A stretch of 64,000 nt of DNA from Clytia hemisphaerica. Its lineage: Eukaryota > Cnidaria > Hydrozoa > Leptothecata > Clytiidae. Positions 1-64,000 of this stretch are shown here, piece after piece. A program made the translations under genes and the position numbers. Every line of letters begins with the position of its first letter. The first letter of the stretch is position 1. The notes under the pieces are model-generated. The model did not search any database and was not told where the DNA came from. It saw nothing but the letters and a program-made list of their open reading frames with translations. The stretch covers positions 186,001-250,000 of the forward strand of contig CACVBU010000391.1 in assembly GCA_902728285.1 (NCBI GenBank), read 5' to 3'.

Positions 1-966
1 CGAATTAATTATCGAAGAGTAAAACTAATCCAAACTCGTGTTTTACATTGTAAATAATTTTTTTCAACCTAAATTTTGTATTCATTATTGATGTAGAACA
101 TGAATGTCATTCAGGTAAAAAATGATTTTTTAACTCTTGGTTTCTTCACGTTTTAATTGACTACACTGTGGCGTAGAGGTGTGGAGGTCACTTTTAAACC
201 TTTTAAATCTTCTGGGAGGTCCGAATCCGATTCCCACTGTAGTACTGCGGTTCACTTGGCAAGTGAACACACCTTCGCCCGGGTCAACCCATACCATGTG
301 AGGGGTTTAGGTACAAAAGTGTGGGTAATATGCCAGACATCGTGGTGTGTAGTGTAACTCATCCCGCTCTGCGCCTGCGACGAGCTATATGCTCTCCCGT
401 GTAGTTCGAGGGTCAACATGGTTTCTGTGTCTCGCGTGTACAGAACCAGTGGTGTCTGGACAGCGCTATGCACTCCTACTTGAAAAAGGAGGAATTCCTA
501 CTTCGTAAGAAATAGTACCCATTCCCCAATGGGGAGGGCCCATATCATCTATGGCAACTACGAGTCAGAACATCTTCACCTAAAAACCATGCATTTTTTA
601 AATATAATGACAAAAACTATATAAAAACATGTTTATTTTTATCTGATTCTCATCCATTCAGCATGTTGCTTGTTAGATTTAAGACCAGAAAAGTTAAGAA
701 CATTCAAAGGCATGAAAAACTTGATGATGATGTTCTCATAAAAAAACGTGTAGTCTTTAACAACAAGTTTCAAAACGATTCTAACAATCGTGTGGTAGTT
801 TTAATATCATACTGTTTTTAACGTTGGACGTTAGAAGCCAACTATTCCAAAGCCCTGTTTTCACTAAGTTAGATTGTTTATAGTTCACTTAGTACTCTAG
901 CTTGTTATAGACTCCATAAAGTACCATAAGCTAATTAGGTTTCAAAACAATCTTCAGTTTTTAGCC
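1..966. other. Stretch downstream of locus A without genes
   Basis: Apart from the SINE-like piece at 160-560, I see only AT-rich sequence with no credible exon. A TTTATT near 628 (AATAAA on the minus strand) could be a polyadenylation signal for locus A. Confidence 0.4.
160..560 (+). mobile_element. Possible tRNA-derived SINE
   Basis: The stretch is richer in G and C than its surroundings. It begins with an A-box-like GTGGCGTAGAGGTGTGG and a B-box-like GGTCCGAATCC about 50 bp later, the spacing of a tRNA-type internal promoter. The 3' end is not clear. I see no coding potential. Confidence 0.4.
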
Positions 967-2766
967 TTAATTATCTCTTTGAAATTTCACATCCAGTTTA
1001 ACATAGTGACTGCCATAACTATATCTCGGGGTTAGAGAGTTACCGTAAATGTCTTTAGAGTTGATCTCACTTTGCGCTCTTCCTGTTATAACTGCCAACG
1101 TATCATAACCGATTGTGTCTTTTTCGTAGAAAGCTCCGGTAAAAATCACTTTATCATTGTTTGTTGTAAAAGCCTCATATTCGTAAAACTGCTTATATGT
1201 TGTTATCGTATATTTCCTGCCTTCAGTTGTAGATAATAATTGGCTGCTTGTTCTCTTCCAGATTTGAAAATTTTGATTATCTGGACGGTTTCCAATTTTG
1301 ACATTTAATGAGCCGTAGACTTCACAACTATTTCCAGAATCGGAGTGACAGTAAATGAAGATCTTGATGGTCATCTTAAAACGGATTACTGAAATGAATG
1401 AATATTTGAATGAATCTCTTTTGATCAGATAAAAACTGACTACTACAAGTCGACTTCAATCTCAAAACATTAACTCTTGTAGACGGAAATAGCCGGAGTT
1501 CTCTAAAAACTTGTTTTTGAACTAACTTCATCTTAGAAATGTTAATAAAACTCTACTTACACTGTAATTGTGTTGTTGTAGGGGTCGTCGTCGTTGTAGT
1601 CGTTGTTGTAGTCGGGTTGGTCGTCGTTGTTGGTTTCGGAATGGTCGTTGTTGTTGTTGGGGTGGTCGTTGTTGTAGTCAGAGTGGTTGTCGTTGTTGTT
1701 GTAGGGGTCGTTGTTGTAGTCGGGGTGGTCGTTGTAGTAGTCGGGTGGGCTGTCGTTGTAGTAGTCGGAGTGGTTGTCGTTGTAGTAGTTGGAGTGGTTG
1801 TCGTTGTTGTGCGGGTGGTCGTCGTTTTCGTAGTCGTAGGGGTGATCGTCGTTGTCGGGTTAGTCATAGTTTTAGTTGGTGTGCTCTCTTTCGGTGACGC
1901 TTTTTCCTCTTCGTGACAAATCTCATCTGCAGACAGAAACGCGATCTAAAATACAGATAAATAGTGAAAGGCCTTTACTCACACAAAAGAAATGATACAC
2001 GTACATGGGGTCAGCCCAGGTCTAGGTCCCAGACAAAAAACAGGTCCCCCAAAGATTTAGGTTCCCCCAAGTATTAAAAGTTTTCTAAGCAGCCCCCATT
2101 CCTATACCTAGTATAAAATAGTTGTTGATTTAAATTGTTTTTAGGAAAATCACATTTATATTCCATTGACTATAGTTAATTCAAGATGGTAGACACAAGT
2201 GAAAACAAACAGAATCAATAGACTGTAAAATGAAAGGTTTTTGGATGAAAATGTGGTGATTTAAAGAAAAATAATTTAGAAGAAATAATCAGCCCCCAGT
2301 CATGTTATTGAAATTCCAGCTCCTCTCCAAACATATCAGGTCCCCCCAAATATTTGGCTGTATTTTAGCTCCCAGTTTTCGTCTGCAATTTTTTGGGTGT
2401 AATCCCCCCAAATGTCAGGGGGGTTGACGCTATGGCGTAATTGTGAGAAATACAAATACAAGAGCTATATCGACTTGGAAATAACAAATCTTGAAATACC
2501 TGTCGTAAGAGTAGCCCTCTTTCGATTTTGTTTCTTTGATCGATTTTATCCAAACAATAACACATCTTATCTTCAGTGTAGAAAGGTGTTTTCTTTGAAC
2601 GTTGACATTGTAAAGTACATTCAACTGTTGAACGTGCAGATTCAACAAATATGGCGTTGTCTAAAGACGTCTGAACTTGTTCACTTTCATATAGGTAGGC
2701 AAGTGATTTTCCAACAAAGAATTGCTTCAAACTAGCAACCAAAAGTAGAAGTTTCACATTATTCAT
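967..2766 (-). CDS. Array locus A: secreted PAN-like head, Thr/Pro stalk and E-[VLI]-Y-G domain (possibly damaged)
   Basis: Three exons on the minus strand. Head exon 2766-2500 (89 codons): signal peptide (hydrophobic run after MNNVK), then a short PAN-like module containing the C-x(3)-C and C-x-C pairs also seen in loci B and H; donor CAG|GTATTT, phase 0. Stalk exon ends at 1561 with donor T|GTAAGT, phase 1, and is almost only Thr and Pro. Terminal exon 1388-967 (acceptor TTTCAG, phase 1, 140 codons) carries the unassigned domain with two cysteines, EVYG and the IGNR...NQ core. The best-looking stalk acceptor (CTGCAG, exon start 1926) would put the stalk out of frame and meet a stop. A weaker AG giving exon start 1906 keeps the frame (about 344 residues). 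The locus is therefore either alternatively spliced or decaying. A C-rich inverted-repeat element fills the first intron. The product is probably extracellular; its role is unknown. Confidence 0.7.
2004..2434 (+). mobile_element. C-rich inverted-repeat element, family CATAGCGTCAGCC (copy 1)
   Basis: Bounded by a CATGGGGTCAGCC start and a GGTTGACGCTATGG end, degenerate versions of the inverted ends of the better copy at 11351. The interior contains repeated CCCCC runs on the plus strand separated by AT-rich spacers. It lies in the first intron of locus A. Confidence 0.65.
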
Positions 2767-2819
2767 GTTTTCTGCTTCAAACCTTCGACTAATGCATTTT
2801 TATGTTCGACCTGAGTATA

Positions 2820-3243
2820 ATAAGTTCACGTTATTTCATAAGAACATCCAATTTTTTAAAGCCTTAGTTAGGATGGTCTTAACTTTTTGAGTTTTTTTAA
2901 CATGTTCTTATTTTCACCATTTTGTGAGTCTTTTCTCCATTTTCCTAGAGTTTAAAATGTTCTTAACTTATTCTTAATAATTTAGTTATTTAAACCTTGT
3001 TCTTATGTTCTTATATAGATTATTTTTATAAAAAATCAAAATGCGTTTGCAAAATGAACGTTTTCATTTACACTAAATACACGACTTTTTATAAGTTAAA
3101 TTTTATAAGAACACGAGGCCAAAACCTAAGAACAGATTAAGAACCATCCTGAGCTTCAGATTTCAGAAATCACTTAAAAAGTACTGATTTTAACAGATTG
3201 TAAACCCATTTGAAGTTCTGGTTCTTATAAAAATAGCGTGTCG
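2820..3243. mobile_element. ACACG/TTATAAGAA inverted-repeat element, diverged copy
   Basis: Starts near CACGTTATTTCATAAGAACATCC and ends TTCTTATAAAAATAGCGTGT, matching the ends of the copies at 22791 and 45262, with many internal AAGAAC/GTTCTT motifs. Confidence 0.45.
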
Positions 3244-3299
3244 ATTTCCACACAACATTATTGGGTAATTATACCTTATCGGCCAAAACTTAGCCGGCC

Positions 3300-4330
3300 C
3301 TAAGTGACTAAATTTTGGCTTGGGGACTAAAAATAGGGCCGACTAAAAATTTGGGCCGACTAAAATTTGGGCCAAATTAAAAGTTTATAATTAAGCTTTC
3401 CTTAACCCACTTTTCATATTATTTTTCGTATTATTTTAACAAAGAATTTACGAATATATAGTTTTTATTCGGTCTCGGTAAAATCTCGAAACGAGTAAAA
3501 TATCGAGTATTGCACGAGAAGTCATCAATTTCGATGCATGTCCGTAAAACACTATAAAAGCGAATATTTTTTGAGAGGGTTCGAATTAGATTACAATTAC
3601 AAACTCGTTAAAAAGAGTAATTGTGTGAAAAACTATCGAAATTACTAAAAAATGAAGACAAATTAACTACTCATAGAAAGATGCCATACAAACCAATATC
3701 ACATCCAAAAATTTGGAACAAAAATTCAAAAAATCTTTCATTCTATTGTAATGTCATTTCATGTTTAGGAGCTTTTCAAATCACCATGACACTCCTGTCA
3801 ATAAAATTTGTGGTTTTTTGACGCACTTTTTTAATGTACTTTTTTTTATAAGAACAATTTCATAAAATTAACGAGGCCAAAAATGTAGAACAGTTTAAGA
3901 AAAATGCTTATCATGGAATGGCTTAACTTTAGGCAAGGGTTAACTTAGTAAAAAAGCGTATTGAGCTTAAAATACCCCGAGAAATAAGAACAGGATAAAA
4001 ACAAAAATAAGATTAACCGTTCTCGTCAAAAATTTACTTGTTCTTGTAAAAAGGAAGAGCGTATTACCACTGCTGAGTTTCAAATTGTACATTTCCTCAT
4101 TTCAACACTGAATATTTTGAAAAAATCTATTATTTAAATGCATTCTCTTTCACACGTGTAAAAATTTTACAAAAATAATTACATTTTTATTTTTAAAAGA
4201 ATTTCAATTTTATTTTCATAAATCGACGTAGCGCGCGCCAGGCAAACTGGGCACATCGTTAGCAGATGACAAAGGACTCATAAAAATTCATAAATTGTTT
4301 AGTTTGGAAAATTGAAGTAGTAGAGTAAAT
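3300..4330. other. AT-rich repeat-derived stretch
   Basis: Contains GGGCCGACTAAAA repeats (3330-3380) and a further TATAAGAAC-type element at about 3830-4075. I see no exon. Confidence 0.35.
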
Positions 4331-4547
4331 TTAAAGGTTTTATTTTTACATAAGTGTTTCCGTTTCATCTCAGGACAGTGTCTGCCTATTGCTATATTAG
4401 GCTCGTATAAGCAAAGAAATGTTTTTCTTTTCCTTTTTCTAACCAATCTTGATCCACATCTGCGTTAATTCAATGTGAAAAAGCTTGGAATTTAAAATTG
4501 ATGAGTAAGCAAACGATACCACTCTTATTTAAAAACAAAACCTTTAA
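4331..4547 (+). mobile_element. TTAAAGGTTTT inverted-repeat element (copy 1)
   Basis: Ends TTAAAGGTTTTATTTTTACA and TTTAAAAACAAAACCTTTAA. Shares TCAGGACAGTG, TGCCTATTG and AATGTGAAAAAG with copies at 35518 and 48111. Non-coding MITE-like element. Confidence 0.65.
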
Positions 4548-5351
4548 GAAAAGAATCGACAGAACCTTGACTTTTCAATGCATAATAAAGTTTATAAAAA
4601 TTAATCAGAAAATTTCCAGATATAATGTCGCGTTATCGAGAATAGAAAAATTCAAAAAATTTCTATAAAAATTATTTCCCTATAACAGTCTTGGATTGAA
4701 TACATTGCTGGTTTATTTCTAAATTTACATGTATAAAATATGGAAATTTAATTTAAAGCAAGTGGATTGATTGATAAAGCAATATCACGCAAATTGATTC
4801 TATCAATAAACTTCGAATTAAAATCGAAAATACATTTTAAAAGTCTCACATTATTAATAATATCTCGAATTTCCTTCCCGTACCTGTTTATACCCACACT
4901 CTTCTTTTGTTAGAACCGAAATAATGTTTTTTATATATTTTCACTTTAAGCCTCAAATTATTCATATCATGTACTTATTTTATGTTAAAATTGACTTATT
5001 CTAGGCTCTACACGCTAGTTTTACTAATATGACCTTTAACCCTTTGTGTACGCTGTTTTTTTGAAAAAGTTGAAATTTTTCTAAATTTAAAGTGCCATTA
5101 AAGCTTGCAGCTATTGATTTAGAAGATGGCTTTGGTACCATTTGAAAGCTATATTTATACTGTTTTTTAAAAGCATTCAGTTTATGCCCCTTTAAATCAA
5201 GTGGTTAGGAGCTATGGCCTAAAGTCTGAGACTCAGTGTTTTGGATGCATATACGCATCCCTCGTGGTCTAAGGGTTAAATAAGTAACCATACATATATG
5301 AAGCTGTTTGCGGATCTTGTAAATTCAATAGTGATTACTTTTTCCAAGCTA
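4548..5351. other. AT-rich gap without genes
   Basis: AT-rich sequence with no exon-like ORF or splice-bounded segment that I recognise, and no clear terminal repeats. Confidence 0.3.
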
Positions 5352-8063
5352 TCAAGGGTGCACTGTAAGGGTCGAAATGAGCAAAGACGAGAAAAAGTGC
5401 TAAGGGTGTAAAATTTGTAAAATCTGACCATATTTTGCCTAAAAAGGGAAAAAAAAAATAAAAAAAACGCACTGTAAGGGTCTAACTTAAAAGGCTTAAT
5501 TTTGGGTCGTTTTTGAACCTAGTGATATTCTATTGTCAGAAAGAACAACACGCGCTATATTTTGTTTCACTGTAATTTTTTCAAAGTGATTCAGACCTCA
5601 ATAGAAAGTCGCTCTAGCTTGAATTACCAGCTTAGGCTAAATCGGAGGGAGCTTTAGAACGATAAAAACTTAAATAAAAACATTCATTCGCGAATTCCAA
5701 AAATAAAATTTTGAAGATCCTGATACAAATATTCAATATAGCCCGTTCTAATATTCGTGACAATTTCGAATAATCATAAAAGCATGTTTAGTGGAAATTT
5801 CAAAGCTTCATGACATTCGAATGAGTCTAAACCCCTTAACACATTGAAAACTCGAACAAGCAAGAGAATTTGTCTAGAGGGGGACAGGGGGACAAAAAAT
5901 TGCTCGAATTACAGAAGTTCGAATTACAGAAAGTGTTTTATTAAAGTTCCTAGGGAAAATTGACGGTGATTTTGTTCGAATTATAGAAATATTCGCATAA
6001 AATAGAAGTTCGAATTAGTGAGAGTGTAATGTATGACATGGCCTTATTTTGTTGTTTTACAATAATCATTAATCATATTCATACTTGACTCCCACTTTAA
6101 CATAATCTTCATAATCACTTTGAAATGTTTCAGTTTTATACACATTAAATGCATCTTTAGCGTAAACATAAGCATTAGATTTGCCAGTAATCAAACCAAC
6201 GGTGTCGACATCCCAAGTGTCTACTTCATAGACAGCTCCAATAATGTCGATCATATCACGGCTGTTAATAAAGTCATCATATTCATAAAAACTATGGACC
6301 ATGTTTATATGATGTTCCATGTATTCCGTAAGGTCAATGTAATTATCGTCTGTTTTTTGCCAGAGCTGCACTCCTTGGTTAGTGGATCTTTCTCCAATGT
6401 TCAACTTTAGTTGCCCATACAATTCACAAGACGATCCAGCATCGTCGTAACAATAGATTGTTAGACGTACATTCAATTTGAACCGTTTCACTGTTAAAAT
6501 AAAAGAAAACGAGTCAATTAGTTAAAAGTCTTATGATATTGTATGTCAATTTACCTGAAAAACAAGAAAACCGTCATGTTTTGGAAGGTTGTGGTACGTC
6601 CACTCGTTGGATCGCTTTTTGAATAAGTTATTGGACTTCTCAACAGTGACAAACTTGTCTTAATTGGATCAAGTCCAGAAAATGGAAAGCCAGAGGTTAG
6701 AAAAGNTCAAGGGTGCACTGTAAGGGTCGAAATGAGCAAAGACGAGAAAAAGTGCTAAGGGTGTAAAATTTGTAAAATCTGACCATATTTTGCCTAAAAA
6801 GGGAAAAAAAAAATAAAAAAAACGCACTGTAAGGGTCTAACTTAAAAGGCTTAATTTTGGGTCGTTTTTGAACCTAGTGATATTCTATTGTCAGAAAGAA
6901 CAACACGCGCTATATTTTGTTTCACTGTAATTTTTTCAAAGTGATTCAGACCTCAATAGAAAGTCGCTCTAGCTTGAATTACCAGCTTAGGCTAAATCGG
7001 AGGGAGCTTTAGAACGATAAAAACTTAAATAAAAACGTTCATTCGCGAATTCCAAAAACAAAATTTTGAAGATCCTGATACAAATATTCAATATAGCCCG
7101 TTCTAATATTCGTGACAATTTCGAATAATCATAAAAGCATGTTTAGTGGAAATTTCAAAGCTTCATGACATTCGAATGAGTATCTAACACATTGAAAACT
7201 CGAATTAGCGAGAGAATTTGTCGAGAGGGGGACAGGGGGGACAAAAAATTGTTCGAATTACAGAAGTTAGAATTACAGAAAGTGTTTTATTAAAGTTCCT
7301 AGGGAAAATTGACGGTGATTTTGTTCGAATTATAGAAATATTCACATAAAATAGAAGTTCGAATTAGTGAGAGTGTACTGTATGACATGGCCTTATTTTG
7401 TTGTTTTACAATAATCATTAATCATATTCATACTTGACTCCCACTTTAACATAATCTTCATAATCACTTTGAAATGTTTCAGTTTTATACATATTAAATG
7501 CATCTTTAGCGTAAACATAAGCATTAGATTTGCCAGTAATCAAACCAACGGTGTCGACATCCCAAGTGTCTACTTCATAGACAGCCCCAATAATGTCGAT
7601 CATATCACGGCTGTTAATAAAGTCATCATATTCATAAAAACTATGGACCATGTTTATATGATGTTCCATGTATTCCGTAAGGTCAATGTAATTATCGTCT
7701 GTCTTTTGCCAGAGCTGCACTCCTTGGTTAGTGGATCTTTCTCCAATGTTCAACTTTAGTTGCCCATACAATTCACAAGACGATCCAGCATCGTCGTAAC
7801 AATAGATTGTTAGACGTACATTCAATTTGAACCGTTTCACTGTTAAAATAAAAGAAAACGAGTCAATTAGTTAAAAATGGACTCTGTCTTATGATATTGC
7901 ATGTCAATTTACCTGAAAAACAAGAAAACCGTCATGTTTTGGATGATTGTGGTACGTCCACTCGTTGGATGGCTTTTTGAATAAGTTATTGGACTTCTCA
8001 ACAGTGACAAACTTGTCTTAATTGGATCAAGTCCAGAAAATGGAAAGCCAGAGGTTAGAAAAG
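5352..8063 (+). repeat. 1.36-kb direct duplication with a single N at the junction
   Basis: Copy 1 is 5352-6705 and copy 2 is 6707-8063, each running from TCAAGGGTGCACTG to GAGGTTAGAAAAG. They differ by scattered substitutions and a few small indels. The base between them (6706) is an unresolved N. Each copy contains one terminal exon of the locus B type. Confidence 0.92.
6069..6490 (-). CDS. Orphan terminal exon B1 (duplicate of locus B terminal domain)
   Basis: Minus-strand exon with acceptor TTTTAACAG (phase 1) and 140 codons ending in a stop, encoding the array's C-terminal domain. It differs from the terminal exon of locus B at one residue that I noticed (Val versus Met in the N-[VM]-Y-K-T stretch). 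It lies within a 1.36-kb direct repeat whose second copy holds the real locus B exon, and it has no head or stalk exon of its own. It is either an allelic or assembly duplicate (a single N marks the repeat junction at 6706) or an alternative last exon for locus B, which the splice phase would allow. Confidence 0.75.
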
Positions 8064-8990
8064 TGCGCGTCTAATCTCTGTAAAAAACCCCTTGTTTCTT
8101 TATTAAATGCACTTACGTTGTGGCTGTGTTGTAGGAGCCAAAGTAGTTGTTGTGGTGGTTGTTGTTGTCGTAGTAGTTGTTGTAGGAGTGGTCGTAGTTG
8201 TCGTCGGGGTGGTCGTAGTTGTCGTTGGGGTGGTCGTAGTTGTTGTCGGGGTGGTCGTAGTTGTCGTCGGGGTGGTCGTAGTTGTTGTCGGGGTGGTCGT
8301 TGTTGTCGTTGGGGTGGTCGTAGTTGTCGTTGGTGTGGTCGTTGTTGTTGTCGGGGTGGTCGTTGTTGTTGTCGGAGTAGTTGTTGTCGTTGTTGGGGTA
8401 GTCGTCGTCGTTGTCGGGGTAGTCGTTGTCGTTGTCGGGGTAGTCGTTGTTGTGGTAGTAGTGGTCGTTGTCGTGGGAGTCGTTGTCGTTGGAGGTGGTG
8501 TTGTTATCATGAAAGCGATCAACTCTGTAGGATCTGTTATGATGTTGTCATCCTGAGTTGAAAACTCAACCTGAAATATGAAATGGATGTTATTCAGTTC
8601 AATTTTCAACAGGCAAAATGATACAGATGAGAGAGTCATAAAATTTAAGTCTTCAAACTCTAAACTGCAAGTTGTAAAGTAAAATTTTTACGGAATTTAT
8701 TTGACCAAAGATTTTATTTTTGCTAGAGTTAAATTTACCTTTGCATAAGATACACCATACTCAAGTTCGACACCATTTTCGATTTTATCCAAGCAATAAC
8801 ACATCTTATCTTCAGTGTAGAAAGGTGTTTTCTTTAAACGTTGACATTGTAAAGTACATTCAACTGTTGAACGTGCAGATTCAACAAATGTGGCGTTGTC
8901 TACAGACGTCTGAACTTGTTCACTTTCATAAAGAACACAATTTATTCTTACTGGCAATGTAAGCGAAAATACTAAGACGAATATAAACAT
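7418..8990 (-). CDS. Array locus B: secreted PAN-like head, long Thr stalk and E-[VLI]-Y-G domain
   Basis: The cleanest three-exon model. Head exon 8990-8739 (84 codons): signal peptide with hydrophobic FIFVLVFSLTL, then the short PAN-like module (C-x(3)-C, later C-x-C), donor AAG|GTAAAT, phase 0. Stalk exon 8570-8117 (acceptor TTTCAG; donor C|GTAAGT, phase 1) starts VEFSTQDD and then runs as repeated Pro-Thr(6) heptads, a 21-bp minisatellite; at about 150 residues it is the longest stalk in the array. Terminal exon 7839-7418 (acceptor TTTTAACAG, 140 codons) has YCYDDAG, CELYG and IGER...NQ. The total is about 375 residues. There is no transmembrane segment after the signal, so it is probably a secreted, heavily O-glycosylated protein with an N-terminal ligand-binding-type head. 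Function unknown. Confidence 0.85.
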
Positions 8991-9188
8991 TTTAGATCCC
9001 TTTTTATTTGACCTATGGTTTAATATCGAACTTGAAATAATGTTCTTTGGTTCAAATTTTTCACTTTGTCATATCTGTCATTTGTTTTTTAATTATTCTA
9101 AAAATATTTCAATGATTTTGTAATATTGAAAACTAAATAATTGATGATGTGTACGTCTCTAGTAGTAATATGGTTTTAAACAGGTACT

Positions 9189-9520
9189 TGCTTTTTTTTT
9201 TTAAGAATGGTGTAAATCCATTTCATCATGAATATTCTCAACTTTTTTGGGAAAATCATCCTAAAATATTCTTACAGCATTCTAATTCAGACTAGATTTA
9301 ACATTTAGTACATACGTCTCAAGCATAAAATGGCATTTTTGTGAAAGGAGTGAGCCTTGGGGGGTAATTGGCAATTTTTAATTGAAAATGCTCTAACAAT
9401 GGCATTCTTAGCTTGAGTAGCAAAATGCCATGATGGTGATATTCTTAGCATTATTCTTAATTTTTTAGCCATTTACATCATGGACATTCTTATAAAGTGT
9501 ATTCTTATAAAAAAAAGCTG
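9189..9520. mobile_element. TTATAAGAATGGTGTAAATC inverted-repeat element (copy)
   Basis: Begins with a T run then AAGAATGGTGTAAATCCATT and ends ATTCTTATAAAAAAAAGC. Internal AGTGAGCCTTGGGGGGTAAT is shared with the copy at 22791. Flanked by GTACTT on both sides, a possible target duplication. Confidence 0.6.
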
Positions 9521-11198
9521 GTACTTATTTGAATTGACTTGTAGTTTGTAGTCACCCACATGAACCACATTGGATTGCTCATATTTGTTTCAAATGAGTT
9601 ATGGATTCAGTTTTCTAAATAATTCAGGATCAATGTCAAAATATATGGACACTTATTAAATAATTTATTATTATTAAATCGTTATTAGCAAAAAGGATGA
9701 GATAATTTTAGGTGCATAACCATTTACGTAATCATTTGCAAGATTTGTATAATTTTAGGTATTAGCCATAAGCAAAAAGCTCGTACCCATGTCTATTTTT
9801 AGCTGTTAAAGCATAATAATTTGAGTTGAGTTCTTTTTCAGGACATGAAACTTGGATATTCAAAATCTACTCAAAATTCTGCTTCCACTGATATATAACA
9901 TGATAGGGTTATTTTCAAGTTAATATTCCGGTTTTTTTGGATTTCGGCCTAAAAATGACCCATTTTTGGCCAAAAAAGTGATGAAACGCTAAAAATCATA
10001 AATGAGAAATATGTAATTATTTTCCTGAATTTGTATAAAGAAATATTATAATTTTAATGTAAAGTTGTCAGAAATACATACTAGAATGAGAAAAATAAAC
10101 TTAGAAAGTTAAAACATGAGCTAAATCCTAAAAAAAAACCGGGTTTTTCCAAAATTAGTCTACGAAACATTTTGATCAAAAATGAGAAAATCCACCTTGC
10201 AGGACCTCTAGTTCATTGTAATCCTGCATTTTTGACTCTATTTTTTGCATATTCTGATATACTCTACCCATTTGAAGAATTTTCAAGCAAAGAAATCTCA
10301 ATTCAAGTATAACTGACGAAAACATAGGGGAATTTTGACATAGGCCCAAATTTTCCGTCACGGCGTGACAAAAACTAAAAAGGGCTACAGAAAATTTTGT
10401 GGGTTGATTTTTGAATTTCTATTTTAGGTTTCTGATTAACACTATATGGTTGATGTTTCATGGAGAAAATTAAGGCCTGATTCCACTCTCATAGATTTTT
10501 ACAGGCTATTGAAAATTTTCCGTCACGGCGTGACAAAAACTCTGACCTAGTACTAGTCAGTGAAAAAATGGATTTGAAAGCCTCAAATCATAGATTAACC
10601 AGTCCAAGTCCTATAGAAAGTTGACTCAGCTTGCAAAAGATGCCTTTTGGTAAGTTTTTTGAATCTATACCTGAAAAAAAACCCTGTAATAAGGACATCA
10701 TTCCAAAGCAGTTTTTTCAGTACCGTAGCAGCAGGCTCAGATTTAGCCTATGTTGATTTTTCGGGAACATATGCATGTTATATATCAAATTGTCGGAAAT
10801 TTTATGTAGATTTCAAAAATGGTTAAAAGTAGGGGTTAAAAATGAAGTCAATGAGAAGAAAATGCCAAACTTGATGATTTTTTCTCCTATTTTGGCCTGC
10901 GATTTTAAAAAAACCTAAAAAATGCGATAAAAAATTTCTAAAGCGAGGTTAAGCTCTATTTTTTTTTGCTTTTTGCTACAAAATACCATAGCTTCCCATA
11001 AAAATAGGTTTTAGAGAGATTTGAAGACCTTCATTTTTTGACATTTTTAAATTTTTTGGGTACGAGCTTATTGCTTATAGCTTATTATATAACACGATTT
11101 CAAAAATTATTTCCATAGTATCTCTGCTCTAAGCAAACCATATAAAACAAAGCTTCTGTATACGGTTTTTGTAATATTCTTAACTGATTTCGTCTCGT
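9521..11198. other. Long non-coding gap with an internal short repeat
   Basis: AT-rich. The palindromic word GTCACGGCGTGAC occurs twice in the context TTTTCCGTCACGGCGTGACA (about 10350 and 10505). No gene recognised. Confidence 0.4.
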
Positions 11199-11345
11199 AA
11201 TGGGCTTTTTTAGAAAAAAACTTTACCCCTTTGTTGAGGATATTGATTTTTCGAAGTATCGAACCCCCTGGATATCTAATCTTAAAAATATGCTTCACTC
11301 CCTGGATATTCTCTCTTCTAAAGATGCTTACCCCTGGATAACCTC
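11199..11345. mobile_element. Fragment of the TGGGCTTTTCCAGAAA/GGATATCC element
   Basis: Begins TGGGCTTTTTTAGAAA and contains GGATATTG, CCCCCTGGATATC and ACCCCTGGATAAC blocks like the element at 22268. Confidence 0.5.
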
Positions 11346-11350
11346 TACTA

Positions 11351-11788
11351 TTCGAACATAGCGTCAGCCTGGGTTGAGTCCCGCAGGCAAAAATTAGCCC
11401 CCCCCCCCTGAGTTTTAAGTCCCCCCAAAGATTTATGATTTTTTTGTTAGCCCCCAGGACTTTTGACCCTAGACACTTTCAAAAAATTTATCCAGTAAAA
11501 AAGGTTTTTCCAATGTAAATTATGTTCAGCTAAGTTTAAAATAAAATATTTTGCACACTTTTTATTAAAATAATAAAATAATTTTTCAGATTCATGAACT
11601 TCAATTAGGGGAATTAAAGCCAACTATTAAGCTGAATTATTTTAGCCCCCATGTTAAGTGATGAGATTTTAGCTCCCCCCAATTACATAGTTCCCCCAAA
11701 AAAGTGGTGTACTTCCAGCCCCCTTTTTGGGAAAGATTTAGGGTGTAGCCCCCCCCCCCCAACTAGCAGGGGGCTGACGCTATGTCGA
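11351..11788 (+). mobile_element. C-rich inverted-repeat element, family CATAGCGTCAGCC (copy 2, best preserved)
   Basis: Ends ACATAGCGTCAGCC (11356) and GGCTGACGCTATGT (to 11784) are perfect inverted repeats and extend outward with one gap. The interior has at least six C runs of 5-11 bases. No coding capacity, as for a MITE. Confidence 0.75.
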
Positions 11789-12253
11789 ATCTTTCCATAA
11801 TCTAACTGTTAATTTAAATTTTGTATTTCTTTAAAGAACCAAAAACTGCACAGACTGTTTTACGTCTTTTAGACGATCATCAGAATTTATTAGAACTAAA
11901 ATATCGGTCCCCTCAGCTGGAAAGCTGTATAAAACACACTCAGTGATTCAAATCTTTCTACAATTCGAAAAAAAATTATTAGTTCCTTGAAGATCAGATT
12001 AAAGAGAGTAAACTGTATCTAAAATTTACTTCAGTGTGTCTGTATTCTGTGGTAAAAACCTAAATCTAACTGATCATCATCTTTCGGTCTAGGTCCGAAT
12101 GGATCTAGGTCGGAAACAAACAATAACCCTCCCTCCACAGCTCTCGATCAGCCATTGCAGTACCCAGTTCCTCAATCTCTAGCCGTGTTTCCCGTTTCAA
12201 AATATCAAGAAATGTGCGCTTTCTCGTGCACCCAGGGCCAGCAGGACACCAAA

Positions 12254-12562
12254 TTAGGATTTCAGATCTAATTTCATTTTCGCACGGAAACAGTGAGCAG
12301 AGAAAGAGATCATCCTGCTGGTCAAGACAGAGGAAATTCTTGGGAGTCCATTATAGATCTCTCGAAGGGATGGGTTGTTGCGCCAATCAAGATTCTGGAC
12401 TCTTTTCAAAAGGTTTGTATAAAAGCCTTTAAGGCTCTTCAGCATGATTTTTGTCATGGTCCAAGCCTCGGAGCCATATAGAAGAATGGTCTCGACGAGA
12501 CTTTTAAAAGTTTGAAGTTTGAGAGTGTTAGACAAATTAGAGTGCCATATTTTGTTTAACAA
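12254..12562 (-). mobile_element. C-terminal fragment of a non-LTR reverse transcriptase
   Basis: A minus-strand frame of 102 codons with LKLQTFKSLVETILLYGSEAW, then a segment like the end of endonuclease/reverse-transcriptase polyproteins (FYTNLLKRVQNLDWRN, SMISFSAHCFRA-type). No catalytic domain remains. It borders an inverted-repeat element at about 12563. Confidence 0.6.
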
Positions 12563-13161
12563 TGAACATATAATTATAAACGACTGGACATCTATCTTTT
12601 ATTGTCTCTTTGAAGCGAGCTTCGTTGCCGCCTGTATTTCAAAATTGGTATATAAAATCCGACAATATTCCGTCACAATTTTATTTCTTTGAATTACTTA
12701 GGTAAAGGGATATTTTATCAACATTTTTCAACGCTGAAATGCAGAATTTCGACTGAGTGTATACTTTTGAATTCATCACTCCAATAATTTCTTTATGATT
12801 TGAAAAAATAGTATGCCAAAGTTGAGAGCCTGTGTCATAAGAATATGATTTGAATCCCATACTCTCTAAAATTATTCCATATACTTTTGAGTCAAAATTT
12901 AGAATTATTAGTCGGAGTTTTGACAAGCTGACAATGATTTTGCCTCTGTTATCTTTGTTATAATATAAATAAAGGACTTGAGAAGAGTAGAACAACAGAG
13001 ACTTTTGTCGAAGTTGTGACGTTGATAGCAAGGTATTTCCAAGAGCTATACCATACCTACATTTATTCTTTCATTTTATGATTTTAACGAGGCGGCAACG
13101 AAGCTAGCAGTGTAATCTTCAAAAACATAAAGGAGATGGATGTCCAGTCGTTCATATGTTC
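12563..13161. mobile_element. AACGACTGGACATC inverted-repeat element
   Basis: Ends ACGACTGGACATCTATC (12579) and GATGGATGTCCAGTCGT (to 13151) are inverted repeats, with a second inverted pair GAAGCGAGCTTCGTTGCCGCC and GGCGGCAACGAAGC inside. A minus-strand frame of 116 codons within shows no recognisable domain. Confidence 0.7.
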
Positions 13162-13633
13162 CAAAAGTCACAATGTCCGGGGGGGGGGGGTAAATTTCCA
13201 ATAAATGTCATATCCTCCCCACCCCCCCCCACCCCCATATTAAATCTGGAATAGCCCAATATGTTTTAAATTTGAATGTGAATTGATAGTGGAAGAGGGA
13301 GAAAGCTCAATTTGGAGTTTATAAATGAAAGGTTCGTCAAATAGTTTGAGATATCTGACCTATATATAATTCGTTCCATTTCAACCGCTAACTTTTTAAT
13401 CGTCCACATTCATAATAATCAAGTCACAAGTTGCAGTCTTGTTGCACTATGTTAAAACAATTCTGGACCCTTTTTCTGGGGGCAATTTATACCCCGGGTG
13501 GGTCAAAAAAAAAGTATCCCAAAATTTAAAATCTTATGACTCGAGTATAGATTGTTTTTTTAGACTGAAATTTCAAACAGAGTTTTTTCAATCTATTACA
13601 AAAAATTAAGTTCAAAAAATTAGGAACGATCCC

Positions 13634-13888
13634 TAATACACCTTTTCGACCGTAGCCGCCATTTGCCGCAATGGCATTATTTGTCCGTTTTACCACCCTA
13701 ATTTAACCGCCGCCAATTGCCGCAATGGCATTATTTTTCCGTTTTACCACCCTAATTTAACCGCCCCAATCTTTTTTTCGCACCTAAAGACGATAGAAAA
13801 AAGTGTAAAAAAAGAATGGATCGGGTTTAAGGTGGTAAATTAAATAATATAGTGGCACGCGCTTGACTATGGTCGAAAAAGTGTATTA
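13634..13888. mobile_element. CACCTTTTCGACCGTAG inverted-repeat element (copy 1)
   Basis: Ends TAATACACCTTTTCGACC and GGTCGAAAAAGTGTATTA. A 70-bp internal unit with GCCGCAATGGCATTATTT is repeated twice. Confidence 0.72.
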
Positions 13889-14233
13889 CCAAAAAAATTA
13901 ATTACTAAAAATCAAAACTGCTACAAAACTAACCAACACACTCATGTAAAAATGAAATAAATTAAACTTAATGACTTTCAATGCTTTTTGTATGATTTTG
14001 AAATCACTTTAACTCCTTTTCCTGCGACGAAAAAAGGTTTGATCGAACCATTCCAGCGTAAATTTTCAGTAAACTCCTGCTAAAAGACAAATAATAATCC
14101 GACTGTTCCACTAAAAACAATATTATTATGATCCCATAAAGAGGTCTGAAACGGACCAAGATTCGCCATATTTCTTCTTGACCTGTAAGGTTTTTACATT
14201 TTCAATCCATGCTCAAAAGAAGGCCTTGAAACT

Positions 14234-15882
14234 TTAAGAGGACAGTGTGAATCTTATCATAATTTCGACATAATTTGATCCCTGTGTAAATCTTTCAGTT
14301 CTGTCTGTATTGTATATTTCATTTGCTCGTACGGCAGCGTTCGGTTTCCCTGTGATCGATCCCAGAAGATCATCGGAAGAAATTCGATCTTCTTCTTTAA
14401 ATTGACCCGAAAAAATGACGTCATCTTGACTTTGCGTAAAGGTCATATATTCCTGAAAAGAGTGTTGGGTGTCAATATTATGTCCACTCCATCTTTGTGT
14501 GTTGATAGCTTCATTTTCATTTCTTCGCCAAAGTTCGATGTTTTGATTTCCAGCACGATTGCCGATATTGACGTAAAGTTCACCATACACTTCACACGTA
14601 CTATCCAATTCATCCGAACAATAAATTTTGATTCTGACTTCCAAACGGAAATTTAACACTATATGGAAAGAAAAAAATGCCTTTTTGAAACTGGTTACAC
14701 TTTCACGGGATGCCTGTAATCAGTTAATTCTAGTTTAGACGGCCGACTCTCCTTCCTGCTCAGCCCTGCCTATTTCAAATGTTAGAGTATGCAAAAAGTG
14801 GGCAGAAAATTGACTGTTAAAATCATTACTTGAAATTAAAAGAAAGGCATTGCATAGACTTCAAAAGAGGCCCAACTTTCTCCTCACTATGGATAAACAG
14901 ACAGAGTTTAGCCTGTTTAGTGTGATAGAATCTTTTTCCTTTGCAAGAACAATTTTACAAGAACGACGAGGCTCGAAAACAACGAAAAATAAGAATAATT
15001 TAAGAACAAAGCTGACCCTGGGATTACTAAATTCAAAAGCAATAAAAAGTTAGAATTGAGGCTCAAAGTTCTTTAAAAAGATGAGAACAGCTTGTTCTTA
15101 TAAATAAGAGTGTATGATATCTGTACTGATTATACACTGGGCACGAGGTTGTAAAGATACGCACATGGAGGAGGCGTCGTAGTAGTAGTAGTTGTTGTTG
15201 TTGTTGTTGTGGTTGCTGTTGTTGTTGTTGTTGTTGGTGCTGCTGTGGTTGCTGTGGTTGTCATAGCTGCTGTAGTTGGAGTGTTTTGCTATGAAAGAAA
15301 AGATAGTATGCTTTTAATGATTAGTAGAAATTACTATGTGTTTTGTCCAAACTTAATTATATCTTGTTCCTTTTGAATGTTTGAATTTCTCTCTCATAAA
15401 AAGCTTTGTTTGTGTTGGTAGTGACATTGTACAGTTCAAATGTGAAGTTAGGACATAATTTAAATTGAAAGTCTTACTTCGTTTAGTTCACAATATATTT
15501 TCTCTTTTTGCTGTCTTCCATTGCTCTCTGTTCCTATGGTGTAATATCCATTGTTTCGTCTCCCTAACGCTAGCCAATCGTTGCAGTTGGTTGCCACTGT
15601 AGAGTGGTATACGGCGCCTGTCTGATCTTTCAATGCTCGATGCTCCCCATTGGTTGTTTTAAACATGACGTCATATAGATAACACGTTTGACCATTGAAT
15701 GCATAAGATAAACACTCAGGACTGTGGTCGCACATGCTAATACATTGTATGCCAAACTTTGAAGGTCTCCTAGTAAATGGTTGTTCAGATGCAAGGGTTT
15801 TTTCCTTTGCAATTAATTGGTAAATATTACTCGATCTTGCTGTGTTGAAGTTTATAATAATTAAGGTGATTAACAGTAACAT
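14234..15882 (-). CDS. Array locus C: secreted PAN plus fibrinogen-like fragment, Thr stalk and E-[VLI]-Y-G domain
   Basis: Three exons: head 15882-15478 (135 codons, donor GAA|GTAAGA, phase 0), stalk 15288-15165 (acceptor TTTCATAG, donor T|GTGCGT, phase 1), terminal 14658-14234 (acceptor CATATAG, phase 1). About 317 residues. Residues 1-17 form a signal peptide (MLLLITLIIINFNTA). Residues about 20-95 are a PAN/apple domain (IQCISMCDHSP...CLSYAF...TCYLYD). Residues about 98-135 resemble the N-terminal piece of a fibrinogen-like domain (NCNDW...GYYTIG...IYCELNE). The stalk is 41 residues of Thr, Ala and Pro. The terminal domain has CEVYG, NIGNR and the acidic loop KEED...SDDLLG. The fibrinogen-like part differs clearly from those of D, E and F although the PAN part matches them closely. 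It is the only member of this head type whose stalk is a separate exon. Confidence 0.87.
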
Positions 15883-18037
15883 TGTGCTTCCTTCTCTTAG
15901 GTTAACTTAAGTTAAGTAAGGTAATGCGTGCGATACGATCTTCCCCGTCATTCTAAGTCTGTACAGAACAGATAAATATTTAATTTTTTTAAATTATTTA
16001 TATGCGGCGATGGGTTATTCTTAGTTTTTATCCTGTTCTGATGTCCCCTTCATAACCACAAGATTGTAAATATTTCAAAGTTGTTCATAGTTTTGATTCG
16101 ATATTCGATTCACGATTCAGATCAGATACATTTTTAAAAAATTAATTAATTTTTGCCACCAAATATATTGAATATGCTATGTTTACCCTGTATTTGAGCT
16201 TGAATAGGTGTGAGATTTGCATAATCGAGTAACATCGATTGCAATTTCTAATTTCTAAGATAAACTCTCCCTTTTTGTGTTCAACCAAGTTGCTTGGTTC
16301 GACCTAGAAACGTTTCTATACCTATCACCTTTTTGGCCGTAGTCGCGCGGTGAGGCGCGTGTTACTCTATTATTTTTATTATTATTTAATTATCCCCCTA
16401 AACTCGATCCAATCTTTTTTTTTACACTTTTTTCTATTGTCTATAGATGCGAAAAAAAGACTGGGACGGTTTTAGGGTGGTAAAACGGACAAAAAATGCC
16501 CGCGTGGCAATTGGCGGCTACGATCGAAAAGGTGTGAAAAATGAAAACGAGTCAACAACGAACTTGAGTAGTTGAATAACTGAATTTTGATCAAATTAAG
16601 GATACAAGAAATTGATATAGCGTAAAAACCTTAAAAATAAATACCTTAATATTACCTGGAAATAAGGATAACCAAGTCTAAGAATATTTACTGGTCTTTT
16701 AACCCTTTCCGTGCCCAAGTATATTTGACATTGCGAAATGTTGTTTAGAATGAGCAGCCGCACAAAAAAAACTGGACAAAATCTTTTAAGTCATGCAAGT
16801 ATATTTGACATTGGGCCTGGCGGCTAACAACTGGTGAGGACAAACTTTTTTCATTTTCTCCCGCCGAAAACAACTGCATTGTCTCGAAAGTTTTTGTCAA
16901 TTTCTTTTGCCATCCCCCCCCCCCGTGGGCACGGAAAGGGTTGAAAAGGAGTGTAACTCTAGTCTCTTGCTGGAGCTAGATTAGCGAGTTCGAGTTCATG
17001 TATAAAAATACATGAACTCGCTATCAACCCTTTCAGTACAGTATCTTCCTTTTTTATATGCGGCTCATCGTGAGAGATCTGTTACAAAATTCAGCTATGT
17101 GCCGGATAGACAAATTGACTTTTCAAACAATGATCGTAGTCGTTTTAGCAATTATAAATAAACGCCTCACCTCTAGGATAGGCGTTTATTTGAAACAAGT
17201 AGCTTCAAGGAAATATGATATGAAGTAGAAATTGGATATAATAATTTATAATTTAAGCAATAACGGTCATTGAATTATTTCTGATATACAACGGTATGCA
17301 TCAAAACAATAAGTTGGTTGAAATTGAATTATATATATTTTGAAAATCAAGATGAAGAGCTTGTTGATCATGCAAATAAAACAAAAGTACAATATTTGAA
17401 AAAAAAGTGAGTAGTTAAAATACAATTAGAAATTAAGTGATAGATAAAATATATTACAGTATTGGTAATTATTAAAAATCAATAAATATCTTTAAGTCTA
17501 TCACGTGACTCCATTTCAGAAATCAGTTTATTGTACATGTTGTCAGTAAAAATAAGTATCGAGTCGAGTGATTATGCACAAAATTGAATTGTCCTTCTTT
17601 TTCCTTTGATTTTTAATAGACGTACATTTGTACGACAAAGGAAAAATGAAAAGGGTTATTGTTTTTAAGTACCTTAAGGGAACTAATTTTCGTAGGAACT
17701 AATTTTCGCAGGAACTAATTTTTGCTTTTTTCGCATTTTTCCGGCAAAACCGCGAAAATTAGTTCCCGCTAAAAAAAGCTCTTGTAATAAGTCTGTTTGA
17801 TGGAGTACTTTTTCAAATTTTGGCGATAACAGACACATACACTAATTTTCCACTAAATGACATGTTCAAACTCGATACTTTTTTTCCAGACACCCTGTAG
17901 GTTTCTCTTTCAACCAAACAAAACAAAGTCAAGAAAAACTGTTCTCAAATTGTTTACATCTCTCGCTTGTTTTGCGAAAATTCAAGTGCGTGTTCTCTGC
18001 AAGTTCTATTTAAAGACAACGTGCATAGACAAACAAG
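15883..18037. other. Spacer between loci C and D
   Basis: Non-coding apart from the element at 16324. Also holds a direct repeat around GTATATTTGACATTG (16722 and 16800) and a small palindromic repeat at 17690-17783 built from GGAACTAATTTTCG and its inverse. Confidence 0.4.
16324..16536. mobile_element. CACCTTTTCGACCGTAG inverted-repeat element (copy 2)
   Basis: Ends TCACCTTTTTGGCCGTAG and CTACGATCGAAAAGGTGTGA; internal GGGTGGTAAAACGGAC and TTTTTTCTATTGTCTATAG match copy 1. Confidence 0.7.
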
Positions 18038-20209
18038 TTATCCGTTAAGTGCAGCGTTGAATTCAAGTCTGAGGTGGATCTCAACACGATTTGAAAACTC
18101 TGTAAACGTTACATGATGGTCTTTGTTATAGATGTCAGCTGGGTGAACCTGAGCGTTCTGTCCTGCGATGTTTGCAAGGATCTCATCTGTACCTGGATTG
18201 TCGTATTCTTTGAATTGCCCAGTAAAAATGATTGTACCCGTCATACTCGACCGAAAGTCATAACTTTCTTGAAAGAGACTGTGTGCTGAATAAATAGACA
18301 TCAACCAGCCCTCGAAACTACTGTAAGGATTGGTTTGTTCTCGTCTCCAGATTTGAATGTTTTGATTAACAGCACGGTTTCCGATATTGACATTGAGGGA
18401 ACCGTAAACCTCACAGAAGCCGTCCCCCAAATCGCTATTACACCCTACCTTGATATTGATGTGCAATTTGTAGTGATACACTAGTGGAGGAAAAAATAGA
18501 TAACATAATTATACTCATTATCAAGACATTTGGAGAAGTATCATCGAAGTCTCAAATCTCAACGGGGTTAAAAAATCGAAAAATCTAGTTAAAAGGATTT
18601 TGGGATTTTTCGAATGGGGATCAAATCATATGTCAATTTCCCAGTGGGGCTAAAATTGTAGGGAAATTTTTCTACTGGGGATGGAATTTTGGCCGATTTT
18701 CCAAGTGGGGTGAGCGGGTCCCAGCACCAGCAACGGGTCTGTGACACTGAGATGCCATAATCCCCAAAATAGAGCACTCTTGTACAGTTTGATATTTTTG
18801 GACCTACCCCGCAGGTCCTTTAAATTAACTGATGTTCGTGTGTTCATGTGTTGGTTCATCTGCTACCAGCTTTTCTCGGGATTGGCTCCTTAGTTTTTTC
18901 TGATTTTTTGCTCAGTGATACAAAATGGTGATTCCCAAAAAGTGACGGAGCCTGATATTATGCTGGAAAAACCGGCTTTTAGCATTTTCTCGAGATTTCA
19001 TCATTTAGTTTTTCCTAATTTTTTGCACAAAGGTGCGTATTAGCAATGCCCATTAGTAATATCCAAAACATGGCCGAGTTCAATTTTGGAGAAAATCTTT
19101 TTCTGGTTGAAAATGTCGGAAATATGCCGGAAATTGCTGTTTTTGCTGATTTTCATTGGATTTTTTCCATGTCATTCGTTGTCACTATTAGCAACAATAC
19201 CATCGAGCATGTTTCAATTGTCAAAAAATGATTTTTGAAGCCTTTTTAAAAATCGCCGGAACAGCCAATTATCGCCGGAAAAACAGGTTTTCTTGAATTT
19301 CCCGAGCTGTACTTTATATTTTATCATGAAATTTTGGACACTGGTGCAAAATGGTAATACCTAAAATGTGACAAAGCCAGATTTTCAATAAGCATACTTT
19401 TCCGGCCGAATATATGCCAGAAAAAACGGTATTTTGGCATTTTTGGCGATTTCATTATTAGTTTTTGTTTCTTTGCACAGAGATGCGTATGAGCAATGCC
19501 AAAATCATGGCCGAGTACGATTTTAAAGAAAAATTTCTTTTCGGCCGAAAATGTCGGAAATATGCCGGAAATCGCCGTTTTCGCAAATTTTAATGACGGT
19601 TTGTTTTTTTAGTCCCTTTACATTTCATTTTTTACTTCCTTTTCTATTTCCATTCTATATTTATCATTAGGTAGGTCAATTTATGCATTTTGCTTGTTTA
19701 TACGTTATATTATTAAAATGTTCAAAAGTTGAAAAGAACTCACTAGGCTGTGGGGCTGCCGTTGGTACTGGTGTTGTGGTCGGTGGTGGTGTTGTATAAA
19801 CTTCTTGGTTTAGATAACAATAAATTTCTGTCTTTCGTTGCTGCCCATTAACCTCAGAACTCACGTAGTAGAATCCATTCCTCCTCTTGCCGAGTTGATG
19901 CCAAGTTTCACAACTGTCTGCCACTGTAGAATGGTATACGGCGCCTGTCTGATCTTTCAATGCTCGATGCTCCCCATTGGTTGTTTTAAACATGACGTCA
20001 TATAGATAACACGTTTGACCATTGAAGGCATACGATAAACATGCAGGACTGTGGTCGCACATGCTGATACATTGTATGCCAAACTTTGAAGGTCTCTTGG
20101 TGAATGGTTGTTCTGATGCAAGGGTTTTGTCCTTTGCAATTAATTGATAAATATTACTCGATCTTGCTGTGTTGAAGTTTATAGTAATTAACGCGATTAA
20201 CAGAAGCAT
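18038..20209 (-). CDS. Array locus D: secreted PAN plus fibrinogen-like fragment, short stalk and E-[VLI]-Y-G domain
   Basis: Two exons: head plus stalk 20209-19744 (donor A|GTGAGT, phase 1) and terminal 18480-18038 (acceptor TTCCTCCACTAG, phase 1). About 302 residues. It has a signal peptide of the same type as locus C (MLLLIALITINFNTARS), a PAN domain, a fibrinogen-like fragment (SCETWHQLG...GFYYV...IYCYLNQ) and only about 18 residues of Thr/Pro stalk fused to the head exon. The terminal domain keeps CEVYG, NIGNR and an acidic loop (KEYD...TDEILA), and has a longer first loop and C-terminal tail than its paralogues. The intron is about 1.26 kb and contains degenerate repeats. Extracellular; function unknown. 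Confidence 0.87.
18590..19590. repeat. CAGTGGGG fragment and internally duplicated ATGCCGGAAA repeat in locus D intron
   Basis: 18590-18775 holds CAGTGGGG-type blocks and GGGTCTGTGACAC, as in the element at 33192. 19025-19145 and 19475-19590 are diverged direct repeats sharing CATGGCCGAGT and AATGTCGGAAATATGCCGGA. Confidence 0.55.
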
Positions 20210-22267
20210 TGTGTTTTTTTCTGTTTTATTCGTTTAGAATGATGTACTGTAAACATTTTCCAATTCAACCAACCCTTTAATCAATCGCTTTAAGGAGATA
20301 AAATATTCATAGAAATAAATATTTTCTAAATTCGGGACTTTTTTGATGTTATTGTATTTTATGTTTTTATTATTCTTAGTGTCAATTTAGGTTTTTTCAC
20401 CGATTTCCAATTAAGAAAGCATTTGTCTTTTAATTTGATTCAGTATACCGAATTGGTTTACCGAATTCAATGCAAAGTAATAAATAAATTACACTCTGAT
20501 TGTCCTTTTCCCATACTTCTTATTGTCTTTAAAAGTTAGGCTGCACGAGAAGATTATTTCGCCATTTCTTTACGCGATTTCTATACGCAAGTTTTTAGAA
20601 TAAGTAAGAAAGATTTAAAACCCTTTGCAATACAGTTATCATAACGAATATGCAGTAAAATCATTGTTCGATTAATTTCAAACTTGCAGTGTAATTTTCA
20701 TTTAAATATCATGACAAGATAGTGCCAATACACCATTGCAATGTCTTCCACAGACATTCTTTTCTGAAGTTTTGTTTGTCAATACCATTTGAGACGAGAT
20801 AACGGGGTTTTGGGTCAATCTTTTGAAATATTTTCTTCATGCAAGCTTATAATACGTTTTTTATAAGAACGTCCAAAAATCCTGCGGATGGTCTTAACTT
20901 TTGAATCTAAAAAAAAATTCTTTAACATGGTCTCATTCTAAGAAGCCTTTCAATGATTGCAAACATTGGAAACATTGGAAAGTCAACGCGAAACAAGTTG
21001 ATGTTTATGTTTTCAAGCTTACGTATCTCTATGCTATGCTATTATCTTTTCTTTTTCGTTCGAACATTTTCATTTTCACTCGGCATGTTTGACAAGGTAG
21101 GTTCCGTTACGAACCTTGAGTACCCCTGGTTCCTTTGTTTTGGAGGACTACTTTTTTGAAATCTAACTGAAACTGTAATACTACTGAGTACAAAATTTTG
21201 GCCAAATTTTCCAGTGGGGTGGTCGGCTCCCAGCAGAGGGTCTGTGACACGGGGATATCGTAATCCCCAAAATAGAGCACTCTTGTATACTTAAATATTT
21301 TTTTCGCGAGATTTAAAATCTTAGATTAAAAAGCTCAAAGGTTGTGTCGAAGTTTACAGTAACACCTTTAATCAATCGCCATAGTGTGAGATTAAAAAGC
21401 TCAAAGGTTGTGTCGAAGTTTACAGTAACACCTTTAATCAATCGCCATAGTGTGCGCCCCCCAGAATAGTTGGGGAGAGGGTTTGGTGTATTGGGTCGAA
21501 AATTTCCAGGTGAGATTTGGAAATTTTCAGGTTTAAGTCGGGAGAAACAAGTTAAGGTGGGATTAATTTCTTTAGGTGGGACTTTTGGTGTTTTGGTAAA
21601 AGTTAAAGTTAGTTAGTTTTTTCTTATTTCCAATTTTATTATGATTTTTCTATATTTTATATATGTAATCTTAGCATCCTCCTCAAATGGTAAAGGATTT
21701 GTGTTTCGTGCCTCGAATTGGTATAATTTATCGTGGGGAAAGTATTTTTAGCTGGGATTTGGGAGTCTGGATTGAAGGTGGGAATTTTAGGGCTAGGTGG
21801 TACCTGAATTGTTAGGTGGGACCTGGAACTCCCTTGCACACTCTATGGAGGAAATACAAATTCATAGAAAAATAAACATTTGATAAATTCGTGACTTTTT
21901 TTATATATGGTTATTTTTAGTGTCAATATTTGGGTTGGTCAGTATTTGTTTTTAAATTTGATTCAGTATTGATGGTTTATCGAATTCAATGATGCAAAAT
22001 ACTGAAAAAGTCACACTATCCCCATTCTTTTTTATCTTTGAAAAATAAACTGTACCCAATAACAATTTTCTAACTGAACCAACTTTTACAGGGATTGAAA
22101 TGCTATTATGAGACTCATTTCGAGGCAATTTGAAAAGAATTAAAAAAAAATAACTGACAGTTTTCAAAATAACCTTTCTCGGTCAAGAAAGTGAGGGGCC
22201 CATGGCTCCCCTGTCCCCCTGGTGACGGGGGCCATGTCCGACAGTAATTGGAAGGAGCAGCTACAAT
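20210..22267. other. Spacer upstream of locus D
   Basis: No gene recognised. Contains a TTTTTATAAGAACGTCC-type fragment (20855), a CAGTGGGG/GTCTGTGACACGGGG fragment (21196-21270) and a 66-bp tandem duplication. Confidence 0.4.
21323..21454 (+). repeat. 66-bp unit tandemly duplicated twice
   Basis: Units 21323-21388 and 21389-21454 are identical as far as I can compare them, each running from AGATTAAAAAGCTC to GCCATAGTGTG. Confidence 0.93.
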
Positions 22268-22470
22268 GGGCTTTTCCAGAAATAGTCTGTGCCCCCCCCC
22301 CCTGTTGAGGATATCGGATATCCGATATCCAGTGGGTGGGTTAACGATTTTTGTTCAAAAGTGGATATGCAGGGGGTAAAGTGTCTTTTCAAGTAAAAAA
22401 TATGATATCCAGGGGTAAGCATCTTTATAAGAGATCATACCCAGGGGGTTAAACATATTTTAATTAATAA
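22268..22470. mobile_element. TGGGCTTTTCCAGAAA/GGATATCC element
   Basis: Begins TGGGCTTTTCCAGAAATAG, has a C run, the palindrome GGATATCGGATATCC and further GATATCCAGGGG blocks. Related to fragments at 11199, 41727 and 52831. Confidence 0.55.
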
Positions 22471-22790
22471 CTCCTTTTCTGTAAAAGACCCTGTCTTGTA
22501 CTGATATTCACTAGCTGTATATGGGTTGTTTTAATAAGAACAAACTAAAATAAGAACAAAAGGCTTCGATGGCCAAAATCTTAAAAACAAACTAAAAACA
22601 TTTTAAAGTTTTGTGGACCAAATTACCAAATTTTTTATTAAGAAATTGCAAAATAATCCTCACAAAATAGTGAAAATAAGAATATTTTAAGTACACTTTT
22701 AAACTAAAGATTCAAAAAGTTGAGAACATCCGAAGGTTTAAGAAATTTTGGGTTAACTTAAACACGTACCATATTTAACTAAAAATTATG

Positions 22791-23139
22791 ACACGCTTTT
22801 TTTTTTATAAGAATGATGTAAATCCATTTCATCATGGATATTCTTGAAAATTTCGGGAAAATTATCCGAAAATATTCTTACAGCATTCTTAAGTTAGGAT
22901 CCTAATTATTCAGACTACATTTAATATTTAGTACATACGACTCAAGCATAAAATCGCATTTTTGTGAAAGGAGTGAGCCTTACTTGGGGGTAATTGACAA
23001 TTTATAATTGAAAATGCTCTAAAAATGGCAAGCTAAGGCTTGAGTAGAAAAATTCCATAATGGTGATGTTCTTAGCATTATTCTTAATTTTTTGGCCATT
23101 TTTATCATGGACATTCTATTACTATAAAAAAAAGCGTGT
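22791..23139. mobile_element. ACACGCTTTTTT/TATAAGAAT inverted-repeat element
   Basis: Ends ACACGCTTTTTT...TATAAGAATG and TATAAAAAAAAGCGTGT are inverted repeats. Internal sequence matches the element at 9189. Lies just downstream of locus E. Confidence 0.7.
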
Positions 23140-23204
23140 ATAATTTTAGCAGAATAAAAAAAAACATATAGTATAGTTTAAAAAATGCAAAGAAAATTCA
23201 AAAG

Positions 23205-25167
23205 TCAAGCCCTTTCGAATATAACACTGATTTTCACATAACTTCTACTGTTTAAAAATTGTTCAGTTTTTAACGTGTTGTAAATATCGTTAGCTTGGAA
23301 GGAATTTCCGGTGATCTCTGCAATGGTTTTGTCACTAGCGATGGGGTGATAATCTTTGATGTGTCCGGTAAAAGTGACCTTGTCACTGCTCTCTGTGAAT
23401 TCTAAGTATTCTTGGAACTGATGATACTTTTCTTTTATAAACACCTCCCTTTTCCCACCTATTGAAATGCGATTAGCTTTTTGGACATTCCAAATTTCGA
23501 TGTCTTGATTTTCTTGACGATTTCCAACATTACATCTGACGACTCCATACGGGTAGCACGCCCATCTTATAAAGTTAATGTTATTGCAATAAAACGTGAT
23601 GCTGATCTTCATACGGAATATTATCACTAAAGATATAATAAATTTAAATACATTTTTAAGGCTTGGGAACACGAGAAGTTTTTTTCGCGTTGGTGCAATG
23701 CAACATGCTCCATCCCACCAACACAAGAAAAAAAGTGCTTGTCCCATGGTTTCTTTTTTTGTTTCATGGGAAAAAAAGTGAGGGAAATACCCAAAAAACA
23801 CACTGGGACAATGGAGAAAAATTGATTCCCAGGGGCAAAAGTGAGATTTCACTTTTATTGTTAGAAAGAAAAATGGGGTGGAGACACGAGAAAGCGTTCC
23901 AGGTTGGTGGGATGGATCATGTTGCATTGCACCAACGCGAAAAAAACTTCTCGTGTCCCAAAGCTATTATTAGGATCTTTTATTAATATCAAACTTTTCT
24001 CACTTCAGGACAATCAGTGGACAATTGGATAAGTATGGTTAGTGACCATCTTCCCTCCTAATCTATTTTCTATTTATCGAGGCAATTCTCATTCTTATAA
24101 TTCGAGTTGAAGTTGTTTTGTTTTTAAGAACTACAATGATGGCCATAATATTTGGCACAAAGGGAATTTCCCAGAATTTCCCAAGATTTTAAAACTGCAA
24201 ATATTTTTCAAGTGTTTTAACTTAGCGTTGGAAAATAGAGATTTAACTTTAAGTTTTAACCTGAGACTTAAAACTTTTACGAACTTAAGATCTGAGGATC
24301 CAAAAGCTTGTAAACGGCGCCACTAGCCTGAGAATTCAGCCTTTTGACCCCTCCCAAATCACAATATCCAATTGAATAATGCAGAAAGCCTGCAAATGTC
24401 ATTCTCGTCCAAACTTTAATTCTTTAAAATTCTAAAATACTCAGAAATGCCAATATATTTTGACCACCATTGTAGGTTTAGAAAATAAGATATTGACAGA
24501 AAGTCTATCCAGACTGCTTTTAATGTCGTTGAAAATCACGTTCCAATCACTTACATGACGGTGTTGTCGGGGCTAGTGTTGTCAGAACTAGTGTTGTGGG
24601 AACTAGTGTTGTGGGGGCTAGTGTCGTGGTTGGTGGTGTCGTTGTCAACATGTTTTCCATATTATTTTGTGAAGCTATGGTCGTTATTGTAGGAGGCACT
24701 GTTGTAAAAACTTCTTGGTTTAGATAGCAATAAATTTCTGCCTTTCGTTGCTGCCCATTAACCTCAGAACCCACATAGTAGAATCCATTCCTCCTCTTGC
24801 CAAGTTGATGCCAAGTTTCACAACTGTCTGCCACTGTAGAATGGTATACGGTGCCTGTCTGATCTTTCAATGCTCGATGCTCCCCATTGGTTGTTTTAAA
24901 CATGACGTCATATAGATAACACGTTTGACCATTGAATGCATACGATAAACATACAGGACTGTGGTCACACATGCTAATACATTGTATGCCAAACTTTGAA
25001 AGTCTCCTGGTGAATGGTCGTTCTGATGCAAGGGTTTTGTCCTTTGCAATTAATTGGTAAACATTGCTCGCTTTGACAACTTGAAGAAGTGCAGTCATGA
25101 ATAGAATGATTGGAAAATGATTCTTGAACCAATATAAAAGGGAGTCAACCTTTCGGATCCATATCAT
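23205..25167 (-). CDS. Array locus E: secreted PAN plus fibrinogen-like fragment, Thr/Pro stalk and divergent terminal domain
   Basis: Two exons: 25167-24555 (donor T|GTAAGT, phase 1) and 23626-23205 (acceptor ATATCTTTAG, phase 1). About 344 residues from the first ATG; an internal ATG before TALLQVVKA would give a more usual signal peptide, and locus F shares that segment. The PAN and fibrinogen-like parts are nearly identical to D and F. The stalk is about 50 residues with repeated TTLxPTTL units. The terminal domain is diverged: E-[VLI]-Y-G is replaced by YPYG, and the acidic loop is KDYH...SDKTIA. Five 20-bp repeats lie just upstream of the start, and an element with inverted repeats of about 60 bp lies in the intron just upstream of the terminal exon. 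The open frame runs upstream into that element, but the splice acceptor and homology limit the exon to 23626. Confidence 0.85.
23661..23965. mobile_element. Long inverted-repeat element in locus E intron
   Basis: About 60 bp at each end are inverted repeats with few mismatches (start TTGGGAACACGAGAAG, CGCGTTGGTGCAATGCAAC; end the reverse). It ends 34 bp upstream of the splice acceptor of the locus E terminal exon. The interior is low complexity. Confidence 0.82.
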
Positions 25168-25187
25168 CTTTCGTAGGACTTCAGAGT

Positions 25188-25300
25188 TAAAGAAAACACG
25201 TCATTGTTACTGAGAACACGTCATTTGTACTGAGAACACGTCATTGGTACTGAGAACACGTCATTTGTACTGAGAACACGTCATTGGTACTGAGAACACA
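25188..25300 (-). repeat. 20-bp tandem repeat just upstream of locus E
   Basis: Five units of about 20 bp with core GAACACGTCATTGGTACTGA, alternating TTGG and TTTG. The array starts about 20 bp upstream of the locus E initiation codon, in promoter or 5' UTR position. The core ACACGTCATT resembles bZIP-type binding sites, but function is only inferred. Confidence 0.85.
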
Positions 25301-26609
25301 ATTTGAAATATTTTATTTCGTCAACGAAAATACCATGAAATAAAATTTTATCATTATTTTCATAAAAATATTAAACAGCAAGGATCTTTATTTGAATGAA
25401 ACTTTCAAATGTGTTAGTGTTAAATTTGTGGAAATATGTTTTTCAATACCATTCCCCTGGTAGTTTAATATATAAACACACAGAAGCGAACTGAGTTGTC
25501 ATGCAAACTCGATTCGTAGTTTTCCTATACTTCACTGTTGTTTGCAGTTTAGACGACATGAATTTTTGTTTAAACTTTCATAGATGTCGCATGAAAAAAT
25601 CATTAGTAAATTTTTTCACTCCTAACTTAAATGTTTGTAAATTCTATTGCTATAGTTTTTTTTAATAACAACATCCAAAACCTTTGAAGCCTTTCCATGT
25701 TTTTAACTTTTTGAGATCAGGAATATGGTAATAGCGAAGCTGGATGAAAGACGAGAATTCCTTAGCGGATTGCTTCTTTGTCTTTTCTATTGTAAACTGT
25801 TCATAATAGAAATTCATCTCTGTACCCTTGAGTGTTCTGTTTTTATAAGAAAAATGAAGCAGACAAAGTATTCATGCAGTATTCATGCACATGTTTTGCT
25901 ATGATGTTCCCGCTTTTCATCAAAATAATATTTGTAGAAGATACCCCAAAAGCTTCCTTGTAAATGAAATCTAATTTTATCACCGTGTGTTATGAATTTA
26001 AGAAGCTTTCATTATTCCTATTTAAGAATTTCGGATGTAAATATTTTGGCAAATATTGTTTCAATTGACTTGAAATTTTTTCCATAATCAGACATACCGA
26101 CTTACTATCTGAAAATATCAGTTAGAAAGTGAGGCACCCCGCGGTGTAGCTTTTTATAATCTTAAAGAAGAAATTTCTTATAACGTTACTAATGAAAACA
26201 ATGTTTTTCTTTTTTTTTAATTGTGATTCACCAATGTTTTACAGACCCTCTTGATTATTAAAAGTTTTTAATCGTGAAGGGTAAATGCATCAGCAGAATC
26301 ATTGGCTAAGAGGAAATCCAAATTTCACGAGTTTGTAATTAAAAAAGTTAAATTTCATATCAAATTTTAATGTAGGGTACAGAGATAGAACAAGGTTTTT
26401 TCAAATGTGCGTTACCCAGCTTTGCTATTACAAATCCCTGTTGAGATTTAAGTCCCCAAGCCTTTACCATTTTGTGATTTTTTAAGCAATTTCCTAAAAA
26501 CTCGAGTGTTCTAGAGTCCTTAAAGCCTAAAGATGTTCTTAAATTGTTGAAAACTTATGTTCTTATATATAAAATCCAAATGATGAAAACTCCATTAAGT
26601 ATGACGATA
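25301..26609. other. Upstream spacer of locus E
   Basis: AT-rich, no gene recognised. A broken frame of the retrotransposon begins about 26540. Confidence 0.35.
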
Positions 26610-28240
26610 AAAGTAAAGCTGACATCCTCCAGAACCAATTCTGTAGTGTTTTTACGCGTGAGCCACTCGAGGAGCTCCCTGAATTTGATTCTAGGACGGA
26701 TAAAGAAGTTGAGATCAACATACTCACTGAAACTATAAGGAAAGAACTAAAAAAGTTAAATCCAAATAAATCCCTCGGCCCAGATGAGCTTCACCCAAGG
26801 ATGCTCAAGGAGCTTGCCGAATACATCGCAGAACCGATTTTCCTGATAATGACAAAATCTTTCAATGAGAGTTGTCTTCCGAAGGACTGGAAGCTTGCAA
26901 ACGTATCACCTGTCTATAAAAAAGGAAACAAAAACATAGCAGAAAATTATCGTCCAATCAGTTTAACATCTATAGTTTGCCGAATAATGGAAAAGATTCT
27001 CAAAACCCATATTATGACATATCTTGATCAAGAGAAATTACTATCTAGCAAACAACATGGCTTCATCAACCGCCGGTCAACTGTAACACAATTACTAAAC
27101 TACCTAGATGCTTGCACCGAAGATATTGGAAACGGTAAAGCCGTAGACGCAATATACTTTGACTTTGCAAAAGCATTCGACTCAGTTCCTCATCAACGTC
27201 TCCTAATCAAACTAGAAGCATATGGAATAAAAAACAAGTTGCTTGAATGGATCGAAGACTTCCTGATCCCAGATTGTCAAAGTAAACGGAGTTGAATCGG
27301 TGCAAAAAGCAGTGCTCAGTGGAGTACCTCAAGGTAGTGTCCTAGGGCCTACCCTTTTCGTTCTCTATATCAACGATCTACCAGAATCCGTTAAGTCAAA
27401 ACTATTCCTTTTTGCTGACGACACCAAACTCGTCAATAAAGTGAATCTGTTGAGGATGCACTAGTAATACAAAACGATATTAACCAACTACAAAAGTGGT
27501 CCGAAACATGGCTATTAACTTTTCATCCTAACAAATGTCATGTGCTAACCCTAGGAAAGCCAAATAATATCAAACATGTACACGAATACACACTAGGGGA
27601 TAAAATTCTTGAACGTGTATCATTCGAAAAAGATCTTGGTGTTATCATCGATAAGAATCTCCTTTGACCAACACATATCAAATCAGGTGAAAAAAGCTAA
27701 TTCAATGGCTGGTCTTATCAGGCGGACCTTCACGTACCTCACTCCAGAACTGTTTCGAAAACTGTACGTAACATTTGTCAGACCACACTTAGAATACGCC
27801 CAGGTTATCTGGTCACCAAAACTGAAAAAACACGCGAGATTGATAGGTGTTCAGCGACGCGCATCTAAAACAGTTGAGACATGTGGACAGCTAAGCTATG
27901 AAAATCGAATGCAAAGAATCGGAATAACTAGTCTAAAATACAGACGCGAGGTAAGTGACATGGTTGAGATCTTTAAACATCTAAACTACTATGACAAATC
28001 TTGCATCCCTAAGAAATGTAACCAGCGAGGGAGACCTATGAGAACGCACGACTCTGAATTAGTAGTAATCTTTGGGAACGATGGTGTTCGCGGTCCGCAG
28101 AGTAACTCCCTATACTATCGGGGCATTAAGCAGTGGAATAGTTTGCCTTCTAAAGTAGTCAACTCATCCTCAGTGGAAGAATTTAAAGAGACCCTTAGTG
28201 TGGCCTGGAAAGCTAAAAAGTTTGAATATGATTGAAAGTG
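26610..28240 (+). mobile_element. CR1/Jockey-type non-LTR retrotransposon, 5'-truncated and frameshifted
   Basis: Reverse transcriptase reads through about 26610-27290 (KLNPNKSLGPDELHPRMLKE, LPKDWKLANVSPVYKKG, NYRPISLTSIVCRIMEKI, KQHGFINRRSTVTQLL, DFAKAFDSVPHQRLL). After a frameshift near 27270 it continues with [13 protein letters not shown] and the catalytic FADD motif at about 27412. After another frame change, the C-terminal part (LIRRTFTYLTPELFRKLY, RPHLEYAQVIWSP, GVQRRASK, FNYD-type end) runs to 28235. There is no endonuclease domain upstream. It is a dead copy between loci E and F. Confidence 0.88.
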
Positions 28241-30090
28241 TCACTATTGTTGCATACCTGTCTATATTAACAATGTAAATAATTAACCCAAAATGTATGA
28301 GCGATTCATAGAGGCCCATGTGTCCGCACAGTGGCCTGCGAATTTGTAAAACAATATTATATAGAACATGTATATCTATAGAATGGATGGTAATGGTAAA
28401 ATTAAAAAATAATTGTCGATAAAGTTACGTCAATATATCCTAAATATCTATCCGAAAGAGCTTCCAATTCTTTCTCGATAAATACGGAGATATGACGGTT
28501 TAAAGTTTGAATTGATTGATATTCTGAAAAATCCTCTCTAAAACACCCTGGTGCTTAATAAGTTAACTGCCGAGCTTTTTTCAGAAATCGAAAAATTGAT
28601 CTTTTGAAATTTCAACAAAAGTTTGACTTTCTGAGCACCCTGTGGCCTGAATTTGGTGTTAAATGCCTTCAAAATGCACACTAACCGACGCAGAATTTCA
28701 CGTAGATTTCAAAAATGCAATACAAAAGCTTCTATATGAAAATTTATGGCTCTTTGGCAGCGAACATGTTAACAAGGCCTCGTGAAAATCTTTGGCGCTA
28801 GTGTGTGTTTTTCACCATTAACCCTATTTTAACCCCAAACTTTTTTTATTTTTGTAGCCCCAGGGGGGGGGTAGAATCTACCACTTTTTACCACAAAATT
28901 GGTACAGATACTCTAGGAAGAAAAAATTGACAATGTCATCCAAAAAGTGATGACGTCATCACAAAATTTTACCTGTCGGGAAAAAGGCCAAATAAATGGT
29001 TTGCAAAAACGCCAATAAAGATATTTGAAGATTCTGAAAAATAAAATCTTGCCCATTAACATAATTGCTGGTTTTGCATCTTCCATAAAGATTTTTACTT
29101 AAAATCCATGCTGAATATGAGTAAATTTTCAAAATTTGATGAAGTCATAAATGATGACGTCATCATTTTCAAAAACATTCCCGTTAAAGCAATAGTTTCC
29201 TTTTCCATATAGTGGTCCCGACTGATAGGGACTGGGTGTCTTTGTGTTTTAGAGTTTTAGAAATTTGATTAGCTTTATTAGTAATTTTTATATTAAGGAT
29301 CTTTAGTTGGATATTAATCAAAAATTTAAATGGCTAGAGGTTAATACAATCTTTGGAATTCTGAATGTTTTTTAAGAAAATTGAAACAGGTTACCCCGAA
29401 ATTAGGATAATTCTCGGACAGGAATTTTCTACACGATTCGCATCCTCTATATCAAAATCAATTCTGGGGATGCGCGTAGCCTAAAATGACTAGACTTTAC
29501 AGAGATGGTGAGAGATCATATATTTGAGATAATATTAGATAATGCATTACATGAGATGATATGATTTAATAATACTTTTTGAGAAAATTATGAAGTGCCA
29601 TACTTTCTTCCCTAAAAAAAAATGTGAGTCACTCAGTCCATTAACTTTGAATTTTAACGGAGTTTCACGATAAAAAAAAACCTTTTCCAGAGTTTACATA
29701 AAATGCAGTGTTTGAAACTTAATTTACTAAAATCCCTTAAACTTATTTCTTCTGCACCACACTGAATAACAAATTAGGTGTCTAATTTAATCCCAAACTT
29801 CTTTTATTGGTATTTCTTTTGATACTTGATTGAGCAGACAGAAATTCAAGAAGCCTGTCGGTGACTGTTCTAGATATCTATTACACGATACACCGTTGAT
29901 GAGGTGTAAGTGCGCTATACTTGTCCCCTATGGGTTTACGCCGGGTTAAAGCACATGATTCAAAACTGCGTGTCAGTATTGCACGGTGGATGGCAAATCA
30001 TATAGAAGACGGTTCCATTGAGACGACTTCTAGACCTCTTCAAAAGAGGAGCCATACCAGTCATCAAAGCATTGGTCAATCATGGCTTAG
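28241..30090. other. Spacer between retrotransposon and locus F
   Basis: No gene recognised. Two perfect palindromes around GATGACGTCATC occur at 28947-28962 and 29149-29168, probably inside an old dispersed repeat. Confidence 0.4.
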
Positions 30091-32001
30091 TCATATTTTA
30101 TTGAAAGTGACACGAATTTCAACATAATCATTCGTACGACCAGGTTCGGTACTATAAACTCTTGGTAGTGTATGGTAATTTTCAAAAACATTCTGAGCAT
30201 GACAATATGAGTTAGATATCTTTGCTAATTTATGACTCTGTGAGTTACCCCAATCCCAAAAATAGCCATAGAATTCGATCTTATCGTTGCTCTGTGTGAA
30301 GGCTTCGTATTCTTGAAAGTTATACGGAACTTCAATGTTATACGTTACAGCTTTTGAAATTTCAATATAATTCGATGTTCCGACAGACCAAACAGGAATG
30401 TAAGTACTTTGTCCAATGCTGACTCTAAAAAAGCCGTATAGTTCACATGTGGGTCCGTCATCTTCTGTACAAGAAACTGAAATTCTTATTTGCATTCGAA
30501 AATCCAACACTGTTAGTAGAAAATAAAAGTTTAATGGTGTTAGAAGAAATCTTTTGTTATAGCACATTAATTCACTATGTCACATAATGTCTTAAAAGTC
30601 AGATCGATAGTATAAGATCATGTTCAGACGTTACGGTTCCTTATTATTCCGAAACGAAACGGTTCTGAAACAAATGTAAGCCAAAATTTGAAACGTCAAA
30701 AAAGAAGGCGTTACAAAGCAAAACAGATCGAAACGGTTTCGCTCGACTATTTTCATCGGAACGGAATTGCTTTGTTTTCTTGCTCCGAAACGCTCCGAAA
30801 CCAATATTAACACTCTCGATTCGTAACAGAAACCATACCGGACCGGAACGATACGAAACCGTAATGTCTGAACATGGTCTAAAAAGTGAGGTCTGAGACC
30901 ATGTTCAGACGTTACGGTTTCGTTACGCTCCGAAACGAAACAGTCTGAAACACTGAGTGAGCGTCAAAATTTAAAACGTCAAAGAAGAAGACGTTACAAA
31001 GTAAAACAGATCGAAACGGTTTCACTCCAAAAAAAAGCTCATATCCGTAACAAACACCATACCGGAGCGATGCGCAACCGTAACATCTGAACACAGTCTG
31101 AATAGCTCTATGAAAAGAATGACGAGCTTGCTAAAAGCATTGCAATTCCTAAATCGAATCATCAAATCATAATAGCGCGCGTTTCTTCAGTTGATTGTTC
31201 TATGTGACAATAGAATGTCCTCTTTAAAAAAACAGACCCTTGATTTAGAATGCTTTGATGTAGAAAATGCCGAGTTAGAAGAAAAACGAATGATCTTCAT
31301 TTCTAGAAAAGGAGGTCCTCCTTTTATATCCCCCCTCTTCCGCCATACTCCGAGCTTCCCAATTTTGGGGGTGACGAAAAGCACTTTAAAAGAAAAAGGA
31401 GACCCTTATCTTTTCAATGAGTCATGAGCGAGTTTCTCATTCCTTTTAGCGACACTTAACAGGTTCGAAATACAATTAATGAGCTAAATGGGAAATAAAT
31501 TATTCTAAAAGGCTTACGTGGTGGTGGCGTTGTTGTTGTTGTTGTTGTTGTTGTTGTGGTGGTGGTGGTCGGTGGTGGTGTTGTATAAACTTCTTGGTTT
31601 AGATAGCAATAAATTTCTGTCTTTCGTTGCTGCCCATTAACCTCCGAACCCACATAGTAGAATCCATTCCTCCTCTTGCCGAGTTGATGCCAAGTTTCAC
31701 AACTGTCTGCCACTGTAGAATGGTATACGGCGCCTGTCTGATCTTTCAATGCTCGATGCTCCCCATTGGTTGTTTTGAACATGACGTCATATAGATAACA
31801 CGTTTGACCATTGAAGGCATACGATAAACATACAGGACTGTGGTCGCACATGCTGATACATTGTATGTCAAACTTTGAAGGTCTCCTGGTGAATGGTTGT
31901 TCTGATGCGAGGGTTTCATCTTTTGCAATTAATTGGTAAACATTGCTTGCTTTGACAACTTGAAGAAGTGCAGTCATAAATAGAATGATTGGAAAATGCA
32001 T
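30091..32001 (-). CDS. Array locus F: secreted PAN plus fibrinogen-like fragment, Thr stalk and divergent terminal domain
   Basis: Two exons: 32001-31518 (donor C|GTAAGC, phase 1) and 30509-30091 (acceptor TTCTACTAACAG, phase 1). About 300 residues. The signal peptide (FPIILFMTALLQVVKA) is shared with locus E. The PAN and fibrinogen-like head is almost identical to D and E. A poly-Thr/Pro stalk of about 20 residues is fused to the head exon. The terminal domain keeps CELYG but lacks the NIGNR...NQ segment (it reads SIGQSTYIPVW), and the acidic loop has become WDWGNSQSHKLA, so a putative acidic site is lost. The intron of about 1 kb contains two copies of a CATGTTCAGACGTTACGG inverted-repeat element. 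The interval between this locus and locus E holds a CR1-type retrotransposon. Confidence 0.86.
30618..30880. mobile_element. CATGTTCAGACGTTACGG inverted-repeat element (copy 1)
   Basis: Ends ATGTTCAGACGTTACGG and CCGTAATGTCTGAACAT; interior rich in CGAAACGG. Lies in the locus F intron. Confidence 0.75.
30897..31099. mobile_element. CATGTTCAGACGTTACGG inverted-repeat element (copy 2)
   Basis: Ends ACCATGTTCAGACGTTACGG and CCGTAACATCTGAACACAG; it follows copy 1 after about 16 bp and shares its interior. Confidence 0.75.
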
Positions 32002-32524
32002 CTTGAAATAAATCTTCTGCTCTTCTTAGTTTTGTCAACAGATATTTTTCCTGTCTATAATAAACTCCTTTGTTTTTGTTTTTTTGCCTTTTTCGGTCAC
32101 CACCTCGAAAACCACATAAAAAAGTTAGTTCGCAATACTATGTATGGTCAATAAAATACCGACTAACTACTGTTCATTTTTCTAAATGAAATGAAAAAAC
32201 CGATTGATCTCTCATTGCAAGGCCTACCGACTTTTTCCGACTCAAACTTGTGACCTCTCTCAGCTTTCGAGTCCGTCGAGGAACTGCGGTATATAATTGA
32301 AAAGAAATTCTCGTTTTTTGAATTGTGTACTAGTAATTGACTGATATACAAGGTTCAAAAAGACTTTCGGAAATTGTTTTTTTTAGAGAAAAAATACCTC
32401 CTATTTAGGATAGCAATTTATCTCAAAATTATGCAGACACTTTACTTTGTTGACAATTTCTCAGCGTTTATTAATGCTATATTGAAAAGCTATACACCAT
32501 TGGAAAGATATTTCCATTGAGAAT

Positions 32525-32754
32525 ACACATTTTTATAAGAATTAACTATATGAGATCATAAGGCTTCAATAGCTAAACTATTAAGAACAAGTTAAGAACA
32601 TTTTAAGGCTTTGTGGACTCAAAAATACCCTATTTCTGAAGAAAATGGCCAAAAATAAGAACATGTTAAGAACATTTTTAGGATTAAAACTCAAAAAGTT
32701 AATAACATCCGAAAGCGTCAAAAATTTTAGATGTTCTTATAAAAAATACGTGTA
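32525..32754. mobile_element. ACACATTTTTATAAGAA inverted-repeat element
   Basis: Ends ACACATTTTTATAAGAATT and GTTCTTATAAAAAATACGTGT. The interior has several AAGAACA motifs and no ORF. Confidence 0.6.
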
Positions 32755-33191
32755 ATCTAAAGGAAAAAGGATATTTGAAAGCTTGAAAAATGAAGAAGAA
32801 AATTGGTTAACCATGGAGTTTGCTAAATTGAATAGGTGCCCGGGTAAAATTTTTCTTGCATGGGTCTATTTTTTTTTGCGTGTGGGTGCGTGGGTTAAAA
32901 TTTAAAAAGTTTTTTTGCGTGGGTCAATTTCAAAAGCTTATAACTTGAGAACCATAGAACCAAATAAAAAAAATATAAACCAAAGTTTTAATTTGCCTTT
33001 CCTCTTTACAATGGAAAAAGAATTTAGTAGAAATTCAAATTATTTCGGACACAGTTACTCTCCAAACCCTTATACTTTTTTCTTGGTCACCCGGTATCGC
33101 AAATATGTGAAGTTGCTTACAAAATATTTTCCAATATTGTCCAAATAAAGGTTCTTGAACTTCGGTGTGAAAATTATTCTTCAAGCTAGTT

Positions 33192-34494
33192 AGACACCCC
33201 CGTGTCACAGACCCGCTGGGCACCCCCACCCGCTGAAAAAAAAGCCCAAAATTTTGTCCCCGGGGAAAAAAACGGGCTAAATTTGCCTCCGGGGAATCCC
33301 CACTGAAAACTTTTAATCTTTCTAGATCCCCACTAAGTAGCTCTTCAAAATTTTTATTTCCCTGCCGGTCCCCACTGAAACTTGAAGATTTTGAAAAAAA
33401 CCCCGCTACCCACCTATGCTCAAAAACATCAACAGAATTTATACAAAACTTTAGTTTGAAAACTTATGTTAAAAACTGCTAACTGCTATTCTATCTTTGA
33501 TTAACTCTTAACTGATAATCTTTATCTTTAAGACTGACTGTTCATTGTCAAGCAACTTCATCCAGCCAGCCAATTTTTTTTGACATCCAATTTAGATTGT
33601 CTACCATATTTGTTTTGATTTTGAAATACCTTTAAATATATATTTTGCACGCTCGCAAGCTAAGCGAAACAAACTGACAGATTTCTTTATCTAAGTAGTA
33701 CGCGCTCAGCTAGGCTAGAAAATCCCGATTTTTTATTATGAACAGGCCTGCTTCTTCATAAAGAATGTGAGACACGGGAAAAACTGTTTACAGTGGTTTT
33801 AAACCTTTGTGCTCTTCATGCAGTTTTATGGAGTTTTGATGATTAAAATGGGTTTAAAATAGACTTCTGTTGACCCTGAGAATACTTTAATGGATTTTTA
33901 TCAGTGTCAGTTTGATGTTTTGTAAACTGTTGTGATTATGATGAAAAGGAAGACAGAGAGAAAACAAACTTGGAAAACTTTGCAAGAAGCTGAGTCCTGA
34001 GGGGGACATTTTGTCTGGATTTATTTCTACCTCAAGAAAAAAGAACAGTCACGAGACGAAATTTATACAGGGAAGAGAATGGATATTGTCATTGTAGAAA
34101 CTCAAAAATTATGGGAATGATTTGCTTTGAATCTTGTTGTGAGGAATTTTTGGAGGATTTTATTTTGTCCATCATGATACAGCATGACCCATGGCCTGCA
34201 AAATACAGCAGCAGCAGAAGCATATGATAGGGCTATCTAGTCTAGTGAACAACAAAGACAAAATTGTTGAATTGATTGCATTGAAATAAAACTGTATGCT
34301 TATCACACTTACTGTACTGTTTCAACAAACTTGGAAAAAAAAGAAAATTTCGAAATCCCCACTGAAATTTTTATTCTAATTCTGTGTCCCCACTGGTATT
34401 TTCTGTCTTTGAAAAATCCCCACTGGATTTCCAAAGAAAATTTTTTATCCCCGCTGAAATTTTAAAAGCCACCGGGTCACTGAGACAGGGGTGT
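33192..34494. mobile_element. 1.3-kb element with ACACCCCxGT ends and CCCCACTGAAA blocks
   Basis: Start GACACCCCCGTGTCACAGACCC and end GGGTCACTGAGACAGGGGTGT are imperfect inverted repeats. Both arms carry tandem CCCCACTGAAA/CCCCACTGG blocks; the middle (about 33620-34330) is unrelated AT-rich sequence without a convincing ORF. Fragments of the arms occur at 18590, 21196 and 44519. Confidence 0.65.
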
Positions 34495-34533
34495 AGTTAG
34501 GTTTAACCTAAATAGTTCAGTATATAGTATTCA

Positions 34534-34815
34534 CGCTTTTTTTCAAGAATGGAGTTTTCAATTTCATCATGGATATTTTTAAACTCTTTGGGAAAATCAT
34601 CCTGAAATATTATTTTATAGTATTCTTAGGTTAGGATGTAAACACAGCCTAAATCTTGCATGCAATATGTACGTCAAGCAAGCATTTGACATTTTTTTTA
34701 AAACTTGCAGCATTATTGGGAAATAATTGGCGATTAACAAGTAAAAGGCTCTAAAAATTGCATTCTTAGGTTCAGTTATCAAATTCCATTGTGATGGTAT
34801 TCTTAACTCTTCGCT
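34534..34815. mobile_element. Truncated CACGCTTTTTT/AAGAATGG element
   Basis: The start CACGCTTTTTTTCAAGAATGG and the internal TTTCATCATGGATATT match the 9189 and 22791 elements; the far end is lost. Confidence 0.5.
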
Positions 34816-36757
34816 TCGAGCATATTCCAATTTTTTTACAAGGGGAAGGGAAGCATCTTTGGGGAGATAAAAATTTCCCTTAAAATCTGAAGATTGACAA
34901 GTGCTATGATCTTGAAATTTTAACCAGTGGTAGATATGGATAATTGAGATGATTTACAAAGTTTTGGTGCAACAGAACAATTTCGTTCCCATGAGAATTT
35001 GGTATTTTGCACACCAGACTGTAGAATAAACGTTGACCACCTGGCGGAACTCATGAACTACTGGAGCTTTTATCTAGAAATTTTCACCAGTGATATCTGT
35101 TGACAATGTAAGACAGAGTACAAAATTTGAATTTTGTTACGCGAGCGGTTGGTTTTTCACTTAAAATGCTCACTTTCAGAATATTTAACAACTCGTTCAA
35201 TTATGCTGGAATTTTGGCTGTAAGCTTGTTTCATCAATACCTACAGTAACACTTTTCAAAATTTCAAATCAATAGTATTTTCTAATCACTAGATACCAGT
35301 ACCCTAGGGCTGTTTAGGCAAAAGATACCAACATGTGGCAAGATTTAACCTCTGTCCCAAAAGTTAGAGGGGGTCCTATTTTCGGTATTTTCTAAGAACG
35401 ATGACGTCATCAGTTTAACATGAGTCACACTTTTCCTTTAACGCAGCACATATTTGTAATCAAAGAGAGATTCAAAACTAAAAAGTTGACAAAAGTTGAG
35501 AACTGACCCTAAATCCTTTAAAGGTTTCGTTTTTAAATAAGAGTGATATCATTTTGCTTACTCATCAATTTTAATTCACAAGCTTTTTCACATTGGGTTG
35601 ACACGGATGTGGAGCAAGATTGGTCAGAAAAAGGAAAATAAAAACATTTTTTTGCTAAAATCAGCATAATATAACAATAGGCAAATACTGCCCTAATATG
35701 AAATATGCGTCTGATATGAAACGGGAACACTTATGTAAAAATAAAACCTTTAAGTCTACTAAATTGAATAATATTTAAATACAAAATCCAAGAAAAGTCT
35801 TGAAATTGAAAGAAGTTCAAAAGTGAAAGTGCAATCAAAATGAATGAATGAATGATTGATATGAAATCTTGATTTGAGTAAAGTTATTGAGTAAGTAATA
35901 GTTATCGGACTGTCAGATAACTGGTTTATCGGTGACCCAAAAAATGCACTTTTTGTGTCGGAAAAATATCGCAGGGCACTTTTGTAGCAAAGTGACGTTA
36001 GATTGCTGCTACCGCTACAATGCAACAACATCTTTTCGTCAATTTATATTTTATACATGTAAAATACAAGATATATTGTACTCTTTTTAACCAATCAGAT
36101 TGCAGATATTTTTTGGATCGCCGATAAATTGAAATATTTGAAAACTATATATTTGAATCAGAAGCCATATTGTATTTAAATGGCGACTCTTCAAAGTCTA
36201 AGTGACAACTGAATGATGATGTGTGATGGTGTGGTTTTGAAGTATGATATATAAACAAAGTGAATAAATACTAAACATAGTGGACAAAATTGATAAATAA
36301 ATGAATTAATTTCTATGCATTAAATATCTTAAATAAACTTGAAATGAGATTTATATTAATTTTCGCGGTTTTTAACTCTCAAAATTTTTCGCAGGGTCAA
36401 ATGTTCGCGATTTTGACGAAAAACCGCGAAAAACACTAAATTTAATTCCCGCGAAAATTAGTTCCAATAAGGTATGACTTAATTACTAGAAATTTTGAAA
36501 TTTTGCAATCCTGAGAGTCAATTTTGCTCATGCAACAATCAGGTGGCGATGACGTCATCAATGATGCCGAAACTTTCACCAAAGATGTCAATTCATACTA
36601 GGTGCACTCTTGCAAAATTTAAAGTCGATTGGATAAATATTTCAGAAGTTATCAAAAAATTGGTTTTCAAGTCAATCTCACTCACATCCCTTAAACAGTT
36701 CTAACTTCTTCGCGGGAACTACTTTCACCTGAGACAAACACGTGACTGATTATTTTC
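34816..36757. other. Spacer downstream of locus G
   Basis: No gene recognised. GATGACGTCATC palindromes occur at 35400 and 36548, and an inverted GCGGTTTTT/AAAACCGCG repeat with GAAAATTAGTTCC occurs at 36355-36470, like that at 17690. Confidence 0.4.
35518..35753 (-). mobile_element. TTAAAGGTTTT inverted-repeat element (copy 2, inverted)
   Basis: Reverse complement of the 4331 and 48111 copies, with the same ends and shared internal words such as CTTTTTCACATTGG. Confidence 0.65.
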
Positions 36758-38046
36758 TCAGTCTTCACTGAACCTGATTTTGACTTCAACATAGTTGTTA
36801 TTCTGCCATTGCACTAGATGTCTAAATCCGGTATAGGCATACTTAGCTTCAGCATATTTCGTATTTGGTGAAACTCCAATGAATGCATACCCGTTTTGGT
36901 ATAAGGTTCCATGATAAGAAATCCTGTCATAACTATTTTTGAAATCAGGATTCTCGTAGAAAATCTTGTTGGTACCATCATAACTTGTTCCTTTGTGTTG
37001 GATAAATTTAGCTTGAGTTGATGCATATGACCATAATTTGACTCCTTGGTTATCAGTACGATTACCAATGTTGAAGTAGAGATCTCCATAGATAAGACAG
37101 CTCCCTGGGTTGTTGTTGCAAAAGATTCTGACTTCAATGTACAGTTTGAATGTCATAACTGTTAAAATAAAAAGCATATATATAAAAGGGGTTGTTAGTT
37201 GTGATTTAGAGCTGTCGTTGAAAGAGATTCTCAAACAGTAAAGTTCAAATTAGCAAGCACCTCACTAAAAACCGGGATTTTTCATCTCGTTTCTTAGTGA
37301 GTTCCACTTTGACGATTTTTGAAAAAAAGAAGCCTTTCAAGTGTTTTGACGCAAGTTCCCCTACTGCAAAGGCTTTCAAAAGTTTAAAATGTCGTCAAAA
37401 AATCGAATGTTTGGAGCCAAAAAACCTGGGCCCAAAACATTCGAAAAAGTCGCAAAGTTGAATTATAGGCTAACTTTAAATTAGCCGATCGTCAGTTTAA
37501 TGAACGGTCATCGGTTCATTAGCCTATATCGAAAGAAGAAAATGTAATTAGAGCGAGACTAAAATTAAGAACGTCTGATGTATTTCTTTCTTAATATACC
37601 TCGAAAACTGATCACTCGCCAAATTAAATCCCCGCAAAATTTAACAAAGAGAATATGTGAAAAAATCACAACTTTTTAGTATATTTTATGGTAATTTTCA
37701 CCCATTTCAGAGTTTCAAAATTTCCAATTCGCCAAATTAAATCCCCGCCCAATTTTACGAAATTGATCTATCGCCAAATTAAATCCACGCCAAAATTAAT
37801 CCACTTAAGGTAATTTCCATCTCGAAAGATCTTTGGGATCGAACTCTTCCATTCAATAGTGTTCATGCTTATAAGAAAACGTGCATAGTAGAAAAATATT
37901 TTGAAATTTCCAGTGCGATACTTACGTGGGGGCTGGGTTGTTGTTAGAGCGGTTGTCGTTGTCGGAGGCGGTGTTGTGATCGAGGAGGCGATCAATTCCC
38001 CAGGATTCGTTATAATAGTACTGTCATCTTGAGTTGAAAATTCAAT
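36758..38046 (-). CDS. Array locus G (partial): stalk and terminal-domain exons without a local head
   Basis: Stalk exon 38046-37926 (acceptor CTTCTTGCAG, phase 0; donor C|GTAAGT, phase 1) reads IEFSTQDDSTIIT..., homologous to the start of the locus B stalk, then about 15 Thr/Pro residues. Terminal exon 37158-36758 (acceptor TTTTAACAG, phase 1, 133 codons) has CLIYG and NIGNRTDNQG, but the acidic loop is gone (YQNGYAFIGVS). I found no PAN-like head between 38046 and the next terminal exon at 40329; that interval holds a 124-bp satellite array. Either the head exon was lost or these exons are spliced to the locus H head at 45 kb (phase 0 matches). Confidence 0.75.
37159..37925. other. Locus G intron
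   Basis: Contains CGCCAAATTAAATCCCCGC blocks (37618, 37732, 37772), a dispersed repeat. No exon seen. Confidence 0.5.
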
Positions 38047-38377
38047 CTGCAAGAAGTTTATGCTAATTTGTTATATCTGAGATAAAAATTTGGAGCAAAC
38101 CTTTTGCACTACTTTAACCAAAATATTCATTCAAATCTTTATTAAAAAATCAAATCATTGTAACAAAAGAAACAAGACGACTTGAAGTCGAAAATTTCGC
38201 CTAGAATTTGAACTGCATGGGAAAAACAAGAAGTAGAGATTGAAGCTAATCTGAAATCTACTTTACATCGAGCCTTGATGAAACAATTTTACAAGAACAA
38301 CGAGGCTTAAAATCGCTAAAAAAATTAAGACCGATTTAAGAAGAATTGTTGTTTAATTTTTAAGAACTCTTATAAAG

Positions 38378-39315
38378 TATATGCTTATAAAAGATAAATA
38401 TGCTCATATTGCACGCCATCCCTTGTTTATTTTGTAAGAACTAATTACGGAAAGGTATATCACCGTCTATGCAAGAGTTATCGATTTGATTCTTATAAAG
38501 TATATGCTTATAAGAAAAATAAATATGCTCATATTGTGCGCCATCCCTTGCTTACTTTGTAAGAACTAATTACCGAAAGGTATATCACTGTCTATCAAGA
38601 GTTATTGATTTGATTCTTATAAAGTATATGTTTACAAGAAAAATGAATATGCTCATATTGTGCGCCGTCCCTTGTTTACTTTGTAAGAACTAATTACCGA
38701 AAAGTATGTCACCATCTATCAAAAGTTATTGATTTGATTCTTATAAAGTAAATGCTTATAAGAAAAATAAATATGCTCATATTGTACGCCATCCCTTGTT
38801 TATTTTGTAAGAACTAATTACCGAAGGGTATATCACCGTCTATCAAGAGTTATTGATTTGATTCTTATAAAGTGAATGCTTATAAGAAAAATGAATATGC
38901 TCATATTGTGCGCCGTCCCTTGTTTACTTTGTAAGAACTTATTACCGAAAGGTATGTCACAATCTATCAAGAGTTATTGATTTGATTCTTATAAAGTAAA
39001 TGCTTATAAGAAAAACGAATATGCTCATATTGTGCGCCATCTCTTGTTTACTTTGTAAAAACTAATTACCGAAAGATATATGTTCATATTGTGCACCGTC
39101 CTTTGTTTACTTTGTAAGAACTAATTACCGAAAGGTATATCACCGTCTATCAAGAGTTATTGATTTGATTCTTATAAAGTATATGCTTATAAAAAATAAA
39201 TATGCTCATTTTGTGCGCCATCCCTTGTTTACTTTGAAGAACTAATTACCGAAAGGTATATCACCGTCTATCAAGAGTTATTGGTTTGAATCTTATAAAG
39301 TATATGCTTATAAGA
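38378..39315 (+). repeat. Satellite array, about 124-bp unit, about eight copies
   Basis: Successive CGCCATCCCTTG words fall about 123-126 bp apart, with one unit shortened to about 58 bp. Each unit holds TTATAAAGTATATGCTTATAA, TATGCTCATATTGTGCG, TTTGTAAGAACTAATTACCG and CTATCAAGAGTTATTGATT. The array lies where the head exon of locus G would be expected. Confidence 0.93.
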
Positions 39316-40328
39316 AAATAAAGAAAAAATCAAAACTGTGTGACGTAATCCAAAGAAAACCCGCGAAAATTGTCCGTGGTTATACGAGCGTGTAATTTGT
39401 AAATTAAGTTTAGTTAGTTTTTTTCCGATGACAACGTTTATTCTCAAAAATGTCAAAAAGTAAAAAAAAAATATATTTTTCTGTTTTAAAACTCTTCAGT
39501 GATTGCCTTTCTATTATTTAAATTCTCAAATTCAATTTTGTTTAATTTTTCGCTACCGCGAGTCTGAATAGATTTAATCAAACAAACCAATCTTATCTTT
39601 TTCTTGGGTTGTCAAACTTGAATTATAAGGAGGATTGAAAAAAATACTAGCCATAGTGATACTTTTGTGAATATGACATTTATTTACTACAATTTCTGTT
39701 TTCAAATAAAAATGAAATCAGAAAGTATCAACAAAAAAAAGTCTAGCCAGACGAATTTCGCGAGATTATAAATTATCATATTAAATTAAAATATTATATT
39801 AAAAGTCATTATTTTTTGTGCCCAGTAGGGACTTGACTTTTAACCTGCTCTTTAAAGATTTTATCTGAAAAAGTATTCTTTTAATCTACTTAGTTTCTTT
39901 TACCTAAAAAGCTTAAAAATTAGCAATTATCGCCACAGTTATGAATTTTGAGGCACAGATTACTTTTTTTCTTTTTCAGGTTTCGTTCAAACGTTAGCCT
40001 CGTATTATTTACGACGTTGTTCTTATAAAAAAGTGTGTTATTTGGGAAATTTTGTTTTTGAATAACAATTTCCTAACTTTGTGGGATGCAAAGAGAAACA
40101 CCATTCTATGGGGTATACATTGTGGTACATTTACCCCTTACTTATCAAGTAACTTTTTCTTCATGAAAAGCTATTATTTTATACAAAATGACAGATTATT
40201 TAAAACTTAAACCTATTCATATTCATTGTCCATCGTGCTTCCTCGCTTGAACAATACATGTGGAGAAATTAGGAAGTTTATATAAAAAAAATAGTTTTAC
40301 TGTTTTTTTTTTGTTCCTTTCTTTAAGG
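39316..40328. other. Spacer between satellite and locus H terminal exon
   Basis: AT-rich, no exon-like segment. A TTCTTATAAAAAAGTGTGTT end of a dispersed element occurs at about 40020. Confidence 0.35.
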
Positions 40329-43300
40329 TTACTTCTCATATATGATTCGCACTTCAACCCAATCGCTACCATATTTTTTTTTTCGACTGTGGTGGACCCC
40401 GAACACGTCTCTAGCATAGATATAGACATTACTAAATGTAGCAATTGTGTCATCCCCTGTTATGTCTGATTCTTTGATAGTACCAGAGATACTGATTTTA
40501 TCGTTGCTGGTTTGAAAGGCTTCGTATTCTTGAAATGACTTAGTGACACTGTAGTATTTTGGTGTCCTCTCATTAATTTCGACGGTGCTGCTTCCTGATA
40601 CCGGACCCCATATAGCGATATTTTGATTCGACGCTCTGTTTCCAATATTAAGTTTAAGTGATCCATAAATCTCACACGTGCTCCCTGCATCATCGTAGCA
40701 GTAGATGCTGATACGAATACTCATAGTGTAGGTTTGTACTAAAATCAAAATACGAAGGGCTTCAAAGTTGTTTGAGTTATAATTTCGAGTAATAGAGACT
40801 GGCTTATAAAGGCCGGTCTCCACTTGCGCGCGCTTCAATCGCACTTTTCGAGCAAAGCTTCAACGCTATTGGTAAAAAAAAAGAAACAATTCCATTGGCG
40901 AGATCTGACGTAACGGTTGAAAAAACTTTTTTTCGAGTGCGCGCTACATTTTCATGACATAATCTTTTTGCAAGCAAAAAGGATTGAATCCAAAAAGTGC
41001 CGCAATTAGAGACCGGTCTTAAAGGTATTGTTAACTACAATCCCGGGCAAAAGTCTGTAGAATTCTCAAAAGTTCCCCAGAATAAATATGGTCACTAAGT
41101 CACTAAAGAAAATTCACCAAACTGGCAGCACAAGTGGCTTATGGTAAAGTAAACTGACAACGTTAATCGTTGTGATTTTTGACTCGTTGGCGAAATTTCA
41201 AAAAAACAAACTAGGCTATATTAGGCTATTTTTGACCTTATTGGTCAAAGCTTAGGTCAAAGAGCAATTTTCTTTTCTTTCTGCTGAACCAATAAGCTCA
41301 ATACACTTCTATCGACTTCAAAAGAAAATGACGATTTCAAAATGAAACAAGACGACTTAAAGTCGAAAATTTCGCATAATATTTGAACATCAACGACGAA
41401 GACGCGTGAAACGTGACTCCTGCAGCATTATGGATTTTGAATGAAGCGTTACACAAAATATACACATTGTAGTACACAAAGGTCGTAGATACCCTGTTTT
41501 CTTATGAAAAATCTGAATAAAAACAAAAAGATTCCTAAAACATGCGACTAAAAAATTCCTTTTTATAAGCGTAAAAAAGATCTTTTAATTGGGTTCAGAA
41601 TAAATCAGAGAACTGCAATATACTTGAGAAAAATAATTTTAAAATTTTTTGAAAATGAAGAAAAAAAAAGAACTTTCCATTCTTTGATGCCAGAGACTTC
41701 ATTTTGTGCACCACCCTCAAAATTATTGGGCTTTTCCCGAAAAAATTTGAATATTGCAGAATATTGTAGGGGGGGGGGTTGGAGGATATAAATTTTTTTT
41801 GAAATTTACCCTGTGACTTTTGACCCACAGACAGCAGGTCTAACCCCCCGTACAGCAGGTCTAACTCTCTGACAAACATCAGTTGACTCCATGGACAATC
41901 AAAACTACCCTAAAACAGAGCAAAATTACCCCAAACAGAGCAAGTTTACCCATCCACCGGACAAGGCAAATTTTGTAGATTTTTCATTAACCCCCCTCCC
42001 TGGACACTATATTCTCTACCCCCCCCCCCATGTATAGGCATTTTCTGGCAGAGGCCATTAAAGGCAAAAAGCAGTTGAGCTCAAGCTTCTGAACTAGAAA
42101 ATGGCAGGGTAAAATCTAGCCAACTTTAAGCTTTAAATAAATAATACTCGTTGAGATTAAAATTTTCCCAAATTTCAACACAAAAATCCATATAAAAATA
42201 TATTAACTTAAGGATACAGACTTCGGTCAAGATATAATATGGGGACTTATTTACCACCTGTCACTCAAATTTTCCCACCACATACTAATTGACTAAACCT
42301 CACTAAAAGTGATGCAATTATTTTCAATTTTCAATTATTTTCTGATGCTATAATAGACCTTTAAAATTAATTATTTCTAGGTTGACCGTAAATCTTTCAA
42401 AATCATAAAATAAATGTTTACACACCAGTGAAAGTAGTAAGTGCTAAAAACAGTAAAAGAATCAATATTATATTTATACGTAATTGATTAATGGCCCTTC
42501 TAGAAAATCACAACAAAGAATCCTTTATGCTCTAACTGCATCCCATTAACACAAACCTTCCCCAACCTCTTGTTGGTTATCCCGGGGTGAGATTCCAAAA
42601 AAGTATCAAGAATCTTAGTGCGGAAATGGGAATCTCATACAAAACAACGGTACCACTGGAGTTTTTAATGATTCAAAATGAAAATCCAGATTGGCAAAAG
42701 AGGTATCAAGATCGATGAAGTTTGATTAAAGCACAATTAGTTTGATTTATTACCATTCTTTTTACACTCTGATGGCTTATTAGTAGACCCACGATAAAGC
42801 TTAAAGAGCAGGCCAATATCTATCATCCCATCGACCAAGCGATGTCAATCGAACTGTTTGATTACTGAACCAAATCCAACAGTCATCGAACCAATAAATT
42901 CCGGTTAGTTTGATTGATGTACGATGTGTTTGATTGAGCTGTTGCGCTAGCAATAACTAGAATCATTTAAGCTACAAAAACACTGATTGGATTTAATCGA
43001 ACTGCAATGTAAGTAATCAAACTTTAATCAAACATCAAACTGAAGATTTTCTGGCAAAGTTCTATTACTGTTAAATTAAGTTCGATAATCGAACACCTAT
43101 CGTTCGATTTCGTTCGATGTGTTCAATTACCAAAATCGGTTTAATTGATCATCATCGCCTGGCATCGGCGAGGAAAAGCTGGAACCTTTACTTAAACCAA
43201 ACTCATCGAACACCAATCAAACAATCAAACTTCATCAGATAAAAAACTGTCATCAAACTTATAGGTATAATCAAACTAATCAAAAAATTTTCTTACCAAA

Positions 43301-44143
43301 TTAGGCTCAGTAATCAAACAGCTAAATCGTTCGATTTCGTTGGATAGCTCGACAGTTCGATTACGGAAATAATTGCTGAATTTCAATTGACATGATGATA
43401 TTTCTAGGAAATATATACATGGAAAAACTTGCTAAACCAGACTGTTTGTCACAACTGGTTAATATTTAACACATAACTATCTGGTGAAAAAAGGAAAAAA
43501 AGATCATACCTGTGCTGTTTGTAGTTTCAGTAAAGAAGAGGGTTTTATGTGTGAGTGTTGTTGTTGTGTAAAATTAACTCTTTTTATACTACTCACTGAG
43601 CATTATCAATTTATTGGTGCATTCACTAACTACACAAACATAAAATACTTAGTAGTAAACGAATAATAAACCTCTAAATACTCTACAAAAGACCAGAAAA
43701 CATGATAAAAATTTATACATCTCAAGTTTCAAAAGCATGCGTGCAATCAAGCAGCCATTAAAAAATTATCATGATGAAGATAGATGTTTACAAAGGCTTG
43801 GTTACACTTCTTGCACTAGCGTATTTTAATTATTAAGAAAAGCGCTGTTTTTTATCTTTGTGAGTGAGTCCACTTTTAGAACATTGGCCGTAGTACGCCC
43901 GCAGCCAAACGCCCACGCCATAATTTACGCCCAAAAAATTTTCTCGCCACACACACACACACACACACACACATAGAAAGACTATCGTAATACTTTCGCT
44001 ATGCGAAATTAATAAGGAATTACATAGACCTATACCCGACATTGGTTTGCTTGAAATTTTAAATTAGAATTTACTCACGTTGTGGCTGAGTTGTAGGGGT
44101 GACAGTCGTCGTCGCTGTTGTTGTTGTTGTTGTTGTTGTTGAT

Positions 44144-44174
<31 letters not shown>

Positions 44175-45057
44175 TTGGGGATGTTGTTGGACTAGGATGT
44201 TGAACTTGCCTCTCTTCGTACGAGAATTCAGCCTGAAAAGTTTAAAATTGTATTACCACAAAATCATGAGAAAAGTTTTTTGGCTGACATTTGAAATGTC
44301 GAGTTAGCCTAAGATATGTTCCCTTCACACCTCCATGGAAGTGGGGGATAGATTTGTGGACCCTCTCAAACTTTTATTCGAATCTTTCTTTAACTCGAAT
44401 TGATTTTTAGTACCCGTCAAGGGGGATACTTCTGTTTTCAAAATGCTTTCTATAATTCGAACCTCCAAGTAATTCTAATTAGCGAAAGACAACTAAAGAG
44501 TCCATACACTCCCTTCTCACAGACCCGGTAGAATTTTTTCAGCCAGTGGGGATAAAAATAACGGACTGAAACTCGATGGGGATTGATATTCCCATATTCT
44601 CTTGTTTAGTCAGGAAATTCAGTGGGGATGGGAAAAATAGCATAATATTTTGCAGTGATGATAGCTTTATTTGACTATTTTCAGTGGGGACAAAAATTGG
44701 AGTATAATTTTCCACAGGGGACGATATTTTGGCCATTTTTTCCAGTGGGAAGGCCTTGCTTAAATTTTAATGGTAGAAAACATTGTTTACTTTTTTATAA
44801 ATCAGTCCATTTTTAACGTCCTCAGTATAAACAGAATCTTGAACTTTATCCAAACAATAACATTTCTTATCTTCAGTGTAGAAAGGTGTTTTCTTTAAAC
44901 GTTGACATTGGAAAGTACATTCAACTGCTGAACGTGCAAATTCAACAAATGTGGCGTTGTCTACAGACGTCTGAACTTGGTCACTTTTATAAAGACAACA
45001 AAATCCTGTCGTCCATAGTTTAAATAATACCAGTAGGTGACAGTCAAAATAATTCAT
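40329..45057 (-). CDS. Array locus H: secreted PAN-like head, Thr stalk and E-[VLI]-Y-G domain
   Basis: Three exons: head 45057-44791 (89 codons, donor AAA|GTAAAC, phase 0), stalk 44232-44079 (acceptor CTTTTCAG, donor C|GTGAGT, phase 1) and terminal 40738-40329 (acceptor TTGATTTTAG, phase 1). About 276 residues. The head is the short PAN-like type, close to B and A (TSVDNATFVE, C-x(3)-C, C-x-C-L-D-K). The stalk begins AEFSYEERQVQHPSP, then Thr runs. The terminal domain is the most consensus-like member: YCYDDAG, CEIYG, NIGNRASNQN and acidic loop KESD...GDDTIA. The last intron (about 3.3 kb) is the longest in the array and contains several repeat elements, including one with GACCGGTCT ends just upstream of the terminal exon. 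Confidence 0.85.
40808..41023. mobile_element. GACCGGTCTC inverted-repeat element in locus H intron
   Basis: Ends AAAGGCCGGTCTCCACTTGCG and its approximate inverse TAGAGACCGGTCTT; internal inverted GCACTTTT/AAAAAGTGC. Starts about 70 bp upstream of the terminal exon. Confidence 0.6.
41727..42057. mobile_element. TGGGCTCTTCCAGAAA family element, degenerate copy
   Basis: Begins TGGGCTTTTCCCGAAAA, contains CCGGACAAGGCAAATTTTG as in the 52831 copy, C/G runs, and ends TTTTCTGGCAGAGGCCA. Confidence 0.55.
42700..43390. repeat. Stretch built from ATCGAAC/ATCAAAC motifs
   Basis: Many dispersed short words such as AATCAAAC, ATCGAAC, GTTCGATT and GTTTGATT on both strands within 700 bp. Not strictly periodic; origin unclear. 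It lies in the last intron of locus H. Confidence 0.5.
43951..43972 (+). repeat. (CA)n microsatellite
   Basis: About eleven CA units in the locus H intron. Confidence 0.9.
44519..44757. repeat. CAGTGGGG fragment in locus H first intron
   Basis: Five CAGTGGGG-like blocks and an ACAGACCCGG start, homologous to an arm of the 33192 element, in the intron between head and stalk exons of locus H. Confidence 0.6.
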
Positions 45058-45261
45058 GTCTTAGTAAAATTCGATGAAAAATTTGATCTTATTTATCTGA
45101 GCAACTGTTAAAAATTCTCTCAAAAATTCTTTCTATCTCCACAAATGAATTCTTCACTGAATTTTTGTCTTTGAGCCGTTTATATTTCAGAAATTTTGAT
45201 AGGATATAAAGAAATCACACAATATCATCTTCCGAATATTCAATCAAACTTAGAATTATAT

Positions 45262-45494
45262 ACACGCTTTTTTTATAAGAATACACTTTATAAGAATGTC
45301 CATGGTGAAAATGGCCAAAAAATTAAGAATATGCTAAGAATATCATCATCATGGAATTTTGCTACTCAAGCTAAGAATGTCATTTTTAGAGCATTTTAAA
45401 TTATAAATTGCTAATTACCCCCAAGTAAAAAGAATGCTGAAAGAATATCCATGATGAAATGGATTTACACCATTCTTATAAAAAAAAAACGTGT
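45262..45494. mobile_element. ACACGCTTTTTTTATAAGAA inverted-repeat element with TA flanks
   Basis: Perfect-looking inverted ends (ACACGCTTTTTTTATAAGAA and TTCTTATAAAAAAAAAACGTGT) with TA at both borders, which suggests a Tc1/mariner-type MITE. Lies just 5' of the locus H head exon. Confidence 0.72.
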
Positions 45495-48110
45495 ATTACA
45501 AATATGTCGATATGATGATAATTTTATTTCTTTAAATCTAAATTATATATTTGGAATCTATAGATATGCAGACGGTGAAAGTTCCATTTTGTAAACAAAG
45601 TAACTTTAATTCACCCGATGCAATGACTCGATGCTTGGAGTCGGGTTTACTGTTTTTGTAGTCTACAACTCAATACTATTAAGACATGTTTTCAATATGA
45701 AAGTCAAAATCTTTTGAGCCTCCGAATGTTCCTAAATTTCTTGCTAAAAGTATTCTTAAAATATTTTTTATTTTCAGCATTTTCAGAGTACTTTAGTGTA
45801 ATTTCATAAAGAAAAATTGCAATGTGCAATGTGCGGAGTAATCAGGATCTCCTCGGAGATCAGTTTATACCTAATTTATTCTCTGAAAGACAGATAAAAC
45901 CCAATGCTACATAATGTTTTGGCTGAAAGTGTTCTTAAAATATTTTTACTTTCAGTATAACAGATTGTTTTAGTGTAATTCCCTAAACAATTGCATGCTT
46001 TTAGAGTGCACAAAGCTATAGAATGGTCCTTAAAAGAATCTATCTGAAATATTTTTTTCTTTAACTAAATTCAAAAAGAAAGCCCAACAAAGAGAGATTT
46101 TACACCTCATCTCATAACAGATCATCCCTTCTGCTTCAGGCTCTGATTTAAAGAGATGTGGCGTATGTAATGATTATGACCTGGTTCTTCAGGCAAAACA
46201 TTCAAAACCAGGTTGTCTTTTGCACGAAAACTGCAACGTTTTATTGGTCCAGCGCGCAGCAGAATGGACCTTTAAAAAGCAACTGATCGAAAAGATTTTG
46301 TCTTTGTCGGGGCTTGTGCGCGCAATAAATTAACAAGTCCAGGCTAAACCAACCGCCGATCCAAAATTTTTGCCCCGCTTACCCGCGCGATGTTTGACCT
46401 ATGTTTTGGATTGAATTGGTAGTAGAGTCAAATTTCCCGGTTAGATTAAAGGGTTGTTTCAGGTAGGGCCAGGTAGGGTTAGGGCTAGGGTTGGGGATGG
46501 GGATGGGAGTTAACCCCTGGTTAGGGTTTTAGCCTCCGGGTAAAGTTTGGAGTAAATACCATGTTTATAAGCAACTTTGAACTCCTTAATGCAGTTGTGA
46601 CTGGATGGCCGAGTGGTTAAGGCGCTGGCGTTCAAATCATAGGTGCTTTGTGTATAGTGGGTTTGAATCCCATCGGCGGTAAAAGTTTCGAATATTCTAG
46701 TCTAGCATGCTAGACGACTTAACTCAGTAAAAAATAGGAAGTAGAAAACTTGACAGGAGCATCAATATAGTCGTCTAGAATATTTTGTGCACAACAAACT
46801 TTTCATAAAAATTCTCTTTTTTCATGTTTTTGGATAACATTTTCAGGGGGTCTTGTTGGTTTGTTTTGGTTTGGTTTTTTTTTCTTTCACTTAGAAATTC
46901 TCATTGGCTGAAAATTTTATTTGTTTATATATTTTGTTGTATATGATTGTTTTCTCACCCCGCAGAAATCTGCGGGCCCTGCTGGAACTCCCGTAAGCTA
47001 CGGAAACCACCTTAGCCCAGTCGTTTATTTTAACCATATCCCGACATAAAAATTTCCCGCTTTCAACAAAAACGTTATAAACGACTGGATTCCCAGTCTA
47101 CGAATATTCGGGAAATGCATCAAAAACTTTCAAAACTTAGCAATACAAAGAAAGTATCAAAGAATAGATGCTCAGAGTGGAGGATGGGAAGGAAATTTTT
47201 TTGCGTCACTTAAGGAACCCGGTACGAACGACATTCGGTTATTGCCACGTCAGCTGGACCTTCACGCCGCTCCGGCTTCTTGTGTTTATGTTATGTTTAT
47301 GTCGTTAGTTTTGGTGCGATTGTTTATCTTAAGTCAATTGACACGTTAGAAAGCATATTTGATATTCATCCTAAATCTGGATGAAAAAAGATCAAAGCGG
47401 TCCGCCAACCCGGGTAGATTCTTTCTTTTATTGAGCTATGACCTATGATCTTCAGACTGAATACGTGCAATGCGCGGAGTACTCAGGATCTCCTCGGAGA
47501 TTGTAAACTAATTTGTTAGCTAAATAGATTGTATACCCAAATCAATCTGAAAGGTCATTTGTCACGTTTATAATGGCGGGTGTTCTTAATCGCTTCATAC
47601 ATTTTTATTTCAATTGAAGAATATATAATGTCTACAATTTTGTTTGACATAAGTTCTCAGGCGAACATAAATCATAAATTAACAGACAATGTCCCCCCAA
47701 AAAGCGACAAAAATTTTACATAGAATAAAACTTTTCATTTTAAATCTTCTTCATTTTATACATACATAGATAGATAACCAAGAGTATTTTAAATAGATAT
47801 TTCCACAACATGGGTTCTTACACTATTCTAACGTCCGATTCTTGCTCTTTTCTTTATCTCCACAAAATTACGGAATATATTTCAAAAGAATGAAAGGAGT
47901 TTTTCAGGACAAATTTCTCAAATCATCTTACAGTCAACTCTCTCTAATTCGAACCTCTATTATTCCTCTAAAATATTGGGCCCCTCAGCTGAAAAGTTGT
48001 TTAAAGGGTTTAAATTATTCTCTGTAATTCGAAACATTCTCCAATTCGAAGAAAATCTTTGTCCCCACGACGATCGAATTAGATCGAATTAATTGTATCA
48101 TTAAAGATTG
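45495..48110. other. Spacer between the array and COX15
   Basis: Apart from the tRNA-like piece, holds two copies of GATCTCCTCGGAGAT in similar context (about 45847 and 47488) and a short GGTAGGGTTAGGG-rich tract (46460-46535). No COX15 exon recognised. Confidence 0.45.
46600..46690 (+). pseudogene. tRNA-Leu(CAA)-like pseudogene or SINE head
   Basis: TGGCCGAGTGGTTAAGGCGC matches the D arm of class II tRNAs, TTCAAAT could be a loop with anticodon CAA, and GGGTTTGAATCCCA is a good T arm. The acceptor and anticodon stems do not pair, so it is not a working tRNA as it stands. Confidence 0.6.
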
Positions 48111-48337
48111 TTAAAGATTTTATTTTTACATAAGAGTTCCCGTTTCATATCAGACACGTATTTCTTATCAGGACAGTGGTCTGCCTATTGTTATATTATG
48201 CTGATATAAGCAAAAAATTCTTTTCCTTTTTCTGACCAATCTTGCTCCAGATCCGTGTCAATCCAATGTGAAAAAGGTTGCAAATTAAAATTGATGACTA
48301 AGCAATATCACTCTTATTTAAAAAAACATAACCTTTA
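48111..48337 (+). mobile_element. TTAAAGGTTTT inverted-repeat element (copy 3, next to COX15 exon)
   Basis: Same ends and internal sequence as the copy at 4331. It ends 45 bp before the COX15 exon at 48383, so it lies in the intron next to the splice acceptor. Confidence 0.65.
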
Positions 48338-48382
48338 ATGTGACAAAAATAACGAAATATTTTTTTCTCTCTTATCCATCAG

Positions 48383-51300
48383 GTGCGTTTGTAGCAGGAC
48401 TTGAAGCAGGCTTGGTATACAATTCATTCCCTAAATTTGCGGACCGTTGGATACCGTCAGATATTGCAGCCATCAATCCCTGGTGGAGAAATATGTTCGA
48501 AAATCCAACAACCACACAATTTAATCATCGACTTTTGGTATGATTGTTTCTTTCACAACTCATTAATAGAGTCCACCCCACAGAGATTTGGGGGTACCTA
48601 AAAAAAGCCAAGTTCCTGAAATTATTCTTACATTTAGGGAGTACTTTATATGTTACGGGGTACCTGCATTTTCATTTGTGGAGGCGGGGGCTGTTTTTGT
48701 ATGAAGTATTTTCCGAGGAATGACAAAATAGCAGAAAATATTTAATTGCATTCACATTTTTTGTGTACCAAAATGATTGCGCGTACCTTAATTTTTTGGG
48801 GGTGCCTGAAACCTGGAGGACCCTATGTCATTGAATCCTGATTTCGATGAACTTTTACATGGAAAACAAAAATGCCATCATTTCTAAACATTTCAACTAG
48901 AACTGTAGAATTTAAACTAGACTTTTAGGAAAGTAATCCCTCTAAATTGTAGATATTTAGCTTTGGTCGAACTTACTGCTCAATAATCATTCCTAGTAGT
49001 AGAACGAAGGAATTCAAGTAAGACTAATATACCATAGATCTTCTCAATTTTCCGGAATTTGCTTTACTCTTAGGTTCCAAATAAACGGGCCCCCCCGCTT
49101 GTTAATTTTTCGAAAATTTTCCAACCCCCCCGGACCTCATTAGGACCCCCCCCCGTTTATTAATCTCTAAGAATATCTTCAGCTCTCAAAGAGAAGGCCC
49201 CTTATTTTGCTCTAATTAGCCTGATTTTAGCCTATTTGTACCTTATTTTTGGGTTTCAGAAGTACAATTTCCAACCCCCCCGGCAATTAGGCCCCCCCGC
49301 CTATTAAAATCTAGAAAATTTTCCAACCCCCCCCCGTTTATTCGAACCCCCACCCCCCCCCGTTTATTTGGAACCTAAGAGTACTCCCTGCTCACTTTTT
49401 CAAAAGAAGGATTTTTTTTAATTTTTGTAAAAAGTTATCAAGATTTGGCTTATCGAATTTACGCAGAATATTGGAAAGTATGAAACAAACTTCTTCTTTA
49501 TTGTTATTATTATTATTGTTATTATCATTTATTAGGTTCAATTTCATACAAAATTGTTCTTCCCCCCTAAACATAAATATCAAAATAAAAAGCACTAAAG
49601 AATAAATAGTATTAATAAATATAAATATTTTTACAAATTTTCTGGATAAAATTTATTAAAACTAGACCACTAGATAGACATGAAATGGAATTGGAATAAC
49701 TAAGACAAAGGCTAAATGTAGATTGTATCGAAATAGGGACTAGCAAAAGGATAGTGGTAATAGTAGTTGAAATATTTAGTAAGTAATAAAGTAAAAATAG
49801 ATCTTCATAAAGTTAAAATTTTATTGTTGTGTTGCACGAGTATGTGCCCTAGATTTAAAAATTTGGATTCTTTAATAAATTCTTTCAGGTCTTTGATTTC
49901 CCTGATATTTTTCGGGAGTTCGTTAAAAATTTGAGCTTGGTCCTGAAATGTCTTAGATAAGCCAAAATCAATTTTAATACCATCATCCTGTGAGCGAAGC
50001 TTCCGAGGCTGAGTTACTTTCACCAAAGAAAGATATGAAGGCCATTTTTTATCATTAAGGGCCTTGTAAACAAGTTTGGAAACATTAAAATCAATAAGCT
50101 CTTTTATTGGTAACCATTGCAGATCGACAACGTCTTTCAGTGTGGCATATCGGTTTAGGACATATCCTGCAGCAATGTTCTGTATACGTTGCAGACGATT
50201 TAATAAGTAATCGGGGATCTGTCCGAATACGACTATGGAGTACGCTATTTTCGATAGCACTATAATTTCAGCGAGTGATTTCCGAACTTTAAATGGTGTG
50301 AAACGTTGGAAATTATGAAGAGCTCGAATGGTATCATGACTGGATTTTATAATTTGGTTGATATGGTCGGACCAGGATAGACTTTTATCAAAATGAAGAC
50401 CAAGAAGCTTGACGACATCTTTTTGTTCAATTGATTTTTTTGAACAAGAAATAAGATACGAGTAGTCACTACATAATTTGTGATATGACGCTAGACGTTT
50501 GGTTGAAAAGATGATGTATTGCAGTTTATCAGCATTGAACAAGAGATTATGATCAGCTGACCAGGTGGAAAGTGATTCGATATCAGTCTCGATTTCCCGG
50601 ATGCATTGAAGTATATCACGAATTTTTGAGTGACGATAAAGCGTTGTGTCATCAGCATATTGGATACTGAGAAAGGAGATTTGGTCAGATAATTCGGTAA
50701 CATATAGGTTAAATAAAACTGGACCCAAAATACTGCCTTGAGGGACACCAAAGTGAATGGGTTGAACGGGTGATCTTTTATCGTTCACTTGCACAAATTG
50801 CTGACTTCTCCTTCATTGCATGAATTTTTCAGTTTTTGCATTTTTCTTTTCTAGGGTATCGCCACCTTCTCAACCATCGCTGCCACAATGTACCTCTCTT
50901 CACCACTCGCTCTTCCACACCGTGCACGCTTAGCTATGAACTGTGTTATGGGAATGGCTTGTCTTCAGGTAAGGTTATCAGACTTATAAATTGCCCCAAC
51001 CCAAAAGGGAAAATTCTTTCAGTGGGAGAAGTGACGAAACTTTGACCAAAGGGGGGGGGAGATTTATTAGGAATTACAATCTACCGGAAACGAGCTGAGA
51101 AATGATTTTGACGAATTTGGCGAATTTTAACAAAATTAGGTCTCTCAAATTAAATCTCAAATCGCCAATAATAACTCCTTTTGCAATTTTCGAAATATAT
51201 GAATTATATTGAATTATGTTTTTAATTGCCTGAAGATTGTCACCAAAAGTGGTATAAAACTGCCATTAGCAGAATAAAAAAGTGTCTTTTCTTCCTGACT

Positions 51301-51466
51301 GACTATAAATTATATTGTAATCTTTTAGGTTGGTTTGGGAATATCAACTCTGTTATTGTATGTACCTACTGCACTGGCTGCAACACATCAATTCGGATCC
51401 TTGACGCTCTTATCTCTCGCTATCTGGTTGAACTATGAATTGAAAACTGCAAAAATTCCAAAGTAA
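48383..51466 (+). CDS. COX15: COX15, haem A synthase (3' exons only)
   Basis: Three exons: 48383-48537, 50855-50968 and 51329-51466, joined at phases 1-in, 0 and 0, with canonical GT-AG borders (acceptors ATCCATCAG, TTTTCTAG, TTTTAG). The 135 residues match the C-terminal third of eukaryotic COX15: [18 protein letters not shown], the [14 protein letters not shown] segment whose His is a haem-ligand position in the family, and [14 protein letters not shown] with the second conserved His, ending [14 protein letters not shown]15 is a mitochondrial inner-membrane enzyme converting haem O to haem A for cytochrome oxidase. An AATAAA lies 55 bp after the stop (51521). The first intron contains a reverse-transcriptase fragment on the opposite strand. 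I found no upstream exons (for example the HRMWGR segment), so the gene is 5'-incomplete here. Confidence 0.93.
49065..49383. mobile_element. C-rich element with perfect inverted ends TACTCTTAGGTTCC
   Basis: The first 25 bp from TACTCTTAGGTTCCAAATAA and the last 25 bp are perfect inverted repeats. The interior has seven or more C runs. Inserted in the first mapped COX15 intron. Confidence 0.85.
49805..50794 (-). mobile_element. Non-LTR reverse-transcriptase fragment inside a COX15 intron (antisense)
   Basis: Open frame of 329 codons on the minus strand, starting within the reverse transcriptase at [19 protein letters not shown], with the catalytic YADD in [12 protein letters not shown], then a typical thumb and C-terminal region ([28 protein letters not shown]-type segment, [14 protein letters not shown]). 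The frame is uninterrupted, so the insertion is fairly recent. The 5' half (endonuclease, fingers) is missing, as expected of a 5'-truncated insertion. It differs from the 26.6-kb element. Confidence 0.87.
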
Positions 51467-51520
51467 AATTTTAATCGTATTGGTGAAAGACTTTGGATGC
51501 CATCATAATGGGTGTGTAAT

Positions 51521-51526
51521 AATAAA
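51521..51526 (+). terminator. Probable polyadenylation signal of COX15
   Basis: AATAAA 55 bp after the COX15 stop codon. Confidence 0.6.
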
Positions 51527-51539
51527 AGTAGTCAAATAA

Positions 51540-52830
51540 TTTTCTTCTTTGTTTTGAATCATTATAAACTTAAAACACAAAAGACATTTTAAGTTGCATA
51601 TTCTCTTGTGCTATCTCAAGAAAGACTGGAGAAGTCTTTGCCCTTGACGCACGAAGTTTTGTTGGTTAGATGAATGGGAGATAGAGTATCGCGATCACAT
51701 TGTTGAGTGGTATTCTCCGAAAAGGAAAAATCAATTTATTAATAATATTTTGTAATTTAACATTAATCAATTCACTGTAAAATACGCTTATAGTCTGAAA
51801 CAATATTTACAAACTAATAAAGAATACATGAGTTTGAGCTTTAATAAATTTATTTGAGTGGTTTGCATGTATCCTATCTTTTGTCCCTTCGAGTATCCCC
51901 CCCCAAAAAAAAATTATCCAAATGACTTGAAACTTTACAATTGTGTACCAAATATGTATTGGTATCTCTGGTAAAAATGACGTCATCGTGAATAGAATGA
52001 AGATTTCGCATGGAAAAAAATCCGAACAAGCTGAGATTGGATATATAATTTGTAAATACAAATACTGAACCTCGAAATAAAAAGCCTCATACACAAATGG
52101 GATAAAAGCTCTTTCAAAGTCAACCCAACCCGTCTGGTAGAAGTTATTTTAGCCTTCGTGTGGGGGTACTATCTAGTTTTGTGGTGATACGTGGCGGAAG
52201 ACCCCGATAAGCCCATCGTCCCATCGTTGGGGCTTTTTGCTGGGAGTCAGTAGGCTAGGAGTTAGTTTGTTTACACTATTATTACAGACATGTCAATTCC
52301 CCCCACTCCAATGACCCCTGCGAGTTCATTCCTCTTTGTTTATCACGGGAATTAACTACATATGGTTAAAAGATCGACATGCATGTTACCACAATGCTCG
52401 ATTCTTTAGAGGAACAGACCACAGATTTATAGAAGGGCCCCGAGAGGGGGGCTACTAGGGCAAAATGGGCTACGGGGATGCTCCGCTGGTCAGGGTACCT
52501 TTTTTAACCTCCACGAGTCCCAGGTAGGGTCGCAGAAACACCAAAATAGAAAAATCAGTCCCTCGTATGGTGCCTATTTTTGGAAAATTTGGGAAAAAAG
52601 TACAAAATTTGAGCAGTCCCATTCAGGGTCACTTTTTTTGCAAATTTCTAGTCCCACGTAGGGTCCATTTTTCGAACCTCAGTGGAGCACCCCCGTCGGT
52701 CGACAAGGGTAGTGCCCCCCCCCCCCGGGAGAAGGGCTAGAATCGAATCTCCTTGATAGGATTTGAAGCCAATAGATCCTACCAAAATTGTGCGGCCTAA
52801 CGCGCGACCCCCGCCTAGTTTTTACACAAA
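51540..52830. other. Spacer after COX15
   Basis: No gene recognised. ATGACGTCAT occurs at about 51978 and GTCCCACGTAGGGTC-type repeats at 52500-52690. Confidence 0.4.
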
Positions 52831-53063
52831 TGGGCTCTTCCAGAAAAAAAATTTTACATAGGGGGTGGAGGATATAACAATTTTTTGTGATTTACCCCCC
52901 GGACAAGGTGACTTTTGGCCCCCGGACAAGCATCTGCTGACCCCCCGGACACACCAAATTACAACCCGGACAAGGCAAATTTTGATGATTTTTTGCTACC
53001 CCCCGGACAATATATCCTCCACCCCCCCCCCCCCCCATGTAAATTTTTTTCTGGAAGAGCCCA
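52831..53063. mobile_element. TGGGCTCTTCCAGAAA inverted-repeat element, intact copy
   Basis: TGGGCTCTTCCAGAAAAAAA at the start and its inverse at the end. The interior has repeated CCCCCCGGACAAGG blocks and C runs. About 233 bp, non-coding. Confidence 0.82.
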
Positions 53064-53981
53064 ATGCTAGATTTAAACTTAAATTTACCGCTAGATTTCG
53101 AAAAAAAATATCACTCGAAAACAAAGGAATCGCTACCGGCTACTGTAGACCATCGGCCCAAAGAAAGCTACGGCGGTGCCAACATTTTTACACACAGCAG
53201 CGAACGCCAGCTTTTGAAAAGTTCCACCAGACCCGACTGCACATTTTGTTCTTTTTGAGTTAGTTCATGTAATGTTTCCAGCTCACCAAAATAGACACTA
53301 ATACGCATGCGTAATTTGCCGTTCTTTTCAACCACAAGCAGTTAATTCCCGTGACAATCAAAGAGGAATGAATCTTTAGGGGTGGAACAGTCACTTTTGG
53401 TCGGGGTTGTGGACGGCGAATTATGAAATTTGTCGTTCTTTAAAAATTTGTCGTTCTTTTTGTCGCTTTTTATTAGTTATTTGTCGTTCTTTTTAGATGA
53501 TCTGGAAACGTTAGATGAACAGTCTCTTTTTGTGGTTTCATCAGTCATTGGCAGATTGGTCAAGTTTTATCATGCACACATCTCTTACTTTCGTGTTTCA
53601 TTTCTGTTAGAGCTCAAAACTCGAAGAACACTTCTTACAACAAGCAGTACCAAGAAGGAAGTAAGAACAATTTTAGAAAAAAGGCTGGCAGGTTATCAAC
53701 CTCGTCGAAAGCATCCACCGAAGTGAAGCACATAGCGAAGCGAAGAAGGGGGACTTCAAAATATCCGTTCTGAAGGCACGTTCCAGCTGGATACTGTATG
53801 GCGGTCTGTTCTTAGCGAACTAAAGAAAAAAGTCTGCCGGATAAAAGTGGTCTGTTCTACTGAAGATTGGGACCAACTGAAAAAATATGGTCTGTTCTAC
53901 TGAAGATTGGGACCAGCTGGAAAAATATGATCTGTTCTTATGAAAAAATAGTTTGATATTCAAAAAATAAGGTGAATTTCC

Positions 53982-54716
53982 TACCGTAAATTGGTCTAAT
54001 ATCGACATCCCTCCTCTAATTCCGACACCCTTCTTTAGAGAAAGTTGAATAAGGCGACAACAAAAATAAGTTGCGTTCGGGGTCGTCTGACCGACTGTTT
54101 ATTTACAAGAAGAAAACCCGATTCGGAAAGTCGGTAAGATCGTTGTGTTTTTTTGGGCGCTGTTCCCAAGTTCGGATCTTTCCCATAATGGCAGGCAAAG
54201 GCGAACGAAGCATGTCTTTGAATCATTATTTTTTGTTTACTTAACCCACATTGAGTCCCGTTCAAGTTTTTTCATGTACCCTTATTGAAATTTTCATGTC
54301 AAAAAGTCAGCAACGCAGTAGGGCCAATACCCTGGGGGCCGAAAATAAGGGCCGCTTTAAGGTTAACACATGCGCGCGCAAATTTAGTTTGGCAAATTAA
54401 AGATCGGCATAAAATTCTGTTGATTGCCGACTTAATTCATCGGGATTTACTAGATCTTAAAAATCCGACAAAATTTACTAACCGACCGACCGACCGACCA
54501 ACCGATTGGATTTGAAGATGTTTTAGGACCCGAATGGAACATATTTTTGATTGCCACCTAATATGAAAATTTGAATCACTTATTGGAAAAGGATTATTCC
54601 TCTCTGACCACTAGCACTAAGCAAAGATAAACAGTTTCAAATTTTCTATAAATTTCAGCTGATAAAAAGGGTGTCGGAATTAGAGGAGGGGTGTCGACAT
54701 TAGACCAAGTTACGGT
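53982..54716. mobile_element. TACCGTAAATTGGTCTAAT inverted-repeat element (735 bp)
   Basis: About 50 bp at each end are inverted (TACCGTAAATTGGTCTAAT, TCTAATTCCGACACCC). The interior has a (CCGA)n tract at 54481 and no recognisable protein. Confidence 0.82.
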
Positions 54717-55335
54717 ATCTGTTCTGAGGAAATTTCAAAAAAGTCAAAAAGTCTTTGAAATCTACTGTTCTTTTCCTTCTGAATGTGGTTGCCTGCTGGA
54801 TGGAGTGGTAGCTGGAAATTCTCCACTTGTTCTACAAAACATCTGGAAATTGTCAATCTGTTCAAACTGTTAGCTGGAAATTAAGTTTCTGTTCTTTAAA
54901 AGTCCTTCAATCTGTCAATATGTCGAGCTGGAATTTAGTGATCTGTTCTTATACCGTTAAGTAGGGTAACTTACATCAGTGAAGGGAAACACGCATAGCC
55001 CTCAAATGACTGACCACTCAAAGCAGCAAAATTTCAACAAAAAAATGAACTACGCAGCTCCGCTTGCAGCTCTACTCTACTATTTTTGTTTTGATTTAAG
55101 TTTGTATTTTAATGACCAGATAGGTCATTCATTTGAGGGCTATGAATGTTTGCCTCCACTGATGCAAGTTTACCGGACTTCGCGGTTAGTGAATCACTGT
55201 ACAAATTTCAGATTGCTTAGACATGCTTTTCTTAGAGCGTGGAGAATTTCTATTATATACTATTTGAATTTATTGGAATACGTCTCATCTTTTTCTTTTG
55301 AATCTGTTTGAATGTCATCTTTTCCTTTTGAAATA

Positions 55336-55791
55336 ACATAGGTTCAGCCCCCCCCTTATTTTTTTTTTGGGGGGGGGGGGCTAAGAAATATTTTGGCCTT
55401 TAAAGAGCCTGGGGGCTAAAATTACCAAAATATTTGGGGGGACCTAGATTGTTGGGGGGAGCCTAGATGATCTGACTGAGACTCTGGGGACTGTTCAGCT
55501 AAATTCAAAAGATATCTTATCTTACTATTAAATCAAATACAAAAAGCAAAAGACTTTTAAACATAAATATTAAAACAAGTAAAATTTAGTTTTCATTTAT
55601 CAGTACTGTACTCACATATATTTTTTATTGACTTCTCTCTACGGGGACGAGAGAACAATGTTTTTGTTTTTGTTTATCTTGGGACCTGAAGTGTTAGGGG
55701 ACCTAGCACAAGGCAACTTTTTGGGGGGAGCTAAATTGTTGGGGGGACCTTACTTTGTTGGGGGGAGCTAGAAACCTGGCTGAAGCTATGA
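55336..55791 (-). mobile_element. C-rich inverted-repeat element, family CATAGCGTCAGCC (copy 3, opposite orientation)
   Basis: Ends ACATAGGTTCAGCC and GGCTGAAGCTATG; interior blocks read TTGGGGGGACCTA and GGGGGGAGCTA, the reverse complement of the C blocks in copies 1 and 2, so this copy is inverted. Confidence 0.65.
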
Positions 55792-56026
55792 ATAAAAAAA
55801 TATTGTTGCTCAATGGATCTTTATATATTATAAAATAAAAAACACCAAAACTCGCTCAAAGTTTAGAAAAAAGAGAGAAAAATCTCATTGTTTAGCAAAC
55901 AAATCTGTTCATATTGAAAGTCCAACAATGACATCACACGCGTAATCTTTAAGAGCCATTGTCTGTAAGACAGAGTTTCAAAATTGGCTCATTTTGATAT
56001 TTTGTTCTATAGAAACTGAGTAGCCC

Positions 56027-56226
56027 TACCGTAATTTGGTCTAATGTTGACATCCCTCACATCTAATTCCGACACCCTTTTTATCAGCTGAAATTGATAG
56101 AAAGGTCAAAACTATTTTCCTTTGCTTAGTGGTCAGAGAGGAATAATCTGGAATAATCCTTTTTCAATCAGTGATTCAAACTTTCATATTATTCCTGTCT
56201 CTAAAGAAAGGTGTCAGAATTAGTTA
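56027..56226. mobile_element. TACCGTAATTTGGTCTAAT element, shortened copy
   Basis: Same left end as the 53982 element, shared GAGAGGAATAATC interior, and a decayed right end GGTGTCAGAATTAG. Confidence 0.65.
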
Positions 56227-57291
56227 TCACACGCCAGAAACTCCTAAAATTAATGGTTTAGGAGTGCGATTGACCACACGCCTGGAATTTTCAAATGAGG
56301 AAGCCTGAATGCATCGTATATTGATAAAAACGCATTGTGAAACCTAAAAAGTTTCGCGTCTACGGTGGGCAAGATGCACTTTGTGCGATGTGCGATGCAC
56401 TTTTAAATCGTTAATTTGATCCCTGTTCAACAACTTTTTTCACCTAAACTCATTAAATAGAAAAATTTGCCATACAGTAGCCCTGATTTCACACCAAATT
56501 AATTGATTTAGACCACTTTCAGGTTCTCCAATGAAGCAAAATATCCAATTTTTTGGTCAAAAACCAACATATAACTTTTAAAATAATTTTTGAGCTGAAA
56601 ACTCTCAAAAATATCAAAAAACTCCTTTTTTCTGAGTTCATGTCCTGAAAGTACTCCCAGAACTGTATATACTCAAAAATATAAAATTGATCCCCTTCCA
56701 ACTTTGCGTCTTTTTTAAAAAGAATTCCAAAATTCCATTGAGCTGTCATTTTGAAAAATCAGAGAGGTTGATGGTTCCCATTTTTCGTTTTCCTGCAGTA
56801 AACTGAGGATACTTTTGGGAAATGAAAAGCTCTCCTTGAGGTTTTTGCCTTTAAAAATGCCTCAACTTTGGCGCAAGGTTTAAAAGCCTGATTTCGGGCC
56901 ATGTATTTTAAATAACCGGTTGTCTGTATATTTGTTTTCTTGTAAAAGTTGTACATATTTTCAGAATATTGTTTCTATTATCATTCAAGTGGAATTTGAG
57001 GTCAAAATCCCTATTTAGCCAAATTTGAGATTTTTTGTTGGCTGAGACCGCTCAACTTTGAAATTTCAAACAGCCATATATAAAATCTGAACCGCTTGGA
57101 GTTAGAGCTTAAAATTTTATTTCAGTGGATACTCAGTTTCTAGTTAAGATTTTTAAATATAATATAGCTCATTTTAATTTCCACGATATAAAGTTTCTAT
57201 AATTTGCAAACAATTATTATAGGAAAATCTTTGCCCTTAGATCCCCTTTAAAGTTTTATAAAACTATTTAGGCATTTAAACTCAGAGTAAA

Positions 57292-58189
57292 ATGTCGTCA
57301 AGTGAATCTTCAAGTGAAGAAAGTGATTTATCAGACATTTTTAACCCTTCCACTGATGAAGAAACAGAGTTAGACACATCAGAATCAGAGACAGACACTT
57401 CAGATGAAGAAACAGAGATAGAAACATCAGAATCAGAGACAGACACTTCAGATGAAGAAGATGAAGCTATTGGAGGGTTTTATGGTTTTGAACCTGAGTA
57501 TTCAAAAAAAGAGCTAGCAGGTCTTTCAGCAAAGCACAAAGAAGATGAAAGCTCGTCCTCGAGGGACTGCGAACGGGATAATGATGATCTGGAGTCTAGT
57601 AGACTTGAGAATTTGCATTGGTGAGCTTGTAGAAACTGTATAATTGGCATGGATTTCACTTTGGAAGAATGTCTATGTTGCAAAGAATGTAGTATTCTCA
57701 AAGAGAAACTTGAAGGCATATCGTGTATTACAAAACACAAAGACATCAAACCTTTCATTCTCACCCCATCAGCCCTTTAGTTCACTTATATAACAAGAAG
57801 GAGACATAAGAAAATTTTCAAAATAATCAAAAAAATGGTAAGGTAAATTTGATTGGTTTAATTACTAAATACATCATATTGTAAAATAGTTCGTAAATCT
57901 ATCAAGATGGTTTGAAAATCTACGAAATTGTGCATTCTAAATAGAATAAGTGAATCAATTCTAGCAAGAGTTAGAGTTGAAAACCAGTCTTTTTTTCGTT
58001 TATTTCTACAGGCAATATCGTTGCACTGCGTATTGCCAGTATACATCGTGGACACGCTATTTCGAGATACTTAGACGTGACAAAAGAGTAGTGATCCCCT
58101 CTTGTGTCGTTAAAGAAATCAAAAACACGTTCCCTAAGCCTATTGATCGAAAATATACTGGTTTCAAAAGAGCTTATTTGAACGACTAG
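57292..58189 (+). pseudogene. P2X7 cytoplasmic-domain-like gene with in-frame TGA and TAG
   Basis: Exon 1 runs from the ATG at 57292: a Ser/Glu/Asp-rich acidic N-terminus (about 60 residues), then GFYGFEPE, typical of stand-alone P2X7-tail proteins, then LENLHW followed by TGA (57622-57624). Continuing in the same frame gives ACRNC, a run with CLCCKEC and GISCITKHKD, then a TAG at 57778-57780. Donor AAG|GTAAAT at 57842 (phase 2) joins acceptor TTTCTACAG to exon 2 (58012-58189): QYRCTAYCQYTSW, VVIPSCVVKEIKNTFP and YTGFK, which are family hallmarks. In human P2X7 the tail forms a cysteine-rich zinc-binding domain with the motif W-C-x-C-G-x-C; here the first Cys of that motif is the TGA. A pseudogene is the simplest reading. 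Recoding of TGA as selenocysteine at a Cys position is possible but does not explain the TAG. Confidence 0.8.
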
Positions 58190-58889
58190 ATTTTTGATTC
58201 TTTTGTGAGCATATAATATATAATATAAAAGGAAATTCCTAAATTACTTTTTGAAACTATTTTGAAATGTTTTCTCCAAGATCAATTATTTTTCTGGATG
58301 ATGTTCTGTAAGTGCAATGTTTTTTGGGTTAAGGAGAGTCTATTCGCTATTTCAGAGGCCTTTTGGTCAATCTTCTCTTCTTTTTCTTTTCTTTTTAATA
58401 ACATCGGTTAATAAAAGTGTTTTCACAAAATCTTTACTTCTTTCTTTTCTTTTGCCACCCATTCTTTAGTTGTTGGCTCTGACGATTTATTGGTAAATCC
58501 GAAAGCTTGGCACTATGGCATATCTTTCAAGTTCGTTATTCTAATTACATTTTTCTCAAGACTTCCCTTTGTCTATGTATATACATTCAAATTATAATTT
58601 GCCATGAAACATCTTCTTTCTATAAATTTTGTCTATAAAAAAATTTCTCTCTCGAAATAAAAGTCCAATGACGACATCGTTGATAAATTTTAAACATTGA
58701 TAACTCAATTAATTTGAAAGACTTTAAACTTGTTCTTTTTGCAATGTTTTTATTCAAATAGACCTGCACTCCGTCAAAAAAAAATAAGGATAAAGAAATT
58801 TTCGCCCTTAGATTTCCTTTAATCCTTTTTTCATTTCAGTAAGTGTAAATTTTTAACATGAATGGAATCTGTAACAAGAAGATGATAAT
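58190..58889. other. Gap between the P2X7-like gene and ABCB7
   Basis: AT-rich; it should contain the ABCB7 promoter and 5' UTR. I see no clear core promoter element. Confidence 0.35.
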
Positions 58890-61800
58890 ATGAATCGATT
58901 TTTGTTTTCATCGGCATCCATCTTAAGGAGAGAGGTGTTGATTGCTCAGAGGGGGATTGTCACTTGCGTCAATTATAATAATACTGGTGGATACAATTCA
59001 ACTACAAAGCAAATATCAAAGGTATTGTTTGAAAAGCTAGTCAACACACAATGGGCGTTGTTTTCTCTTTATTGAGTGTTTATATTGGCTAAGAACTGTG
59101 GTGCAGGGGTAGAGCATCCGGCTACGATTCACAAGGTTGTGGGTTCAACCCGCAGCAGCCAGGTCATACCAAAGATTCTCAAAATGGTACTTGATGCCTT
59201 TCTGCTTGATGCTCAGCAATTATGAGAAGGATCAAGGGTACGTGGAGAAATCCAGGGAGAAAGAGTGGTGCCCTCCCCTACCTTCAGGTAGATAGCTATC
59301 AAAAGAGGAGCCTTAGGGTTGCCTCCAACTGCGGTCGTAGACTTACTTACTTATTATGTTGCATGCTTTGTTTTTTATAAACCTTTGAACCTTATTTAAC
59401 TAACCTCCAAACATAGCTAGTTATTTAACTTTGAGTACAGTACTTCTCAGTCAATAGTTATAGAAAATATTTGTGTAAGTAAGTATAGAAGTTTCAATTT
59501 TATTATTTTCAATTTTTCAATTTTCCAGAATTACAATGGACATGGACTTGGAAGAACTCCTTTATACATTGGCCTTCGTCACCACAGTGGGGTCACTGTT
59601 GATAGTGACAAAATGGATAAAGAGCTAGATACAGTCAAAGTACTCAACACCCTCGGGAGCCAAGTGTGGCCTGCTGGTAAACCTGCAATAAAAGCTAGGG
59701 TTGTTACAGCTCTCAGCTTATTAATAGGATCAAAGGTAAAGAACTTTTTATTTTTGACCATTTATTTTTAGCACATTTGGATTAAATCATACATATTATA
59801 ATTGGACTGAACTCTAAGTTTTTACAAGCTCTTATTTGATTTGGTTGGTCGTTAAGATGTAATAAAAGAATCTTATTACTTTTTCTAAAGAACGCGTCAT
59901 CTCTATCACTTTAATAAATTACCAATTAGTGAAGTATCTTGTAAAAACTCAAGCTCATCCCAATGTTCAATCTATTGGAGCTAGAATGAATCATCTTTTA
60001 TTAATTTTTTTTTATTTCTCCACAGCTTCTCAATGTCCAAGTACCCTTTTTATTCAAATATGCAGTAGATTATTTGAATAGTAATCCCGTAGCCATTGGA
60101 GATGTCGAAACTGCCATGGTATCAACTGCTACTATTCTCATACTTGGCTGTAAGTCATCAAATCGTAGATGCTATACCAGCTAATTTACTATCACATCAC
60201 CCTTCAAAAGTAAAAACCTTACCTCACTTTCCTGTTCTCGTGGCTATGAACAGATTTTTTCCATTTACCCATCTGTTTCCTTCAAGTAAACTGATATTGT
60301 ATTCATATCATAGATAATAAGAATAGATACCAGTGAAAAATATCTGTTTAAAGAATGCTTCCATTTGCTTTGATTCTTGGTGAGCATTTTATGTTTTGCA
60401 TATGCTTCCAAAATTTTAGTTATCATTTTTGTATATTTCATGTTATACTTTGTTTTATTCTTTGTAGATGGAGCAGCAAGAGCTGGTGCTTCTTTATGCA
60501 ATGAAATGAGAAATGCAGTGTTTGCTCGTGTTGCTCAAAACTCTGTTCGAGAGATGGCACAACAGACCTTTCTCCACCTACATTCTCTTGATCTAAGCTA
60601 TCATCTCAGTCGCAAAACTGGAATGCTATCCAAAGCTGTTGATAGGGGCACTAGGTATGTCAAAGTGTCCAAAGAGTTTTAGCCTTCTTGACTTTTTAAT
60701 ACAATTATCAATTGTACAAATGTTTTTTTTGAGTTTTTTGCAAAAAATTAATTCAAAATATTACATTTTCCTTTTAGTTTAAAAAGAAAAGTAACTCGCA
60801 AACAATTGAATTATTATTTTTGTTTTAACCGTCTGACAACCCTCAATAATATTACTTCGAAGTAATAGAAACAAGTTTAAATCAATTACAAATCAAATTT
60901 ATTTTTGCATCTTCAGTTTTAAACAAAACTATTTTTTTCTTTTTAGAGGAATATCTTTCTTCCTCAATGCCATGGTATTTAACATTGTGCCAACTATATT
61001 TGAGGTTTCACTGGTCAGTGGTATTTTGGTGAGTCATTTTTCTATATTTAAAAGTCAGCTATTTATGGCTAAAGAAAATAATGTTCTGTTGGTAAAATGA
61101 ATCCATTTAATACCTTAATACGGATATTACTTTTCAAGCCAAAAATAATTCTTGAAATTGTGCAGATATCCCCTTGAAAAATTGTAAAACTTCTGAAAAA
61201 TCCCAACAAAGGATTCTATTGCTGCCCTTGGAAAAATTCTCTGGAAATTTGAAAGATTTTCTTTGAACCTTTGGAATATAAATCAGCTTCACCCCTGGAA
61301 ATGTATGGATATAAAATAGAACGACCCATTAGATTAAATTTTTCTTCAAGAATTCATTTTTTGTATACAGTAATTCATACTTCCTCTTTTTTAACCAGGC
61401 ATACAATTGTGGATTACCATTTACGATAACTGCTTTGACGTGTCTTGCTGCATATTCTACATTCACACTTTCAATAACACAATGGAGGTTTGATATTTGT
61501 TTTTAAATATTTTTTGTTTGTCATTATGCATTTGGGAGCATAAATTTACATTAACTTGACTCAAACCCCCCAGAATCCATCAATATTACTTAACAATTTG
61601 GTTCCATTTTATCAATCTTTCAAGAGAGTCATAATTGCTTTTAATCCCAGTAGAATCTGATACCCTGCACATGGCACCTATTCACTCTAAATGCCATGCC
61701 TGTGTCAGAGAATCTGCCCAGGTTGGCACACTGCTTTTGAAGTAATAATTGCCTCATAATTTCTTTTTCTTAGAACAAAATTCCGAGTCCAAATGAATAG

Positions 61801-63703
61801 AGCAGATAATGAAGCAGGTTCCACAGCCATCGATTCTTTGATCAATTATGAAACAGTCAAAGTAAGAAATTATTTGAGAGTTTAAATCCTCAAAAGCATT
61901 TTTTTAACCCTCCCTGTTCGTCCTCACGCTCATAGCTTAAATTTGTCCTGCAAGTCTATATGACCAATACAGTAGTTGTCTATGTGAGAAGATTTGTACG
62001 GTATTAGTTTAAAAAAATTATCGAGAATTATTATACATATTGGGAAATATTCAGAAATAATTTTTTAGATATCTGTAAATGACATAACAGCATTTGATAC
62101 CGTGTATGGTATAAACAGCTCCAATGCTAGGATGATTTATTCGTTTGTTCTTCAAATTTCAAGGAATTAGATTTAATTCAGGATTCTTGTTCCTTTTCTT
62201 TTGTAGTATTTTAATAATGAAAAGTATGAAGCTGAAAGATATGGCAAACTGTTGCATCAATATCAAGAAGCATCTTTAAAGACGACAACTTCTCTAGCTT
62301 TCTTGAACTTCGGTCAAAATTTCATCTTCTCAAGCGCATTGACAGTGATGATGTTACTGGCTAGTCAAAGCATTATGCAAGGTATTTAGTCTACTTACTA
62401 TCGTGTATTAGTTCTTAAAATATTCCCAGATCATCTACCAAAGTCTTACTACAACTAGGATGGCTGTTAATTTAGCCTCATGAATTAATTAGTATTCCTT
62501 GCAGGGATTTTTCTAAGCACTTTGAGCTGTGGATCGTTTTTGTAAATTCAGATTGAGTTTCTAATCTGGTTAGCAAAGCTATATGCATCCATAAAGCTGG
62601 GAGTTTGGGGACGCTTCCGCCCTTCCCCTGATAGTTCGGACCCCCCCCCTTTCTTAAGGGGGGGATGATACCTTCCAAAAAAGTAAAGAAGGGGTATCAG
62701 AAATTTTCATTAAAAAGGGGGATATCAAGGAGGGGGCGGGATCGTCTAAGAAGGGGGCTTACATATATTGTAGATTATTTTCCAGCACTGTTATGAAATT
62801 TGGTCTGCATGAAAGGAAGTTCTTTATTTTCACTAAAAAGTGGTAATATAGTTGCCAGACTTAATTTTTCTTTACTGTTTCTCTTCCCATTTTACCATAA
62901 AAAAATTTTAAAGGTTGGGGGGATGCCAAGAAGGGGGGGGTCATTTAAGAAGGGGAGGGGATCATTTAAGAAGGGGAGGGATCAGACCCCTTTCAGCACT
63001 ATGCCCCCCCCCCCCAGTGGGTCGAGCTCCCCAAAAGAATGTTCAGATGTTTAATATGTATATGAATTATTTCTGTTTGTATACATCAAGAAGTTAAATT
63101 TTGTTAGTAAATTATTTGGATTAGGTTTCTAAAATTTAATCTTGAATTCAGTATTTTGGCTAGTATATACGAACATAAGTTCTTAGAAAAGTCCCTGCTT
63201 TTTCATTTTTATTGTACTGTAGACTAATTGAAATATACTATTTAATGAACAAGTGATCCCTTATGACTCTCTATGTTATTAGCTAGGTATTTTTCTCTGC
63301 GTTGCAAGTTTTCTGAATTTTTAAATTTCTTGTCATCTTCAAGGTTCTATTTTCAACGAAACTTTTTAAGATTTTGCTGGTCAAATAATACAAGTGGAGC
63401 AATCCAGAGAGAAAGAGTGGCGACCTCCCCTACCTTCGGGTGAATAGCTATCGAAAGAAGAGCCTTCGGGTCGCCTCCGACTGTGGTCGCAGACTTACTT
63501 ACTTACTTAATACGTTCTTAATACGTTCTTTTGTTGTTTAGGAACGATGACTGTAGGTGATTTAGTGATGGTGAATGGTCTTCTATTCCAGCTTTCAATC
63601 CCTTTGAATTTCCTTGGTTCAGTGTATCGTGATTTGAGACAATCATTGATCGATATGCAAAGCATGTTCCAACTGATGGATGAGAAAAGTAAAATCAAGG
63701 CTA
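58890..63703 (+). CDS. ABCB7: ABCB7 (Atm1-type mitochondrial ABC half-transporter), first nine exons
   Basis: Coding exons: 58890-59021, 59529-59735, 60026-60149, 60468-60654, 60947-61028, 61399-61487, 61774-61861, 62207-62381 and 63542-63703. All splice phases agree and all borders are GT-AG; together they give 415 residues. The N-terminus ([20 protein letters not shown]) is rich in Arg and hydrophobic residues, as in a mitochondrial targeting peptide. The rest is the transmembrane domain of ABCB7: [64 protein letters not shown] and [20 protein letters not shown]. The family sits in the inner mitochondrial membrane and exports a glutathione-linked sulphur/iron-sulphur precursor. The nucleotide-binding domain must lie past the window end. 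The last donor (A|GTTACT) is weak, so that exon end is less certain. A SINE fragment ends about 30 bp before exon 9. Confidence 0.95.
59096..59354 (+). mobile_element. tRNA-derived SINE in ABCB7 intron 1, full length
   Basis: The head has A box (GGTGCAGGGGTAGAGCATCC) and B box (GTGGGTTCAACCC) as in a tRNA. The body contains CCTCCCCTACCTTCAGGTAG and GGTTGCCTCCAACTGCGGTC, and the tail is (CTTA)n. Confidence 0.87.
62635..63020. repeat. G-rich repeat stretch in ABCB7 intron 8
   Basis: Repeated TTAAGAAGGGG, GGGGGGGATGATACC and GGGATCATTTAAGAAGGGG words with C runs at both ends, suggesting another G/C-run element. Not coding. Confidence 0.6.
63395..63512 (+). mobile_element. SINE 3' fragment next to ABCB7 exon 9
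   Basis: Matches the body and (CTTA)n tail of the SINE at 59096 but lacks the tRNA-like head. It ends about 30 bp upstream of the exon 9 acceptor. Confidence 0.85.
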
Positions 63704-64000
63704 GTTACTTTTTTGTTTGTTTTTATGATTGTGATTATCTTTTGAATTCTATCAACACACTGGTAAAAATTGCACTGACTGAAAAATGTCCACTCAGACC
63801 CTAGATCTGTACGTCTATTATATAGTACTCTAAGAGGCGCATCTGTTAAAAGTAATTTTTTATTTTCTTTACCAAAAGTTACTTTAGCCCCCTAGGAGGG
63901 GGGGGCTTATTCTTAAAAATCCAAAAGAAGTTGGGGGCTGGAGCTGTTTACAATATTTCGGGCATTCTAAGAGAGGGTGCTGGGATTTGAATTTGAAGGG

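Follow-up and report, generated by a model that had tools for sequence, protein, structure and literature searches.

A tandem gene array in Clytia hemisphaerica with PAN/WSC-class heads, Thr-rich stalks and a predicted Cry37-like C2 terminal domain

Vertebrate perforin has the architecture MACPF-EGF-C2, Notch ligands carry an N-terminal C2 domain, and D-P-Y is a motif of synaptotagmin/cPLA2-type C2 domains. Cry37Aa1 of Bacillus thuringiensis shares an operon with Cry23Aa according to a passage of PMC9865532, and an excerpt of PMC4229197 links Cry37 to the aegerolysin family through Cry34Ab1; Cry37 is not mentioned in PMC4179158. Sea-anemone MACPF toxins are described, in a section of PMC6222686, as being without a membrane-attaching C2 domain.

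We analysed a window of 64,000 nucleotides of the Clytia hemisphaerica genome (contig CACVBU010000391.1, positions 186,001 to 250,000). Eight loci, G1 to G8, all on the minus strand, occupy positions 967 (the G1 stop) to 45057 (the G8 ATG), which confirms the preliminary description of eight same-orientation genes over 44 kb. Their terminal exons are related by tblastn within the window (E about 1e-7 to 1e-34, self and duplicate matches excluded), so the repetition is not due to chance. All spliced models are in frame with no internal stops, a phase-1 AG acceptor is present on nine of nine terminal exons, and every stalk (or head-plus-stalk) exon ends in a phase-1 donor. The exon and phase reading is further corroborated, at G4, G5 and G7, by three database proteins from Clytia. 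The annotated protein P0005 (UniRef A0A7M5WVG7) equals the G4 model, with 100% identity over the query; P0006 (NCBI and UniRef) equals the G5 model, its terminal domain by BLAST at 100% and the remainder by side-by-side reading of the sequences; and P0002 (UniRef A0A7M5WW32) equals the G7 stalk and terminal exons. The exons and the evidence for each are as follows:

967..1388, minus strand: G1 terminal exon, C2-like domain (in-frame model, phase-1 acceptor, alignment A3)
1561..1945, minus strand: G1 stalk exon, Thr-rich (gene model, stalk composition)
2500..2766, minus strand: G1 head exon, type B, hydrophobic N-terminus (gene model)
6069..6490, minus strand: G2 terminal exon, distal copy T2a (gene model, alignment; tandem duplicate)
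7418..7839, minus strand: G2 terminal exon, proximal copy T2b (gene model, alignment)
8117..8570, minus strand: G2 stalk exon, 131-residue Thr-rich stalk (gene model, composition)
8739..8990, minus strand: G2 head exon, type B, mature part modelled (gene model, structure prediction)
14234..14658, minus strand: G3 terminal exon, C2-like domain modelled (gene model, alignment, structure)
15165..15288, minus strand: G3 stalk exon (gene model, composition)
15478..15882, minus strand: G3 head exon, type A, mosaic of G4-6-like and C925-like parts (gene model, comparison)
18038..18480, minus strand: G4 terminal exon (gene model, alignment; P0005 identical)
19744..20209, minus strand: G4 head exon (type A) and short stalk (PAN_1 E 6.7e-4, below cut-off)
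23205..23626, minus strand: G5 terminal exon (gene model, alignment; P0006 identical)
24555..25098, minus strand: G5 head exon (type A) and stalk; the database protein begins at an upstream Met (gene model)
30091..30509, minus strand: G6 terminal exon, acidic loops lost in part (gene model, alignment)
31518..32001, minus strand: G6 head exon (type A) and stalk (gene model)
36758..37158, minus strand: G7 terminal exon, acidic loops lost (gene model, alignment; P0002 identical)
37926..38046, minus strand: G7 stalk exon, no upstream head found (gene model; P0002)
40329..40738, minus strand: G8 terminal exon (gene model, alignment)
44079..44232, minus strand: G8 stalk exon (gene model, composition)
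44791..45057, minus strand: G8 head exon, type B (gene model)

Three modules per locus, as first proposed, were recovered at seven of the eight loci; the exception is G7, where no head was matched by tblastn with seven head queries or seen by eye in 38.07-40.3 kb. The single terminal domain claimed for each locus requires correction at G2, whose two copies (99% identical in protein, a tandem duplication of ~1.36 kb) bring the terminal exons to nine. Signal peptides, assigned by eye, suggest secretion. The heads are of two types. Type A (G3-G6) comprises a probable PAN domain and a fragment resembling, by eye, the start of a fibrinogen domain; in the G3, G4, G5 and C925 heads scanned, PAN_1 scored E 3e-4 to 2e-3 (18.5-21.0 bits, under the cut-off of 21.4) and Fibrinogen_C gave no match, the complete domain being absent. 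Type B (G1, G2, G8) is predicted to have a PAN/apple/WSC-class fold; its reading as plain PAN was dropped, as it fits only that broader class. The earlier term PAN-type head would hold for part of type A and, as a predicted class, for type B, and finds no counterpart in G7. Outside the window, 2.1-2.6 kb to its left, there is a PAN and Fibrinogen_C frame (L033; Fibrinogen_C E 1.7e-14, PAN_1 4.5e-4, under cut-off).

The stalks, called Thr/Pro stalks at the outset, are Thr-rich in general. With borders placed by hand, those in the window span 15 to 131 residues with 27-81% Thr and a T+P+S content of 57-100%, and O-glycosylation is presumed. The G2 stalk reaches 81% Thr across its 131 residues, whereas that of G4 barely qualifies as a stalk.

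The terminal domain had been left unassigned. Structure prediction now assigns it a C2 beta-sandwich fold along its whole length, and its nearest solved relative is Cry37Aa1 (PDB 4rhz chain B; 20% identity in the structural alignment). Foldseek orders ordinary C2 domains first by E value and Cry37Aa1 10th; in sequence and structure together, the similarity to Cry37/Xpp37 exceeds that to other C2 domains, as expected of a homologue. The window-only profile A3 misses Cry37Aa1 at E up to 10. Profile A9 also returns two apparently chance matches (AfAgo-N, E 0.013 and 0.014), which makes any match at E near 0.01 weak evidence. Because none of nine members matches the Pfam C2 profile (PF00168) at E up to 10, with filters that discard most matches above 0.1, the domain is not filed under that family. 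Other Pfam and NCBIfam matches (WCOB 0.029, NAGLU_N 0.21, FlgH 0.0078 and others) are apparently due to chance, and nothing among the BFVD viral folds matched at E 0.001. No aegerolysin-family member appears among the 50 VIA matches listed, which excludes nothing.

Conserved acidic residues mark two loops of this domain. All five candidate positions in loops 1 and 3, columns picked after their conservation had been seen, are kept in 16 of 23 alignment rows and mostly lost together elsewhere; we take their mapping to Ca2+ ligands from type II C2 topology. The first loop-3 position is mostly Glu rather than Asp (18/23 rows), and the Cry37Aa1 alignment shows the same acidic-loop pattern. Within the array the loops are lost in G7, mostly in G5 and partly in G6. 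The 23 rows include the near copies G2a/G2b and C8b/C285, and omit three C197 pieces, the L033 relic and the later-found C915, C780, C160 and C791 copies. Both the tree and profile A8 leave out only G2b and C285. Profile A6 omits G2b, G5, G6, G7, C8f, C285, P0003 and P0004, and A9 additionally C8e and P0001, using one of the near pair C915/C780; rows with degenerate loops are thereby excluded from A6 and A9 and retained in A8.

Across the genome, the terminal domain matches 26 times on 10 contigs. Of four loci retrieved, three (C915, C780, C160) have it after MACPF and TSP-like exons, a link given by exon order and phase, and this MACPF/TSP-like/C2-like order is that of perforin. These copies are only 21-32% identical to the array members, and MACPF, seen only at those three loci, is absent from the array models, whose parts are PAN/WSC-class heads, a stalk and a tail. 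Clytia MACPF loci appear to carry a disguised C2 domain, unlike the description of the sea-anemone toxins.

In protein searches the only matches were three proteins of Clytia itself and, from contigs in ENA, three short relatives, and an X-padded profile search added none; the search is word-based, and distant homologues may escape it. With one C8 tail as query, tblastn for bacterial relatives found nothing in plasmids at E up to 10, and a search of genome contigs gave 13 pattern stretches, none confirmed; both are insensitive at 20% identity. A lineage-specific family, as suggested initially, is plausible, with few relatives in its favour and word-based searching as its limit. Our literature search, which covered far from all matching papers, found no description of the family; PAN, apple, fibrinogen and WSC are not mentioned in PMC4169000, and the sections consulted of PMC2386466 contain nothing on the terminal domain.

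Heads are far more similar than tails. In G4-G6, head dS is ~0.1 and tail dS is saturated; whole G3 heads differ from G4-G6 by dS 0.60-0.72, and the G3 head is a mosaic whose similarity switches, within the exon, between G4-6-like and C925-like parts. Type B heads show dN/dS of about 0.65-1.04 in the three pairs, unlike a strictly conserved head; for tails, every dN/dS with a computable dS is below 1. The similar heads and the mosaic G3 head suggest that recombination homogenises heads while tails diverge. The head-stalk-effector reading, which fits seven of the eight loci and fails at G7, gains evolutionary support from this contrast.

We favour, with slightly better than even confidence, a set of secreted, mostly bivalent adaptors with a recognition head and a membrane-binding C2 tail. 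The C2/Cry37-like fold and its position beside MACPF exons point to membrane binding, and Ca2+-dependent binding by the tails would be the best mechanism. Heads of one type would share a binding partner, which is probably a protein or glycan of the mucus, the matrix or the cell surface, and the stalk would space the head from the C-terminal domain. In most copies C2 would bind membranes via Ca2+ held in the acidic loops, whereas the loop-losing copies (G7, most in G5, part in G6) may bind by other means. The tail module is related to the end module of the perforin-like MACPF loci, and phase-1 shuffling may have joined perforin-type membrane-targeting domains to recognition heads. Array members would recombine with one another, in the simplest case by gene conversion, and so keep their heads alike as C2 domains diversify, an effect apparently strong in G4-G6, present in the G3 PAN part and weaker in type B. 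Surface or mucosal defence is the role we infer as most likely.

The roles first suggested (venom, mucus, glue, recognition) remain candidates. Were the tail a protein-protein recognition module, like the Notch-ligand C2, the array could be an adhesion or allorecognition set; the retained acidic loops, shared with Cry37Aa1, and the related module after MACPF exons make this unlikely. Venom or nematocyst components whose tail acts with a pore-former, as thought of Cry37Aa beside Cry23Aa, would suit the kinship with Cry37Aa1, the MACPF-C2-like loci and three ETX_MTX2 matches in the genome. Those matches, however, sit on other contigs than the array (C453, C394), and the contribution of Cry37Aa itself is disputed: passages of PMC7387505 report Cry37Aa-independent binding of Cry23Aa to midgut membranes and toxicity that does not require the partner (by title and context Cry37Aa), and in a passage of PMC9865532 each protein is toxic individually. 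We consider this reading very doubtful. Equally improbable to us is a structural mucus or glue in which Thr-rich stalks gel and end domains cross-link; the G2 stalk would fit, but stalk length falls to 15 residues, among loci beyond the window our criterion for Thr-richness picks out just C8f, C925 and the L033 relic, and the common feature is the end domains rather than the stalk.

Another account concerns how the heads came to be alike: recent exon replacement by unequal crossing-over, with no ongoing gene conversion, and tail diversity of no adaptive meaning. The data show recombination and leave its mode unspecified, and the tail dN/dS values agree with it; yet whole-exon replacement alone does not yield the similarity switch inside the G3 head exon, and we judge it somewhat unlikely. 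Beyond the adaptor reading, one may tentatively extend the proposal, though we think this rather unlikely to be right, to an as yet unnamed hydrozoan Cry37-like C2 module that targets both perforin-like MACPF pore-formers and a diversified head-stalk-C2 set, the latter a variable membrane-recognition system with heads alike by gene conversion. The head-stalk-C2 proteins would then act on membranes that the pore-formers also target, for example as opsonins or competitors, and the module would be common to hydrozoans and bacterial insecticidal crystal proteins.

These analyses name a domain overlooked by Pfam and NCBIfam scans and link three settings: a bacterial binary-toxin subunit, cnidarian MACPF loci and a tandem array of putatively secreted proteins. 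With similar heads and divergent tails side by side in one array, gene conversion and diversification of invertebrate recognition proteins can be put to a clear test, and in a laboratory model animal.

Compared with vertebrate perforin, the Clytia MACPF loci have a TSP-like exon before C2, and the array genes have no MACPF. With synaptotagmin/cPLA2-type C2 domains (PF00168) the terminal domain shares the predicted fold, presumably the acidic-loop positions, and a weak synaptotagmin-7 match (E 0.23) whose alignment places loop 1 elsewhere; it differs in the missing Pfam match, in E-x-Y-G replacing D-P-Y and in a Cys pair flanking loop 1 in all nine window copies. WSC, PAN and apple fold domains are also among the nearest known systems, as are PAN and fibrinogen-related (FReD) proteins, which the type A head resembles in its PAN and, by eye, FReD-first-segment-like parts; in type A genes, however, the FReD stops after that segment and is followed by the stalk and C2-like tail. 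Cry37Aa1/Xpp37Aa1, finally, is a single-domain bacterial protein, whereas the Clytia version is a C-terminal module behind head and stalk.

The terminal domain of the array genes, left unassigned in the preliminary description, is now read from fold prediction and sequence as a cryptic C2 domain akin to Cry37Aa1, the Bacillus thuringiensis protein that is its closest solved relative, and the same kind of domain also occurs at loci carrying the MACPF pore-forming domain elsewhere in the 417-Mb Clytia hemisphaerica genome. The window corresponds to C276:186001-250000. Exons were placed from reading frame and splice signals and the models then spliced, with the frame kept throughout and internal stops absent; signal peptides were assigned by eye. 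Type B genes (G1, G2 and G8, with heads of the PAN/apple/WSC class) comprise three exons, for head, stalk and terminal domain, with intron phases 0 and 1. This layout is shared by G3, a type A gene whose head joins PAN to a fibrinogen-start fragment; in the type A genes G4, G5 and G6 a single exon holds head and stalk. All nine terminal exons of the window start in phase 1. Among Clytia database proteins, P0005 matches G4, P0006 matches G5, and P0002 matches the stalk and terminal exon of G7. The array of eight putatively secreted three-module genes proposed earlier is real and largely as described. G2 has two terminal copies, derived from a tandem duplication of ~1.36 kb (window 5352-8063, 97.4% DNA identity) that could be a recent event or an assembly effect. 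No G7 head was found by tblastn with seven head queries or by reading the upstream stretch by eye; the annotated G7 protein likewise begins at the stalk, and the expected place of the head holds a tandem repeat, the fourth of these features in and around the array:

window 9192-9490 and 22798-23117: two places sharing pieces of a dispersed repeat at 88-95% identity
window 26573-28235: reverse-transcriptase fragment inside the array (RVT_1, E 2.2e-17 for 26576-27292)
window 49805-50812: reverse-transcriptase fragment (RVT_1, E 5.8e-12 for 49808-50812)
window 38390-39317: 124-bp units repeated in tandem, flanked by the G7 stalk and by G8
window 59421-63804, plus strand: ABC-transporter-like exons right of the array (60377-60679 reaches ABC_membrane at E 6.9e-5, under cut-off; ABCB7-like by eye)

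In head comparisons cut by 20 codons and spanning at most 110, the heads of G4, G5 and G6 differ by a dS of 0.09-0.11 and a dN of ~0.02; for the terminal domains of the same genes, dS is 2.5 or saturated and dN 0.65-0.81. The heads of G1, G2 and G8 show dS values of 0.16-0.29, as against at least 1.8 for their tails, and their dN of 0.15-0.23 (dN/dS ~0.65-1.04) indicates that they are not strictly conserved. Nucleotide searches (blastn) among type A genes matched 240-429 nt of the head at 93-96%; two other pieces were short and weaker. Compared whole, the G3 head stands at a dS of 0.60-0.72 from those of G4-G6, and the head on contig C925 at 2.5 or more from the latter. The first 240 nt of the G3 head are 83-100% identical to G4-G6; beyond that point identity is 47-57% to G4-G6 and 70-87% to C925. 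This switch within the G3 head is direct evidence for recombination inside the head exon, whose mode we read as gene conversion.

Three short proteins from ENA contigs are closest to G1 (72%), G3 (66%) and G7 (66%); identity to the runner-up in the window is 45, 44 and 32%, respectively, and the tree strongly supports the pairs G1/P0001 and G7/P0004. If these contigs belong to another species, as we suppose, the paralogues would have split earlier than the species.

Genome searches with the terminal domains gave 26 distinct matches at E <=0.001 on 10 contigs, the weakest near the limit; the window accounts for nine, and the other 17 are on C925, C480, C8, C285, C197, C915, C780, C160 and C791. 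A head-like exon stands upstream on the same strand for all 11 terminal exons at C480, C8, C285 and C925, and none was found upstream of those at C197 and C791. More divergent C2-like exons, with no PAN/WSC head found for them, lie at L040:2630-2881 (minus strand, C791) and in L031 (C197); upstream at C791, the one frame scanned gave no known domain and no Pfam match. The C285 copy and one C8 copy are near-identical and may be allelic. Outside the window a Thr-rich stalk was detected only in one C8 copy (C8f), C925 and a decayed copy left of the window, so by that criterion the stalk is not family-wide. The terminal-domain tree, with strong support on 5 of its 18 inner branches, sets C8 and C480 (all type B heads) apart from C276, the window's contig, and C925, the group to which type A heads are confined. 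Also noted were:

L033:4232-4474 and L033:5294-5476, minus strand: decayed terminal-domain copy with a stop, next to a head of type B; both are left of the window
L033:7405-7929, plus strand: PAN and Fibrinogen_C exon just left of the window, on the strand opposite to the array
L024:1297-1479, minus strand: within the C8 cluster, a head-like exon of type B to which no terminal exon was assigned

In an alignment of 23 related sequences, near copies included, acidic residues make up on average 0.13 of each of the 136 well-filled columns. Of the six columns richest in them, five (19, 31, 103, 105 and 112, picked as candidate calcium ligands after conservation had been seen) fall in would-be C2 loops 1 and 3. 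All five positions are kept in 16 rows and four in two, including the shortened P0003; three are left in G6, one each in G5 and P0004, and none in G7 and C8f. Loss of the acidic loops is common to G7 and its relative P0004. A metal site would give mostly such joint keeping or joint loss.

The best-supported reading is that the array would encode secreted adaptors with similar heads, a stalk and a C2 domain that varies between copies, would bind membranes in a Ca2+-dependent way and is related to a module of perforin-like loci. Prediction and sequence show the C2 fold and the sharing of the module; Ca2+ and lipid binding, a head ligand and a role in defence are what we infer. Rival readings would make the terminal domain a protein-protein recognition module, or the array proteins components of venom or of mucus. 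The literature searched yielded no published account of a head-stalk-C2 family, which does not prove its absence from print. Three matches to ETX_MTX2, the class of Cry23Aa-type pore formers, exceed the curated cut-off on contigs other than those of the arrays:

L034, C453:442936
L035, C394:684165
L036, C394:665781

Cry37Aa structurally resembles Cry34Ab1, according to passages of PMC7387505 and PMC4229197, and its role alongside Cry23Aa is disputed in passages of PMC7387505 and PMC9865532. One review (PMC6222686) presents sea-anemone MACPF toxins as lacking the C2 domain.

Four further loci were examined (C915, C780, C160 and C791), and the first three share, in one order and on one strand, a MACPF exon, a tail exon, a Cys-rich TSP-like exon and a C2-like exon. 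The MACPF exon of C780 (PF01823, E 4.2e-10) has counterparts in C915 (95.6%) and, as two pieces of 58% and 38%, in C160; the TSP-like exon, named by eye, reaches the TSP1-type profile at E 0.2-0.3 only. The border before the C2-like exon, read from DNA, is in phase 1 on both sides at all three loci, and exon order, strand and phase suggest that the MACPF, TSP-like and C2-like exons form one gene. Against G8, the E values of their C2-like exons run from 1.5e-7 to 1.1e-5, but the C915 copy is just 21-32% identical to array-type members. Vertebrate perforin has the order MACPF-EGF-C2; the three Clytia loci present a like order, but with a TSP-like exon before the C2-like exon.
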